Part shown: positions 1-64,000 of the stretch, in pieces
How the letters are laid out: every line of letters starts with the position of its first letter
How positions within the stretch are numbered: position 1 is the stretch's first letter
Assembly (NCBI RefSeq): GCF_025642135.1
Contig: NZ_CP106793.1
Location: forward strand, 4,530,001-4,594,000
DNA: 64,000 bases
Reading direction: 5' to 3'
DNA from: Streptomyces cynarae
Lineage (GTDB): Bacteria; Actinomycetota; Actinomycetes; Streptomycetales; Streptomycetaceae
Notes under the pieces: generated by a model
Database searches by the model: none
Told to the model about the DNA's origin: nothing
What the model saw: only the letters and a program-made list of their open reading frames with translations
Program-made: the position numbers and the translations under genes

Positions 1-522
1 CTCTTCCGCAGTGTCGCCCTTGAGGGCAAGCATCTCCCCGTAGGGACGCAGCAGCGGAATACCCCAGGTGGCCAGACGGTCCAGCGGAGCCACCGCCCGC
101 GCGGTCACGACATGGACCGGCGGAATCTTGCCCATGACCTCCTCGGCACGACCGCGAACGACGGTCACATGATCAAGGCCGAGCAGCTCGACGACCTCGG
201 TGAGGAAATTGGTGCGCCGCAGCAGCGGCTCGAGCAGCGTGATCTTCAGGTCGTTCCGAACGAGTGCCAGGGGGATACCGGGCAGGCCGGCACCCGAGCC
301 GACGTCGCACACCGTCACCCCTTCGGGGACGACCTCCGAGAGCACCGCGCAGTTCAGCAGGTGCCTCTCCCACAGGCGGGGCACCTCGCGCGGGCCGATC
401 AGCCCTCGTTGCACGCCCGCCTCTGCCAGCAGCTCGGCGTACCGGACCGCATCCGCGAAGCGATCACCGAATACGTCACGTGCCTGTTCGGGCGCAGGGG
501 GGAGCTCCGCTGCCTCCGTCAC
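1..522 (-). CDS. rsmG: 16S rRNA (guanine527-N7)-methyltransferase RsmG, 3' end beyond window
   Basis: RsmG uses S-adenosylmethionine to methylate N7 of G527 in the 530 loop of 16S rRNA; its loss gives low-level streptomycin resistance. 174 codons are visible from a GTG start preceded by an AAGGAC-like ribosome site. The SAM-binding motif [10 protein letters not shown] lies at residues 75-84, and the segment around residues 40-57 ([18 protein letters not shown]) is typical of the family. The C-terminal quarter lies outside the window. An in-frame ATG eight codons upstream exists, but the GTG fits the ribosome site and family N-termini better. It is the last visible gene of the minus-strand group next to the origin and follows a strong hairpin after jag. 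Confidence 0.95.
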
Positions 523-593
523 GGGGACCGTCCTTCCGTACCGCATCAGCGCGACCAGCGCCGATCACCAGAACTACCAGGCTGACAAAGTTC

Positions 594-620
594 GGCCCCG
601 TCTGCGCTACAGACGGGGCC
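594..620 (-). terminator. Hairpin between jag and rsmG
   Basis: An 11-bp perfect stem (GGCCCCGTCTG paired with CAGACGGGGCC) with a 5-nt loop sits 21 bp after the jag stop codon. It has no long U tract, which is usual for Streptomyces terminators. It would end or weaken transcription from rpmH-yidC-jag into rsmG. Confidence 0.7.
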
Positions 621-640
621 GGAGAGATGTACGGACCGAT

Positions 641-1153
641 TCAGGCGGGCAGCACGACGACGAAGCGCTGCGGCTCCTCGCCCTCGGACTCGCTGCGCAG
701 GCCCGCGGACTTGACCGCGTCGTGCACCACCTTGCGCTCGAACGGCGTCATCGGCTTGAGCTTCACGGGCTCCCCCGTGCTCTTGACCTCGGCCGCCGCC
801 TTGGCGCCGAGTTCCGAGAGCTCGGCGCGCTTCTTGGCGCGGAAGCCCGCGATGTCGAGCATCAGGCGGCTGCGGTCGCCGGTCTCCCGGTGCACGGCCA
901 GGCGCGTGAGCTCCTGGAGCGCCTCCAGCACCTCACCGTCACGGCCGACCAGCTTCTGCAGGTCACGGCTGCCCGTGTCGCTGACGATCGACACGGAAGC
1001 GCGGTCGCCCTCGACGTCCATGTCGATGTCGCCGTCGAGATCGGCGATGTCCAGCAGACCTTCGAGGTAGTCCGCCGCGATCTCACCCTCCTGCTCCAGG
1101 CGGGTCAGGGTGTCTGCACCCTCGGCAGCGGCGGAGGTGGTGCCTTCCGTCAC
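641..1153 (-). CDS. jag: Jag/KhpB-type RNA-binding protein (KH and R3H domains)
   Basis: 170-aa cytoplasmic RNA-binding protein of the Jag (SpoIIIJ-associated) family. An acidic N-terminus is followed by a KH-like domain at about residues 25-100, with the loop GRDG at 70-73, and an R3H domain at about 100-165, with the signature Arg140 and His144 (FERKVVHDAV). The family binds RNA and is almost always encoded beside yidC, as here, where only 15 bp separate the two genes. In other Gram-positives KhpB/EloR is tied to cell elongation; the role in Streptomyces is not established. Length and domain order are normal. Confidence 0.93.
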   Translation of the reverse strand: MTEGTTSAAAEGADTLTRLEQEGEIAADYLEGLLDIADLDGDIDMDVEGDRASVSIVSDTGSRDLQKLVGRDGEVLEALQELTRLAVHRETGDRSRLMLDIAGFRAKKRAELSELGAKAAAEVKSTGEPVKLKPMTPFERKVVHDAVKSAGLRSESEGEEPQRFVVVLPA

Positions 1154-1168
1154 GGGATGGACTCCTTC

Positions 1169-2458
1169 TTACTTCTTGGACGGGGACTTGGGCCGCTGCG
1201 GACCCTTGCGCTGGCCGGACTGGGCCCGGCTACGGGTGCCATTGCCGGGCTCCTGCGTCGCCTTCTTGGCGGCACCGGCAGGCTTGGCGTCCTGCGGCTC
1301 ATCGGCCTTTTCCAGCGACGGCGAGGAGGACGTCGGCTCGGAGCCCCCGGCCGGCTTGGCCCCACCGGACTGGCGCTGCGCCTTGCTCTGCCGCTTGGGC
1401 TGCTGACGCTTCGGGCCGGCGGCACCGGCGACCGTCGTCGCGTCATCGGCGGTGGCGACGGCCGTGACCTCGCTCTTCACCACAGTGCCGTCGGCCTGGG
1501 CCGCAAGGCCCGCCTTGGTCAGACCGTTGATGAACTTGCGCTCGAACTCGTTGCGGTCCCGGCCCTTGGCGACGATCGCCTTGACGATGGCCTTCTCGCT
1601 CCGCCTGCGGATCTTGCCGTGATGCGTGACGTGCTTGGTCAGACGCTCCAGGTAGGCGGCCTGAGCCTTGGAACCCGGTGTCGGGTTGTTGTGGATGACG
1701 TACATCTGCTGGCCCATGGTCCACACGTTGGTGGTCAGCCAGTAGACGAGGACACCGACCGGGAAGTTGATACCGAAGACGGCGAACATGACCGGGAAGA
1801 CGTACATCAGCATCTTCTGCTGCTGCATGAACGGCGTCTTCACCGTCGTGTCGACGTTCTTCGTCATCAGCTGGCGCTGTGTGTAGAACTGCGAGGCCGA
1901 CATCAGGACGATCATGATCGCGGTGACGACCCGGACGTCGGTCAGCGAGGCGCCGAGCGCGGCGACCTTGTCCGCACCGTCGGTGAACTTGGCGGCCAGC
2001 GGGGCACCGACGATGTGCGCCTTACGTGCGCTGGCGAGCAGCGGCTCGTTGATGACGCCGATCGTCTTGCCCGTCGCGATGCCGTTGAGCACGTGGTACA
2101 GGGCGAAGAAGAACGGAGACTGCGCCAGGATGGGAAGGCACGAGGAGAGCGGGTTGGTACCCGACTCCTTGTACAGCTTCATCATCTCTTCGGACTGGCG
2201 CTGCTTGTCGTTCTTGTAGCGCTCCTGGATCTTCTTCATCTCGGGCTGCAGCGTCTGCATCGCCCGGGTCGCCTTGATCTGCTTCACGAAGAGCGGGACC
2301 AGGCAGATACGGATCAGAATCACCAGGGACACGATGGACAGGCCCCAGGCCCAGCCCGTGTCAGCGCCGAAGATCGCGCCGTACACCTTGTGGAACTGGA
2401 CGATGACCCAGGAAACGGGTGTCGTGATGAAGCTGAAGAGGCTGGCAATCGTGTCCAC
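1169..2458 (-). CDS. yidC: Membrane protein insertase YidC/Oxa1
   Basis: 429-aa polytopic membrane protein that inserts and folds inner-membrane proteins, alone or with SecYEG. The N-terminal hydrophobic segment, the cytoplasmic loop rich in Lys/Gln ([20 protein letters not shown]) and several later membrane segments match the YidC core. The C-terminal 120 residues are hydrophilic and rich in Lys, Gln and Ala, as in actinobacterial YidC, and probably contact the ribosome. The GTG start lies 3 bp beyond the yidD stop, so the two are likely translated together. It belongs to the rpmH-rnpA-yidD-yidC-jag group. Confidence 0.96.
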
Positions 2459-2461
2459 TAA

Positions 2462-2815
2462 TCATGCTCCTTGGGCATGGGACGAGGTCTCTGCGACCGG
2501 GCTCGAAGGGATGTCCCCGTCGGCGGCCGGTTCAGCGGCGGAGGGCCCGCCCTTGCGTGCACGCCAGGCGTTACGCAACATTTCGTGCCACCGCGGGCGC
2601 TTGCGCGGCGGGACATGGTCCACACCGCCGAGCGACCACGGATTGCACCGCAGGATGCGCCAGGCGGTGAGTGCCGTTCCCTTGATCGCACCGTGCCGAT
2701 CGATAGCTGTGTAGCCGTAGTGGGAACACGACGGGTAGTACTTGCACACCGGCCCGAGTAGTGGACTGATCGTCCACTGGTAGAGCTTGATCAGAGCCAG
2801 TAGTGGGTACTTCAT
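2462..2815 (-). CDS. yidD: Membrane protein insertion efficiency factor YidD
   Basis: 117-aa YidD family protein, peripheral to the inner membrane, thought to help YidC-dependent insertion. The family signature with clustered cysteines ([17 protein letters not shown], about residues 22-38) and the downstream [14 protein letters not shown] motif are both present. The C-terminal 40 residues are a low-complexity extension that varies in actinobacteria. The ATG overlaps the rnpA stop by 4 bp, which suggests translational coupling. Confidence 0.94.
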
Positions 2816-3186
2816 CGCTTGCCCCCTCCTCCCAGCAGCCGCTGGAAGGCGGCATCCAGGTCTCGGGCCAGCTGTGCATGGTCGGCGTCACCCGCACCGG
2901 GCAGCGCTCGTACGACTACCAGGCTACCGGGGGGCAACAGGGCCACTCGGTCACGCATCAGATGGCGAAGCCTGCGCTTCACCTTGTTGCGTACGACCGC
3001 TCCACCCACCGCCTTGCTCACGACGAAACCCGCACGCGTCGGGGGAGCGCTCTCCCCAGGCGCGTGCGGGTCCGTGGCACCGCTACGAAGGTGGACGACG
3101 AGAAGCGGGCGTCCGGCCCGGCGTCCTCGGCGTACCGCGGTCGCGAAGTCCTCGCGCCGCCTCAGCCGATGCTCGGTAGGCAGCAC
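2812..3186 (-). CDS. rnpA: Ribonuclease P protein component RnpA
   Basis: 124-aa basic protein subunit of RNase P, which matures tRNA 5' ends together with the RnpB RNA. The N-terminus [20 protein letters not shown] and the RNR-type motif region ([18 protein letters not shown], about residues 63-80) are diagnostic. The gene lies 18 bp from rpmH and overlaps yidD by 4 bp, the classic bacterial rpmH-rnpA-yidD order. Confidence 0.95.
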
Positions 3187-3204
3187 GTCATGACCTGTAC
3201 GCGA

Positions 3205-3342
3205 TCAGGCGGACAGGCGGGCGCGACCCTTGCTGCGGCGGGACGCCAGGATGGCGCGGCCGGCACGGGTGCGCATACGCAGCCGGAAGCCGTGGGTCTT
3301 CGCGCGACGACGGTTGTTCGGCTGGAAGGTGCGCTTGCTCAC
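3205..3342 (-). CDS. rpmH: 50S ribosomal protein L34
   Basis: 45-aa ribosomal protein beginning [20 protein letters not shown] (GTG start) and ending [10 protein letters not shown], the full-length L34 sequence pattern. It is a highly basic protein of the large ribosomal subunit. The gene is the first of the minus-strand group and is divergent from dnaA across a 425-bp spacer. Confidence 0.97.
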
Positions 3343-3586
3343 TCGGGGGCTCCAGTAATGATTCGGTGGGTGGCGGGGTGCCGCCTGGCTGTCACCGTGC
3401 GCCCACGAGTAGCTCGCATTACGCCCGAGTGCACCGCTTCCCGATCACTGAAATGTGCCCTGGTCGGCACACTGGTACGTGATCTGTGCCCATCGGAGGC
3501 AGGCGGCAGCAGCCATCGACAACTCGACCTGGTTACGGTACGCGGGGCTGCGCCATCCGGTCAAACCGGTGGCCGGTCGGGGACAC

Positions 3587-3607
3587 TTGTCCACAGGCTG
3601 GGGACAA
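3587..3607. promoter_or_regulatory. Paired DnaA boxes in the dnaA promoter
   Basis: A consensus box TTGTCCACA (3587-3595, plus strand) faces a near-consensus box TTGTCCCCA on the minus strand (3599-3607), separated by 3 bp. They sit 4 bp upstream of the presumed -35 hexamer, so bound DnaA should repress its own gene. DnaA autoregulation through promoter boxes is known in Streptomyces. Confidence 0.85.
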
Positions 3608-3611
3608 CAAC

Positions 3612-3641
3612 TTGAACCGCACGGGCCGCCCTGACTACCGT
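3612..3641 (+). promoter_or_regulatory. Putative dnaA promoter
   Basis: TTGAAC (3612-3617) and TACCGT (3636-3641), spaced 18 bp, resemble a vegetative (HrdB-type) promoter. It would give a leader of about 120 nt before the GTG of dnaA. The assignment is from sequence match only. Confidence 0.55.
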
Positions 3642-3767
3642 GACTGGACTCCGATTCGTTCTTTTATCCCTGCCCGAGCAGTTTTGCTCCCGACCTGACC
3701 GAACCGATTCACATCCCGACCCGTCCCGCAACCACACGTTCGTGGGACCTGTGAGAGAGCGTGCCCT

Positions 3768-5705
3768 GTGGCTGACGTACCCGCCGATCTTGCCGCAGTG
3801 TGGCCGCGAGTACTCGAGCAGCTCCTCGGTGAGGGCCACGGGCCGGGCGTCGAGGCGAAGGACGAGCACTGGATCAGGCGCTGCCAGCCGCTGGCGCTGG
3901 TGGCCGACACCGCCCTGCTCGCCGTTCCGAACGAGTTCGCGAAGGGTGTCCTCGAGGGTCGGCTGGCGCCGATCGTCAGCGAGACGCTGAGCCGTGAGTG
4001 CGGCCGTCCGATCCGTATCGCAATCACCGTCGACGACTCCGCGGGCGAGCCGCCCGCCCCGCCCGCCCAGTCGCGCTACGACGAACCCGAGCTGCCCTCT
4101 CCGCAGGGCCGCGACGCCTATGACGGCGGCGGCTACGAGGGGTACGGCCGTCACCGTGCCGACGACCACCGCGACCACCGCGCCGGCCGCCCCGACCAGC
4201 GTCCCGGGGACCAGCTCCCGCCCGCCCGCGCCGACCAGCTCCCGGCCGCCCGGCCTGCGTACCCGGGCGAATACCAGCGACCTGAGCCCGGCGCCTGGCC
4301 ACGCCCCACCCAGGACGACTACGGCTGGCAGCAGCAGCGCCTCGGCTTCCCCGAGCGCGGCCCTTACGCGACACCGGACTACCGCGCGCAGTCCCTGGAC
4401 CGGTCGCCGTACGAGCAGCAGCGCTCGGACTACGACGGCGGACGCCCCGACTACGACGGCGGACGCCCGGATTACGAAAGTGGGCGCCCGGATTACGACA
4501 GCGGTCGCCCCGACTACGAGCAGCAACGGCCCGACCGCCGTGAGCTCCCGGAGCCGCCCTCCGGCAACGGCCATGTGCACAGAGGGGGTCCGGTCGGCCC
4601 GAACCTGCCCACGACCGGCGCCCCCGGTCCGCTGGCCGCGCAGCCCGCGCCGGCGACCGGGCCGGGCGAGCCCACCGCGCGTCTGAATCCCAAGTACCTC
4701 TTCGACACGTTCGTGATCGGTGCCTCGAACCGCTTCGCGCACGCCGCCGCCGTCGCCGTCGCCGAGGCACCGGCCAAGGCGTACAACCCCCTGTTCATCT
4801 ATGGGGAGTCCGGGCTCGGCAAGACCCACCTGCTGCACGCGATCGGGCATTACGCGCGCAGCCTGTACCCCGGCACGCGCGTGCGGTACGTGAGCTCGGA
4901 GGAGTTCACCAACGAGTTCATCAACTCCATCCGCGACGGCAAGGCGGATGCCTTCCGCAAGCGCTACCGCGACATGGACATCCTGCTCGTCGACGACATC
5001 CAGTTCCTGGCCCAGAAGGAGTCGACGCAGGAGGAGTTCTTCCACACCTTCAACACCCTGCACAACGCCAACAAGCAGATCGTGCTGTCCTCGGACCGGC
5101 CGCCCAAGCAGCTGGTCACCCTGGAGGACCGGCTGCGCAACCGCTTCGAGTGGGGACTGATCACCGACGTCCAGCCGCCGGAGCTGGAGACGCGCATCGC
5201 GATCCTGCGCAAGAAGGCGGTACAGGAGCAGCTGAACGCGCCGCCGGAGGTCCTGGAGTTCATCGCCTCCCGGATCTCGCGCAACATCCGCGAGCTGGAG
5301 GGCGCGCTGATCCGGGTGACGGCGTTCGCGTCGCTCAACCGGCAGCCCGTGGACCTGGGCCTGACGGAGATCGTGCTCAAGGACCTGATCCCGGGCGGCG
5401 AGGACACTGCCCCCGAGATCACCGCGACGGCCATCATGGCCGCCACCGCGGACTACTTCGGGCTGACGGTGGAGGACCTGTGCGGCACCTCGCGCGGCCG
5501 CGCGCTGGTGACCGCACGCCAGATCGCGATGTACCTGTGCCGTGAGCTGACCGATCTGTCGCTGCCGAAGATCGGCGCGCAGTTCGGGGGCCGCGACCAC
5601 ACGACGGTGATGCACGCCGATCGCAAGATCCGCGCGCTGATGGCGGAGCGGCGCTCCATCTACAACCAGGTGACGGAACTGACGAACCGCATCAAGAACG
5701 GCTGA
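3768..5705 (+). CDS. dnaA: Chromosomal replication initiator DnaA
   Basis: 645-aa AAA+ initiator that binds DnaA boxes and melts oriC. Domain I occupies about residues 1-90. Domain II, about 90-300, is unusually long as in other Streptomyces, rich in Gly, Arg, Asp and Pro, and contains five 21-nt tandem repeats encoding a GRPDY-type heptad (nt 4428-4532). The AAA+ domain has Walker A GESGLGKT at 346-353 and Walker B with Asp409/Asp410. Domain IV at the C-terminus carries the box-reading signature ([20 protein letters not shown] and [12 protein letters not shown]). The GTG start follows a weak GAGAG ribosome site. A strong terminator follows, then oriC. Confidence 0.98.
4428..4532 (+). repeat. 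21-nt tandem repeat inside dnaA domain II
   Basis: Five consecutive 21-nt units encode [28 protein letters not shown] and DYEQQRP. The first two are nearly identical at the DNA level; later units diverge at third positions and at the variable residues. This lies in the flexible linker of DnaA, so copy number should be tolerant to change. Confidence 0.9.
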
Positions 5706-5748
5706 CGCGGTCGGCACGGGCCGACGCGGACGGTCCTACGCCTCCGCA

Positions 5749-5781
5749 GGCGCCCCGGGGCAAGGCCCCGGGGCGCCTTTT
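5749..5781 (+). terminator. dnaA terminator
   Basis: A perfect 13-bp GC-only stem (5749-5761 with 5765-5777), a 3-nt loop and a following TTTT form a strong intrinsic terminator 43 bp after the dnaA stop. It separates dnaA transcription from oriC. Confidence 0.93.
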
Positions 5782-5820
5782 GCGTTCCCGTCGCGCTCGG
5801 GGCGGCTTGCTCGCGCCCCG

Positions 5821-6460
5821 GTCCACGGATGCCCTGCGCCACCCGCTGTTCGATTACCTCCCGGGTTACGGCCGCTCTCCACAGATCCGGTGACTTTCTT
5901 CCATCCACATCCTGGGGACTGCGGAGTTGTCCAGATCGTGTCCACAGGGGGTGCGGGGGAAGAAGCATCACGCCAGCTCACCGGCTTGTGGATTCGTGGA
6001 CGGGGAGTCTCCACAGTCTGTGGACGAGGAGGAGATCCACAGGCTGTGCACGGGGTTGTCCACCGGCAACCCACAGGCCGAGGCGGGTTGTCCCCAGTGA
6101 TCCCCAGCTTCTCCACAGTCCTGTCCACTGTTCGGCAACGCGGCGCGCCTCCTCACCGACGGGAGTGAAAGGCGTCACACCAAGGTGCTGGGTTGCCCTG
6201 TGGGAAAGGCGGGTAAAGCTGGGGACGGCACTGGGGAGAAGTGCCCCGAGGCTGTGCACGGGGTGTGCAGAACTTTCCGTTCTCCACAGAGACCCCTGGT
6301 TGTCCACGGGCTGCGCCCACAGGCCCCGTGGACAAAATTCCGCCTCCGACCTGGGGCAACGCGGTTATCCACGGTTTCCACAGGCCCTACTACTACTCCC
6401 AACTAGAGAGACCGGGGAATTCGCTTGGAAGCGGGGTCTGTGCACAACTCGCCCTCCGGC
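5821..6460. other. oriC: Chromosomal origin of replication, oriC
   Basis: Non-coding region between dnaA and dnaN filled with 9-bp DnaA boxes close to TTGTCCACA. Plus-strand boxes start at 5875, 5901, 5927, 5938, 6007, 6033, 6056 (TTGTCCACC), 6088 (TTGTCCCCA), 6109 and 6280 (TTCTCCACA), 6121, 6300 (TTGTCCACG), 6365 (TTATCCACG) and 6374. Minus-strand boxes lie at 5987-5995, 6019-6027 (TCGTCCACA), 6199-6207, 6327-6335 (TTGTCCACG) and 6439-6447 (TTGTGCACA). They fall in two groups either side of a box-poor stretch at about 6130-6270. Streptomyces origins are known for about 19 such boxes. Several apparent reading frames here are chance open frames. Confidence 0.96.
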
Positions 6461-6627
6461 TCCCGACTGCCCCTCGTCACGACTTGACCCCGAGAGGCAC
6501 CTACTGTCAGTGGGGTGCGTCAGACTGGTCCCCGGTGTCCTTCCCCTCACCGGGACCCACGACACCGAGTCAGACGACGAAGGCCAGGCAGGGCGAGAGC
6601 GCCGGCAACAGCAGGAGGCGGCTTACG

Positions 6628-7758
6628 GTGAAGATCCGGGTGGAACGCGACGTACTCGCGGAGGCAGTGGCCTGGGCGGCGCGCAGCCTCCCGGCCCGTC
6701 CGCCGGCGCCTGTCCTCGCCGGCCTGCTGCTGAGGGCCGAGGACGGCCAGCTGAGCCTGTCCAGCTTCGACTACGAGGTCTCCGCGCGCGTGTCCGTGGA
6801 GGCGGAGGTCGAGGAGGATGGCACGGTCCTCGTCTCCGGCCGCCTCCTCGCCGACATCTCCCGCGCCCTCCCCAACCGTCCGGTGGAGATTTCCACAGAC
6901 GGTGTACGGGCGACGGTGGTCTGCGGCTCCTCCCGGTTCACCCTGCACACACTGCCTGTGGAGGAGTACCCGGCGCTGCCGCAGATGCCGAACGCGACGG
7001 GCACGGTCCCAGGCGAGGTCTTCGCCTCCGCCGTGCAGCAGGTCGCGATCGCCGCCGGCCGTGACGACACGCTGCCCGTGCTGACCGGTGTGCGCATCGA
7101 GATCGAGGGCGACACGGTCACGCTGGCCTCCACCGACCGCTACCGCTTCGCGGTCCGCGAGTTCCTGTGGAAGCCGGAGAACCCGGAGGCGTCCGCGGTC
7201 GCCCTGGTGCCCGCCAAGACGCTCCTGGACACCGCCAAGGCGCTGACCAGCGGCGACAGTGTGACCCTGGCGCTGTCCGGCTCCGGCGCGGGCGAGGGCC
7301 TGATCGGTTTCGAGGGCGCCGGGCGGCGGACGACGACCCGTCTCCTGGAGGGCGACCTGCCGAAGTACCGCACGCTGTTCCCGACGGAGTTCAACTCGGT
7401 CGCCACCCTGGAGACCGCCCCCTTCGTGGAGGCCGTCAAGCGCGTGGCGCTGGTGGCCGAGCGCAACACCCCGGTTCGGCTGAGCTTCGAGCAGGGCGTG
7501 CTGATCCTGGAGGCCGGTTCCAGCGACGACGCACAGGCTGTGGAAAGGGTCGACGCCCAGCTGGAGGGCGACGACATCTCGATCGCCTTCAACCCGACCT
7601 TCCTGCTGGACGGCCTGAGCGCGATCGACTCCCCGGTTGCCCAGCTGTCCTTCACGACGTCCACGAAGCCCGCGCTGCTGGGCGGCAAGCCGGCCATCGA
7701 CGCCGAGGCGGACGAGGCGTACAAGTACCTGATCATGCCGGTGCGCCTCAGCGGCTGA
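6628..7758 (+). CDS. dnaN: DNA polymerase III beta subunit (sliding clamp)
   Basis: 376-aa ring-forming clamp that tethers replicative polymerase to DNA. The GTG start (MKIRVERDVLAEAVAWAARS) follows AGGAGG by 10 nt; a longer in-frame extension upstream runs back into oriC and is not real. Three similar clamp domains span the length, and the C-terminus YKYLIMPVRLSG is typical of the family. The gene lies directly downstream of oriC, which supplies its promoter region. Confidence 0.97.
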   Translation: MKIRVERDVLAEAVAWAARSLPARPPAPVLAGLLLRAEDGQLSLSSFDYEVSARVSVEAEVEEDGTVLVSGRLLADISRALPNRPVEISTDGVRATVVCGSSRFTLHTLPVEEYPALPQMPNATGTVPGEVFASAVQQVAIAAGRDDTLPVLTGVRIEIEGDTVTLASTDRYRFAVREFLWKPENPEASAVALVPAKTLLDTAKALTSGDSVTLALSGSGAGEGLIGFEGAGRRTTTRLLEGDLPKYRTLFPTEFNSVATLETAPFVEAVKRVALVAERNTPVRLSFEQGVLILEAGSSDDAQAVERVDAQLEGDDISIAFNPTFLLDGLSAIDSPVAQLSFTTSTKPALLGGKPAIDAEADEAYKYLIMPVRLSG

Positions 7759-7761
7759 CGG

Positions 7762-7770
7762 TCGTCCACA
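7762..7770 (+). promoter_or_regulatory. DnaA box after dnaN
   Basis: TCGTCCACA, one mismatch from the Streptomyces consensus, lies 3 bp after the dnaN stop in the dnaN-gnd spacer. It may extend DnaA binding beyond oriC or affect gnd expression. Confidence 0.5.
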
Positions 7771-7930
7771 GCCCCCTGGGGTCCGGTGGATGACGGGTCC
7801 CAGGGGTAAGCCGCAGGTGGGACCACGTATGAGCGCGTATGCCCACAGCTGTGCGTGACCGTCCGGGTTTAGGCTCGGACACGGGTACGAAGGTGCCCCA
7901 CACTCCACACAGCGACTTAAGGAACAACTG

Positions 7931-8806
7931 ATGGAGCTCGGTCTCGTCGGCCTCGGCAAGATGGGCGGCAACATGCGCGAGCGGATACGCCGCGCCGGCC
8001 ACACCGTCATCGGATACGACCGCAACCCGGACCTTGCCGATGTCCACAGCCTGGAAGAGCTTGTGGGCAAGCTGAAGGACCCGCGCGTGGTCTGGGTCAT
8101 GGTCCCGGCCGGTGCCCCGACCCAGTCGACGATCGACGAACTGGCCGAGCTGCTCGAGCCCGGTGACGTCGTCGTGGACGGCGGCAACTCCCGTTGGACG
8201 GACGACGAGAAGCACGCCGCCGAACTCGGCATCAAGGGCATCGGCTTCGTCGACTGCGGCGTCTCCGGCGGTGTGTGGGGCCTGCAGAACGGCTATGCGC
8301 TGATGTACGGCGGCGACCCCGAGAACATCGCCAAGGTGCAGCCGATCTTCGACGCGCTCAAGCCGGAGGGGCCGTACGGCTCGGTCCACGCGGGCAAGGT
8401 CGGCGCCGGCCACTTCTCGAAGATGGTCCACAACGGCATCGAGTACGCCATGATGCAGGCCTACGCCGAGGGCTGGGAGCTGCTGGAGAAGATCAAGTCC
8501 GTGGACAACGTCCGCGAGGTCTTCCGCTCCTGGCAGGAGGGCACCGTCATCCGCTCCTGGCTGCTCGACCTCGCGGTCAACGCCCTGGACGACGACGAGC
8601 ACCTGGACAAGCTGCGCGGCTACGCCGAGGACTCCGGCGAGGGCCGCTGGACCGTCGAGGCCGCCATCGACAACGCCGTCCCGCTGCCCGCCATCACGGC
8701 GTCCCTGTTCGCCCGCTTCAGCTCGCGGCAGGACGACTCCCCGCAGATGAAGATGATCGCCGCGCTGCGCAACCAGTTCGGCGGCCACGCCGTAGAGAAG
8801 AAGTAA
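7931..8806 (+). CDS. gnd: 6-phosphogluconate dehydrogenase, decarboxylating (short form)
   Basis: 291-aa enzyme of the pentose phosphate pathway that oxidatively decarboxylates 6-phosphogluconate to ribulose 5-phosphate and makes NAD(P)H. The N-terminal Rossmann motif is [12 protein letters not shown] (residues 4-15). Substrate-binding motifs [10 protein letters not shown] and [21 protein letters not shown], and the catalytic-lysine region [20 protein letters not shown], are all present. It is the short GndA/YqeC-type form rather than the 470-aa form. AAGGAACA precedes the ATG. Its position between dnaN and recF is characteristic of Streptomyces and related genera. Confidence 0.96.
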
Positions 8807-8832
8807 TCCACAGGGCCGCACGGCGGTCCACA
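8804..8832 (+). promoter_or_regulatory. Two DnaA-box-like sites in the gnd-recF spacer
   Basis: TAATCCACA (8804-8812) overlaps the gnd stop codon, and CGGTCCACA (8824-8832) follows. Each has two mismatches to TTGTCCACA but keeps the TCCACA core. Their function is unproven. Confidence 0.4.
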
Positions 8833-8858
8833 ACCCTGGGGGAGGTCGGCGAACGACC

Positions 8859-9980
8859 ATGCACGTCACGCATCTGTCGCTGGCCGACTTCCGCTCGTAC
8901 GCCCGGGTCGAAGTCCCGCTCGACCCGGGCGTCACCGCCTTCGTCGGCCCGAACGGCCAGGGCAAGACGAACCTCGTGGAGGCGGTCGGCTATCTGGCCA
9001 CCCTCGGCAGCCACCGCGTCTCCTCCGACGCCCCCCTCGTCCGCATGGGCGCCGAGCGCGCGATCATCCGGGCCGCGGTGCGCCAGGGCGAGAGACAGCA
9101 GCTGATCGAGCTGGAACTGAACCCCGGCAAGGCCAACCGCGCCCGCATCAACCGATCCTCACAGGTCAGGCCCCGGGACGTACTCGGCATCGTACGGACG
9201 GTGCTGTTCGCGCCCGAGGACCTCGCACTGGTCAAGGGCGATCCGGGCGAGCGGCGCCGTTTCCTGGACGAGCTGATCACCGCGCGCTCCCCGCGCATGG
9301 CCGGCGTCCGCTCCGACTACGACCGGGTCCTCAAGCAGCGCAACACCCTGCTGAAGTCGGCCGCGCTGGCCCGCCGTCACGGCGGCCGCTCCATGGACCT
9401 GTCCACCCTCGACGTCTGGGACCAGCACCTCGCGCGCGTGGGCGCCGAACTGCTCGCCCAGCGCCTTGATCTGATCGCGGCGATCCAGCCGCTCGCCGAC
9501 AAGGCGTACGAACAACTGGCGCCCGGCGGCGGCCCGGTCGCCCTGGAGTACAAGCCGTCCGCGCCCGGCGAGGCGCACACGCGTGAGGCCCTCTACGAGC
9601 AGTTGACGGCGGCGCTCGCCGAGGCCCGCAAACAGGAGATCGAACGCGGCGTCACCCTGGTCGGACCGCACCGGGACGACCTGCTGCTCAAACTCGGCCA
9701 GCTGCCCGCGAAGGGGTACGCGTCCCACGGCGAGTCCTGGTCGTACGCGCTGGCGCTGCGCCTGGCGTCGTACGACCTGCTGCGTGCGGAGGGCAACGAG
9801 CCGGTGCTGGTCCTCGACGACGTCTTCGCCGAGCTGGACAGCCGCCGGCGCGAGCGGCTGGCGGAGCTGGTGGCGCCCGGGGAGCAGGTCCTGGTGACCG
9901 CCGCGGTCGACGACGACGTACCGGACGTACTGACGGGGACGCGGTACTCCGTGTCCGACGGCACCGTGGAGCGCGCATGA
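8859..9980 (+). CDS. recF: DNA replication and repair protein RecF
   Basis: 373-aa SMC-like ATPase that helps load RecA at gaps. It starts [20 protein letters not shown] and has Walker [10 protein letters not shown] at about residues 30-38. The Walker B/signature region near the C-terminus reads [17 protein letters not shown]. The stop overlaps the dciA start (ATGA), indicating coupling. Confidence 0.97.
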
Positions 9981-10510
9981 GCACCGACGAGCCCACACCG
10001 AAGAAGGCGCCGGAGCTGTCCGGCGTGGACCTCGCGCGCGTGGCGCTGCGGGCCGCGAAGGAGCAGGCACGCGCGCGGGGCGAGGCGGCGCAGCAGAAGA
10101 GGCAGGCGCGCAGCGGCGGTCTGCGCTCCGGCGCGCGCGGCGACCGCCGCGACCCCCTGCCGCTCGGTGCGGCGATCAACCGGCTGATCGCCGAGCGGGG
10201 CTGGGAGACCCCGGCCGCGGTGGGCGGGGTGATGGGCCGCTGGCCGCAGATCGTCGGCGAGGACCTCGCCCGCCACTGCGTTCCGCAGACGTACGACGAG
10301 GACGAGCGGGTCCTGGTCGTGCGGTGCGACTCCACGGCGTGGGCGACGCAGCTGCGCCTGCTGGCCCCGCAGCTGGTGGCGCGGCTCAACGAGGACCTGG
10401 GGCACGGCACGGTCCGGCTGATCAAGGTCCAGGGCCCCGGCGGTCCCGCCCCCCGCTTCGGCCCGTTGCGCGCGCCGGGGAGCTCAGGGCCCGGGGACAC
10501 CTACGGGTGA
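9977..10510 (+). CDS. dciA: DciA-family (DUF721) replicative helicase loader
   Basis: 177-aa protein with an Ala/Arg/Lys-rich disordered N-terminus (about residues 1-55) and a DUF721 domain (about 60-150) containing [25 protein letters not shown] and [21 protein letters not shown]. DciA loads or stimulates DnaB in bacteria without DnaC; the mycobacterial homologue sits at the same recF-gyrB position. It overlaps recF by 4 bp. The function here is inferred from family and context. Confidence 0.88.
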
Positions 10511-12958
<2,448 letters not shown>

Positions 12959-13000
12959 GTCGGTCTCAGCTGACCGCACCAGGAAGGATCCTCACCAGCA

Positions 13001-15595
<2,595 letters not shown>

Positions 15596-15613
15596 CACGA
15601 GGAGTGAGTCAGC

Positions 15614-16324
15614 GTGAGCGGAGCCACGGGCGCCGGATCGACCGGTATGGACACGGACGGCGGCGGCCGTGGCTCCGCCGCGGAAGCGACAGATCCGCAC
15701 ACGACGAATCTGAAGGCGATCAAGCCGCCCGCGACCGACTCGCCCTCGCCCGACCCGCAGCAGAAGCCCGGATCCGGCTCGACCGCCGGCGCCGCGCAGC
15801 CCGCCCCCGGCGCACAGCCGGGGGCGTCCCCGCTGCCCGGAGAGCGTCGGCAGCAGCAGCCCGCGGGCCCCTATCACCCGCCGCAGGCCTACCAGACCCA
15901 GGCTCCCGCCGGTGCCGTACGCCGCCCCCGCACCGGGGCGGGCACGATGCCCCGCACCCGCAAGGCACGCCTGCGCGTGGCCAAGGCAGACCCGTGGTCG
16001 GTGATGAAGGTCAGCTTCCTGCTCTCCATCGCGCTCGGCATCTGCACGATCGTGGCCTCCGCGGTGCTGTGGATGGTCATGGACGCGATGGGCGTCTTCT
16101 CCACGGTCGGCGGCACGATCTCGGAGGCCACCGGCTCGAACGAGTCGAACGGCTTCGACCTGCAATCGTTCCTGTCCCTGCCGCACGTCCTGACGTTCAC
16201 CACGATCATCGCGGTCATCGACGTCGTCCTGGCGACGGCCCTCGCGACGCTCGGCGCCTTCATCTACAACCTGTCGGCCGGCTTCGTGGGCGGCATCGAA
16301 CTGACGCTGGCGGAGGACGAGTAG
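15614..16324 (+). CDS. DUF3566 transmembrane protein
   Basis: 236-aa protein with a 115-residue disordered N-terminus rich in Pro, Gly and Ala, then a DUF3566 domain with two membrane segments (about residues 138-160 and 190-225). The GTG start follows GAGGAG. Actinobacteria conserve this gene directly after gyrA, but its function is unknown. It is 18 bp from gyrA, so probably co-transcribed. Confidence 0.88.
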   Translation: MSGATGAGSTGMDTDGGGRGSAAEATDPHTTNLKAIKPPATDSPSPDPQQKPGSGSTAGAAQPAPGAQPGASPLPGERRQQQPAGPYHPPQAYQTQAPAGAVRRPRTGAGTMPRTRKARLRVAKADPWSVMKVSFLLSIALGICTIVASAVLWMVMDAMGVFSTVGGTISEATGSNESNGFDLQSFLSLPHVLTFTTIIAVIDVVLATALATLGAFIYNLSAGFVGGIELTLAEDE

Positions 16325-16379
16325 ACACCGCCCTCGCGCTCTCGCGGAGGCCCGGGAGCCCGCCCGCCGGGTATCGATT

Positions 16380-16408
16380 TTGGGACTTCCCACCTGGTGC
16401 GCTAATCT
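16380..16408 (+). promoter_or_regulatory. Putative tRNA-Ile promoter
   Basis: TTGGGA (16380-16385) and TAATCT (16403-16408), spaced 17 bp, lie 40 bp upstream of the tRNA-Ile gene and fit a vegetative promoter. Confidence 0.6.
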
Positions 16409-16448
16409 TCAGGGGTCAGCGCGCGGGAGACACACCGCAGAGCGCGGC

Positions 16449-16525
16449 GGGGCTATAGCTCAGTTGGTTAGAGCGCATCCCTGATAAGGATGAGGCCACA
16501 GGTTCAAATCCTGTTAGCCCCACCA
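16449..16525 (+). tRNA. tRNA-Ile (anticodon GAT)
   Basis: 77-nt cloverleaf including an encoded CCA end. The acceptor stem is GGGGCTA/TAGCCCC, the anticodon loop CTGATAA gives GAT at 16483-16485, and the T arm contains GGTTCAAATCC. Its 3' end is also the left boundary of a 55-bp direct repeat copied at 18535. Confidence 0.98.
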
Positions 16526-16574
16526 GCGAGAAGACCCCCAACCGATCATGGTTGGGGGTCTTTGACATCTACGG
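16520..16574 (+). repeat. Left copy of 55-bp imperfect direct repeat at tRNA-Ile 3' end
   Basis: Begins in the tRNA-Ile 3' end and covers the following hairpin. The first 20 bases (CCACCAGCGAGAAGACCCCC) are identical to 18535-18554, and the block ending in TCTACGG also matches at the same spacing. About 45 of 55 positions agree, with differences mainly inside the hairpin. A tRNA 3' end is a common attachment site for integrating elements. Confidence 0.75.
16533..16563 (+). terminator. tRNA-Ile terminator
   Basis: An 11-bp stem (GACCCCCAACC with GGTTGGGGGTC) and a 6-nt loop followed by TTT form an intrinsic terminator 7 bp after the tRNA. Confidence 0.88.
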
Positions 16575-16580
16575 CTGACA

Positions 16581-16847
16581 TCAGCCGATGAGTAGATCTT
16601 CCAGCAGCTCGGCGAGCACAGCCACTTTGGCGCGAGCCTCGAAGATCATGGCCCCAACGTCGTGCTTGGCGGGCAGGCCCACAGACTGCCCGACGCGCCG
16701 GAAGCTTACGGGACCGTGATCACTCGCGCCGAAGCAGCTCCTGGCCAAAGTCGTTCCGCCGACGTTGCAGGGCAATGTGCAGGTAGGTCCTGCGCTCTTG
16801 ACCCGTGGGCGGCACTCGCCGCAAGCCAGCCGGTGACATCGTGTCAT
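16581..16847 (-). pseudogene. Decayed gene fragments downstream of tRNA-Ile
   Basis: A minus-strand reading ends in a protein-like stretch (GLPAKHDVGAMIFEARAKVA followed by LAELLEDLLIG and a stop). Just upstream, in a different frame, is another protein-like stretch (RRTYLHIALQRRRNDFGQEL, then a stop at 16720). Both have ordered helical composition unlike chance frames, and no single frame joins them. They look like remains of one or two genes inside the direct-repeat-bounded segment. I do not recognise the family. Confidence 0.4.
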
Positions 16848-16969
16848 ATCGCATCAAATAACCCATCCACGCATAAGCTGGCGCGCGATCACAGTGAGTG
16901 ACAGCTGCTTGCTTTCGGTCCATCGGTGCAGCCGATGGCAAGCCACACCAACGTGCGAGGGAGGTGCCG

Positions 16970-18499
16970 GTGATCAGGCGCGAGAGAAGACAGAGCGGCG
17001 CGTATCGTGGGCCGGAGCCCGAGAAGAGCGGGATTCGGCCGTGGCCGTGGGCGTGGGTGCGGGTCTGCATGGCGGGGCTGGCCATCTTGGCGGGGTTGGC
17101 CTTGCCGGCCGTCGTCCCGTCTCCGGCCTGGGCTGCGCCAGGCCCGAACGCCTACGTCGCCAACTTGGGCTCGAACGATGTGTCGGCCATTGACACGGCC
17201 ACCAACACGGTCATCGCCACCATCCCCGTCGGCTCCAGTCCGTGGGGTGTCGCGGTCACCCCGGACGGTAAGCACGCCTACGTCACCAACTCGATCTCGG
17301 GCACTGTGTCGGTGATCGATACGGCCACGAACACGGTCATCGCCACCATCACCGGCTTCACCAGTCCGAGGGGCGTGGCGGTCAGCCCGGACGGCACGCG
17401 CGCCTACGTCACCAACGGGTTCTCGGGCACGGGCACTGTGTCGGTGATCGATACCGCCACCAACACGATCACCGCCACCATCCCCGTCGGCTCCGCCCCG
17501 CGGAGTGTGGCGTTCACCCCGGACGGCGCGCACGCCTACGTCACCAACTTCCTCTCGGACACGGTGTCGGTGATCGATACCGCCACGAACATGGTCATCG
17601 CCACCATCAATGTCGGTGTCGGCTCCCAGCCGGATGGGGTGGCGGTCAGCCCGAACGGCACGCGCGCCTACGTCACCAACTCGGGCACGGGCACTGTGTC
17701 GGTGATCGATACGGCCAGCAACACGGTCATCGCCACCATTGGCGTCGGCGCCAGCCCGCGAGGGGTGGCGTTCACCCCGGACGGCACGCGCGCCTACGTC
17801 GCCAACTCGGGGGGTTCGAGCAATGTGTCGGTGATCGATACCGCCACGAACACGGTCATCGCCACGATCACCGGTTTCACCGGCCCGCGGGGAGTTGCGA
17901 TCACCCGGGACGGCACGCGCGTTTACGTCACCAACACGGACGCGAGCAACGTGTCGGTGATCGATACGGCCAGCAACACGGTCACCGCCACCGTCGGTGT
18001 CGGTGCCAACCCGCTCGGTATCGCGATCGCCCCGAGCCCGGGGCCCTCCTTGACCATCGCCAAGAGCCACACCGGGGACTTCATCCCAGGCCGAGTGGGC
18101 ACCTACACCATCACCGTCGGCAACAACGGAACCACCGCAACCGACGGCACCACGGTCACCGTGCATGACACCGTCCCGGCAGGGCTCACCGCCCTCAGCA
18201 TCGCAGGCCGCGGATGGCGCTGCACCCTGTCCACCCTCACCTGCACCCGCAGTGACGTGCTGGCCGTCGGGAGCACCTACCCGGCCATCACCCTGAGGGT
18301 CCGCGTCGCCCGCACCGCCACCGGCACGGTCACCAACACCGTCACCGTCACCGGAGGCGGCGACACCACCACCCACACCGCCACCGACCCCACCACCATC
18401 GACCCCGACCATCACAAGCCGGATCACCACGAGCCGGGCCACCACGAGCCGGGCCACCACGAGCCGGGGTACGACGAGGCCCAAGGCAAGAAGAAGTAA
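16970..18499 (+). CDS. Secreted seven-bladed YVTN propeller protein with DUF11 domain and His-rich tail
   Basis: 509 aa from a GTG placed 5 nt after GAGGGAGG; an upstream in-frame start lacks a ribosome site. An N-terminal signal sequence has a basic region, a hydrophobic core and a likely cleavage after AWA. Seven YVTN repeats of about 43 residues follow (each with AYVTN, VSVIDTATNTV and a PDGTR turn), giving one seven-bladed propeller. Then comes a DUF11-type Ig-like domain (LTIAKSHTGDFIPGRVGTYT onward). The end is a DHHKPDHHEPG-type tail with three identical HHEPG units and a Lys finish; there is no sortase motif. Extracellular binding or metal capture is an inference. The gene sits alone between the 55-bp repeats. 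Confidence 0.8.
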   Translation: MIRRERRQSGAYRGPEPEKSGIRPWPWAWVRVCMAGLAILAGLALPAVVPSPAWAAPGPNAYVANLGSNDVSAIDTATNTVIATIPVGSSPWGVAVTPDGKHAYVTNSISGTVSVIDTATNTVIATITGFTSPRGVAVSPDGTRAYVTNGFSGTGTVSVIDTATNTITATIPVGSAPRSVAFTPDGAHAYVTNFLSDTVSVIDTATNMVIATINVGVGSQPDGVAVSPNGTRAYVTNSGTGTVSVIDTASNTVIATIGVGASPRGVAFTPDGTRAYVANSGGSSNVSVIDTATNTVIATITGFTGPRGVAITRDGTRVYVTNTDASNVSVIDTASNTVTATVGVGANPLGIAIAPSPGPSLTIAKSHTGDFIPGRVGTYTITVGNNGTTATDGTTVTVHDTVPAGLTALSIAGRGWRCTLSTLTCTRSDVLAVGSTYPAITLRVRVARTATGTVTNTVTVTGGGDTTTHTATDPTTIDPDHHKPDHHEPGHHEPGHHEPGYDEAQGKKK

Positions 18500-18534
18500 C
18501 CCACACTCAGGAAGCCCCCTTCCTGCGGTTCCAG

Positions 18535-18589
18535 CCACCAGCGAGAAGACCCCCGGTCCACCAGGGCCGGGGGTCTTTGGCGTCTACGG
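18535..18589 (+). repeat. Right copy of 55-bp imperfect direct repeat
   Basis: Partner of 16520-16574. It starts with the same 20 bases, including the CCA-like end of a tRNA, but no complete tRNA precedes it; only a GGTTC-like T-arm fragment is visible at 18527-18531. It contains its own hairpin. The segment between the copies is 1,960 bp. Confidence 0.72.
18548..18578 (+). terminator. Terminator after the YVTN gene
   Basis: GACCCCCGG pairs with CCGGGGGTC across an 11-nt loop, followed by TTT. It lies inside the right direct repeat and would end transcription of the propeller gene. Confidence 0.8.
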
Positions 18590-18798
18590 ATGGAAGCGTC
18601 GTCCGGGCGGCCTGTGCCTTTCGCAGGCATGGTCGGCGGTGTCCGCCTTTCGGCCGGCGGGAGCCGTGCCGGGGCATGGAAAGGCCCGACCGCCGGCGAC
18701 GGGGGATGCACCGGCGATCGGGCTATGGCCAAGGGTAACAAGGTCATTTGTGCGGCGGGGGGCGACTGTGCGACGGCGACCCGGGGTTGTGATCCGGA

Positions 18799-21700
18799 TC
18801 ACTGTCGACCGCACGGGGGGTCGTACGAGAGGCGGGGCAGGTACTCCTGCCATTTCTCCGGCGTCAGAACGCCCCGCGTGGTCGAGCAGATGCGGCGGAC
18901 GGCCTGGTCGACGTCCAGGTTCCACAGCCGGACGGTGTCCGCGCCGCTCGACACCCCGAGCAGGTGACTGGCGGGGCTGAAGGAGAGGAAGTTGCCGGTC
19001 TTGGCGTTGGGGCTCATCGACTGGCCGATGGGGGAGGCCTTGTCCGGGTCGGTGACGTTCCACAGCCGCACGGTGTTGTCGTTGCCACCGCTGGCCAGCC
19101 GGTGCCCGTCCGGGCTGAACGTCAGTGACACGACCGCCTCGGTGTGGCCGGTGAGGGCGTTGCCCAGCCGGGTGGTGTGGAGCGGGTCGGTGACGTTCCA
19201 CAGCCGGACCGTGTCGTCGTCGCTGCCGCTGGCCAGTGTGTGGCCGTCCGGGCTGTAGGCGAGCGTGTTGATCGGGCCCAGATGCCCGGTGAGCGGCGAG
19301 CCGAGCGATCGCGGGCGCCGGGGGTCGGTGACGTTCCACAGCCGCACGGTCCCGTCGGCGCTGCCGCTTGCGAGGGTGTGGCCGTCGGGGCTGTAGGCGA
19401 GGGCGTTGACGTAGCCGGTGTGGCCGGTGAGGGGCTTGCCGAGGCGGCGTGGGCGGGACGGGTCGGTGATGTCCAGCAGCTGGATGGTGCGGTCGTCGTA
19501 GTCGACGGCCAGTGTGTGCCCGTCGGGGCTGAGCGCCAGCGCGTCGGCGCCCGCGTACCGGGTCCGCAGCGGGACGGGCGGGCCGTAGGAGACCGGACGG
19601 GCGGGATCGGCGACGTTCCACAGCTGGACCGTGTTGCCGGTCCCGGTCAGGACGGCGAGGGTGCGGCCGTCGGGTGAGAACACCATTGACCGCAGGTCGC
19701 GCTCCCCGGTCGTGAAGGGCTTGCCCAGTGCCACGGGCCGCTCGGGGTCCGTCACGTTCCACAGCCGGATCCTGCTGTCGCCCGCGGCGGTCGCGAGGAC
19801 CTTCCCGTCCGGGCTGAACGCGCCGATCCGGCCGATCATGTCAGACCGCCGTATCGACCACAGCCGTACCTTGCTGTCGCCGCTGCCGGTGGCGAGGGTG
19901 TGCCCGTCGGGGCTGAAGCCGAGGGCGTACATCTCGCCGCTGCTGCCCGCGAGCGGTTCGCCGACCTGCGACGGGTAGGCCGGGTTGCTGACGTTCCACA
20001 GGGTCGCCGTGCTGTCCGCGCTGGCCGCGGCGATCAGGGACCCGTCCGGACTGAAGGCCACGGACCACACCGGGCCGGTGTGGCCGGTCAGGGGCTCGCC
20101 GAGGGAGCGGGGGTTCCGCAGGTCGGTGACGTTCCACAGGCGGACGGTGTCGTCCGCGCTGCCGCTGGCGAGGGTCCTGCCGTCCGGGCTGAAGGCCACG
20201 GAGTGCACGGTATGGGTGTGGCCGGTCAGGGGCGCGCCGAGGGAGTGCGGGTTCCGCGGGTCGGTGACGTCCCAGAGCCGGACCGTGGTGTCGTCGCCAC
20301 CGGACGCCAGTGTCTTCCCGTCGGGGCTGAACGCGATGGACCTTACGGCGTCGGTGTGGCCGGTCAGCCTGGTGAGCGAGACCGGATGCCGGGGGTCGGT
20401 GACCTTCCACAGCCGTACGGTGTGATCCTCGTCGGCGGTGGCCAGCGTGTGCCCGTCCGGGCTGAAGGCGGCCAGGAAGATCGTGCCGTCGTGGCCGTTC
20501 AGGGGCTCGCCCAGGGAGCGCGGGTGTCGGGGGTCGGTGACGTCCCACAGCCGTATCGTGCCGTCGTCCCCGGCGCTGGCCAGGGTGCGGCCGTCCGGGC
20601 TGAACACCGCGCTGCTCACCCAGCTCGTGTGACCCCTGAGGGGCTTGCCCAGGGGGCGTGGGCGCGCCGGGTCCGAGACGTCCCACAGCCGGACGGTCCG
20701 GTCGTAGCTGGCGGTGGCCAGGGTCTGCCGGTCCGGGCTGAACGAGGTCAGGTAGACGGCGCCGGTGTGGCCGAGCAGCGGCGTGGCCAGCGGCGCGTTC
20801 ACGATGGAGATCAAGCGGCTGTTGGTGCCCTCGTCGTCCGGTCGCAGGCGGTGGGCCACGACGTCGATCTGGGCGGACAGCGACGGATCCGTGGACTGCA
20901 CCCGGTCCGCTTCGGCGACCACCTGCTCGAACACCGCGTCGTCCCGCTGCTGCCACGCGACCACCGACGAGCCGACCGCCAGCAGCGCCAGGACGACCAG
21001 CGCCGCCACGGCTCCCCGCCGGAGCCGGACGGTGCGCTTGCGCAGTCGGACCGAAGCGGCCAGGAACTCCACCGCGCTGCGGGTGAGGAAGGTGTCACCC
21101 GAGGACTTCGCCCAGGCATGAGCCTGCTCCAGCCGAGAACCCCGGTACAGCAGCGCGCTGTCGCGGCGGGAGTCCTCCCAGGCCCTGCCGTCCTCCTCCA
21201 GCCGCTGCCGCAGCAGGTTCCCGTTCCTGTCCTCGTCGATCCAGTCGCGCAGGCGCGGCCAGGCGTGGAGCAGCGCCTCATGGGTGATCTCCACGGTCTC
21301 CGCGTCCAGCGTCACCAGCCGGGCGCGAACCAACGCTTCGAGCGACTCCTCCGTCTTGCCGGGGTCCGTCGACTCATCAGCCAGTTGCCGCCGGGTCCCC
21401 CGCCTGCGGGTGGCCTGGGTGTCCTCGCCCAGCCGGACCAGCCTGAGCAGGAGCAGGCGCGCGGCCGTGCGGGCCGCCGGATCGAGACCGGACCAGGCCC
21501 GCTCGGCCGTCGCCGCCACCGCTCCCTGGATCCCGCCGCCGCGCGGTAGCCGGCCAGCGTCAGCCGGCCCGCCTTGCGTCGCTGCCAGGTGGCGAGCAGA
21601 GCGTGCGAGAGCAGGGGCAGCACGCCCGCGTCGTGCGCCCCGCGCGGGCCGTCGACGCTGACCTCCCGGACGATCAGCTCCGCCAGTCCCGGTTCGAGTT

Positions 21701-22802
21701 CGAGCCCCACGGCCCTGGCCGGACGCGACACCGCTTCGCGCAGCTCCGCGGTGGTCAGCGGCCCCAGCACCATGTGCCGGTGCTGGAGCGCGTCGGCCAG
21801 TTCGGGATGTCCGAGGCACTGCTCGTAGAAGTCGGCGCGTATGCCGAGGACCACAAGTACGGGGGCGATGTCACCGGCGGCGGCGGGCGAGCACGCGGCG
21901 TGCAGGAGCCGGACGAACGTGCGCCGGTCGGCCTCGTCCGAGCAGAGGGTGAACGCCTCCTCGAACTGGTCCACGATGACGACCGGGCGAGTGGCGCGGG
22001 ACGTCTCGCGCCGCGCCCAGGCCGCGACGGCCTCCCGCACCGCGTGCTCGAAGCGCCCGGTGCCGGGCTCGTCGGCCTCCGCTTCCTTTTCGGCGGACAG
22101 GACGGGGGCGAGTTCGGGGATCCGACGGGTCAGCTCCGCGAGGGGGGCGCCGCCCGGTACGAGTTGCAGCACGTCCCTGCCGCCGCGCAGGGCGGGCACC
22201 AGGCCGGCGTTCAGCAGGGAGGACTTCCCCGCTCCCGAGGCGCCCACGAGCATGACCAGGCCGCCGGTCCGCTCGGCCGCCTCGAGCTGGCCGACGAGGG
22301 CGGCCGTCCACCGCTCCCGGCCGAAGAACCACCGGGCGTCCTCCCGGCGGTAGGGAGCCAGCCCCCGGTACGGGCACACGCCACCGGGGACGGCCGGGGC
22401 GTCGGCGGAGGAACGCTCCTCGTCGTCCGTCTCCTCCTCGGTCGCCGGGGGGCGGTCGCCGACCGGGTCGGCCACCGCGCGCTCCCACAGGCGCTGCCAC
22501 TGGGCGAGGTCGTACAGGCCGGTGGACACCGGTGCGGGCCGTGAGCGCCGTGCTTCGGGGATCAGGACGTGCAGCACCGCCGCGAGGGCGGCGAACTGGG
22601 CGGGCACGTTCCTGGCCCGCCGCCAGTCGCTGATCCGCTGTGCGGACACCCGCACGGGGCGCCCTCGTTCGTCGACCCGCTGAAGCCGGACGACCGCCTC
22701 CGCCACGCGTTTGAGCGGAGGGTTGCCGGCCTCCTTGTACAGCAGGGCGAGACGTTCCGCGAAGGCCGTGCGTGCTCCCGAGTCGGAACTCAAGGTCCCC
22801 AC
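18799..22802 (-). CDS. HTH-STAND (nSTAND1) NTPase with 14 WD40 repeats, frameshifted as read
   Basis: Read as one gene of about 1,334 aa if one base is restored near 21535-21545. The N-terminal part starts at a GTG (22802). It has an HTH-like segment (about residues 45-80), a STAND domain with Walker A GASGAGKS (187-194) and Walker B VVIVDQFEEA (about 274-283), and a helical arm. After the break come a winged-helix-like part (EITHEALLHAWPRLRDWI) and one membrane segment (AVAALVVLALLAVGSSVVAW). Fourteen WD40 blades follow, each with a FSPDG turn and VRLW ending, enough for two seven-bladed propellers. The observed length of 4,004 nt is one short of a multiple of three. STAND-WD40 proteins sense signals and some act in phage defence; the role here is unknown. 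Confidence 0.82.
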
Positions 22803-23287
22803 CCCTTACTTCCACCGCACCTGACGTCCGGACCGGAAAACTCACCTTATACGGCTGACCTGCGGTTAAGTCGCCCGGGCCGTACCGGAATCTCCTCGCT
22901 GACGGCATCAACTGGCAGGATCCACGGCGCGGGAGCTAACCGACCGCGCGGTGCCCGGACAGGCCACCGGATCGGCGCTCGGCGAGACGACGTGCACTGC
23001 CGCACGTCCGCGACGCAGGCACGTCCGCGACGCGCCCCGCCTTTCCTCGACCGTGCCGGTACGGCTCGGCTCGACGCCACCACCCGGTTCGGCACCGGTC
23101 TCCACGAGGGGAGGGACCGGTGCCGGACGGTGGGGCGCGGAGAAACGCCCCCCCGATACCACCCGAGTGTCCCGGGTCGCCGTCCCCGCCACCGTACGCC
23201 ACAGCACGACACCGCACACCCCTGGATAGCTGACGGTCCGTCAGTTATGGTCTGCCCTGCCGTACCGTTTCCGAAGGGGTGGGTGCA
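22803..23287. other. 485-bp intergenic region between divergent genes
   Basis: Upstream of both the STAND-WD40 gene (minus) and the 23288 gene (plus). Apart from the operator-like palindrome at 23230-23244, no conserved protein, RNA or repeat is visible. Open frames here show no protein-like segments. Confidence 0.5.
23230..23244. promoter_or_regulatory. Operator-like inverted repeat CTGACGGTCCGTCAG
   Basis: Seven-base arms about a central T, 43 bp before the 23288 start codon. The inner 13 bases are identical to the site at 60676-60688 upstream of the acyl-CoA dehydrogenase. Size and symmetry suit a TetR-family dimer. The binding protein is not identified in the window. Confidence 0.55.
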
Positions 23288-23767
23288 GTGCAGACATTTC
23301 CGCCAAGTCCCCGGCCGCCGGGCACCCCACGGTGGGTGGCGATGTACCACCAGCCGACCACGGCCTCCTGGCGGGTGGCGGCGGAGTCGCCCCACCGCTC
23401 CGCCGTGCTGTACGCGGTCGGTGAGATGACCCAGACGGTGCGGGCGCGCGGAGACGACGTGACGGTCGCGCTGTGGGGCCCGAAGGACGGCGCCTGGCAT
23501 CTGTTCGACGCGCCGGGGGGCACGACCGCCACGGCACCGCTTCCGCGCCCCGCCCGGAGCAGCGCGGAGCCGGGCAAGCTCGCCGAACGCATGGCCGACC
23601 GCCGCCACCAGGTCCTGATGGCCGGCCTGAGCAAGGCAGGGCTGTACGACCTCACGCAGGAGGACACGGCGGTCCTCCGGGAGTTGGTGGAGCGGCTCGA
23701 CGAGCCCACGGTGCGTCGCGTCGCCCACTGGCTCGCCGCTGCCGGAGGCCAAGGGGCGTCCGTCTGA
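23288..23767 (+). CDS. Hypothetical protein, 159 aa
   Basis: GTG start about 8 nt after GAAGGGG; a GTG three codons earlier is possible. It is a soluble protein with a central beta-like segment (VTVALWGPKDGAWHLFDAPG) and a helical C-terminus (ELVERLDEPTVRRVAHWLAA). The C-terminal half resembles small regulatory-type helices, but I do not recognise the family. It is transcribed away from the STAND-WD40 gene and preceded by the CTGACGG inverted repeat. Confidence 0.65.
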   Translation: MQTFPPSPRPPGTPRWVAMYHQPTTASWRVAAESPHRSAVLYAVGEMTQTVRARGDDVTVALWGPKDGAWHLFDAPGGTTATAPLPRPARSSAEPGKLAERMADRRHQVLMAGLSKAGLYDLTQEDTAVLRELVERLDEPTVRRVAHWLAAAGGQGASV

Positions 23768-23898
23768 CGACTCCCGCCGGGCGCACGACGCCCTGCGGAA
23801 GCCCCGACGCCCCAGGCCCCAGGGCCCTCCGTCCGGCACCGCCTCGCGCGCGGAGCGCTACGGTTGCCTCTGTGCGGACGGAGAGAGAGGCGGACCGG

Positions 23899-24822
23899 AT
23901 GAGCAGTACCGTCGCGGAGGCCCTGGTCACCCTGGGCCGCCGGTACGTACGGGACGCTCCGGGCTCGTTCGGCAAGGCGCTTGTGGCCGCCCGGTTCCTG
24001 AACCCGCATCTGCGGGACCACCCCCGCCGACGGGTCGTCGAGACCCGCTTCGGTGCGCGGTTCGCGGTCGACACCCAGGACCTGATCCAGCGGTACCTGT
24101 ATCTCTTCGGGGTGTGGGAGCCGCACATGACCGGCTGGATCCAGCGCCGGCTGAAGCCGGGAGACGGCTTCATCGACGTCGGGGCCAACATCGGCGTCTT
24201 CAGCGTGCTGGCCTCACGGCTCGTCGGAGACCAGGGACGGGTCGTGGCGATCGAGGCCTCCCCGGCGTTCCACCGCCGTCTGGTGCAGCAGGCCCGGCTG
24301 AACGGGTGCCGGAACATCCGGGCCGTGAACGCCGCGGTCTCCGACGCGCCCACCACACTGACCTTCGTGCTCGCCAGCTCGCGCAACATGGGCGCGAACA
24401 GCATCGTCCCGTACGACGGGCCGGCCGAGTCCACCTTCGAGATCGACGCCCTGCCGCTGCCGGAGCTGCTCGATCCGGAGGAGATCGCGAACGCCCGTGT
24501 GATCAAGATAGATGTGGAGGGGGCGGAGGGCGGAGTCGTCCGCGGTCTGGCGCCCGTGCTGGACAAGCTCCGGCCGGACGCGGAGATCACCGTGGAGGTG
24601 ACCCCCGAGCGGATGGCCCGACTCGGCGACCGTGCCGAGGACTTGATGCGCATTATGTCCGATGCCGGCTTCCACGCCTACCGGTTGGCCAACGACTACG
24701 CGGCCGAGAGCTACCCGCGCGCGCTGAGCGGGACGCCCGGGGTGGCGGTCCGCCTGCGGGGTCCGGTGGTCGAAGAGACCGATGTGGTCTTCTCCCGGGT
24801 GGACGCCGAGACCCTGCCCTGA
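23899..24822 (+). CDS. FkbM-family SAM-dependent methyltransferase
   Basis: 307-aa class I methyltransferase. The ATG follows GAGAGAGAGG; longer in-frame extensions overlap the previous gene and lack a ribosome site. SAM motif I is IDVGANIGVFSVLAS (about 92-106), the acidic ribose-binding motif is VVAIEASP, and the FkbM signature IKIDVEGAEGGVVRGL lies at about residues 204-219. FkbM enzymes O-methylate sugars or polyketides; the substrate here is unknown. It converges with the glycosyltransferase across a minisatellite, so a shared glycan pathway is possible. Confidence 0.88.
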   Translation: MSSTVAEALVTLGRRYVRDAPGSFGKALVAARFLNPHLRDHPRRRVVETRFGARFAVDTQDLIQRYLYLFGVWEPHMTGWIQRRLKPGDGFIDVGANIGVFSVLASRLVGDQGRVVAIEASPAFHRRLVQQARLNGCRNIRAVNAAVSDAPTTLTFVLASSRNMGANSIVPYDGPAESTFEIDALPLPELLDPEEIANARVIKIDVEGAEGGVVRGLAPVLDKLRPDAEITVEVTPERMARLGDRAEDLMRIMSDAGFHAYRLANDYAAESYPRALSGTPGVAVRLRGPVVEETDVVFSRVDAETLP

Positions 24823-24880
24823 CGCGCGCGTCGCGGCGCGGCGCGTCGCGACGCGACGCGTCCCGGCAGCGGGAGTGCGG
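24823..24880. repeat. CG-dinucleotide-rich simple sequence
   Basis: Immediately after the methyltransferase stop is a stretch made almost only of GCGCGTCG/CGACGCG-like steps, with self-complementary character. It may fold as part of the end of the transcript. It precedes the minisatellite. Confidence 0.5.
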
Positions 24881-24952
24881 CCAAGTGGTGCTTCCGGGCA
24901 TCCGGCCCTTGGGGCCGGATGGTGGTGGCGGGCACGCGGGCGGCGGTGCTTC

Positions 24953-25355
24953 GGGCCACGCGGGGCCTGGGACCCGGCGGTGCTTCGGGGCACGCGGGGC
25001 CTGGGCCCCGGCGGTGCTTCGGGGCACACGGGCCTGGGACCCGGCGGTGCTTCGGGGCACGCGGGACCTGGGCCCCGGCGGTGCTTCCGGGCACGCGGGA
25101 CCTGGGCCCCGGCGGTGCTTCCGGGCACACGGGCCTGGGCCCCGGCGGTGCTTCGGGGCACACGGGCCTGGGACCCGGCGGTGCTTCGGGGCACACGGGA
25201 CCTGGGCCCCGGCGGTGCTTCGGGGCACACGGGACCTGGGACCCGGCGGTGCTTCGGGGCACGCGGGCCTGGGACCCGGCGGTGCTTCGGGGCACGCGGG
25301 ACCTGGGACCCGGCGGTGCTTCCGGGCACGCGGGACCTGGGTCAGACGGTGCTTC
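24953..25355. repeat. Minisatellite of twelve 33/34-bp units
   Basis: Twelve head-to-tail units of 34,34,33,34,34,33,33,34,34,33,34 and 33 bp add up exactly to 403 bp. Each follows the pattern GGGGCAC-RCGGG-(A)CCTGGG-NCC-CGGCGGTGCTTC. Variation is concentrated at a few positions (ACACGGG or GCGGGAC, GGGACCC or GGGCCCC, first base G or C). Two more degenerate units extend to about 25423. Mixed 33/34 spacing breaks every reading frame, so it is non-coding. It fills the space between the convergent methyltransferase and glycosyltransferase genes. Confidence 0.96.
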
Positions 25356-25409
25356 CGGATATACGGGGTCCGCGGTCAGGTCGTGCTTTCGGGCGCCAGG
25401 GGTCCGTCG

Positions 25410-26189
25410 TCAGGTCGTGCTTCCGGGGCTCGGGTACCGCCAGCCGGAGGACGCCAACGCCCTGGCCCTTGCCTCCACCACCGCCATACGCCGCTCCCGC
25501 TCGGCGGGATCGACATGCGATGCCTGGCCCGTGGCCTGCCCCTGCCACTTCCGGTACAGCAGCCCCACCTCCCGGGAGAACCAGCCCCGGCTCACGGCGT
25601 TCAGCGCGAGCAGCAGTCCCGTGTCCTCGGACGCCGGCAGCGCCATCCAGCCCCCGAGCGCCATCAGGAGGTCGCGCCGGACACAGAGCGTCGCCGGGTG
25701 GACCTGGGCGCAGAAGCCGTTCGCCTTCCAGAAGTCGAGGACCGCGCCGCGCTCGACCGGCCCGTCCGCCGGATCGCCGGGGAAGCCGGCCGTCGAGCCG
25801 TCCGGGAGGAGGTCCAGCGCGCGGGACGTGGTCCAGCCGAGGGTGGGGTCCGCTTCGAGGACGGCCAGGTCGCGGGCCAGGGTGCCCGGCGGGAGCTGGT
25901 CGTCCGCGTCCAGCACCTTCACGTACGCGCCGTCGGTGTGCGCCAGGGCCATCGTGCGGGCGACACCGGGTCCACCGGGCCGGCCCTGACGGAAGGTCAC
26001 GCGCTCGTCGTCCGGGACGTACGGGCGGACGTCGTCCGTCTCCCCGTCCTCCTGGATCACCCAGTGCCACTCCCAGCCCTCCGGAAGCCACTGTTCGCCC
26101 AGGGACTTGTACGCCTCCGGCAGGAACCGGGCCGACGGGGCGTGGACAGCGGTGACGACGATGAGGCGCACGCTCACGGCTGCGCTCAC
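25410..26189 (-). CDS. Family 2 (GT-A) glycosyltransferase
   Basis: 259-aa glycosyltransferase with an N-terminal strand RLIVVTAVHAP, the DxD-type metal motif DADDQ at 94-98 and a later SEDTGLLLAL segment (ED acceptor motif). The GTG start overlaps the stop of the GntR gene (GTGA), so the two are translated together; an in-frame GTG one codon upstream is equally open. There are no membrane segments. Donor and acceptor are unknown. The 3' end runs into the degenerate edge of the minisatellite. Confidence 0.85.
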   Translation of the reverse strand: MSAAVSVRLIVVTAVHAPSARFLPEAYKSLGEQWLPEGWEWHWVIQEDGETDDVRPYVPDDERVTFRQGRPGGPGVARTMALAHTDGAYVKVLDADDQLPPGTLARDLAVLEADPTLGWTTSRALDLLPDGSTAGFPGDPADGPVERGAVLDFWKANGFCAQVHPATLCVRRDLLMALGGWMALPASEDTGLLLALNAVSRGWFSREVGLLYRKWQGQATGQASHVDPAERERRMAVVEARARALASSGWRYPSPGSTT

Positions 26190-26857
26190 CACCTTTCCAG
26201 GGGAGTGACGAAGACCAGCTCCGTGCGGTCGCCGGGCAGTGTGACGTCGGTGATGTCCACGACGCGGCCGCCGGTGTCGTACGAGGTCTTGCGGAGCAGG
26301 ATCACCGGCGTCCCCGGCGGAAGTTCCAGCTCCTGCACCTCTTCGGGCGTCGGCGGACGGGCGGTGAAGCGCTCCTCGATGCGGTCGACCTCGATGCCGA
26401 CCGTGCGGAGCTGGTTCTGTGTGCCGCCGGGCCAGGGCTCGTTGGAGTCGTCCAGCAGGTCCGGATTCCCCGCGACCACGTCACGGACGAGGTAGGAGGT
26501 CACCAGGCTGAACGGGGCGGTCTCGGCCGCGCAGCGCGTCCGGTACGTGCGCTCCAGCAGGACCGTGCCGTCCGGGACGCCGAACGCGTTCGCCAGGTCC
26601 TTGGGCGCCTCCGTCTCGCGGTACCTCGCCTCGAACACGAGGTGGTGCGACGGGAGCCCGGTGTCGTGCTCCGTCGCCCCGGTCCGCGCCCGCGTGGCCA
26701 GCGACTGCCGGGCGCGGTCCTTCTCCCACTGGTGCCGCCCGTTGTGGCGCACCACGGGGGTCCGCTGACGCCGTACGCGGGTTCCGTGGCCGTGCCGTCC
26801 GTCCATCAGCCGGTCGTCCGCGATCAGCTCGTACGCCTTGGGCACTGGTGCTCTCAC
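26186..26857 (-). CDS. GntR/UTRA regulator lacking most of its HTH domain
   Basis: 223 aa. The C-terminal UTRA effector domain is intact, from about residue 65 to the end, including LVFEARYRETEAPKDLANAF, LLERTYRTRCA and the end LPGDRTELVFVTPLERW. The N-terminus begins like a GntR winged helix (VPKAYELIAD) but jumps directly to the wing (DRLMDGRHGHGTRVR), so about 40-45 residues of helix-turn-helix are missing in frame. The GTG at 26857 has a weak GACGGATCG ribosome site. It is coupled to the glycosyltransferase. As read it should bind ligand and dimerise but not bind DNA normally. Confidence 0.8.
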   Translation of the reverse strand: MRAPVPKAYELIADDRLMDGRHGHGTRVRRQRTPVVRHNGRHQWEKDRARQSLATRARTGATEHDTGLPSHHLVFEARYRETEAPKDLANAFGVPDGTVLLERTYRTRCAAETAPFSLVTSYLVRDVVAGNPDLLDDSNEPWPGGTQNQLRTVGIEVDRIEERFTARPPTPEEVQELELPPGTPVILLRKTSYDTGGRVVDITDVTLPGDRTELVFVTPLERW

Positions 26858-26968
26858 CGATCCGTCGGGGGCCCTCCAGGCCAGCCTAGGACTCCTCAAG
26901 AGCTCCTGACGACTCGGGAAGGGGCATGGGCTGCGCAGGCCGAGGCGCCGGTGCCGGAAGACGAGCAC

Positions 26969-27017
26969 ACGGCAGACTGCCCGGCACCTGGGAGCAGGTG
27001 CCGGGTCGTCTGCCGTC
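26969..27017. terminator. Long bidirectional hairpin
   Basis: Two stacked stems: ACGGCAGAC with GTCTGCCGT, and CCCGGCACCTG with CAGGTGCCGGG, with a GGAG loop and a small internal mismatch. It lies downstream of the minus-strand exported protein gene at 27134 and upstream of the GntR gene. Confidence 0.75.
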
Positions 27018-27041
27018 GGCGTGTACGCAAGTCGCCTCGGT

Positions 27042-27108
27042 GGGTCCCTGGGTCTCTTCGGGTCCCTGAGTCTTTGGATCCCTGAGTGTTTCGGTCCCTG
27101 AGCGTTTC
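27042..27108. repeat. Four degenerate 16-18 bp tandem units
   Basis: Units at 27042, 27060, 27076 and 27093 share GG(G/A)TCCCTG-(A/G)G-(T/C)G/CTTTC. They lie between the hairpin and the 27134 stop codon. The array is short, non-coding and probably unstable. Confidence 0.7.
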
Positions 27109-27133
27109 TGTCTGAACGTCGTCCGCGGATCCG

Positions 27134-27505
27134 TCAGCTGCGCAGCAGCACGGTCGGCTCCTCGAAGGGTCGTGGTACGGCGTGGGAGCGAAGGGCGTGG
27201 TGGGTGAGGGGCGTGCCGGCGGTGGCCGTGGAGGGACGGTGGCGGCAGGAGGGGGAGGAGCCGTGGGCCTCGGCCCTGATGCGCTGCTTCATCGTGGGGG
27301 GCAGGGAGTGGGCGAGGGCCCGGTATCCGTGCGCCGGCCACGGCAGCGTCACCTGCGGGCCGGAGGTGCGCGCCGACTGCGGCTGTGGTACCGATGCGGC
27401 AGCCGCCGTGGTGGCGTTCGTGGTGGCGAATCCGAGCGCGGCGAACAGCGCCAGGAAGGCGGTGACGACGGCGGTCCACAGCTTCATGACCTTGTTCCGG
27501 GCCAT
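27134..27505 (-). CDS. Small exported hypothetical protein
   Basis: 123 aa. The ATG follows GTGAGGGG. The N-terminus has MARNKVMKLW, then a hydrophobic core (TAVVTAFLALFAALGFATT) and an Ala-rich possible cleavage site near residue 37. The mature part is basic, with PPTMKQRIRAEAHGSSPSCR in its centre. Similar short exported proteins occur in Streptomyces as uncharacterised families; no function can be assigned. Confidence 0.7.
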   Translation of the reverse strand: MARNKVMKLWTAVVTAFLALFAALGFATTNATTAAAASVPQPQSARTSGPQVTLPWPAHGYRALAHSLPPTMKQRIRAEAHGSSPSCRHRPSTATAGTPLTHHALRSHAVPRPFEEPTVLLRS

Positions 27506-27854
27506 GACCCCTCACTTTCGGGTTGGGCGATTTGCGTACTTTCCTCATGATGTGTATGAGGGCTCCGAAGTGGTGGACCGACGCCCGTGCCGCGTCGATC
27601 TTCGGATGAACACCACCCGGATGGGTGCACGGGGTCGCACAAGGCCGAAAAGGGCCGGAAATCAGTGGTGGAAGGCGGTGGACGTCACACACCGTGAGGT
27701 CCGCTCACCCGCGGATCGTCAGCGGTGAGGTCCGGTCGTACTGTGCTGTGCCGGGCCGGAGTTGAGCGTCGGCTCAGGTCACCGATCGATATCGATCGGT
27801 GTGTATAGTCGGGCGCCAGAGGTCCCCTACGTCAAGGAAAGACGAGGTCGCGCG
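27506..27854. other. 349-bp spacer between divergent genes
   Basis: Contains the 22-bp palindrome and -10 hexamer before the DLW-39 gene (listed separately), and presumably the minus-strand promoter of the exported protein. No other gene-like signal is seen. Confidence 0.5.
27780..27809 (+). promoter_or_regulatory. Perfect 22-bp palindrome next to a -10 element
   Basis: 27780-27801 is a perfect palindrome with half-site CACCGATCGAT. A TATAGT -10-like hexamer follows at 27804-27809. The palindrome covers the expected -35 position, so a dimeric repressor bound here would block the promoter of the DLW-39 microprotein 45 bp downstream. Confidence 0.65.
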
Positions 27855-27983
27855 GTGAAGAAGCTTCTCCTGGTCGCACTGGCCGCCATCGGCGGGCTCC
27901 TCGTGTACCGCCAGATCCAGGCGGATCGCGCCGAGCAGGATCTGTGGACGGAGGCGACTGACTCCGTGCCCACGGGTTCGTGA
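27855..27983 (+). CDS. DLW-39 family microprotein
   Basis: 42 aa from a GTG start, with GAGG 8-11 nt upstream. It begins MKKLLLVALAAIGGLLVYRQ, a short hydrophobic segment that could sit in the membrane, and contains the EQDLW motif that names the family. These tiny proteins are conserved across actinobacteria near gyrA and the Ile/Ala tRNA genes; their function is unknown. Here it lies 11 kb from tRNA-Ile and 4 kb before tRNA-Ala. Confidence 0.85.
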   Translation: MKKLLLVALAAIGGLLVYRQIQADRAEQDLWTEATDSVPTGS

Positions 27984-28010
27984 GTTCAGACAGACAGCAG
28001 TTCAGAGCAG

Positions 28011-28038
28011 ACCCCGGCCGCCGACGCGGTCGGGGTTT
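28011..28038 (+). terminator. Terminator after the DLW-39 gene
   Basis: ACCCCGGCCGC pairs with GCGGTCGGGGT around a CGAC loop and is followed by TTT, an intrinsic terminator 28 bp after the stop. Confidence 0.88.
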
Positions 28039-28248
28039 TGTGTTGCTTTCTGGCAGGGACTCCCCGATGCGCTCCTGCCCGTCAAGGGATCGAATGCCGC
28101 CGCAAGCGCCGTTGCCAGGGGTGAGCATTTCGGCCGCTCCTCGGTGATGCGCTGATGCCCCTGTGGCCGGCGGGGCAGGATGGGCGACGGCCCGGTCCGG
28201 TCCGGGGCGGTCCGGTCCGTGGCGGCATACGGCCAGAGGGGGCGCGGG

Positions 28249-29646
28249 ATGTGGTGGCGCACGGAAGCGCGGCACGGAGCGCGGGGGCGCAGACTCACGC
28301 AGGCGCACGCGGTGGTGGCCCTGTGCACAACGGCCGCGCTCGGTGTCACCCCGGCGCTCCCCGCGCGAGCCGCCCAGGCCGCCCCGGCGGCAGACGCCAC
28401 GCCTGCTCCGTACGCCTTCGCGTCCGACGCCGGAACGGTCCAGGGCGCCACCGGCACCACCGACGCCACACGTCTTGATCCCGGACACACGTACCGGAGC
28501 ACCCTCCCCGCGGCCGGCAAGCTCTACTACCGCCTGGACCTCGACGCCACCACCGACGCCTACGTCTCCGCGACCGCCGTCCCCCGGGCCGGCGCCCAGG
28601 TCTCCGCCTCCGACGGCCTGCGCGTCTCCGTCCAGGACGCCGACGGCACCCCCTGCTCCTCCGGCACCACACACTTCGGCCCCACCCAGAGCCCGCACCC
28701 CGTCGCCGCATGGGCCGCCCGCGAGACCGGACCCGGCAGCTACGGGTGCAAGGACGCCGGGGTGTACTACGCGGTCGTCGAACGGCGCGACCTGTCCGGG
28801 TCCGCGACCGGCGCGTGGGACCTGGAGCTGGACTACGTCTCCGAACCCTCCCTGCGGCAGCCGGACGCCACGACCACCACACCGCCCGGCGCCTGGAACT
28901 CCGCGACCCCCGACGCCCTGCTGGGCGACCCCGTCCGGCGCGCGGGCGGGGCCGGCTTCGCCACGGCGAGCGCTCTCGGCCAGGGCGTCTGGCGTGACGC
29001 GATCCGGCCGGGGCAGACGCTCTTCTACAAGGTGCCCGTCGACTGGGGCCGGCAGCTTTCCGCCACCGCCGAGCTGGGCAGCTCCTCCGGCGGCTCTCCT
29101 GGCGACGGCTACGTCGGCACCGCTTTGGCCATGGCGCTGTACAACCCCGTCCGCGGCCACGTCGACGACGCCACCACCGGGTACAGCGGTGCCCAGACCT
29201 CGGCGGCCCTCACCCCGCTGCCGCCCGTCGCCTACGCCAACCGCCACGCCGCCGGCGAGCGCACGAGCGGAATGCGGTTCGCGGGCTGGTACTACCTCGC
29301 CGTGCACCTCGGCGCACCCGTGGCACAGCGGTTCGGGAACGGCCCGTTCGGACTGACGCTGCGCGTGCGGGTGAGCGGGACAGCGACGTCCCCTCCGGCG
29401 TACGCAGGGTGGTCCGCGCCGCGCGATGTGTTCCGGGTGACGGCGGCCGACCGGGAGGAAGCCGCGGTGGGGACGCCTGGAGCCGGCGGGGGAGAGAGAA
29501 CGGCCGCGGCCGGCGGGTACCGCGATTCCCGCACGATGACGGCGGTCGCGGTGGGCGGGATCGGCACCGGGACCGCCCTGGTCCTGGTGCTCGCGGTGTG
29601 GACGGCCGCCGCCCGGCGGCGGGCGCGCAGCCGATGGGCCGCGTGA
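28249..29646 (+). CDS. Secreted, C-terminally membrane-anchored hypothetical protein
   Basis: 465 aa. The ATG follows GAGGGGG; an in-frame extension upstream has no signal. A signal peptide is seen (RRLTQAHAVVALCTTAALGV, likely cleavage near ARA). The large extracytoplasmic part has two regions with FYKVPVDWGRQLSA-like and YYRLDLDATTDAYV-like beta motifs. A C-terminal membrane helix (TMTAVAVGGIGTGTALVLVL) is followed by Arg residues, leaving a short cytosolic tail. Such topology is typical of Streptomyces cell-surface proteins of unknown role. It converges with the Ser/Thr kinase, 7 bp apart. Confidence 0.72.
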   Translation: MWWRTEARHGARGRRLTQAHAVVALCTTAALGVTPALPARAAQAAPAADATPAPYAFASDAGTVQGATGTTDATRLDPGHTYRSTLPAAGKLYYRLDLDATTDAYVSATAVPRAGAQVSASDGLRVSVQDADGTPCSSGTTHFGPTQSPHPVAAWAARETGPGSYGCKDAGVYYAVVERRDLSGSATGAWDLELDYVSEPSLRQPDATTTTPPGAWNSATPDALLGDPVRRAGGAGFATASALGQGVWRDAIRPGQTLFYKVPVDWGRQLSATAELGSSSGGSPGDGYVGTALAMALYNPVRGHVDDATTGYSGAQTSAALTPLPPVAYANRHAAGERTSGMRFAGWYYLAVHLGAPVAQRFGNGPFGLTLRVRVSGTATSPPAYAGWSAPRDVFRVTAADREEAAVGTPGAGGGERTAAAGGYRDSRTMTAVAVGGIGTGTALVLVLAVWTAAARRRARSRWAA

Positions 29647-29653
29647 CCGCCGC

Positions 29654-31345
29654 TCAGATCCGCAGCAACGCCCAGAATCCGACCGCGTAGCACAGCAGCG
29701 CGAGGAGCAGGACCGGCACGGCGACCTTCGCGGGCGGGCCGTGGCGCCGGGTGGCCTCTCGCCTGCCGTGCCGGGCGACCCGCTGCGGCTGCGTGGGAGC
29801 GTGCGGGGACGGGACGCCGTGGGCCTGGAGGTGTTGCTGTACGGCGACCGCCGGGGTTGCCGCGGGTGCCGTGGCGGAGGGCACCCGGGTGGGGTCGTGG
29901 TGCGGGGCGTGGGCCGGGGCCACGGCCGCCGTGGGCGGTGACGGCGGCCGGGCGGGCGGCCGTGGCACCACGGGGACCGCTTTGTGCGGCAACGGCAGCG
30001 GCGGCGGCAGATGGAAACTCCCGGTGTCCGACATGGCGGACGGCCGCGGAGGCGGCGCCGGGTCGGACGTCGGGGTGGGGTCGGAAGTCGGAGTGGGGCC
30101 GGACGCCGGGGTGGGGCCGGACGTCCACGTGGTGTCGGACGTCCACGTGGTGTCGGACATCGGTTCCGAGGCGGCCGGAGGTGCAGGACAGGGCGACGGT
30201 GTCGGATCCACGGTGGGTCTGGGCGGTACGACGAGGGGAGCGGCCACCGGCCGTACGGCAGAGGGAGGCGGTCCGGGCGTTGCGGTGCCCGAAACCCCGG
30301 GCCCGGCACCGGCCGTCCCCGCACCGGTCGTCGGGGGCGCCGTGGTCGGCCGCGGCGGTATCGAACCGGTCGCCGGCCATGATGCCGACACCCGGTCCGC
30401 CGACACCCGGTGCGCAGACACCCCGTCCGTCGACACCCCACCGGCCGCACCACCCGCCCCCGCGCGCACCGGCCCGTCGGGCCCGAACCCCGCCGGAAGG
30501 GGCCCGAGTTGGTCGAAGATCTCCACCTGCTCCACGTCGGGCCCCGGCTCCGGCAGCAGCTCCACGGCCGTGGCAAGCGCCTTGCGCGCCCCGGTCGCCG
30601 TACGGAACCGCGCGGCCGGATCCGGCTGCACCAGGTTCGCGACGACCTCCCACAGCGGCCCGGGCACTCCCTGTGGCGCCCCCGGCGTCCCGTTGGCCGT
30701 GAAGTACTCGACCAGCGCCTTGGCGTCGGGCTTGGCACCCTGCAGCAGATACAGGGCGACCAGTCCCACGGCGAACAGGTCGGCCGGGAAGTCGGGTTCC
30801 GCGCCCAGCAGTTGCTCCGGAGCGAGATAACCAGGCGTGCCCACCACGTAGTCGGTCTCCGTCAGCCGCGGCTCACCCAGCCGCATGGCGATGCCGAAGT
30901 CCGACAGCCGCAGCCGGGGCCGGGCCGTGCCGGTGGCCTCCAGAAGGATGTTGGCGGGCTTGATGTCCCGGTGCACGACCCCCTCCGCGTGCACGGCCGC
31001 GAGCCCGGACAACAGCTGGTCCAGCAGGGTGCAGACGAACACCGGGGGCAGCGGCCCGTAGTCCCCGACGAGGTGGACGAGCGAGCCGCCGGCGACCAGG
31101 TCCATGGTGAACAGCACCTTGTCGTCGTCCGCGGCCCAGCTCGCGGGTGCCAGAACATGGGGGTGGTCGATGCGCAGCGCCTGCTCGCGCACGAACCTCA
31201 GCAGGGAGTGGGCGTCGCTCTGCTGCAGCACCTTCGCGGCCACATAACGGCGTCGCCGGTGGTCCCAGGCGCGCCAGACCGCACCGACTCCCCCGCGCCC
31301 GATGGGATCGACCAGTTCGTACCGCCCGGCGAAGACCTCACCCAT
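29654..31345 (-). CDS. Transmembrane Ser/Thr protein kinase (Hanks type)
   Basis: 563 aa. The N-terminal kinase domain (about 1-270) has a glycine loop GRGGVGAVW, ATP-binding Lys38 in VAAKVL, catalytic HRDIKPANILL, DFG in LSDFGIAM and APE in GYLAPEQ, so it should be active. A long Pro/Thr/Ala-rich linker contains tandem TSDTTW and PTPTSDPT-type repeats. One membrane helix (VPVLLLALLCYAVGFWALL) ends the protein, so there is almost no extracellular sensor. It lies 87 bp downstream of an XRE regulator gene on the same strand and may be its partner. Confidence 0.9.
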   Translation of the reverse strand: MGEVFAGRYELVDPIGRGGVGAVWRAWDHRRRRYVAAKVLQQSDAHSLLRFVREQALRIDHPHVLAPASWAADDDKVLFTMDLVAGGSLVHLVGDYGPLPPVFVCTLLDQLLSGLAAVHAEGVVHRDIKPANILLEATGTARPRLRLSDFGIAMRLGEPRLTETDYVVGTPGYLAPEQLLGAEPDFPADLFAVGLVALYLLQGAKPDAKALVEYFTANGTPGAPQGVPGPLWEVVANLVQPDPAARFRTATGARKALATAVELLPEPGPDVEQVEIFDQLGPLPAGFGPDGPVRAGAGGAAGGVSTDGVSAHRVSADRVSASWPATGSIPPRPTTAPPTTGAGTAGAGPGVSGTATPGPPPSAVRPVAAPLVVPPRPTVDPTPSPCPAPPAASEPMSDTTWTSDTTWTSGPTPASGPTPTSDPTPTSDPAPPPRPSAMSDTGSFHLPPPLPLPHKAVPVVPRPPARPPSPPTAAVAPAHAPHHDPTRVPSATAPAATPAVAVQQHLQAHGVPSPHAPTQPQRVARHGRREATRRHGPPAKVAVPVLLLALLCYAVGFWALLRI

Positions 31346-31432
31346 GGTCGTGCGTCGCTCCCCCTCCCGGACGGCGACGAGGACCCCCGTGCACCCCCCG
31401 GCGCGAGAGTCCCCGGCGGCAAAGGCGTCGGC

Positions 31433-31981
31433 TCAGTTCTGGTGGGACTGGTAGTGGGCGACCGCGTCGGAGGTGCGGCCGGCGCCGTACACCCGGAGGA
31501 ACTCTGCCAGTTCCGGGTGGCTCGGGGCGAGGGTGTCCGCCGCCTCGATGATGTCCCCGGCCGCCGCCACCGAGCGCAGCAGCGACTGGATCTCACGGAC
31601 CACCCGCTTCACCGTGGGCGCACCCGAACTGTTCGTCGTCTGTGTGGTGTTGCTCAGCACCGAGCCCCCCTGGGACTTCTTGATCTCCTCCATGCGCTCG
31701 GTCGCCTCGGCGGCGCTGACACTGCCGTCCGACACCTGCGCCGCCAGATCCTGCAGCAGCTGCACCCGCTGGACCACCGCCGGGTTGCCGATCTTGGCCC
31801 GCTGACCGCTCATCAGCTGCGACAGCATCGGGGCGGACAGTCCGAGAACCCCCGCGAGCCGGGCCTGGTTGAGCCCGAGATCCTCGATGAGTCTACGGAA
31901 GAGCGCCCCCAACGGCTCCCCGTACCAGTTCCGCTGCAGCTCCCGCGCTCTTGCGGTGGCTTCCTGCTGTGCGGCGTCCAT
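31433..31981 (-). CDS. XRE-type helix-turn-helix DNA-binding protein
   Basis: 182 aa. The ATG follows GGGGAG; an upstream GTG would add 20 residues without a ribosome site. The HTH segment (LIEDLGLNQARLAGVLGLSA followed by PMLSQLMSGQRAKIG) spans about residues 30-65. The C-terminal half is helical (MEEIKKSQGG, VVREIQSLLRSVAAAGDIIE). Highly similar proteins are widespread beside this tRNA-Ala in Streptomyces. Its targets are unknown. It lies directly upstream of the transmembrane kinase on the same strand. Confidence 0.85.
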   Translation of the reverse strand: MDAAQQEATARARELQRNWYGEPLGALFRRLIEDLGLNQARLAGVLGLSAPMLSQLMSGQRAKIGNPAVVQRVQLLQDLAAQVSDGSVSAAEATERMEEIKKSQGGSVLSNTTQTTNSSGAPTVKRVVREIQSLLRSVAAAGDIIEAADTLAPSHPELAEFLRVYGAGRTSDAVAHYQSHQN

Positions 31982-32055
31982 TGCGTCTCCCCATCGCTGC
32001 CCCAAAAACCGCGGTTCGCTGTAGCGAACCACGACGAGCATCTTACGGAGAGTGG

Positions 32056-32064
32056 TTGTCCACG
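32056..32064 (+). promoter_or_regulatory. Solitary DnaA box
   Basis: TTGTCCACG, one mismatch from consensus, in the spacer between the XRE gene and tRNA-Ala. It may influence either promoter. Confidence 0.45.
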
Positions 32065-32080
32065 GGGACCCCCCATCTTT

Positions 32081-32111
32081 TTGTGAGATACCGGCCAGGA
32101 CCCGGTACGCT
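32081..32111 (+). promoter_or_regulatory. Putative tRNA-Ala promoter
   Basis: TTGTGA (32081-32086) and TACGCT (32106-32111), spaced 19 bp, lie 50 bp before tRNA-Ala. The spacing is slightly long. Confidence 0.45.
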
Positions 32112-32161
32112 GGTCCGCAGCGCCCGGCGGTCCGTGTTCCACCGCCCGGACGTCTCTCCTC

Positions 32162-32234
32162 GGGGCCTTAGCTCAGTTGGTAGAGCGCTGTCTTTGCATG
32201 GCAGATGTCAGGGGTTCGACTCCCCTAGGCTCCA
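32162..32234 (+). tRNA. tRNA-Ala (anticodon TGC)
   Basis: 73-nt cloverleaf without an encoded CCA. The acceptor stem is GGGGCCT/AGGCTCC, the anticodon loop TTTGCAT gives TGC at 32195-32197, and the T arm contains GGTTCGACTCC. In actinobacteria tRNA-Ile and tRNA-Ala usually lie together after gyrA; here 15.6 kb of accessory sequence separates them. Confidence 0.98.
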
Positions 32235-32240
32235 CACTCG

Positions 32241-32281
32241 AAACCGGTCGATCGCCGCGTCGTGGCGATCGACCGGTTTTT
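32241..32281 (+). terminator. tRNA-Ala terminator
   Basis: A 16-bp stem (AAACCGGTCGATCGCC with GGCGATCGACCGGTTT) and 7-nt loop, continued by TTT, 7 bp after the tRNA. Confidence 0.93.
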
Positions 32282-32555
32282 GCGTGTGCCGTGACTCCGG
32301 TCACACGCGGAATTTGCAGCCGTTGCGATCCATAGCGTGAACAGCCGGCGAAGGCCGGGCTCCTCGCGGTCTCCCTCCTGGGGTCCGGCGGCCACCGGCC
32401 CTCCACCGGGGCGCGTTAGCAGTCCTGGTACCACCTGGTGGGCCCCGGCGTGCGTAATCGTGAATGTGCTCCGAGTGAGCGAAGTCTCCACGGAACGTGC
32501 ACACCAGAAGCGTTGCAAACGTCATCACGGAGATGAGACGTGAACGCCCGCCCTC

Positions 32556-32569
32556 GTTCCACGTGAAAC
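32556..32569. promoter_or_regulatory. parS: parS-like ParB-binding site
   Basis: GTTCCACGTGAAAC matches the bacterial parS palindrome GTTTCACGTGAAAC at 13 of 14 positions. Streptomyces chromosomes carry about twenty parS sites clustered around oriC; this one is 26 kb from oriC and intergenic. Confidence 0.82.
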
Positions 32570-32573
32570 AGCG

Positions 32574-32613
32574 CCGTGGGGCAGGGGAACCCTCACCTTC
32601 CCCTGCCCCACGG
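32574..32613 (-). terminator. Terminator downstream of the DUF5324 gene
   Basis: A perfect 16-bp stem (CCGTGGGGCAGGGGAA with its complement at 32598-32613) around an 8-nt loop, 32 bp after the stop of the minus-strand gene. Confidence 0.88.
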
Positions 32614-32645
32614 TGTGATGGCAGCCCACAGCCGACCAGGCTGAC

Positions 32646-33334
32646 TCAGCGGCGGTCGTCGCCGTCCGTGGAGTCCTCCTCGGCCTGCTTCGCCTCCACC
32701 TCCGGGTCCAGCACGCTGGGACCGCTGCCGTCCACCGACGACAGCCGCTCGCTCTGCGGGACCTCGGTCGCGGCAGGCGGCTCGACCAGCCAGTCGGGGT
32801 TCGCCTGCTTGTCCCACCACTTCCAGGCGGCGAAGGCGCCGCCCGCCGCGAGGCCCAGCAGGGCCAGACCCTTCGCCACGCGGCGGCCCTGGCCCGCCGC
32901 CGCTGCCGGCGCACCAGCTTCTCGATCTGCCGCGGCGAGATCTGACCGCGCAGCGCGGCCAGCGCCGCCGCCCCGCGGGCCGCCGCCTCCTCCCGCACCG
33001 GGCCGGCCGCGGCTACGGCCTGCTCGATCTTCGGACGGGAGTAGTCGGCCGCCTGGCGGGCCGCCTTGCGGGTGCGGGTCGCGGCCTGGTCCACTGCCGG
33101 CGGCACATGGGCGCGGGCCTGTTCCAGACGCGGGGCGAGATGGGCGTCGTACTGGACGCGGGCCTGCTCGGCGGCCTGCGACACCTTGGGCGCGAGACGG
33201 ACACGCGCCTCATGTGCGTAGTGCGCTGCCTTGTCCTTGGCCGTGTCGGCGTAGGGCGCCACCACTTCCGCGGCATGCAGCACGCTGTCCTTCGCCGAAC
33301 CGGTCGCGGCGCGCACGCTGTCGATGCGGGTCAC
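32646..33334 (-). CDS. DUF5324-type protein, frameshifted as read
   Basis: Begins MTRIDSVRAATGSAKDSVLH. It has a long Ala/Arg-rich amphipathic helical region (about residues 1-140, possibly coiled coil) with RLAPKVSQAAEQARVQY and RLEQARAHVPPAVDQ. The frame breaks near 32895-32920, in the codons for RRQRRRA. It resumes one frame over at VAKGLALLGLAAGGAFAAWK, a membrane helix, and ends SVLDPEVEAKQAEEDSTDG-DDRR. Restoring one base gives about 229 aa; the present 689 nt is one short of a multiple of three. It is a Streptomyces family of unknown role. The break lies in a CGGCGGCGGG run. Confidence 0.78.
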
Positions 33335-33786
33335 GGGGTTCCTCCTCCTCGGTGGCGTACGGTAATTCGACTTTCCAGCCTTTTACGGATCATGCCTGTC
33401 GAACAGCACCCGGGCATGCGAGGAACGGCATCCGGGTCATGAGGTCCCAAGCGGACGATTGCGGTCCGTGCCCGGGCGGACGACGAGAGACGATCACGCG
33501 CATCAGCCGATCACGTGCAAGAGCGGATGAATACGGAGTAACAGGAGCTTGTCCCCGACAATGCCACGGATCGTCCGGCCGCGCCCTCGAGACAGGACGA
33601 CTCGACCGGTTTTCCACACGCCCGCAGCCGCCACCGGCCGCACGAACCGCCCACCGTCCTCCCTCCCGCCCCAGCAGCATCACAAGAACCACCGACCGAT
33701 GTTTCCCCCGGACGTGGTCGCCGGACGACGCGGAGGGCGTAGCGTGCGAGGATCAGGGGGTCACAAAGGACAACGGAAGGCAGATC
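33335..33786. other. 452-bp divergent spacer
   Basis: Between the DUF5324 gene and the cyclophilin gene. It should hold both promoters; no clear -35/-10 pair stands out, and no conserved gene or repeat is visible. Confidence 0.45.
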
Positions 33787-34320
33787 GTGGCTGAGCAGCT
33801 CTACGCCACCCTGAAGACCAACCACGGCGACATCCTGGTCCGGCTCTTCCCGGACCACGCCCCCAAGACGGTCAAGAACTTCGTCGAACTCGCCAAGGGC
33901 GAGCGTGAGTGGACCAACCCCGCCACCGGCGAGAAGTCCACCCAGAAGCTCTACGACGGCACGGTCTTCCACCGGGTGATCAGCGGCTTCATGATCCAGG
34001 GCGGTGACCCGCTGGGCAACGGCACCGGCGGTCCCGGCTACCAGTTCGAGGACGAGTTCCACCCGGACCTGCGCTTCGACAAGCCCTACCTGCTGGCCAT
34101 GGCCAACGCCGGCCCGGGCACCAACGGCTCGCAGTTCTTCATCACGGTCGCCCCGACGGCCTGGCTGAACCGCAAGCACACGATCTTCGGCGAGGTCACC
34201 GACGCTGGCAGCCAGAAGGTCGTGGACTCCATCGCCACCACCCAGACCAACCCGCGCACCGACCGCCCGGTCAACGACGTCGTCATCGAGTCGGTCGTCG
34301 TCGAGACCCGCGAGGGCTGA
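33787..34320 (+). CDS. Peptidyl-prolyl cis-trans isomerase, cyclophilin type
   Basis: 177-aa cytoplasmic cyclophilin that speeds proline isomerisation during folding. The GTG start follows GGAAGG. Core motifs include YDGTVFHRVISGFMIQGGDP, NAGPGTNGSQFFITVAPT and WLNRKHTIFGEV, which hold the active-site Arg, Phe, Gln and Trp/His positions. There is no signal peptide. It stands upstream of the rhomboid gene. Confidence 0.96.
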   Translation: MAEQLYATLKTNHGDILVRLFPDHAPKTVKNFVELAKGEREWTNPATGEKSTQKLYDGTVFHRVISGFMIQGGDPLGNGTGGPGYQFEDEFHPDLRFDKPYLLAMANAGPGTNGSQFFITVAPTAWLNRKHTIFGEVTDAGSQKVVDSIATTQTNPRTDRPVNDVVIESVVVETREG

Positions 34321-34355
34321 CCCCCACAGGGCACCCCGCACGAGGGAACAAAAGC

Positions 34356-34387
34356 GCCCCGCCCGTCCGTAGAAGGAGGGGCGGGGC
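34356..34387. terminator. GC hairpin between cyclophilin and rhomboid genes
   Basis: GCCCCGCCC pairs with GGGCGGGGC around a 14-nt loop. The A-rich flank is on the left, so the U tract would be on the minus-strand transcript; on the plus strand it may be a weak attenuator. Confidence 0.55.
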
Positions 34388-34417
34388 ACCCCGTCGTACG
34401 GAGAAGTGAGGGACCTC

Positions 34418-35329
34418 ATGGACCAGGCGCCAGGCAGCCCGCAGGGCCCGCAGAACCAGGGGCCGTCCGAGGCCCGGGAGCTGCCGGTCTGCTACCGGCA
34501 CCCGGACCGCGAGACCGGCATCCGCTGCACCCGATGCGAGCGCCCCATCTGCCCGGAGTGCATGGTCGACGCCTCGGTGGGCTTCCAGTGCCCCGAGTGC
34601 GTCCGCACCGGATCCGGCACGGGCCACGCCCCGGCCGCCTCCCGGCCGCGCACGCTCGCGGGCGGGGCGGTCACCGCCGACCCCCGGCTGCTCACGAAGA
34701 TCCTCATCGGGATCAACCTGGGCGTCTTCCTGCTCCAGATGTCGCTCGGCGACACCTTCACCAACCACTTCGAGCTCGTCGGACGAGCCAGCTTCTCGAT
34801 CTCCGGCCCGATCGAGGGGGTCGCTGAAGGCCAGTGGTACCGGCTGCTGACCGCGATGTTCCTGCACGGCAGCTACATCCACATCCTGTTCAACATGCTC
34901 AGCCTGTGGTGGATCGGCGGCCCGCTGGAGGCGGCCCTCGGCCGCGCCCGCTACCTCGCGCTCTACTTCGTCTCCGGGCTCGCAGGCAGCGCCCTCACGT
35001 ATCTGATCGCCGCGCCCAACCTGCCCTCACTCGGCGCCTCCGGCGCGATCTTCGGTCTGTTCGGCGCCACCGCCGTGCTCATGCGCCGGCTCCGCTACGA
35101 CATGCGGCCCGTCATCGCCCTGCTGGTGATCAACCTGATCTTCACCTTCGGGTGGAGCAACATCGCATGGCAGGCCCACATCGGGGGACTCGTCGGCGGT
35201 GTCGTGGTCGGCTACGCCATGGTCCACGCACCGCGCGAGCGCCGGGCCCTCGTGCAGTACGGGGTGTGCGCGCTGGTGCTGGCCGCCGTGGTCGTCATGA
35301 CACTGGTGAGAACAGCTCAGCTCACCTGA
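34418..35329 (+). CDS. Rhomboid family intramembrane serine protease
   Basis: 303 aa from the ATG after GTGAGGG; a GTG four codons earlier is possible. The N-terminal 70 residues form a cysteine/histidine cluster like a B-box zinc finger (CYRHPDRETGIRCTRCERPI then CPECM and CPECV). Six or so membrane helices follow. Catalytic Ser208 is in LGASGAIFG and His254 in WQAHIGGLVGG, with the family WWIGGPLE loop. It should cleave transmembrane substrates. No substrate is known here. Confidence 0.93.
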   Translation: MDQAPGSPQGPQNQGPSEARELPVCYRHPDRETGIRCTRCERPICPECMVDASVGFQCPECVRTGSGTGHAPAASRPRTLAGGAVTADPRLLTKILIGINLGVFLLQMSLGDTFTNHFELVGRASFSISGPIEGVAEGQWYRLLTAMFLHGSYIHILFNMLSLWWIGGPLEAALGRARYLALYFVSGLAGSALTYLIAAPNLPSLGASGAIFGLFGATAVLMRRLRYDMRPVIALLVINLIFTFGWSNIAWQAHIGGLVGGVVVGYAMVHAPRERRALVQYGVCALVLAAVVVMTLVRTAQLT

Positions 35330-35632
35330 GTGGCGAATGTGCACAGGCCGTAGCCCGGGGTTGTACCCAGAGTTGTCCACAGCCCGGCCCGGGATCTTGT
35401 GCATGCCGCGGGGAACGCAGGTGCCCCCTGTCACCGACCGGAGTTTTCCCAGGTGGGACAGGGGGCGAACAGGTTTGCGGGGGCCGGTGATTCCGTCATA
35501 CCGGCGTCAATGCCCGACGGGTTATCCACAGATCGTCGTTCTTTTTCCACTGGCCGCAAGGATTGTGGACAGGGTTGTGGATAACTCGGCGTGCAGCTGT
35601 GGGCAGAGCCGGCGCGGACGGGTGTCGGGCCC
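35330..35632. other. Spacer between convergent rhomboid and crgA genes
   Basis: 303 bp at the 3' ends of both genes. Its main content is a group of four DnaA boxes (listed separately). A downstream location for both genes makes a promoter role unlikely. Confidence 0.6.
35373..35584. promoter_or_regulatory. Extra-oriC DnaA-box cluster
   Basis: Four strong boxes: TTGTCCACA at 35373-35381 (plus), TTATCCACA at 35522-35530 (plus), CTGTCCACA at 35564-35572 (minus) and TTATCCACA at 35576-35584 (minus). Two are perfect matches to the E. coli consensus and one to the Streptomyces consensus. The last three form a convergent group within 63 bp. It lies 29 kb from oriC. Confidence 0.75.
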
Positions 35633-35887
35633 CTACTTCCACTGGGTGGAGACGCCGAACCCGGCGGCGATGAACCCGAAGCCCACCACGATGTTCCAGT
35701 TGCGCAGGGCGTGGATCGGCAGCGACCCGTCGGTCACGTAGAAGACGACGATCCAGGCCAGCCCGATGAGGAACATGGCGAGCATGACCGGTGCGACCCA
35801 GCCGCGGTTCTCCAGCTTGATGGCCTGGGCCTGCTTGGACGGCGGGGGCGTGTAGTCGGCCTTCTTGCGGATACGTGACTTCGGCAC
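35633..35887 (-). CDS. crgA: Cell division protein CrgA
   Basis: 84-aa membrane protein. The GTG start ([20 protein letters not shown]) follows AGGAGAGA. Two transmembrane helices flank a short extracellular loop ([20 protein letters not shown] and [17 protein letters not shown]). CrgA regulates FtsZ-ring and septal peptidoglycan assembly in sporulating hyphae and contacts penicillin-binding proteins in mycobacteria. It is the full family length and has its usual place near pknB-ftsW. Confidence 0.96.
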
Positions 35888-36027
35888 GAGGGTCTCTCCT
35901 GTCGATGCGCTGCGTCGCCGCGCAGGGAACTGGGGCTGGCTCCGGGGCAGCGTACAAGGGGACATGAGCGCTCCCCCGGGCGTCCGTTAGCGTAGTGCTT
36001 CCGCGGCGCCGAAGGAGATAAGGGTAC

Positions 36028-36831
36028 GTGAGCGATACGGCCGACTCCCCCGGGACGGGTTCCGATTCCCCGGAAGCGGGGAACCCGTCCGTCCGCACGC
36101 GCCGATTCCGGCCCGTGCGGGTGCTCACCGTGGGCGTCTTCGCACTCGCCGGTCTTCTGTTCATGACGAGCTTCAACACGGCCAAGGGCACCAACCTCCG
36201 CACCGACACCTCGTTGCTGAAGCTCTCCGACCTCATCCAGGAGCGCAGCCACAAGAACGCCCGGCTCGACGAGTCCGACGCCGCTCTGCGCTCCGCCGTG
36301 GAGGCCCTGGCCAAGCGCACCGGCGGCACCATGAGCAAGGCCGAGCAGGACCGCCTCGCGGCGCTGGAGAAGGACGCCGGCACCCAGAGGCTCAGCGGCA
36401 GGGCCGTCACGGTCACCCTGAACGACGCCCCGCCGAACGCCACCGCGAAGCTCCCCGGATACCCGGAGCCGCAGCCCGACTACCTGGTGATCCACCAGCA
36501 GGACCTCCAGGCCGTGGTGAACGCGCTGTGGCAGGGCGGCGCCCAGGGCATCAAGGTCATGGACCAGCGGCTGATCTCCACCAGCGCGGTGCGCTGCGTC
36601 GGCAACACCCTGATCCTCCAGGGCCGCGTCTACTCGCCCCCCTACAAGATCACGGCCGTCGGGGACCCGGACAAGCTGCAGAAGGCGCTCGCGGACTCGC
36701 CCGCGATCCAGAACTACATGGTGTACGTCAACGTCTACGGCCTCGGCTGGAAAGTCACCGAGGACGGAACGGTGACTCTTCCCGGCTACTCCGGCACAGT
36801 GGACCTGCACTACGCCAAGCCCGTGGAGTAG
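36028..36831 (+). CDS. DUF881 membrane-associated protein
   Basis: 267 aa from a GTG after AAGGAG. A 25-residue disordered start, one membrane helix (VLTVGVFALAGLLFMTSF), a coiled-coil (about residues 65-130) and the DUF881 extracytoplasmic domain with VTLNDAPPNA and VNALWQGGAQGIKVMDQRLI. DUF881 proteins sit beside division genes in actinobacteria and resemble FtsL/DivIC-like scaffolds in layout; function is unproven. It is divergent from crgA. Confidence 0.88.
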   Translation: MSDTADSPGTGSDSPEAGNPSVRTRRFRPVRVLTVGVFALAGLLFMTSFNTAKGTNLRTDTSLLKLSDLIQERSHKNARLDESDAALRSAVEALAKRTGGTMSKAEQDRLAALEKDAGTQRLSGRAVTVTLNDAPPNATAKLPGYPEPQPDYLVIHQQDLQAVVNALWQGGAQGIKVMDQRLISTSAVRCVGNTLILQGRVYSPPYKITAVGDPDKLQKALADSPAIQNYMVYVNVYGLGWKVTEDGTVTLPGYSGTVDLHYAKPVE

Positions 36832-36855
36832 AGGCCGCTGCCGCTGGGGGGATCC

Positions 36856-37548
36856 GTGCCGCTGCGCGTGATCGTCAGGACCGTCAGCGAACTGTGCATC
36901 ACCGTGGGCGCCCTCATCGTGTTGTTCGTGGTCTACGTGGTGTTCTGGACCGGGGTGAAGGCGGACGGCGCGATGAGCGACCAGATCGGCCAGTTGCAGA
37001 AGCAGTGGGCGAAGGAGGCGGTGCGCACGTCCGCCGCGCCGACGAGCGCCGCGAGCCCCGGCAGTCCGGGGCCGTATGTCCAGGGTCGGCCGTTCGCCGT
37101 CATGTACGTCCCCCGGTTCGGTTTCACGTGGAACAAGCCCGTGCTCGAGGACACCGCCGTGGACACCCTGAAGAAGGGGCTGGGCCACTACAAGGGCGCT
37201 GCTCGGCTCGGCCAGGTGGGCAACTTCGCGGTCGCCGGCCACCGGCGTACGTACGGCGATCCCTTCAAGGACTTCCCCAGGCTGCGGCCCGGCGACGCGG
37301 TGGTCCTCACCGACGGCACCACCTGGTTCACGTATCGGATCGACAAAGGCCCTTACAAAACGGTGCCCTCCGACGTTGAAGTGATCGACCCTGTGCCACG
37401 TACGTCCGGGTACACGCGTCCGGGACGCTATCTGACGCTGACCACGTGCGATCCCGAGTGGGGTCACAGTCACCGGCTGATCGTCTGGGCGCACCTGGAT
37501 TCCACACAGCCTGTGGAGGCAGGGAAACCGGCGGCTCTGCGCCAGTAG
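36856..37548 (+). CDS. Class E sortase (first of three)
   Basis: 230-aa membrane transpeptidase that attaches surface proteins to peptidoglycan. An N-terminal membrane helix (ELCITVGALIVLFVVYVVF) is followed by a linker and the sortase barrel. The catalytic triad is His129 (AGHRRTYGD), Cys198 (TTCDPEW) and Arg207 (SHRLIVWAH). Class E enzymes recognise LAXTG-type signals. It has an internal parS-like sequence at 37121. Next to DUF881 and pabA. Confidence 0.93.
   Translation: MPLRVIVRTVSELCITVGALIVLFVVYVVFWTGVKADGAMSDQIGQLQKQWAKEAVRTSAAPTSAASPGSPGPYVQGRPFAVMYVPRFGFTWNKPVLEDTAVDTLKKGLGHYKGAARLGQVGNFAVAGHRRTYGDPFKDFPRLRPGDAVVLTDGTTWFTYRIDKGPYKTVPSDVEVIDPVPRTSGYTRPGRYLTLTTCDPEWGHSHRLIVWAHLDSTQPVEAGKPAALRQ
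37121..37134. promoter_or_regulatory. parS: parS-like site inside a sortase gene
   Basis: GTTTCACGTGGAAC matches parS at 13 of 14 positions. Being within a coding sequence is common for parS. It encodes part of GFTWNKP, so coding constraint could also explain it. Confidence 0.75.
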
Positions 37549-37600
37549 TCTGGTGGCGTACGGCGTGAGTCTGGTGCCGTGGTGAGACGGAAGGGACGGC

Positions 37601-37762
37601 ATGTACGGCTGGATCTGGCGGCATCTGCCGGGGAATGCGTGGCTGAAGGCACTGATTTCCGTCGTGCTGGTCCTGGCCGTGGTGTACGTCCTGTTCCAGT
37701 ACGTCTTCCCGTGGGCCGAACCGCTGCTGCCCTTCAACGATGTGACGGTGGACAACCAGTGA
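37601..37762 (+). CDS. 53-aa single-pass membrane microprotein
   Basis: Starts MYGWIWRHLPGNAWLKALIS at an ATG after AAGGGA, followed by a hydrophobic helix (VVLVLAVVYVLFQYVF) and a short polar tail. Its stop overlaps the next start (GTGA), so it is translated with the amidotransferase gene. Function is unknown; homologues at this position are conserved in Streptomyces to my knowledge. Confidence 0.85.
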   Translation: MYGWIWRHLPGNAWLKALISVVLVLAVVYVLFQYVFPWAEPLLPFNDVTVDNQ

Positions 37763-38397
37763 GTGCGCGCATTCTCGTCGTCGACAACTACGACAGCTTC
37801 GTCTTCAACCTGGTGCAGTACCTGTACCAGCTGGGCGCCGAGTGCGAGGTGCTGCGCAACGACGAGGTGTCGACGGCGCACGCCCAGGACGGCTTCGACG
37901 GCGTCCTGCTGTCCCCCGGGCCGGGCACGCCCGAGGAGGCGGGCGTCTGCGTCGACATGGTCCGCCACTGCGCGGCGACGGGCGTCCCCGTCTTCGGCGT
38001 GTGTCTGGGCATGCAGTCGATGCAAGTGGCGTACGGCGGTGTCGTCGACCGGGCGCCGGAGCTGCTGCACGGCAAGACTTCGCTGGTGGAGCACGAGGGC
38101 AAGGGCGTCTTCGCGGGACTGCCGTCCCCCTTCACGGCGACCCGTTACCACTCCCTGGCCGCCGAACCGGCCACCGTCCCGGCCGAGCTGGAGGTCACGG
38201 CGCGCACGCACGACGGGATCATCATGGGTCTCAGGCACCGGGAGCTGCGGGTGGAGGGTGTGCAGTTCCACCCCGAGTCGGTGCTGACCGAGCACGGACA
38301 CCGCATGCTGGCCAACTGGCTGGCGGAGTGCGGTGACGAGGGGGCCGTGGCGAGGTCGGCGGGGCTCGCCCCGGTGGTGGGCAGGGCCACGGCGTGA
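37759..38397 (+). CDS. Aminodeoxychorismate/anthranilate synthase glutamine amidotransferase subunit
   Basis: 212-aa class I glutamine amidotransferase that supplies ammonia to chorismate for p-aminobenzoate (folate) or anthranilate. The nucleophile Cys is in VCLGMQSMQVAYGG, and the catalytic His-Glu pair is in VQFHPESVLTEHG. The N-terminus ILVVDNYDSFVFNLVQY is typical of PabA/TrpG. No synthase subunit is nearby, so PabA and TrpG cannot be told apart. The start overlaps the microprotein stop and its stop overlaps the next start. Confidence 0.92.
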   Translation: MSARILVVDNYDSFVFNLVQYLYQLGAECEVLRNDEVSTAHAQDGFDGVLLSPGPGTPEEAGVCVDMVRHCAATGVPVFGVCLGMQSMQVAYGGVVDRAPELLHGKTSLVEHEGKGVFAGLPSPFTATRYHSLAAEPATVPAELEVTARTHDGIIMGLRHRELRVEGVQFHPESVLTEHGHRMLANWLAECGDEGAVARSAGLAPVVGRATA

Positions 38398-39569
38398 CCG
38401 CGCTGCGCCCCGAGCGCGAGAGCGGCGCCACCTACGGGGACGCCGCGGAGCAAGGGTCCTCGTACGGGCAGCAGCCGTACGGGGACTTCGGCGTGTGGCA
38501 GGGGCAGGAGCCGGGCGTTCAGTGGCAGGGCGCCGGGGAGTACGGGCAGCAGGCGCCGCAGCAGACGTACGAGCCCCAGCAGGGGTACGACGCGACGGCG
38601 GTACTCCCGTCGTACGGGGAACCGCGACCGGCACCGGCTCCCGCGTACGACGAGCCGCTGCCGGTGGACGACGAGACCGTCGCGCTGCGCGCCACGGACA
38701 TCGAGGAGGCGCGGCGGGCCGCGAACCGCGCCGCCGAGGCCGCTCCGGCGCCCGGCGGCCGTGCCGCGCGCCGCAAGGCGGCCCGGAGGCACGGGCGGCG
38801 CGGGAGCGGGCCGCAGACGCCCGAGAAGGCCGTGGAGGCGCCCGCTCAGGCGCCGCGCTCCCGTGTGGAGGCCCGGCGGGCGGCGAGGGCGCAGAAGCCC
38901 GGTGCGGCGGTCGTGGCGAGCCGGGTGGTGGGTGAGCTGTTCATCACCACCGGTGTGATGATGCTGCTGTTCGTGACGTACCAGCTGTGGTGGTCGAACG
39001 TGCGGGCGCACCAGGAGGCGGGCAGCGCCGCGCAGCACCTCCAGCAGGACTGGGCGAGCGGCAAGCGGGAGCCGGGGGTGTTCGCGCCGGGGCAGGGCTT
39101 CGCCATCCTGCACATCCCGAAGCTGGACGTGGTGGCGCCGATCGCGGAGGGCACCAGCAAGACGAAGGTGCTCGACAAGGGCATGGTCGGGCACTACGGC
39201 GAGGGCAGCCTGAAGACGGCGATGCCGAGCGACAAGACCGGCAACTTCGGGCTCGCGGGGCACCGGAACACGCACGGCGAGCCGTTCCGGTACATCAACC
39301 GTCTCCAGCCGGGCGACGCCATCGTGGTGGAGACGCAGGACGAGTACTACGTCTACAAGATGACGTCGATGCTGCCGGTGACGTCTCCGGCGAACACCAG
39401 TGTCCTGGACCCGATCCCGAAGGGCTCGGGCTTCACCGCACCGGGCCGCTACATCACATTGACCACGTGCACGCCGGAGTTCACCAGCAAGTACCGGCTG
39501 ATCGTGTGGGGCAAGATGGTCGAGGAACGGCCGCGCAGCAAGGGCAAGCCGGACGCGCTCATTTCTTAG
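38394..39569 (+). CDS. Class E sortase with long disordered N-terminus (second of three)
   Basis: 391 aa. The first 170 residues are Gln/Tyr/Gly- and then Arg/Ala-rich and probably cytosolic. One membrane helix follows (GELFITTGVMMLLFVTYQLW), then the sortase domain. The catalytic residues are His290 (AGHRNTHGEPF), Cys359 (TTCTPEF) and Arg368 (KYRLIVWGKM). It overlaps the amidotransferase stop (GTGA) and is close to the third sortase, suggesting one operon. Confidence 0.92.
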   Translation: MTALRPERESGATYGDAAEQGSSYGQQPYGDFGVWQGQEPGVQWQGAGEYGQQAPQQTYEPQQGYDATAVLPSYGEPRPAPAPAYDEPLPVDDETVALRATDIEEARRAANRAAEAAPAPGGRAARRKAARRHGRRGSGPQTPEKAVEAPAQAPRSRVEARRAARAQKPGAAVVASRVVGELFITTGVMMLLFVTYQLWWSNVRAHQEAGSAAQHLQQDWASGKREPGVFAPGQGFAILHIPKLDVVAPIAEGTSKTKVLDKGMVGHYGEGSLKTAMPSDKTGNFGLAGHRNTHGEPFRYINRLQPGDAIVVETQDEYYVYKMTSMLPVTSPANTSVLDPIPKGSGFTAPGRYITLTTCTPEFTSKYRLIVWGKMVEERPRSKGKPDALIS

Positions 39570-39632
39570 GACGCGTGCCCTTTCGCGGCGCACGTGGAGG
39601 CACAGGCACGTGGAACAGACGGAGCGGATGCA

Positions 39633-40400
39633 GTGGGAGTGACCACCGACCAGGACGAGCAGACCGACGCGCCGTCACCCGGCCCCGGCGCCTCCTCGTC
39701 CGCACGGCGGCGCCGCGGGCGCGGCCGGATCGCGCTGGCCGTCAGCGTCTTCGGCGAGCTGCTGATCACGGCGGGCCTGGTGCTGGGCCTGTTCGTCGTC
39801 TACTCCCTGTGGTGGACGAACGTCATAGCGGACCGCAGGGCCGACCATCAGGGCGACAAGGTGCGCGACCACTGGGCGGCCGAGAAGGACAGCGGCCCGG
39901 GCGCCCTCGACACCAAGGACGGCATCGGCTTCCTGCACGTGCCGGCGATGAGGAACGGCGAGGTGCTCGTCGAGAAGGGCACGTCGACGAGCGTCCTCAA
40001 CGACGGCGTGGCCGGCTACTACACGGACCCGGTCAAGGCGACGCTGCCGATGACGGGCAAGACGGGCAACTTCGCGCTGGCCGCGCACCGGGACGGGCAC
40101 GGGGCGAAGTTCCACAACATCGACAAGCTGAAGAAGGGCGACCCGATCGTCTTCGAGACGAAGGACGACTGGTACGTCTACAAGGTCTTCGCGATCCTCC
40201 CGGAGACCTCGAAGTACAACGTGAAGGTGCTCTCGGCGGTCCCGAAGCAGGCGGGCGTGAAGAAGCCGGGCCACTACATCACGCTGACGACGTGCACCCC
40301 CGTCTACACCTCGGAGTACCGGTACATCGTGTGGGGCGAACTGGTGCGGGTGCAGAAGGTGGACAGCGAGCGGACGCCGCCGAAGGAGTTGGCTGAGTAG
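39633..40400 (+). CDS. Class E sortase (third of three)
   Basis: 255 aa if started at GTG 39633; GTG 39639 and 39594 are also in frame. A short Arg-rich cytosolic part, a membrane helix (SVFGELLITAGLVLGLFVVYS) and the sortase domain follow. The catalytic residues are His152 (AAHRDGHGAKF), Cys221 (TTCTPVY) and Arg230 (EYRYIVWGEL). It is most similar to the second sortase in helix and active-site surroundings, so a duplication is likely. A hairpin terminator follows. Confidence 0.9.
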   Translation: MGVTTDQDEQTDAPSPGPGASSSARRRRGRGRIALAVSVFGELLITAGLVLGLFVVYSLWWTNVIADRRADHQGDKVRDHWAAEKDSGPGALDTKDGIGFLHVPAMRNGEVLVEKGTSTSVLNDGVAGYYTDPVKATLPMTGKTGNFALAAHRDGHGAKFHNIDKLKKGDPIVFETKDDWYVYKVFAILPETSKYNVKVLSAVPKQAGVKKPGHYITLTTCTPVYTSEYRYIVWGELVRVQKVDSERTPPKELAE

Positions 40401-40410
40401 GATGCCGAGG

Positions 40411-40445
40411 GCCCGAAGCCGCAACTTCCTCTTGCGGCTTCGGGC
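40411..40445. terminator. Bidirectional terminator between sortase and nuclease genes
   Basis: A perfect 14-bp stem (GCCCGAAGCCGCAA with TTGCGGCTTCGGGC) around a 7-nt loop, 10 bp after the sortase stop. Being symmetric, it should serve both converging genes. Confidence 0.88.
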
Positions 40446-40464
40446 TCCTGTGTTCGCTGCCGTC

Positions 40465-41486
40465 TCATGCAGAGCGTTCAGGCGCACGCCTGCGGTCCAC
40501 GCTTCCAGCTCGTGGCGGTCCACGAGGACGACGCCGCTCAAACGGGCAATCGCCTGGGCTTCGTGGGTGAAGTTGCAGGTGGCGACGAACAGGGCGATGT
40601 CCACAGGCTCGACGGTCCGCGCGGCGCCGGCGAACTTCTGCATGTCGGCGCTCGACACGTACTGCCGATGGTTGTACCGCTTGCACTGGACGGCCACCGT
40701 TCGTCCGGCGGCCGTGCGTGCGGTGACGTCGATGCCTCGGTCGCTGTTGGCCCTCCGCACGACCACATCTGTACAGCCGTCGCGCCGGAGCAGGTCGGCG
40801 ACTTGGCGTTCGAACGCCTGCCAGGTCATCTTCCTGATGGACGCGCTGATCCCGTTCCTCGGCTCCTCGCCCTCCAGTGTGCTGATCCGGTGGTGATGCC
40901 AGCAGAGCCTGCGCTCGACGTTCTCGATGTCCTCGCGGAGGGCGATGAGCTCTCGGCGGTGCTCACTGGAGCTTTCGATCAGCGCGTTGAACATGGGAAC
41001 GACGGTCTTGCCGAGGATGTGGGCGATGCGCTGGTCGATGTGGTCGTCGAGGGACGGTGGGTCTGTGGGAGCCGGCTTTTCCACAGGCTGTGTACGGGCC
41101 AGGTACTCCACGTCGAGGAGGTACCTGCGCACCTGACGTGCGACTTCGCTGTCGCGGAGCAGCATGGCGACGTTGAGGACGGTCCGGCGGGAGAAGAGTG
41201 CCATGGAACGCGTGCGTGACTGGATCCCACTGAGTTGCTTGAAGTAACTCAGTTCTGTACCTGTCAGAACGCGGTAGCCGTTCGCCTCAAGTTCTGTGCG
41301 GTGATCGAGTACGAGGGCGCGGACAGCTTCGACAGTGACCCCGAAGTACGCCGCCACCATCGCCGTCGTCACATGCATCCCGTCCGGTAGCAGCGACAGC
41401 GCCTCCACCCTGTCGAGCACGTCGGTGCGTTCCAGCACGCTGCTCCGCAGAGCCTTCGATTCGAGAAGCGCTGATTCGTCGATCAC
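40465..41486 (-). CDS. Antirepressor-like N-domain fused to an Mrr-type (PD-(D/E)xK) nuclease, 3' end disturbed
   Basis: The GTG start follows GGAAGG. Residues 40-130 resemble an ORF6N/BRO-type phage antirepressor module (TAMVAAYFGVTVEAVRALVL, RTVLNVAMLLRDSEVARQVR). A coiled-coil linker (about 165-205) leads to a restriction-endonuclease domain with Glu226 (WQAFE), Asp253 (GIDV) and Gln267-Cys268-Lys269 (QCK), the Mrr active site. In the starting frame no stop comes until 39675, deep into the antisense of the third sortase and past the terminator. A stop at 40465 is in another frame, so a lost base near the end is likely. DNA cleavage, possibly of modified or foreign DNA, is inferred. Confidence 0.75.
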
Positions 41487-41632
41487 GTTCCGTCCTTCCA
41501 CCACTCGTGTCGTGTTCGCATGGCGGACAGGGAGCCGATGCCCCATCCTCAACTCGAGCAACGAGCCATGACATATGACGATGTGGTCGGACTTCGTACG
41601 AAGAACTGGAATGCAGGCTTGGTTCCATGCGA

Positions 41633-41662
41633 GAGCCCCGGCACCTGCAGGTGCCGGGGCTC
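41633..41662 (-). terminator. pknB terminator
   Basis: A perfect 30-bp palindrome with half-site GAGCCCCGGCACCTG, 36 bp after the pknB stop, ends the fhaA-to-pknB operon. The symmetric hairpin would also stop any antisense transcript. Confidence 0.88.
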
Positions 41663-41697
41663 AGCCGTCGGGTGTGGCCGGTACGGGCCGGTCGGCC

Positions 41698-43686
<1,989 letters not shown>

Positions 43687-43856
43687 AGCTTCCTACCAGC
43701 CCTCTCCGTCGGTCCCGACCACACCCGCGTGTGGTCCGGCGGTGTGCTGTCCGGGCATACGGTACCCGGCTCGCTGTGCGTGACCTGGCCACATCCGCCA
43801 CCCGATACAGGACCGGTATCGCAACGTGCACCGATGTGAAGGGGACGTGACGGGGG

Positions 43857-45344
43857 TCACTTCTTGCTGTTGATGACCGCTTCCATGACGTTCTTCGCGA
43901 TGGGGGCGGCGAGGCCGCCACCGGAGATGTCCTCGCGATTGGCCTTGTCGTCCTCGACCACCACGGCCACGGCGACAGGCGAGCTGCCGTCCTTGAGCTT
44001 GGCGAACGAGATGAACCAGGCGTACGGCTTCTCGCTGTTGTTCAGACCGTGCTGGGCGGTACCGGTCTTGCCGCCCACGGTGACGCCGGGGATCTGCGCG
44101 TTGGTGCCGGTTCCCTTCTCGACGACGGTCTGCATCATCGACTGCAGGATCTGTGCGTTCTTCTCCGACAGCGGCCGGCTCAGCTCCTGCGGCTGGGTCT
44201 GCGTGATCACGTCCAGGCTGGGCGCCTGCAGCTTGTCCACCATGTACGGCTTCATCAGCTTGCCGTCGTTGGCGACGGCGGAGGCGACCATGGCCATCTG
44301 CAGCGGGGTCGCGGCAGTCTCGAACTGGCCGATGGAACTGAGCGCGGTCTGCGGCCGGTCCATCTTCTCGGGGAAGTTGGAGGCGGCCGAGCGCACAGGC
44401 GTGAACTGCTCGGAGTCGAACCCGAACTTCTTCGCCTCCTCGAGCATCTTGTCCTTGCCGAGGTCGGCGCCGATCTTGCCGAAGACGGTGTTGCAGGAGT
44501 ACTGCAGCGCGGTCCGCAGGGTCGCGTTCTCGCAGGGGATGTTCCCCTCGTTCTTCAGCTGCGTCGTGGTGTCCGGGAGGGTGTAGGGCAGCGGTGACCT
44601 GGTCGGGTCGTCCGCGCTGGTGTACAGCCCGTTCTCCAGCGCCGCCGCCGCGGTGACCACCTTGAAGGTGGAGCCCGGCGGGTAGGTCTCGCGCAGCGCC
44701 CGGTTCTGCATCGGATCGGCCGGGTTGTTCTTCTTCTGCAGCGACGACCAGGCCTTGCTGTCGGTCGAGAGGGAGTTGCCCGCGAACGTCGACGGGTCGT
44801 ACGACGGGTAGGAGGCCAGCGCGAGGATCGCGCCGGTCTGCGGGTCGAGCGCCACGGCCGCGCCCTTGCCGCCGACCTGCTTCAGCCCGTTGTACGCGGC
44901 TTTCTGCGCGGCCGCGTTGAGCGTGGTGACGACGTTGCCGCCCTGCTGCTGCTTGCCGGTCAGCATGTTCAGCGTGTTGCGGAAGAACAGCCGGTCGTCG
45001 GTGCCGGTGAGGATGCCGTCCTCGATGGACTCGAGCTGCGTGGCGCCGAAGGCCTGGGAGGCGAAGCCGGTGACCGGCGCCCACATCGCGCCGTCCTTGT
45101 AGGTGCGCTTGTACTTGAAGTCGTTGAGGCTGTTGGTGGGCGTCTCCTTGGACCCCGTGATCGGGCTGCCGTCGACGATGATGTCGCCGCGCGGAGTGGA
45201 ATACCGGGCGATCAGCACACGGCGGTTGTCCGGGTCGGTGCGCAGGTTGTCGGCCTGCAGGTACTGGAGCCAGTTGTCGCGGACGAGCAGCGCGAGGACG
45301 AGGAGCCCGCAGAAGATCGCGATCCGGCGCAGGGGCTTGTTCAC
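43857..45344 (-). CDS. pbpA: Penicillin-binding protein PbpA (transpeptidase)
   Basis: 495-aa class B PBP that crosslinks peptidoglycan with FtsW/RodA-type glycosyltransferases. The GTG start (MNKPLRRIAIFCGLLVLALL) overlaps the ftsW stop (GTGA). After one membrane helix the transpeptidase domain carries SxxK as STFK, SxN as SCN (YSCNTVFGKI) and the KTG triad as GGKTGTAQH. All catalytic motifs are intact. Confidence 0.96.
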   Translation of the reverse strand: MNKPLRRIAIFCGLLVLALLVRDNWLQYLQADNLRTDPDNRRVLIARYSTPRGDIIVDGSPITGSKETPTNSLNDFKYKRTYKDGAMWAPVTGFASQAFGATQLESIEDGILTGTDDRLFFRNTLNMLTGKQQQGGNVVTTLNAAAQKAAYNGLKQVGGKGAAVALDPQTGAILALASYPSYDPSTFAGNSLSTDSKAWSSLQKKNNPADPMQNRALRETYPPGSTFKVVTAAAALENGLYTSADDPTRSPLPYTLPDTTTQLKNEGNIPCENATLRTALQYSCNTVFGKIGADLGKDKMLEEAKKFGFDSEQFTPVRSAASNFPEKMDRPQTALSSIGQFETAATPLQMAMVASAVANDGKLMKPYMVDKLQAPSLDVITQTQPQELSRPLSEKNAQILQSMMQTVVEKGTGTNAQIPGVTVGGKTGTAQHGLNNSEKPYAWFISFAKLKDGSSPVAVAVVVEDDKANREDISGGGLAAPIAKNVMEAVINSKK

Positions 45345-46777
45345 GGTCGGACCACCTGGGTCATCTCGGCGTCGGGGTTGGGGGCGGGGGTCGGGGCCGG
45401 GCGGCGCGCGGTGTCGCTGATGCGCAGCAGGATGCCGATCAGGGCCCAGTTGGCGATGACGGAGGAACCGCCGTACGCCAGGAAGGGCATCGTCATACCG
45501 GTCAGCGGGATGAGCCCCATCACACCGCCGGCGACCACGAAGACCTGCAGCGCGAACGCGCCGGACAGGCCGACGGCCAGCAGCTTGCCGAACGGGTCGC
45601 GGGCGGCGAGGGCGGTGCGCACGCCGCGCTCCACGATCAGGCCGTAGATCAGGAGAAGCGCCATGATGCCGGCCAGGCCCAGCTCCTCGCCGAAGGTGGC
45701 GAGGATGAAGTCGGAGTTGGCGGCGAACCGGATCAGGTCGGAGTGGCCCTGGCCGAGGCCGGTGCCGAGGGTGCCGCCGGAGCCGAACGCCCACAGGGCC
45801 TGCTGGAGCTGCTCGGAGTGGCCGCCGACGCCCTGTCGGCTGAGCAGGTATTCGTGCATCGGGTTGAGCCACGCCTGCACACGTGACTTCACGTGCGGCT
45901 CGATGCTGGCCACGCCGACGGCGCCGGCCGCGGACATCAGCAGACCGAAGACGATCCAGCTGGTCCGCTCGGTGGCGACGTACAGCATGATGACGAACAT
46001 TCCGAAGAACAGCAGCGACGTACCGAGGTCCGTCTCGAAGACCAGGATGAGGATCGAGATCGCCCAGACGACGAGGATCGGTCCGAGGTCGCGGCCGCGC
46101 GGCAGGTACAGGCCCATGAAGCGGCGGCTGGCCAGGGCGAGCGCGTCGCGCTTCACCATCAGGTAGCCGGCGAAGAACACCGCGAGGACGATCTTCGCGA
46201 ACTCGCCGGGCTGGATGGAGAAGCTGCCGACGTGGATCCAGATCTTCGCGCCGTAGATGTTGGCGCCGAGGCCCGGGATGAGCGGCAGGATCAGCAGGAC
46301 CAGCGCCGCGACCATGGAGATGTAGGTGTAGCGCTGCAGGACCCGGTGGTCCTTGAGGAAGACCAGCACGGCGACGAACAGCGCGATGCCCAGCGCGGTG
46401 TAGAGCAGCTGCTTCGGCGCCGCGCTGCCGGCCTGGCCGATCGCCTGCAACAGCTTGGACTGGTCGAGCCGCCAGATCACCACCAGACCCAGGCCGTTGA
46501 GCAGGGTCGCCAGCGGAAGCAGCAACGGGTCGGCATACGGGGCGAACTTCCGTACGACGAGATGGCCGACGCCGGCCAGCAGGCCGAGGCCGACGCCGTA
46601 GCTCAGCAGGCCGGGCGGCACCTTGCTGTTGATGGCGAGGCCCACGTTGGCGTAGGCGAACACCGGGATGACGACGGCGAACACCAGCAGTGCCAGCTCG
46701 GTGTTGCGGCGGCTCGGTGTGCCGATCGCGCCGATCGTGGACGTGTGGTGCGTCGACGTGTTCGTACTGCTGCTCAT
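45341..46777 (-). CDS. ftsW: FtsW/RodA/SpoVE-family peptidoglycan polymerase
   Basis: 478-aa SEDS-family glycosyltransferase with about ten membrane helices. Motifs include HVGSFSIQPGEFAKIVLAVF (the catalytic-loop region) and FILATFGEELGLAGIMALLL, plus TGMTMPFLAYGGSSVIANW near the end. It works with PbpA, which is encoded next in an overlapping frame. FtsW and RodA cannot be separated by sequence alone; the position in the operon is normal for the Streptomyces gene usually annotated FtsW. Confidence 0.93.
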   Translation of the reverse strand: MSSSTNTSTHHTSTIGAIGTPSRRNTELALLVFAVVIPVFAYANVGLAINSKVPPGLLSYGVGLGLLAGVGHLVVRKFAPYADPLLLPLATLLNGLGLVVIWRLDQSKLLQAIGQAGSAAPKQLLYTALGIALFVAVLVFLKDHRVLQRYTYISMVAALVLLILPLIPGLGANIYGAKIWIHVGSFSIQPGEFAKIVLAVFFAGYLMVKRDALALASRRFMGLYLPRGRDLGPILVVWAISILILVFETDLGTSLLFFGMFVIMLYVATERTSWIVFGLLMSAAGAVGVASIEPHVKSRVQAWLNPMHEYLLSRQGVGGHSEQLQQALWAFGSGGTLGTGLGQGHSDLIRFAANSDFILATFGEELGLAGIMALLLIYGLIVERGVRTALAARDPFGKLLAVGLSGAFALQVFVVAGGVMGLIPLTGMTMPFLAYGGSSVIANWALIGILLRISDTARRPAPTPAPNPDAEMTQVVRP

Positions 46778-46803
46778 GGTGTGACAGGGCCCCTCACGGC
46801 TGC

Positions 46804-48350
46804 TTACTGCTTACCGCACAGTGAGACGACCTTCTGCTCTTCCTCCGAGAGGCTGGGGCCGGGTGTGGGAGTGGGTGCGGTCTGGTTCTTGGACGCCGAC
46901 GCCGAGGGGTTCGGAGTCGGCGAGGCCTTGGACGTCGGGGAGTTGCTCGCGGTTCCCGTGGTGCTGCCGGGCTTGGGGGTGTTCTTGGACTCCGCGGTGC
47001 GGCGTTCGACGTCCTTCCTGCACGCGGACGCCTGCACGGCCAGCTCGGAGATCTTCGACTGGGCCTCCTGGAGACCGCCCTCGGCGATGGTCGCCTTGAC
47101 CTGCTTCTGCTGGTACGGCGGCAGGTACTTGAGTTCGATCTCCGGGTGGTCCTTCTCCACCTCGGACAGCGACACCCACGCCAGGTCCTGGCTGATGCCG
47201 CGGTACAGCGCGACGTGCTCGCCGTTGGCACCGACGTAGTACTGCGTCTGCGTCCACCGGTAGGCGCCGTAGCAGCCGCCGCCGATGACGGCGAGCGCGA
47301 GGACCGTGTAGAACGATCTCTTAAGCCACCTGCGGCCCTTCCTCGGCTTGACGAAGTCCTCGTCGGTGTAGTCGCCGAAGCTGCCCGCCGGGATGTACCC
47401 GGTGGTGTCGCCGCTGCCGGGCGGCCCGAACTCGCCCCCGCCGCCCTGCCGGGCCGCGTGGCGGCCCAGGCGGCGGCGCGGCCCGCGGGCGTCTGCATGA
47501 TGCCGTTGTCGTGCAGGTGGTTCTGGTTCTCGGCGACCGCGCCCACCACGACCGGGGTGTCGGACAGGTGCCCGGCGAGGGTGTCCCCGGTGTCCAGGTC
47601 GAGTACGTCGGCCACGATGACCGTGATGTTGTCGGGGCCGCCACCGCGCAGCGCCAGCTCGATCAGCGCCTGCACGGTCTCCTCGGGGCCGTGGTAGCTG
47701 GCGAGGGTCTCCTCCAGCGTCTGGTGGGAGACCACCCCCGACAGCCCGTCGGAACAGATCAGGTACCGGTCGCCGGCGCGCACCTCACGGATGGACAGGT
47801 CCGGGTCTACGTGGTCGCCGCTGCCCAGCGCACGCATCAGCAGGGACCGCTGCGGGTGGGTGGTGGCCTCCTCCTCGGTGATGCGGCCCTCGTCGACGAG
47901 CCGCTGCACCCAGGTGTGGTCCTGGGTGATCTGAGTGAGGACGCCGTCCCGCAGCAGGTACGCGCGGGAGTCGCCGACGTGGACGAGGCCGAGCCGCTGA
48001 CCGGTCCACAGCAGCGCGGTGAGCGTGGTCCCCATGCCCTCGAGCTGGGGGTCCTCCTCGACCATCGCCCGCAGCTGGTCGTTGGCGCGCTGCACCGCGG
48101 TGCCGAGCGAGGTGAGGATGTCGGAGCCGGGGATGTCGTCGTCGAGCGCGACGATGGTGGAGATCACCTCGGACGAGGCGACCTCGCCGGCGGCCTGGCC
48201 GCCCATCCCGTCGGCGATCGCGAGCAGGCGCGGACCGGCGTAACCGGAGTCCTCGTTGCCCTCGCGGATCATGCCTTTGTGCGATCCGGCGGCGAAGCGC
48301 AGTGAGAGACTCATGCGCACCTCGCCCGTCGGCTCCGGGTACATCCGCAC
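46804..48350 (-). CDS. pstP: PP2C-type Ser/Thr phosphatase PstP, frameshifted as read
   Basis: PstP removes phosphates put on by PknB and related kinases. The N-terminal PP2C domain is intact, with GMIREGNEDSGYAGPRLLAI, ADGMGGQAAGEVAS, HVGDSRAYLL and GGGPDNITVIVAD metal-binding motifs. After IMQTPAGR the frame breaks near 47455-47475 and resumes one frame over with QGGGGEFGPPGSGDTTGYIP, a membrane helix (RSFYTVLALAVIGGG) and an extracytoplasmic Thr/Ser/Pro-rich tail ending VVSLCGKQ. The total of 1,547 nt is one short of a multiple of three. Several starts are open (48359, 48350, 48344). Confidence 0.88.
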
Positions 48351-48434
48351 GGTGCCCACCCTCCGGTCGGGAGCGCGCCGGGGCCCTGGGTGGGGACCAC
48401 CGCTGCGTGCTCGCTCCGCTCGCTCATTGTCGTA

Positions 48435-48946
48435 CTACTTCCGCAGCTCGATGACGGTCTTGCCGATGCGGATCGGCGCGCCCAGCGGAATCGGTGTGGG
48501 GGACGTCAGCCGGGTCCGGTCGAGGTACGTGCCGTTGGTGGACCCGAGGTCCTCGACGATCCACTGGCCGTCGCGGTCGGGGTAGATCCTGGCGTGCCGG
48601 CTGGAGGCGTAGTCGTCGTCCAGCACGATGGTGCTGTCATGGGCACGTCCGAGCGTGATGGTCTGGCCCTGCAGCGCGACCGTGGTCCCGGTCAGCGAGC
48701 CCTCGGAGACGACCAGCTTGGTGGGCGCCCCGCGGCGCTGCCGCCCGCCGCCCGGCTGCTGTCGCTGCGGCGGGGCGCCGCCTGGCGGGCGGTCGGCTGC
48801 GGCCGTGCGGCCTCGCGACGCGCGCCGCGCTGGGTGACCCGCGTACCGAACAGGTCGCTCCTGATGACCTGCACGGCCACGATCACGAACAGCCACAGTA
48901 CGGCCAGGAAACCCAGCCGCATGACCGTGAGGGTCAGCTCTGACAT
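48435..48946 (-). CDS. fhaB: FHA-domain protein FhaB (FipA-type), frameshifted as read
   Basis: FhaB binds phosphothreonine on kinase targets and links PknB signalling to division. It starts MSELTLTVMRLGFLAVLWLF, with one membrane helix. A basic linker (ARREAARPQPTARQAAP) breaks frame in a CCCC run near 48760-48775 and resumes as PPQRQQPGGGRQRRGAPTKL. The FHA domain follows, with GRAHDSTIVLDDDYASSRHA and DLGSTNGTYLDRTR. The total of 512 nt is one short of a multiple of three, giving 170 aa when corrected. Confidence 0.88.
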
Positions 48947-48956
48947 TGCCCCCGCT

Positions 48957-49802
48957 TCACCCTTCGGCTTGCCTATAGATAACGGTGGTGCTGCCCACGA
49001 CGATCCGCGAGCCGTCGCGGAGCGTAGCGCGGGTGGTGTGCTGCCCGTCCACCACGATGCCGTTGGTGGAGCCGAGATCCTGGATCGTCGAGGGCGTTCC
49101 GGTCCGGATCTCACAGTGCCGGCGGGAGACGCCGGGGTCGTCGATCCGCACGTCGGCGTCGGTGCTGCGCCCCAGCACCAGCGTCGGGCGGGAGATCTGA
49201 TGGCGGGTGCCGTTGATCTCGATCCAGTAGCGGGTGCGCCCGCCGGACGCCGCAGCGGCACCGGGGCGCTGCCCGGCGGGCTGCGGGTAGCCGTATCCGC
49301 CGGGGCGTGCGCCGGGCGGCGGAGCGGACGGCATGGGCGGAGCGCCCGTCGGCTGGGCGGAGGGCGGGTAGCCGTAGCCGCCGGGGCGCCCGGAGGCGCC
49401 GCCCTGCGCGGGGGCCTGCTGGTCGGTGGAGGAGGCGAGCGTACGGCTGCGCACCCGGTACAGACCGGTGTCGAGGTCGTCGGCCTTCTCCAGGTGGACC
49501 TTGATGGGGCCCATGAAGGTGTAGCGCTGCTGCTTGGCGTAGTCGCGCACCATGCCGGCGAGCTCGTCGCCGAGCTGGCCCGAGTACGGGCTGAGGCGCT
49601 CGTAGTCCGGCGCGCTCAGCTCCACGATGAAGTCGTTGGGGACGACGGTACGGTCGCGGTTCCAGATGGTCGCGTTGTTGTCGCACTCGCGCTGGAGCGC
49701 GCCGGCGATCTCCACGGGCTGGACCTCGGACTTGAAGACCTTGGCGAAGGTGCCGTTGACCAGACCTTCGAGACGTTGCTCGAACTTCTTCAGGACTCCC
49801 AT
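48957..49802 (-). CDS. fhaA: FHA-domain protein FhaA (DUF3662/FHA)
   Basis: 281 aa, intact. A DUF3662-type N-domain (about residues 1-120, MGVLKKFEQRLEGLVNGTFA onward), a Gly/Tyr/Pro linker with GGYGYP repeats, and a C-terminal FHA domain (GRSTDADVRIDDPGVSRRHC, QDLGSTNGIVVDG). FhaA binds phosphorylated partners such as MurJ-type proteins in mycobacteria and helps control cell wall synthesis. It is the first gene of the operon. Confidence 0.94.
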   Translation of the reverse strand: MGVLKKFEQRLEGLVNGTFAKVFKSEVQPVEIAGALQRECDNNATIWNRDRTVVPNDFIVELSAPDYERLSPYSGQLGDELAGMVRDYAKQQRYTFMGPIKVHLEKADDLDTGLYRVRSRTLASSTDQQAPAQGGASGRPGGYGYPPSAQPTGAPPMPSAPPPGARPGGYGYPQPAGQRPGAAAASGGRTRYWIEINGTRHQISRPTLVLGRSTDADVRIDDPGVSRRHCEIRTGTPSTIQDLGSTNGIVVDGQHTTRATLRDGSRIVVGSTTVIYRQAEG

Positions 49803-49832
49803 GGGGCACCTCCTCCGTCGTTGCCGTCCTGT

Positions 49833-49857
49833 GTACTGCTTACCTGGTACTGCTTAC
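49833..49857 (-). promoter_or_regulatory. Direct repeat GTACTGCTTAC x2 upstream of fhaA
   Basis: Two identical 11-bp copies at 49833-49843 and 49847-49857, with a 14-bp period, lie 31-55 bp before the fhaA start codon, where an activator or repressor would act. Confidence 0.45.
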
Positions 49858-50386
49858 TGATCGTATCCACGCGCCGGAAAATCGGCTGGTTCCCCCCATC
49901 GGCCCAGTCGACGGGTGTCGACGCCTCCGGGTTTCCCTCCGGACGGCCCCTTCGAACACCTTCCGGGCGTACTCCTTGACGTACTCCTCGGAGCACTCCG
50001 CGGTGGTACTCCCGCCATGGATCGTAGAGGCGGCCGCAGACCAGTGTCCCGCACCCGGCTGTGGACCCCGCCGCCTCCTGGAGAGATGGGCGGGACCGGT
50101 ACGAGGTTGATACGTGAACAGACACGCCTTGAGACGTTGGGGGCGGCGGGGCGGGGCGGCGCGAGGCCGGGGTGGGGTGGGGGTGACGGATGTTCGGTGT
50201 CCGGAATTCGGTGTGGGATGTGGAGTGTCGGGTGTCCGGTGCTCGGTGACGGGATCGGATCCGTGGGTGGTGGTCGGTGGGGCAGGTGCGCGGGATGGGC
50301 CGGGCCGGGAGCCGAGGGCTCGGGGGACGTCGCTGGTCGGGAGGGGATTTCCGGGCCGGGGCCGGGGGCCCCGGGGGAAAGGGATG

Positions 50387-50415
50387 TGAACCGACCCTCT
50401 CCAGCGTGCTAATGT
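50387..50415 (+). promoter_or_regulatory. Putative tRNA-Leu promoter
   Basis: TGAACC (50387-50392) and TAATGT (50410-50415), spaced 17 bp, lie 57 bp upstream of tRNA-Leu. Confidence 0.45.
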
Positions 50416-50471
50416 TCTGGGTGTCGGAAGGCGCCGGGCCGAAAGGGCCGGAGCCGGAGGACACACCCAAT

Positions 50472-50555
50472 GCGCGGGTGGCGGAATAGGCAGACGCGCT
50501 GGATTCAGGTTCCAGTGCCCGCAAGGGCGTGGGGGTTCAACTCCCCCCTCGCGCA
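50472..50555 (+). tRNA. tRNA-Leu (anticodon CAG)
   Basis: 84-nt class II tRNA with a long variable arm. The acceptor stem is GCGCGGG/CTCGCGC with one G-U pair, and the anticodon loop TTCAGGT gives CAG at 50506-50508. CCA is not encoded. Confidence 0.97.
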
Positions 50556-50568
50556 CAGAGATACCGAC

Positions 50569-50620
50569 GAAACGGGTCTCTGCCGGTGACGGAAGTCACC
50601 GGCAGGGGCCCGTTTCTCGT
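50569..50620 (+). terminator. tRNA-Leu terminator
   Basis: Two stacked stems, GAAACGGG with CCCGTTTC and CTGCCGGTGAC with GTCACCGGCAG, around a GGAA tetraloop with a small interior bulge, ending in TCGTT. Confidence 0.9.
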
Positions 50621-51087
50621 TGTGGTCGACGGTGTGAGACATCGCACAACTTGGTCAAGACAGACGACGGGGCCCCGACGCGTGAGCTATCTCACATGTC
50701 AGGGCCCGTCTTTGGTGTGCTGCGTGCTGCGGCTGCCAAGGCCGGATCGGCTGGGCTCGGCCATGCCGCCGGTGTCAGGCGGCCCGTCGGTGCCGTCGGT
50801 GCCGTGGGTGCCGTCGGTGTCCAGGCCTTCGGTTCTCGGGGCGGGTGGCAGTGGTGGGAGCGGCGCCGTGAGCGTTCGCCGCCGAGGCGACGGTGCCGAG
50901 CCACTTTTTGATCTTGCGGCGGTTGGCGTGGGCCGACTGGAAGGCGAGCAGGATCGTCCGGGCGGCGATGCCCCGGACGCGGCGGGAACCGGCGGCTTGG
51001 AGCGGCCGGGGCTGACCGCCACTGTCAGGGCCCGGGTACTCGGCGGAACGCGGCTCGGATGGAGGACTGTCCTCGCTCGGTGCCGCC
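50621..51087. other. 467-bp spacer
   Basis: Downstream of both tRNA-Leu and the minus-strand DUF4232 gene. It includes the Crp-like sites and a short 9-bp repeat (GGTGCCGTC/G, about 50789-50824). Open frames on both strands look like chance, though a minus-strand stretch with LLAFQSAHANRRKIKKWLGT around 50905-50965 might be a gene remnant. Confidence 0.4.
50633..50696. promoter_or_regulatory. Two Crp-like inverted repeats
   Basis: TGTGAGACATCGCACA (50633-50648) has the form TGTGA-N6-GCACA. CGTGAGCTATCTCACA (50681-50696) has GTGA-N6-TCAC, a full Crp-type symmetry. They lie 48 bp apart between tRNA-Leu and the DUF4232 lipoprotein. A GACGGGG/CCCGTC hairpin surrounds the second. Confidence 0.4.
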
Positions 51088-51804
51088 TCAGCTCGAGAAG
51101 GGGACTGCGTCAGCGGCGGACGTGTGCCAGTTGGTGACGATCGGCTTGTCGACGACGAACGAGCGGACGTCCAAGGACACCGGGTTCGGGTCACCGTTGG
51201 TGACGGAGACGATGAGGCTGTTCAGTTCCTTGCCACCGCCCTGGTTGGTGGTCTTCGGGTTCACACCCGCGTAGACAGTGACCCCGGCGCGCAGCGTGAT
51301 CTCCTGCCCCACGGACTGTTCCGCGGGCTTGGCCGCCGTTCCGTCCGATCCGAAGGCCACGACCGGCAGTGCGGCGGGCATGACGCAGGTGATGCCGGGC
51401 CTGGCCTTGCCCTTGATCAGGAAGTAGCCGCCGGCCTGGGTCTGAGAGGTCACGCTCCAGGAGATGTCGTCGGTCCCGCAGGTCTGCCCGTAGCCGCTCT
51501 TGTCCGAGCCCGTGCTGTTGCTGTTCGTACCGGACTTGCCCGACGAGCCGCTTCCCGCGGCCGTGCCGCCGGAGGACTTCGAAGCACCGGAACCGCTGCC
51601 GCTGGTGCTGGTGCCCCTGGTGTTGCCGGCGGTGGACGCCGCAGGGCTTGCCTGTCCGGGTTCCGCCGAGGAGTCCGCGGTGGCGGTCGTGTTGGACGAC
51701 GTGGACGGCGCCGACGACGTGTTGCCGCCCCCACACGCTGTCATCAGAAGGCCCGCGCCGAGGGCGGCGGTGACGGCAAGGGCGGTGCGCAGGCTACGGT
51801 TCAT
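51088..51804 (-). CDS. DUF4232 lipoprotein
   Basis: 238 aa. The signal peptide MNRSLRTALAVTAALGAGLL has the lipobox MTAC, so it should be lipid-anchored outside the cell. A 90-residue Ser/Gly/Thr-rich linker precedes a DUF4232 domain with an internal disulfide-like Cys pair (YGQTCGTDDI and PGITCVMPAA). An upstream extension of 25 codons lacks a ribosome site. Function is unknown; another DUF4232 protein lies at 53863. Confidence 0.85.
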   Translation of the reverse strand: MNRSLRTALAVTAALGAGLLMTACGGGNTSSAPSTSSNTTATADSSAEPGQASPAASTAGNTRGTSTSGSGSGASKSSGGTAAGSGSSGKSGTNSNSTGSDKSGYGQTCGTDDISWSVTSQTQAGGYFLIKGKARPGITCVMPAALPVVAFGSDGTAAKPAEQSVGQEITLRAGVTVYAGVNPKTTNQGGGKELNSLIVSVTNGDPNPVSLDVRSFVVDKPIVTNWHTSAADAVPFSS

Positions 51805-52117
51805 GACGGTTTTCCCTTCCAGGGCGGCAGGTGCGGGGCACCAGGTGGCGCGGTGCCGCGCGTTGACGATCACCATCACGAGCGCTCCCGGCCGTCGGTT
51901 CGGTGCTGTCTCACGTCCATGACGTCGCTGTCACACCCCTGTGACACAGCTCCGACGGCCGGGCACGAACCGGTCCCGCTCCAGCTGTGAATCACACCGT
52001 CCTTCCCACACCTGAAGCACCATCAGTTCTGCTTTGTGCCGGAGCACCGAGACCGTCGAGCAGGCACACGCAACCCCTCGGTTGCGCCGTCCTTCCGGTG
52101 TCCGGAGACGGAGGGAA
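51805..52117. other. 313-bp spacer
   Basis: Upstream of the lipoprotein gene and downstream of the XRE regulator, both on the minus strand. It should hold the lipoprotein promoter. No repeat or other gene is apparent. Confidence 0.4.
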
Positions 52118-53560
52118 TCAGTTCTCCGTCACGCCGACCCACTCGGTGCCGCCGACCGGGTACTCGTAGACGGGACGGCCCTGACTGCCGCTCGTGCGGA
52201 ACGGTTTTCCGTGGTCGTCGATCCGTGTCGTCCCCTGGCGGCCACCACTGGACCACTCCAGTTCCACGTACCAGTTCACGTCGTGGGCAGTGGCATGGGC
52301 GGTGATGTACAGCACCTCGGGGTCGGACTGGCTGACCTTGTACGGGAATCCGCGCTGGCCGGCCTTCGGCACGATGGTGGGGTGACCGGCGTCGAGGTCC
52401 GTGTCGAACGACCGCGTCTCCACGCCTCCGCCGCAGCCCGACGCCCCCAGATATGCGTTCCAGGCCGGGGGCGGTCCCGAGCTGACCACACGGACGTGTA
52501 TGGACTCGATGACGACGGTTTCGTCCCCGGTGCCCTGGACGGTGAGCGCCACCCGTTGCCTGTCGGCGGCGACGGCGCCGTGCGCCTTCACCCAGCCCGG
52601 CACGTCCTGTCCCATCACCGGCGGTGAGACTTCGCTGGGCGGCCGGTTGATCAGGTACTTCCCCTCGCACTGAGGGTCGTCCCAGGCGTAGGTGCGGGTG
52701 GCCACCGTCAGAAGCGCGCCGAGGCTGTGCTGGGCGCGGCCCGTGGCGGTGCTCAACGCCGGAGCCGATGCCGAGGACTTCGCGCCAGGAGTGCTGGGGG
52801 CCGGGGAGCGGCTCGGACGCGCGAAGGGGGACACGGACGCCGAGGGGTGCGTCGTTGAGGAAGCCGGGGACTGCTGTCCGGAGGCGGCCACGGTGCCGGT
52901 CGGCACGCCGTCCCCCGCCAGGCCCGACCCTCCGCCCCTCAGATTGACCGTGATCGCCGTGGACAGGGCGACGACAGCGGCGGTGCTCGCCGCGATCAGA
53001 ACCCACCGCTTGCGGGCGGTCCGGATGAACAACGGTGGGCGGTGGGCGAGGACCACTTCGTCAGGCGACGGTTCGGCGACGGACCCGGGAAAGTCTGCGG
53101 GCTCGCTCATGGTTGTGGGCGCGGTTGCGGACACGGTCGGCGGCACGGGCGCCGGCGCGGACGGTGCCGGGGTGTCGGGCGCGGCGTCCGGGTGGGGTCG
53201 GTCGGGACCCGACTGCAGGGAACGGGGCTCCGACGACGGACCCGACGTAGGCGCTACGGCCTGGTCCGCAGAGGCCGGCTCCGCATTCCCTGCGGGCCGC
53301 CGGGCGCGTTCCCGTGCTGCATCCGCGAGGGCCCAACGGCGGTGCAGCTCGATCACTTCCTCAGGAGTCGCCTTGCACACCCGGGCGAAGCGGGCGACGA
53401 CAGCGTTGTCGGCCGGGACTCCTTCCCCCTTGCAGTAGCGGTGCAGCGTCGAGGTGCTCATGTGCGCCCGCTTCGCCAGGGCCTCGTAACTCAGCCCTGA
53501 ACGCTGCTTCAACTCGCGCAGCAGCGCCGCGAAATCAGCTATCTCCTCAGCCGCCCCCAC
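52118..53560 (-). CDS. Membrane-spanning XRE-type regulator with extracytoplasmic domain
   Basis: 480 aa from a GTG. An N-terminal helix-turn-helix (about residues 10-68, SGLSYEALAKRAHMSTSTLH and YCKGEGVP) is cytoplasmic. A 110-residue Pro/Ala linker leads to one membrane helix (WVLIAASTAAVVALSTAITV). Outside are a Ser/Pro-rich stalk and a C-terminal domain of about 190 residues with YAWDDPQCEGKYLINRPPSE and ASGCGGGVETRSFDTDLDA, so at least two cysteines. The layout suggests a one-component signal receptor. It is divergent from a secreted DUF4232 gene and an ECF sigma gene. Confidence 0.82.
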   Translation of the reverse strand: MGAAEEIADFAALLRELKQRSGLSYEALAKRAHMSTSTLHRYCKGEGVPADNAVVARFARVCKATPEEVIELHRRWALADAARERARRPAGNAEPASADQAVAPTSGPSSEPRSLQSGPDRPHPDAAPDTPAPSAPAPVPPTVSATAPTTMSEPADFPGSVAEPSPDEVVLAHRPPLFIRTARKRWVLIAASTAAVVALSTAITVNLRGGGSGLAGDGVPTGTVAASGQQSPASSTTHPSASVSPFARPSRSPAPSTPGAKSSASAPALSTATGRAQHSLGALLTVATRTYAWDDPQCEGKYLINRPPSEVSPPVMGQDVPGWVKAHGAVAADRQRVALTVQGTGDETVVIESIHVRVVSSGPPPAWNAYLGASGCGGGVETRSFDTDLDAGHPTIVPKAGQRGFPYKVSQSDPEVLYITAHATAHDVNWYVELEWSSGGRQGTTRIDDHGKPFRTSGSQGRPVYEYPVGGTEWVGVTEN

Positions 53561-53862
53561 GACTCCTCCATTCCGTCCGGCATCCCAGGAAGGTCACGTT
53601 TCACCAGGTCAGAGCCGGTGCGAGCATCCCAGCATCCCGAAAACCCCGATGGAATGGCGGATGGGACGCGGCCTGGCACAGGCTTGGGCCATCCAAGCAC
53701 GCCGCATCGCCGGACACGGTGATCGCGCTTGATTCCCCTTAACGGCCCGCTCGTCGGGCGCGGCCGCTCACACCTCACGCAGCACCAGAAGACCGAGCCG
53801 ACCGGCACAGTCCGCAATCGGAAGCTCATTTTCCGGATATTCAGAGAAAGCAGTCCTTGATC
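53561..53862. other. 302-bp divergent spacer
   Basis: Between the membrane-spanning regulator (minus) and the secreted DUF4232 gene (plus). It must hold both promoters and is a likely target of either regulator. No clear operator stands out by eye. Confidence 0.45.
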
Positions 53863-54411
53863 ATGCGTATCGCCACCCGCCTTGCCTCCCGCGCAACCGC
53901 CTCCTCCGTGGTCGTCGCCGCGGCCCTCGCGCTCGTCGGCTTCCAGGCCGCCGGGCAGACCGCCTCCGCCGCCACCAAAAAGGCCCCCTCGGTCGTCACT
54001 TGCACCACGGCGAACACCAAGCTGACCGTCACCCGGGAGTCCCGCCCGATCAACCACCTGCTGCTCAAGGCCACCAACACCGGTACCAGGCCCTGCTACG
54101 CCTACATCGCCCCCTACCTGAGGGCCGGCGCCGACGCCCAGGCACCACTGCCGTGGGCGAAGGAGACCACGCCGCAGGCCGTGGTGACGCTCGAGCCCGG
54201 CCAGTCCGCGTACGCCGGCATCACCACGTACTCCCCCGACGGCGAAGGCGGCAGCAAGGTGAAGACCCTGGGCGTGTTCTTCGCCGACAAGAAGGCCGAG
54301 GCGACCGGCAAGGAGAAGACCCTGAAGCTGCCGAACGGCGGCGTCTTCTTCAACAGCGCCGCCACCGTCACTTACTGGCAGAGCACCGCCAAGGACGCCC
54401 TGTCCTGGTAG
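53863..54411 (+). CDS. Secreted DUF4232-domain protein
   Basis: 182 aa. A Sec-type signal peptide (MRIATRLASRATASSVVVAA then ALALVGFQAAGQTASA) is followed by a DUF4232 domain with Cys in VVTCTTANTKLTV and GTRPCYAYIAPY. There is no lipobox, so the protein should be released. The ATG is preceded by only a weak ribosome site. It lies 166 bp before the ECF sigma gene and divergent from the membrane regulator. Confidence 0.82.
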   Translation: MRIATRLASRATASSVVVAAALALVGFQAAGQTASAATKKAPSVVTCTTANTKLTVTRESRPINHLLLKATNTGTRPCYAYIAPYLRAGADAQAPLPWAKETTPQAVVTLEPGQSAYAGITTYSPDGEGGSKVKTLGVFFADKKAEATGKEKTLKLPNGGVFFNSAATVTYWQSTAKDALSW

Positions 54412-54577
54412 CCGCCCCGGCGTCCCATGGCGCAGCCGCCACCCTGCGCAACCGACGTCCCACCTTCACCGGGGCACGCCGGGGGACGCAGTGCGTCGGC
54501 GCCGGTGCCGCGGACGCCACACAGGCTCTCCGCCGTCTGTCACCCACGAGAGATCTCACCCGAGGAAGTGTGACGCC

Positions 54578-55159
54578 GTGACGATCGTCGCAGAGGTCCG
54601 CCCGGCCGGGGCGCCGACCAGGAACGAAGCGTTGTGCCGGGAATGGAGCGACGCGGACGCCGAGACGTTCATCCGAGCCTTGTACCTGCAGCACGGGAAG
54701 CCTGTGCTCTGGTACGCGGCCCGGCTGCTGGAGGGGGACTGGCACCGCGCGCAGGACGTGCTCCAGGAGGCCGCCATCCGGGCCTGGCATTACTCCGCGA
54801 AGCGGGGAGGTGCCCCCCAGGCGATGCGGCCCTGGCTGTTCACGGTCGTACGCAACCTGCTGATAGACAGCCATCGTGCGCGGATCCTGCGACCCGCGAC
54901 ACCGGATCCGCTGGAGGACACCGTCATCGCTGTCGCCGACGAGGTGGACCGGCTGCTGACGACCCACATGGTGGCGGACGCGCTCGGAGATCTCACGGAA
55001 CAGCAGCGGGAGATCCTCCGGCTCATGTACTTCAACGGCACAAGCGTTGCGGAAGTGTCGGAACGCCTCGGCATCCCGCAGGGCACGGTCAAGTCCCGCA
55101 CCCACAACGCACTGCGGGCACTGAAGAGGGTGCTGGCAGCCCGAGGCTTCCACGGCTGA
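54578..55159 (+). CDS. ECF-type RNA polymerase sigma factor
   Basis: 193 aa from a GTG after GAGGAA; upstream in-frame extensions are not protein-like. Region 2 includes FIRALYLQHGKPVLWYAARL and AQDVLQEAAIRAWHYS, the -10-reading helix area. Region 4 includes LTEQQREILRLMYFNGTSVA and ERLGIPQGTVKSRTHNALRA, the -35-reading HTH. No anti-sigma gene is adjacent. The neighbour DUF4232 proteins could be its targets. Confidence 0.92.
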   Translation: MTIVAEVRPAGAPTRNEALCREWSDADAETFIRALYLQHGKPVLWYAARLLEGDWHRAQDVLQEAAIRAWHYSAKRGGAPQAMRPWLFTVVRNLLIDSHRARILRPATPDPLEDTVIAVADEVDRLLTTHMVADALGDLTEQQREILRLMYFNGTSVAEVSERLGIPQGTVKSRTHNALRALKRVLAARGFHG

Positions 55160-55267
55160 TGCCCTGGGGGCGCGGCGGAAGCTGATCGGGACAGCGGCGT
55201 TCGACGCCCCACACCGTCATGTCGGTGCCTGGCCCGGACTGCACCGTTCAGGGGCCACAGCGGTTGG

Positions 55268-55303
55268 TGACGGCACGGCTCGGCACGGCTCGGCTCGGCA
55301 CGG
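55268..55303. repeat. Short GGCACGGCTC tandem repeat
   Basis: Two 10-bp units GGCACGGCTC, a truncated GGCTC and a third diverged unit lie in the spacer between the sigma factor and the peroxidase. Confidence 0.55.
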
Positions 55304-55354
55304 CGGACGCCGCAACGGTGCCACCGCCTGGCGTCGGCCGCATACGAGGGCCTC

Positions 55355-56350
55355 TCATGCCCGTGGAGCCGGGCCGGGCGGGTCCGGCGGGTCGGGCGGG
55401 TCCGGCGGGTCGGGCAGGTTGTCCAGGAAGTCGCTGGTGGGCACATGGAACAGCGATCCGGTGACCGGTGTGGAGAAGTCCAGGATCCGGTCGTGGGACG
55501 CCGGCGGCGCGCCCAGGAACATGCGCTGCAACATCGTCTCCAGCACCGTCGGGGTGCGGGCGTACCCGATGAAGTACGTGCCGAACTCGCCCTTGCCGAG
55601 GGTGCCGAAGGGCATGTTGTCACGCAGGATCTCGTGCTTCGTACCGTCGCGGTCGACGATCGTGGTCAGGGCGACATGCGAGTCGGCCGGTTTCACCTCG
55701 TCGTCGAGTTCGACATCGGACAGCTTCCGACGCCCGATCACCCTCTCCTGGGCCTCCACCGGAAGGGCGTTCCAGGCCCGCAGATCGTGGAGGTACTTCT
55801 GCACCATCACATAGCTTCCGCCCGCGAAGCGGGGGTCCTCGTCGCCGACCAGCACCGCCTCGCCCGCCGCCGGGCCGACCGGGTTCTCCGTCCCGTCGAC
55901 GAAGCCGAGCAGGTCCCGCACGTCGAAGTACTTGAACCCGTGCACCTCGTCGCACACCGTCACGGCACCGCGGAGACGTTCCATGATTTCGCCCGCCAGC
56001 GCGAAGCACAGGTCGATGCGGGCGGCACGGATGTGGAAGAGCAGGTCACCGGGCGTGGACACCGCGCGGTGCACGGGGCCGGCCAGCTCACGGAAGGGAT
56101 GCAGCTCCGCGGGACGCGGCCCGGAGAACAGACGGTCCCACACGTCGGATCCGATGCCCGTGACACAGCTGAGCCTTCCACTGGGCGTGGCACGGAAGCC
56201 GACGGCCCGCTGCAACCCGTTCAGGTCGGCCAGCAACCCGCGGACAACCGGTTCGCTTCCCGGGTCCACCGTCACCACCAGGAAGATCGCGGCATCCGTC
56301 AACGGGGAGAGCACAGACTGGGGAACCGGCTCCGCGGAGGACTGGGTCAC
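55355..56350 (-). CDS. Dyp-type heme peroxidase (no export signal)
   Basis: 331 aa from the GTG placed 7 nt after AGGGG; two more in-frame GTGs lie upstream. The family motif GFVDGTENPVGP holds the distal Asp, with the proximal His in KPADSHVALTT and the conserved Arg in HEILRDNMPFGTLGKGEFGT. No Tat signal is present, so it is a cytosolic B-type enzyme or encapsulin cargo candidate, with a Pro-rich tail of PPD repeats (DPPDPPDPPDPPGP). It uses hydrogen peroxide to oxidise dyes or lignin-like substrates. No encapsulin gene is in view. Confidence 0.93.
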   Translation of the reverse strand: MTQSSAEPVPQSVLSPLTDAAIFLVVTVDPGSEPVVRGLLADLNGLQRAVGFRATPSGRLSCVTGIGSDVWDRLFSGPRPAELHPFRELAGPVHRAVSTPGDLLFHIRAARIDLCFALAGEIMERLRGAVTVCDEVHGFKYFDVRDLLGFVDGTENPVGPAAGEAVLVGDEDPRFAGGSYVMVQKYLHDLRAWNALPVEAQERVIGRRKLSDVELDDEVKPADSHVALTTIVDRDGTKHEILRDNMPFGTLGKGEFGTYFIGYARTPTVLETMLQRMFLGAPPASHDRILDFSTPVTGSLFHVPTSDFLDNLPDPPDPPDPPDPPGPAPRA

Positions 56351-56446
56351 GGCCACACCCCTTTCCCAGGGCACGGGCGGGTTTTCACTCTAGGGCGGCC
56401 CCAACGGGTGTGCCACCGCGCAGCGGGCGGATGCCGACGCCGGACG

Positions 56447-56473
56447 TTTTCCACAGCCCCGGAGTTGTCCACA
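56447..56473 (+). promoter_or_regulatory. Pair of DnaA boxes
   Basis: TTTTCCACA (56447-56455) and perfect TTGTCCACA (56465-56473), 9 bp apart, lie between the divergent Dyp peroxidase and DUF2252 genes, about 90 bp from each start. Confidence 0.55.
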
Positions 56474-56561
56474 GGCTCTGACGCGCCTCGACGGCCGACC
56501 TGTACGGTCATCCGCAGTTGATGTTCACACGGCTGCATGGACAGCGGGGGAGGCGATCGGT

Positions 56562-57992
56562 GTGACCGAAGTCGAGGCCGAGGCGGGGACGGCGAAGCCG
56601 CGGCAGGAGGCCCGGATTTCCGCGGTGCGCGGCTTCGCGCGGTGGCCGGTCGATGGCTCGCCGAAGGAGGACGGCAAGGCACTGCGCGCACGGGTGCGGC
56701 GCCAGGCCCACGCCGAACTGGTGCTGGACCCCGACCGCCCGGACGCGGTCACCGCCGTCGAGGAGTCCAACCGCGGTCGCCTCCCCGAGCTCACGCCCAT
56801 ACGCGTCGGCAGGATGGCGGCCACACCGTTCGCGTTCCTGCGCGGCTCGGCGGGCCTCATGGCCTACGACCTCGCACGCACCCCGATGACCGGCATCCGC
56901 GCCCAGATCTGCGGCGACGCCCACGCGGCGAACTTCGGCCTGTACGGGGACGCCCGCGGCGGCCTGGTCATCGACCTGAACGACTTCGACGAGACGGTGC
57001 ACGGCCCCTGGGAGTGGGATCTCAAGCGGCTCGCCGCCTCGCTGGTGCTCGCCGGCCGTGAGGCCGGGGCCGATGAGGACCGGTGCCGCCAGGCGGCGCA
57101 GGACGCGGTCGGCGCCTACCGGCGCACCATGCGCCTGCTGGCCAGGCTCCCGGTCCTGGACGCCTGGAACGCGATCGCGGACGAGGAGCTCGTCTCGCAC
57201 ACGGACGCCCACGATCTGCTCGGCACGCTGGAACGGGTCTCGGAGAAGGCGCGGGCCAACACGAGCGGGCGGTTCGCGGCGAAGGCGACGGAGCAGGTCG
57301 AGGACGGCGGCCGACGCTTCGTGGACGCGCCGCCGGTGCTGCGCCGCATACCGGACGCGGAGGCCGAGTCGGTCGCGGCGGCGCTGGAGGAGTATCTGAC
57401 GACGCTGCCCGAGGACCGTCTCCCGCTCCTCGCCCGGTACGCGGTGCACGACGTGGCGTTCCGCGTCGTCGGCACGGGAAGTGTGGGCACCCGCTCCTAT
57501 GTGGTGCTGCTTCTCGACCACCGAGGCGAACCGCTGATCCTCCAGGTCAAGGAGGCCCGCCCGTCGGCCCTGCTGCCCCACCTGGCCACGTCCGGGCATC
57601 CGGTGCCGGAGGTGGACCACGAGGGCCGCCGGGTCGTCCAGGGGCAGAAGCGCATGCAGGTCGTCAGCGACATCCTGCTGGGCTGGACGACGGTCGACGG
57701 ACGCCCCTACCAGGTACGGCAGTTCCGTAACCGCAAGGGCAGCGTCGACCCGGCGGCCCTGGCCGCCGACCAGATAGACGACTACGCCCGCATGACCGGG
57801 GCGCTGCTGGCCCGCGCCCACAGCCACAGCGCCGACCCGCGCCTTATCTCGGGCTACTGCGGCAAGAACGAGGAACTGGACGAGGCGACAGCGGCCTTCG
57901 CCGTGGCATACGCGGACCGCACGGAGGCGGATCACGCGGAACTGGTGGCGGCTGTGCGGAGTGGGCGGATCGCGGGGGAGATGGGGGTCTGA
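56562..57992 (+). CDS. DUF2252 family protein
   Basis: 476 aa, GTG start 8 nt after GGAGG. DUF2252 proteins have a fold like small-molecule kinases; the motifs CGDAHAANFGLYGDARGGLV and DLNDFDETVHGPWEWDLKRL (about residues 118-156) look like the catalytic and metal loops. YVVLLLDHRGEPLILQVKEA and the LLARAHSHSADPRLISGYCG tail are also conserved in the family. The substrate is unknown. It is cytosolic and intact. Confidence 0.85.
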   Translation: MTEVEAEAGTAKPRQEARISAVRGFARWPVDGSPKEDGKALRARVRRQAHAELVLDPDRPDAVTAVEESNRGRLPELTPIRVGRMAATPFAFLRGSAGLMAYDLARTPMTGIRAQICGDAHAANFGLYGDARGGLVIDLNDFDETVHGPWEWDLKRLAASLVLAGREAGADEDRCRQAAQDAVGAYRRTMRLLARLPVLDAWNAIADEELVSHTDAHDLLGTLERVSEKARANTSGRFAAKATEQVEDGGRRFVDAPPVLRRIPDAEAESVAAALEEYLTTLPEDRLPLLARYAVHDVAFRVVGTGSVGTRSYVVLLLDHRGEPLILQVKEARPSALLPHLATSGHPVPEVDHEGRRVVQGQKRMQVVSDILLGWTTVDGRPYQVRQFRNRKGSVDPAALAADQIDDYARMTGALLARAHSHSADPRLISGYCGKNEELDEATAAFAVAYADRTEADHAELVAAVRSGRIAGEMGV

Positions 57993-57998
57993 GGGGCT

Positions 57999-58033
57999 GG
58001 GGGGAGGGGGAGGGAGGGGGAGGGGGAGGGAGG
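57999..58033. other. Purine-only G-run tract
   Basis: 35 bases of only G and A with runs GGGGGG, GGGGG and GGG repeated, able to form a G-quadruplex, starting 6 bp after the DUF2252 stop. It may act as a transcription or replication pause. Confidence 0.6.
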
Positions 58034-58117
58034 CCCCCCCAAGGGTGTCGATCTGCCGGGCGCCCGACCTCACCGGACCACGGCAGAGCCCCCGCGACCG
58101 TGTCTTACGCTGGTGCG

Positions 58118-58987
58118 GTGACGACGCCCGATGCCGAGCAGAGCCAGACCGTGTCCGAGGCCGAGGAGCCGGTTGCCGAGGGCACCGGTTCGGGCGGGGC
58201 CGGGGGTGCCGGGGCGCGGCCCGAGGAGCGGCTGGAGCGGGCCGTGCGGGCCGCCGAGCAGGCGTTGATCGAGTACGAGATCGCCGTGGAGACCTTCCGC
58301 GTGGAGGTCGAGAACTTCTCCCGGTTGCACCACCAGAAGCTCGGCCCCGTGTACGCGCGCCTGGAGGAGCTGGACGCGGAGATCGCCGAGGCACGGGCCG
58401 CCCGCACCCAGGATCCGGAGGACATACGGCGTGCCCATGAGGCACGTGCCCGGGTCCTTCCGATGCCGGGTGTGGAGGAGCTGTTCCACGGCTGGATGGA
58501 CTCCGGCGGGCTGTTCCCGGAGGCGCAGGCCATGCTGACGGACCAGCCCGTGCGGCCTCCGCAGCGCGTGCGGCCCAGCGAGGAGGCCCGCAAGCTGTAC
58601 CGCGAGCTGGCCCGCAAGGCCCACCCCGACCTCGCTCAGGGCGAGGACGAGCGCAAACGGCGGGACGAGTTCATCGCCCGGGTCAACGCCGCCTACGCCC
58701 GCGGCGACGAGGCCCTGCTGCGGGAGCTGTCCGAGGAGTGGGCCGCCGGCCCCGTCCCCGAGGAGCGCCGGCCGAGTCACAGCGAGGAGCTCTACGCCCG
58801 TCTCGAGTGGCTTTCCCGGCGCAAGGAACTGCTCACGCTGGTGGCCCGGGAGCTGGAGGAGGGTGCGATCGGCTCGATGCTGCGGCTGGCCCCAGACGAC
58901 CCCGATGCTCTCCTCGAGGAGATCGCGGAGCAGCTGCTGGCCCAGGTCGCGCAGAAGGAAGCCGAGCTGGAGGCGCTGCGCGGCTGA
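58118..58987 (+). CDS. J-domain protein
   Basis: 289 aa from GTG 58118; a GTG six codons earlier is also open. A TACGCT hexamer ends 11 bp before the start, so the mRNA may be leaderless. The N-terminal half is a long helical, acidic coiled-coil region (about 30-115). A J-domain follows with helix SEEARKLYRELARKA and the HPD motif at His169-Pro170-Asp171, so it should stimulate a DnaK-type chaperone. The C-terminal third is again helical. Partner and cargo are unknown. Confidence 0.82.
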   Translation: MTTPDAEQSQTVSEAEEPVAEGTGSGGAGGAGARPEERLERAVRAAEQALIEYEIAVETFRVEVENFSRLHHQKLGPVYARLEELDAEIAEARAARTQDPEDIRRAHEARARVLPMPGVEELFHGWMDSGGLFPEAQAMLTDQPVRPPQRVRPSEEARKLYRELARKAHPDLAQGEDERKRRDEFIARVNAAYARGDEALLRELSEEWAAGPVPEERRPSHSEELYARLEWLSRRKELLTLVARELEEGAIGSMLRLAPDDPDALLEEIAEQLLAQVAQKEAELEALRG

Positions 58988-59048
58988 GCCCGCCGCGGCG
59001 GTCGACGATGGCGGGCACGTCCGCGTCGGCGTCGGGTAGCGTCGGGGT

Positions 59049-59396
59049 ATGCATTTCGGAGCTGGTGTGCCCACGGTCGAGGTCGCGGACCTCAAGGACG
59101 ACGACTTCCTGCTGGACGTCCGCGAGGACGACGAGTGGCGGGCGGGTCACGCGGAGGGGGCGCTGCACATCCCCCTCAGCGAGTTCGTCGCGCGCTACGG
59201 AGAGTTCACCGAGGCGGCGCCGCAGGACGGACGGGTGCATGTGATCTGCCGCTCCGGGGGCCGTTCGGCTCAGGTGGCGATGTACCTGGTCCAGCAGGGC
59301 ATCGACGCGGTGAACGTCGACGGCGGCATGCAGGTGTGGGCCGCCGAGGGCCGGCCGGTCGTGGACGCCAAGGGCGAGCCCGGCATCGTGCTGTAG
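59049..59396 (+). CDS. Rhodanese-like domain protein
   Basis: 115-aa single rhodanese domain, a likely sulfurtransferase. The active-site loop CRSGGRS has the catalytic Cys67, and the upstream LLDVREDDEWRAGHAEGALH is typical. It is soluble. It may transfer sulfur to cyanide or thiols; its real acceptor is unknown. Confidence 0.93.
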   Translation: MHFGAGVPTVEVADLKDDDFLLDVREDDEWRAGHAEGALHIPLSEFVARYGEFTEAAPQDGRVHVICRSGGRSAQVAMYLVQQGIDAVNVDGGMQVWAAEGRPVVDAKGEPGIVL

Positions 59397-59479
59397 TCCG
59401 GCGCCGGGAGGTCGTGCCGCAGGCCGGCCCTGGGGCGTGGGGCGCAGTGCGTCCCCCGGACGTCGTGCTGTAGTCCGGC
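59386..59479. repeat. 17-bp direct repeat at the rhodanese 3' end
   Basis: TCGTGCTGTAGTCCGGC occurs at 59386-59402, spanning the rhodanese stop codon, and again at 59463-59479. It looks like a local duplication of the gene end. Confidence 0.65.
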
Positions 59480-59510
59480 CGGGACTTTTGCGAGCGGGGG
59501 CGTCCCCCGT

Positions 59511-60647
59511 TCAACCCAGCGGGTGCGCCGCCAGCAGGTCGCCCAGGCTCTCCTCGTGTGCCGCCGCCGGGCCGAGTGACAGCTCCAGGTGCTTGGCCCA
59601 GGCGTGGTACCGGTGCAGGGGGTAGTCGGTGTCGGCGCCGAAGCCGCCGTGCAGATGCTGCGCGGTCTGCACCACCCGCCGTACGCCCTCCGAAGCCCAG
59701 ATCTTCGCCACCGCGACGTCCCCGGCCGTCGGCAGCGTTCCCGTCGTGCCGGACGTGATGCGCCACGCGGCCTGCCAGAGTGTGGCCTCCATGGCGCGCA
59801 GGTCCATGTATCGGTCGGCGGCCTGCACTGCGACCGCCTGGAATGTGGCGATGGGGTGGCCGAACTGTTCCCGCTTGCCGGCGTACTCGCTGGTCATCCT
59901 CAGCGCGGCCTCGGCGAGACCGAGCGCGAGCGCGCACGTACCAGTGGTGAGCAGCAGGCGCAGCCACTCCCAGGCCCCCTCGGTGTCGAGCACATACCGG
60001 CCGGCGATCCGTGCCGAGTCCAGCCGCAGCTCGGCGAGCCGTTCCCCGGTCGTGGAGAGCTGCTCGGCCAGAACGGCACCCTCGTGCGTGCGCGGCACCA
60101 GGGCGAGGACGGCGCGGCCGGAATCGTCGGTGTGGGCCGGTACGAGGATGAGGTCGGCGTTGTATGCCCAGGGCACCGCCGTCTGTGTCCCCTCCAGCAC
60201 CCAGGTGCCGCCCTCCTGCCGTGCCACCACCGCCAGGTCGGCGGGGTCGTGCCCGGTCCGGCCGTGTGCGGCGATGGTGAGGACCGTCTCTCCCCGGCCG
60301 GTCCGTGCGAGTAGTTCCTCCTTCAACTCGGCGCTGCCGTAGGTCTGTACGGCGACCGCCGCCGTCGTGTTCTCCAGCAGCGGCACCCGTGCGAGCACTT
60401 TGGCCGACTCCCGCAGCACCAGGCAGAGGGCGATCGGGTCGAGACCCGCGCCGCCGTACTCCTCGTCCAGCAGCAGGCTGAGCAGGTCCGCGTCGGCGAG
60501 CCGCGTCCACAGCGTCCGGTCGAAGTCGTCGGCGACGGCGCCGGCGGTCAGTGCGGGGCTGGGCACCCCGTCCGGGGCGACCCCGGCGAACACGGCCTTC
60601 GCCGCTTCGACTGCCGCCTGCTGCTCCTCGCTGAAGGTGAAGTCCAC
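59511..60647 (-). CDS. Acyl-CoA dehydrogenase (FadE-like)
   Basis: 378-aa FAD-dependent acyl-CoA oxidising enzyme. The GTG start (VDFTFSEEQQAAVEAAKAVF) follows AGGAGG; a TTG upstream is less likely. ACAD middle strands include LTIAAHGRTGHDP and WVLEGTQTAVPWAYNADLIL, and the C-terminal motif LHGGFGADTDYPLHRYHAWA is present. The usual catalytic Glu position is not obvious, as in the second subunit of actinobacterial heteromeric ACADs. Two operator-like repeats lie upstream. It may act on steroid side chains or other long acyl-CoAs. Confidence 0.86.
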   Translation of the reverse strand: MDFTFSEEQQAAVEAAKAVFAGVAPDGVPSPALTAGAVADDFDRTLWTRLADADLLSLLLDEEYGGAGLDPIALCLVLRESAKVLARVPLLENTTAAVAVQTYGSAELKEELLARTGRGETVLTIAAHGRTGHDPADLAVVARQEGGTWVLEGTQTAVPWAYNADLILVPAHTDDSGRAVLALVPRTHEGAVLAEQLSTTGERLAELRLDSARIAGRYVLDTEGAWEWLRLLLTTGTCALALGLAEAALRMTSEYAGKREQFGHPIATFQAVAVQAADRYMDLRAMEATLWQAAWRITSGTTGTLPTAGDVAVAKIWASEGVRRVVQTAQHLHGGFGADTDYPLHRYHAWAKHLELSLGPAAAHEESLGDLLAAHPLG

Positions 60648-60675
60648 GGCCTGTCCTCCTGGCGGTCCGCTGATC

Positions 60676-60688
60676 TGACGGTCCGTCA
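60676..60688. promoter_or_regulatory. Operator-like repeat TGACGGTCCGTCA
   Basis: Six-base arms about a central T, 29 bp before the acyl-CoA dehydrogenase start. The same 13 bases occur at 23231-23243. A TetR-family site is likely. Confidence 0.55.
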
Positions 60689-60691
60689 AGA

Positions 60692-60705
60692 TAGAACAGG
60701 TTCTA
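60692..60705. promoter_or_regulatory. KstR-like operator TAGAACAGGTTCTA
   Basis: Fits the known KstR consensus TNNAACNNGTTNNA at every fixed position. It lies 45 bp upstream of the acyl-CoA dehydrogenase start and 4 bp from the TGACGG repeat. KstR represses sterol-degradation genes in mycobacteria and rhodococci. Confidence 0.65.
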
Positions 60706-60773
60706 GAAGAAGGGAACGGTCAGCGGACAGGCCCTCCCGGGAACGCCTGGCAAACGTCTCCGCGGGGGAACGC

Positions 60774-61838
60774 TCACCGGTCGAAGTCCAGCTCCACCGT
60801 CTCCGTGACCGGATGCGACTGGCACGCCAGCACATATCCGGCCTCCGTCTCCTCCGGCTCGAGCGCGAAGTTGCGGTCCATCCGTACCTCGCCGGAGACC
60901 AGGAAGGCCCGGCAGGTGCCGCACACTCCGCCCTTGCAGGCGTAGGGCGCGTCGGGACGGTTGCGCAGCACCGTCTCCAGCAGCGACTCGCCGTCCTGGA
61001 CCGGCCAGGTGCCGCCGCGTCCGTCGAGCCGCGCGGTCACCCTGCTGTGTGCGGGGGCCGGAGCGGACGGCGTGGCCACGGGTCCGTCGTCCACATGGAA
61101 GATCTCCTCGTGGATCCGCGTCCGCGGCACTCCCAGCCCGCGCAGCGCCCGCTCCGCCGACTGCACCAGCCCGAACGGTCCGCACAGGAACCAGCCGGCG
61201 ACCTCCTCCACCGGCAGCAGCGCCGGCACCAGTCGGGCCAGCCGCTCCCGGTCGAGCCGCCCGGAGGGCAGTCCCGCCTGCTGTTCCTCCCGGGAGAGCA
61301 CCGTGACCAGCTGGAACCGCTCGGGGTAGCGGTCCTTGAGGTCGGCGACCTCCTCCAGGAACATCGTCGAGGCCGTCGTGCGGTCGCTGCGTATGAGGCA
61401 GAACCGCGCGCCGGGTTCCCGCTCCAGGAGTGTCGTCACGATCGACAGCACGGGGGTGATGCCGCTTCCGCCCACCACGGCCGCGTACAGCCCGGGTGCC
61501 GGCTCGAGCGTGAACCGTCCTGCCGGTGTCATCACCTCCAGTTCGTCGCCCTCGGCGATCTCCTTGAGCGCGTAGGTGGAGAAGGCTCCGCTTTCGACCA
61601 GCCGCACGCCGACCCGCAGCGTGCGCGGGCCCTCTTCGTCCGGTGCCGGCGCGGGGGAGCAGATCGAGTACGTACGCCGTATCTCCGCGCCGTCGGCGGT
61701 CCGGCGCAGCGCCAGGTGCTGGCCGGGCGTGTGCCGGTACTCCTCGCGCAGTGCGGGCGGCACGGCGAAGGTCAGGGCCACGGAGTCGTCGGTGAGCCGC
61801 TCCACCGAGGCCACCGGGAGCGGGTGGAACCGGGCCAT
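60774..61838 (-). CDS. paaE: 1,2-phenylacetyl-CoA epoxidase reductase subunit PaaE
   Basis: 354 aa from an ATG that overlaps the paaD stop (TGATG). A ferredoxin-NADP reductase part has the FAD motif RRTYSICSP (about residues 53-61) and the NAD(P) motif GGSGITPVLS. The C-terminal plant-type 2Fe-2S domain has CKGGVCGTCRAF and a later Cys in YVLACQSHPV. It passes electrons from NADPH to the PaaAC oxygenase. Confidence 0.95.
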   Translation of the reverse strand: MARFHPLPVASVERLTDDSVALTFAVPPALREEYRHTPGQHLALRRTADGAEIRRTYSICSPAPAPDEEGPRTLRVGVRLVESGAFSTYALKEIAEGDELEVMTPAGRFTLEPAPGLYAAVVGGSGITPVLSIVTTLLEREPGARFCLIRSDRTTASTMFLEEVADLKDRYPERFQLVTVLSREEQQAGLPSGRLDRERLARLVPALLPVEEVAGWFLCGPFGLVQSAERALRGLGVPRTRIHEEIFHVDDGPVATPSAPAPAHSRVTARLDGRGGTWPVQDGESLLETVLRNRPDAPYACKGGVCGTCRAFLVSGEVRMDRNFALEPEETEAGYVLACQSHPVTETVELDFDR

Positions 61839-62380
61839 CACAACTCCTTGAAGTGGTCGAACGGCTCACGGCAGGCGAGGCAGCGGCGCAGCGCCTTGCA
61901 TGCGGTGGACGAGAAACGGCTGAGCAGCTCGGTCTCGGCGGACCCGCAGAACGGGCAGTGCACGGGGGCGTCCGCCTGGGCGGAGTCGGCGACGGTACGG
62001 GTGGGACCGAGGTCCACGGGCACCGGGCCCGACGCGTGCCGTCCGCGGACGCGTGGGGGTGCTATCCCGAACTCCTTCAGTTTGCGGCGGCCCTCCTCGG
62101 AGATGTCGTCCGTCGACCAGGCGGGGCTGAGGACCGTGCGTACGAGGACTTCCCGTACGCCGTGCTCGCGCAGCACCCGCTCTATGTCCATGGACATCGC
62201 TTCGAGCGCGGGGCATCCCGTGTACGTCGGGGTCAGCTCGACCTCCACCGCGTCCGTGCCGCGCACATGGACGGACCGTAGAACGCCCAGCTCCTCCAGG
62301 GTGAGCACGGGCAGCTCGGGGTCGGGGACGGAGCCGGCGAGCCGGCGCAGTTCCTCTTCGAGGGCCGTCGCGGTCACCAT
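61838..62380 (-). CDS. paaD: PaaD, phenylacetyl-CoA epoxidase maturation factor (MIP18/DUF59 type)
   Basis: 180 aa from an ATG that overlaps the paaC stop. The N-terminal DUF59 domain has SVPDPELPVLTLEELGVLRS and the Cys motif YTGCPALEAM. The C-terminus has a zinc-ribbon pattern, CPFCGSAETE and CKALRRCLAC. PaaD is needed for epoxidase iron-centre assembly. Confidence 0.93.
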   Translation of the reverse strand: MVTATALEEELRRLAGSVPDPELPVLTLEELGVLRSVHVRGTDAVEVELTPTYTGCPALEAMSMDIERVLREHGVREVLVRTVLSPAWSTDDISEEGRRKLKEFGIAPPRVRGRHASGPVPVDLGPTRTVADSAQADAPVHCPFCGSAETELLSRFSSTACKALRRCLACREPFDHFKEL

Positions 62381-63093
62381 GATGCTCCCGGGTGACTGCG
62401 GTGCAGATGCTGCATCTCGGCGAGCATCCGCCCGAACGGTTCGGTGTGCAGGCCCTGCCGTCCCGCGCCCGCGGTCCACGCCCCGGTACGCGGCCCCTGG
62501 GGGACTTCGAGGGTGGCCCGGCGCAGGATGTCGCCGACCGAGTCCAGCCAGGCCCGCTCCATGCCGGTCCAGTCGACGTCCACACCCTCCACCGGCTGGA
62601 ACATCTCTCCCGTGTACCGCCACAGCGCCTCGCACGCGCGACGCATCCGCTCATGGCTCATGTCGGTGCCGTCGCCGAGCCGCAGCGTCCACTGCTCGGC
62701 GTGGTCCTGGTGGTAGGCGACCTCCTTGACCGCCTTGGCGGCGAGGCCGGCGAACTCGCTGTCCCCGGCGGCGAGTTCGCTGTACAGGAGCCGCTGATAG
62801 GTCGAGAAGTACAGCTGGCGGGCGATGGTGTGCGAGAAGTCGCCGTTCGGCTGTTCCACCAGCTGCAGGTTGCGGAAGGCGCGCTCCTCGCGCAGGTACG
62901 CCAGCTCGTCCTCGTCGCCCACCATGGACAGCAGCACCCGGGCCTGGCCCAGCAGGTCGAGGGCGATGTTGGCGAGGGCGACCTCCTCCTCCAGTACCGG
63001 CGCGTGGCTCGCCCACTCCCCCAGGCGGTGCGAGAGCACCAGGGCGTCGTCGCCGAGGGCCAGGGCGGCCGCGGTGTGCGCGGTGACGGTCAC
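62374..63093 (-). CDS. paaC: 1,2-phenylacetyl-CoA epoxidase structural subunit PaaC
   Basis: 239 aa from a GTG overlapping the paaB stop. It is a ferritin-like helical protein, with ALGDDALVLSHRLGEWASHA, VALANIALDLLGQARVLLSM and EVAYHQDHAEQWTLRLGDGT. It pairs with PaaA in the oxygenase core but lacks its own active di-iron centre in known examples. Confidence 0.95.
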   Translation of the reverse strand: MTVTAHTAAALALGDDALVLSHRLGEWASHAPVLEEEVALANIALDLLGQARVLLSMVGDEDELAYLREERAFRNLQLVEQPNGDFSHTIARQLYFSTYQRLLYSELAAGDSEFAGLAAKAVKEVAYHQDHAEQWTLRLGDGTDMSHERMRRACEALWRYTGEMFQPVEGVDVDWTGMERAWLDSVGDILRRATLEVPQGPRTGAWTAGAGRQGLHTEPFGRMLAEMQHLHRSHPGASW

Positions 63094-63377
63094 AGGTGCT
63101 TCACCCCTTCCGGGATCTCGTAGAACGTCGGGTGGCGGTACGGCTTGTCGGCGGCCGGTTCGAAGAACGGGTCCTTCTCGTCCGGCGAGGACGCGGTGAT
63201 CGCGGCGGAGGGCACGACCCAGATCGAGACACCCTCGCCGCGCCGGGTGTACAGGTCGCGCGCGTTGCGCAGGGCCAGCTCGGCGTCCGGGGCGTGCAGG
63301 CTGCCGGCGTGGGTGTGTGAAAGGCCGCGGCGTGAGCGCACGAAGACCTCCCACAGGGGCCAGTCGGTGTTCGTCAT
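63090..63377 (-). CDS. paaB: 1,2-phenylacetyl-CoA epoxidase subunit PaaB
   Basis: 95 aa ([20 protein letters not shown]), ATG overlapping the paaA stop (ATGA). [20 protein letters not shown] and [14 protein letters not shown] are typical. It bridges PaaAC heterodimers in the complex. Confidence 0.95.
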
Positions 63378-64000
63378 GCGTGCTGCGCTCCCGTTCCGCC
63401 GTTGTGCTTCGCCGCGTACGCCGCGGCTGCCTCCCGTACCCAGGCGCCTTCCTCGTGGGCCTGCTTGCGCTGGGTCAGCCGCTGCTCGTTGCAGGGGCCG
63501 TTGCCCTTGAGGACCTCCCAGAACTCCGTCCAGTCGATGGGCCCGAAGTCGTGGTGCCCGCGCTCCTCGTTCCACTTCAGGTCCGGGTCGGGGAGGGTCA
63601 GGCCCAGGGACTGCGCCTGGGGGACGCAGATGTCGACGAAGCGCTGGCGCAGTTCGTCGTTCGAGTGCCGCTTGATCTTCCAGGCCATCGACTGCGCGGA
63701 GTGGGCGGACTCGTCGTCGGGCGGGCCGAACATCATCAGGGACGGCCACCACCAGCGGTTCACCGCGTCCTGTGCCATCGCGTGCTGCTCCGGTGTGCCT
63801 CGGCTCAGGGCCAGAAGCAGTTCGTAGCCCTGGCGCTGGTGGAAGGACTCCTCCTTGCAGATGCGGACCATCGCGCGCGCGTACGGCCCGTAGGAGCAGC
63901 GGCACAGGGGCACCTGGTTGGTGATCGCGGCGCCGTCCACGAGCCAGCCGATGGCGCCGACGTCCGCCCAGGTCAGCGTCGGGTAGTTGAAGATCGATGA
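63374..64000 (-). CDS. paaA: 1,2-phenylacetyl-CoA epoxidase catalytic subunit PaaA, 5' end beyond window
   Basis: The C-terminal 208 residues are visible, and the frame is open to the window edge. The di-iron ferritin-like core has [20 protein letters not shown] (Glu and His ligands) and [20 protein letters not shown]. The enzyme adds an oxygen atom to the ring of phenylacetyl-CoA. The five paa genes overlap head to tail by 1-7 bp in the order A-B-C-D-E and form one translationally coupled operon; its promoter is outside the window. Confidence 0.95.

What the first reader, a model, noticed from the sequence alone, without database searches (positions are those of the whole stretch)
18799..48946. 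Four genes each look one base short in a G/C run
The STAND-WD40 gene (near 21540), DUF5324 (near 32900), pstP (near 47465) and fhaB (near 48765) all break frame at GC-repeat runs (GCGGCGGCGGG, CGGCGGCGGG, GCCGCCGCC, CCCC). Each has a full-length gene size one short of a multiple of three, and each resumes one frame over with perfectly conserved protein. pstP and fhaB are in a conserved core operon. The shared direction and context suggest missing bases in the sequence rather than four real mutations; if real, the strain would have altered PknB signalling.
Basis: partly seen in the sequence, partly recalled or inferred. Interest (0 to 1): 0.7.

Follow-up and report, generated by a model that had tools for sequence, protein, structure and literature searches.

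The report
Four frame breaks from missing bases
Four genes of a soil Streptomyces look broken, but most likely the deposited sequence has simply lost single letters in very GC-rich spots, so the genes are probably intact in the living bacterium.

Summary
The STAND-WD40, DUF5324, pstP and fhaB genes each change frame in the same direction. Their lengths (4004, 689, 1556 and 512 b) are each one short of a multiple of three. The same-species genome G273 has all four in one frame. pstP is intact in 107 of 108 relative loci that hold both its ends, fhaB in 109 of 109.

The missing-base interpretation is supported. Its single-base gains (69%) and G273's own losses (66%) do not. One 23S rRNA copy of the same genome lacks a base in three short runs where every other readable copy has it. 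murJ and, with one relative's support, dnaX are broken alike.

Programmed frameshifting is excluded in practice, because relatives read straight through. A truly mutated strain is not excluded without reads, since Streptomyces tolerates loss of PknB. As biology this is not a real feature; as a warning about the record it is useful.

The parts
18799..22802 (-). STAND (nSTAND1 NTPase)-WD40 gene, read in two frames; break near 21538
   Evidence: ORFs 21312-22802 and 18799-21819; nSTAND1 split 1-255 / 253-378; in one frame, 1334 aa in G273 and 1336 aa in G183
32646..33334 (-). DUF5324 gene, read in two frames; break near 32885
   Evidence: PF17258 1-156/220 in the window, 1-220/220 in G273; own-only loss against G273, G183, G040 and G049
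46804..48359 (-). pstP, PP2C-type Ser/Thr phosphatase gene; break near 47471, after the catalytic domain
   Evidence: NF033484 at residues 26-250; break at residue 297 of 518 in G273 numbering; in one frame in 107 of 108 relative loci that hold both ends
48435..48946 (-). fhaB gene (FHA-domain protein FhaB/FipA); break near 48772, between the N-terminal segment and the FHA domain
   Evidence: NF049868 FhaB_Rv0019c profile 45-158 in the downstream frame; in one frame in 109 of 109 relative loci
46795..46803 (.). a further one-base shortfall just downstream of the pstP stop, near 46801
   Evidence: loss relative to G273, G183 and G049; G040 has the same length as this genome here, so it was scored unclear

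Best explanation
The four frame breaks are residual single-base deletion errors in the deposited assembly, which is in two contigs and so probably built from long reads. The errors fall in very GC-rich stretches. The genes are most likely intact in the strain. Shown here: the breaks, their direction, their absence in relatives, their GC context, a modest excess in this genome, and a matching pattern in an rRNA copy. Inferred: that the cause is base-calling or consensus error left where corrective reads were thin or absent. No reads and no record of the sequencing method were available.
For: Relatives: pstP in one frame in 107 of 108 relative loci that hold both ends, fhaB in 109 of 109. The same-species genome G273 and the 98% relative G183 are each 3 b longer over the 3021 b query covering pstP and fhaB. 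The 8 own gains have 0.688 and the 9 G273 losses 0.661. Internal control: the 23S rRNA copy at 2108232-2111350 lacks one base at three separate places where every other readable copy of the same genome has it, with no gain inside the gene relative to both other full copies. Excess: by one rule (internal, uncompensated, supported by at least 2 relatives, not shared with other genomes) this genome has 9 sites in 8 genes (8 losses, 1 gain), with 296 G273 genes tested; G273 has 1, G183 2, G040 2, G049 2, together 4 losses and 3 gains. Elsewhere (3.09-3.15 Mb) 7 more losses and no gain in 5 of 42 G273 genes tested, while the reverse test on 47 own genes shows only two mirror images. Important genes hit alike: murJ (4 relatives) and dnaX (G273 only). 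Sequence past the breaks is still conserved: 60/60 residues on each side in pstP against G273. Literature: most indel errors in a long-read assembly were false deletions (PMC12007338, passages); high-GC actinomycete genomes have more bases uncovered by Illumina reads, and some errors remain after short-read polishing (PMC11260486, passages).
Against: No raw reads. One-sidedness alone does not mark errors: own isolated one-base changes are 12 losses and 8 gains, and G273's 9 are all losses. 36 of 65 isolated indels could not be polarised. In the second region the losses, not polarised, show the hexamer at only 1 of 12 and mean G+C 0.754, and some lie near ORF starts and may be upstream of the true start. 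A third region (6.10-6.14 Mb, 25 genes tested) shows no break, so errors would have to be patchy. The genome scores 100% complete. Loss of pknB is tolerated in Streptomyces (PMC13432765), so essentiality does not rule out a real pstP or fhaB lesion.
Confidence: 0.93

Rival explanations
1. Real frameshift mutations in this strain, for instance a mutagenised or long-propagated laboratory lineage, leaving PstP without the part after its catalytic domain, FhaB without its FHA domain, and the STAND and DUF5324 proteins truncated.
For: Nothing in the assembly itself forbids it. pknB frameshift mutants of Streptomyces grow (PMC13432765, section read). Several broken genes belong to protein phosphosignalling: pstP, fhaB, a PknG-type kinase, an FHA protein and a SpoIIE-domain protein.
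Against: Own losses lie in extreme-GC patches that own gains and G273's losses avoid. murJ and dnaX and an rRNA copy are hit in the same way. Protein similarity is undiminished after the breaks, although a very recent event would look the same. Slippage in GGC repeats would be expected to lose three bases, not one (inference).
Confidence: 0.06
2. Programmed frameshifting or phase variation at GC-rich repeats, so that both short and long products are made.
For: Repeats at the break sites; all four shifts in one direction.
Against: Relatives encode the same proteins in one frame at these places. The one other broken pstP (L142) breaks at another place, residue 223. Programmed sites are expected to be conserved across a family; singletons point to mutation or error (PMC3711429, passages).
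Confidence: 0.01

Closest known systems
Gene-fragmenting indel errors in long-read bacterial assemblies (as catalogued by Kastor, PMC12007338, passages seen)
   Same: Single-base losses in short runs split genes whose relatives are intact; losses outnumber gains.
   Different: Here the losses around the window favour GGC/GCC-rich patches of a 70% G+C genome, not mainly long homopolymers; error density is lower than in the worst case of that paper.
Conserved actinobacterial fhaA-fhaB-pstP-rodA-pbpA-pknB cluster
   Same: Gene order in the window: an FHA protein (fhaA by position) 48957-49802, fhaB, pstP, an FtsW/RodA-type gene 45341-46777 (below the FtsW model's cut-off), pknB 41698-43686. The gene between the last two was recognised as a penicillin-binding protein from recall only, not by a call.
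   Different: Only the two frame breaks were seen as a departure. The usual order of the cluster is recalled, with a mention in PMC13432765.
Programmed ribosomal frameshifting (dnaX, prfB type)
   Same: A gene read in two frames.
   Different: No conservation of the break; relatives read through.

Membership tests
Residual assembly error | Relatives, including the same species, have the gene in one frame at that place | tested here: met
Residual assembly error | Excess of such breaks in this assembly over others | tested here: inconclusive
Residual assembly error | Particular sequence context not shared by ordinary indels | tested here: met
Residual assembly error | Bias to one kind of indel | tested here: inconclusive
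   8 of 9 own-only coding breaks are losses, but isolated indels are 12 losses and 8 gains, and G273's 9 are all losses
Residual assembly error | Same pattern where function forbids it (rRNA) | tested here: met
   three losses and no gain in one 23S copy against the other readable copies
Residual assembly error | Reads disagree with the consensus | not testable with these tools
   no reads available
Programmed frameshift gene | Break conserved at one site across relatives | tested here: not met
   the one other broken pstP breaks elsewhere
Pseudogene by real indel | Relaxed conservation after the break | tested here: not met
   pstP 60/60 residues identical to G273 on each side; DUF5324 60/60 and 59/60; a very recent event would look the same
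PstP (PP2C Ser/Thr phosphatase) | PP2C catalytic domain | tested here: met
   NF033484 231.4 bits, cut-off 230
FhaB/FipA | FhaB family model with C-terminal FHA domain | tested here: met
   NF049868 157.3 bits, cut-off 125, on the downstream frame alone

The most novel reading that the evidence does not exclude
The breaks are real, and this lineage has lost a connected piece of its protein phosphosignalling (pstP, fhaB, a PknG-type kinase, an FHA protein and a SpoIIE-domain protein) through a mutational process that removes single bases in GC-rich patches.
Probability: 0.03. Interest if true: 0.5.

Novelty: not a real feature. Interest (0 to 1): 0.1.

Why it matters
Automatic annotation of this genome is likely to list pstP, fhaB, murJ, dnaX and, by rough scaling, some 130-240 sites in all as broken genes (5 or 9 sites per 103,747 aligned residues, scaled to 9.36 Mb at about 87% coding; a rough inference). 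Anyone inferring lost signalling, cell-wall or replication functions from it would be misled. Comparing the GC context of one-base losses and gains against a same-species genome is a simple way to spot such records.

Tried and rejected
Programmed frameshifting and phase variation: rejected because relatives read through. First protein-level counts with tblastn pieces only and a first frameshift-tolerant alignment without filters gave many false sites from over-extended starts and diverged stretches; they were replaced. A purely compositional test of frame (third-position G+C) was too strict (3 own breaks and 1 G273 break among 84 isolated indels in the main region) and is not used for rates; it did pick pstP and fhaB, and DUF5324 against G183. 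Three of the six 23S copies read N in part, whether by the record or by the operators is unknown, and they were used only where readable; their apparent shortness is not taken as evidence. A sequencing-method label for the record was not available.
Full report
What was claimed.

The observation. The window lies at 4530001-4594000 of the 9.05 Mb contig of a two-contig genome. The 80 named relatives listed (the best of 555) are all Streptomyces. On the minus strand the four genes are open in one frame and continue in the next: STAND-WD40 (18799-22802), DUF5324 (32646-33334), pstP (46804-48359) and fhaB (48435-48946). The spans, counted by hand on the sequence, are 4004, 689, 1556 and 512 b, each one short of a multiple of three. 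All four change frame in the same direction. Domain matches split accordingly: nSTAND1 1-255 in one frame and 253-378 in the next, and DUF5324 1-156 of 220; the FhaB model is matched by the downstream frame from position 45. In pstP the catalytic domain (residues 26-250) lies before the break at residue 297.

Relatives. Of 109 relative loci around fhaA (29, 80; some genomes are in both sets), pstP is in one frame in 107, broken in one (L142, S. tuirus PHM034) and lacks a piece in one (L168); fhaB is in one frame in all 109. L142 breaks at another place, residue 223, so there is no shared site. A search of the genus (392 genomes, 289 scored, 103 not scored because the answer was too large) found one genome of the same species, G273, and a 98% relative, G183, each 3 b longer over the 3021 b query. 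G273 and G183 read DUF5324, pstP, fhaB and the STAND gene in one frame. The break is therefore not conserved, and programmed frameshifting is out.

How often it happens here. Some 500 kb of this chromosome was compared with 448 kb of G273, 236 kb of G183 and 400 kb each of G040 and G049; not all of it aligns. Proteins of each genome were aligned to the DNA of each other, allowing frame changes. I kept internal, uncompensated sites supported by at least two relatives and set aside sites shared between genomes (two of the 11 own clusters, 4503116 and 4525890) and mirror images of own breaks. This genome then has nine own sites in eight genes: eight losses (4424857, 4425219, 4519471, 4551538, 4562877, 4577470, 4578774, 4653206) and one gain (4447777). 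G273 has one, G183 two, G040 two and G049 two, together four losses and three gains. The numbers of genes tested differ: 296 G273 genes against own, 279 own genes against G273, 153 own genes against G183, 186 own genes against G040, and 153 own and 175 G040 genes against G049. Twenty-seven further own clusters rested on one relative only and are not counted; among them is dnaX (4357378, G273 only), where the two frames are plain. The murJ break (4519471, residue 204 of 784, MurJ domain 273-748) is supported by four relatives.

Other parts of the chromosome. At 3.09-3.15 Mb, 42 G273 genes gave seven own breaks, all losses, in five genes: a PknG-type kinase twice, an FHA-domain protein, a permease, a solute-binding protein twice and a subtilase. 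The reverse test (47 own genes) gave only two mirror images, in the kinase and the FHA gene. The permease and solute-binding sites lie close to the ORF starts and probably precede the true start, and the kinase's first site (residue 111) may too; the kinase's second site (residue 616) and the FHA protein site (residue 83) appear to be inside, and the subtilase site has a weak flank (27 of 40). At 6.10-6.14 Mb, 25 genes gave none. The breaks are patchy.

Context. Among 65 isolated one-base indels between this genome and G273, 12 are own losses, 8 own gains and 9 G273 losses; 25 have no third genome and 11 are unclear. One-sidedness alone is thus no mark of error. What differs is the setting. 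The 12 own losses lie in mean G+C 0.863 over 20 b (background 0.701; none of 20,000 random sets reached it) and 0.762 over 200 b (background 0.703), while own gains (0.688) and G273 losses (0.661) do not. In the relative the affected run is often only one to three bases long (8 of 12), which is not classical slippage. In the second region the hexamer is seen at only 1 of 12 losses, which could not be polarised, and mean G+C there is 0.754, so the context is not the same everywhere. The simplest reading is two populations: ordinary, lower-GC indels of both signs, and losses concentrated in extreme-GC patches.

Internal control. Six 23S copies were found in this genome. The copy at 2108232-2111350 (confirmed as a complete large-subunit rRNA) was compared with the two other full copies. 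Five gap columns lie within the gene: three are single bases missing from this copy alone, and two adjacent ones are present only in L245; 57 columns differ by substitution. At the three, every other readable copy has the base, and this copy is otherwise identical to L245 over 121 b. Outside the gene the copies differ by many gaps of both kinds. Three copies read N in part; at the three places five, three and two other copies could be read in full. This control needs no relative and shows the same kind of loss.

Mechanism and rivals. I take the breaks to be residual consensus errors of a long-read-type assembly in stretches that short reads or polishing did not reach (0.93). Published cases fit: false deletions dominate indels in a long-read assembly (PMC12007338, passages), and high-GC actinomycete genomes leave more bases without Illumina cover, with some errors remaining after polishing (PMC11260486, passages). 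Real mutations (0.06) cannot be excluded without reads. pknB frameshift mutants are viable in Streptomyces (PMC13432765, section 3.2 read), so that kinase at least is dispensable there, and it is curious that several broken genes belong to protein phosphosignalling. A likely reason is that such multidomain proteins carry Pro/Ala/Gly-rich linkers coded by GC-rich sequence: the breaks in pstP, murJ, dnaX, the SpoIIE-domain protein and the FHA protein lie outside their Pfam domains; those in DUF5324 and nSTAND1 lie inside.

Verdict. Observation confirmed, interpretation supported, no new biology. Interest is low, apart from the warning about the record.

Noticed in passing
G000:C1:2108232-2111350 (L247): One 23S rRNA copy lacks a single base at three places relative to all other readable copies; 23S copies of this genome also differ by clustered substitutions (57 mismatch columns among three full copies).
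   Followed up: yes
G000:C1 about 4357378 and 4519471 (outside the window): dnaX (G273 support only) and murJ (four relatives) show the same kind of frame break, in the linker before the C-terminal part and in the N-terminal extension respectively.
   Followed up: partly
G000:C1 3133446-3139399 (L226): A PknG-type kinase gene and a nearby FHA-domain gene carry further one-base losses against G273.
   Followed up: partly
G000:C1 4666064-4669437: Eight single-base losses and one gain against G273 within 3.4 kb, mostly without a third genome to polarise them; looks like a poorly corrected patch.
   Followed up: no
L142 (JAGTPG010000002.1, Streptomyces tuirus PHM034), near 12133: pstP is broken here too, by a loss at another place (residue 223); perhaps another assembly error.
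   Followed up: partly
G000:C1 4447777: The only own gain among nine own-only coding breaks: a SpoIIE-domain protein gene, supported by all four relatives.
   Followed up: no
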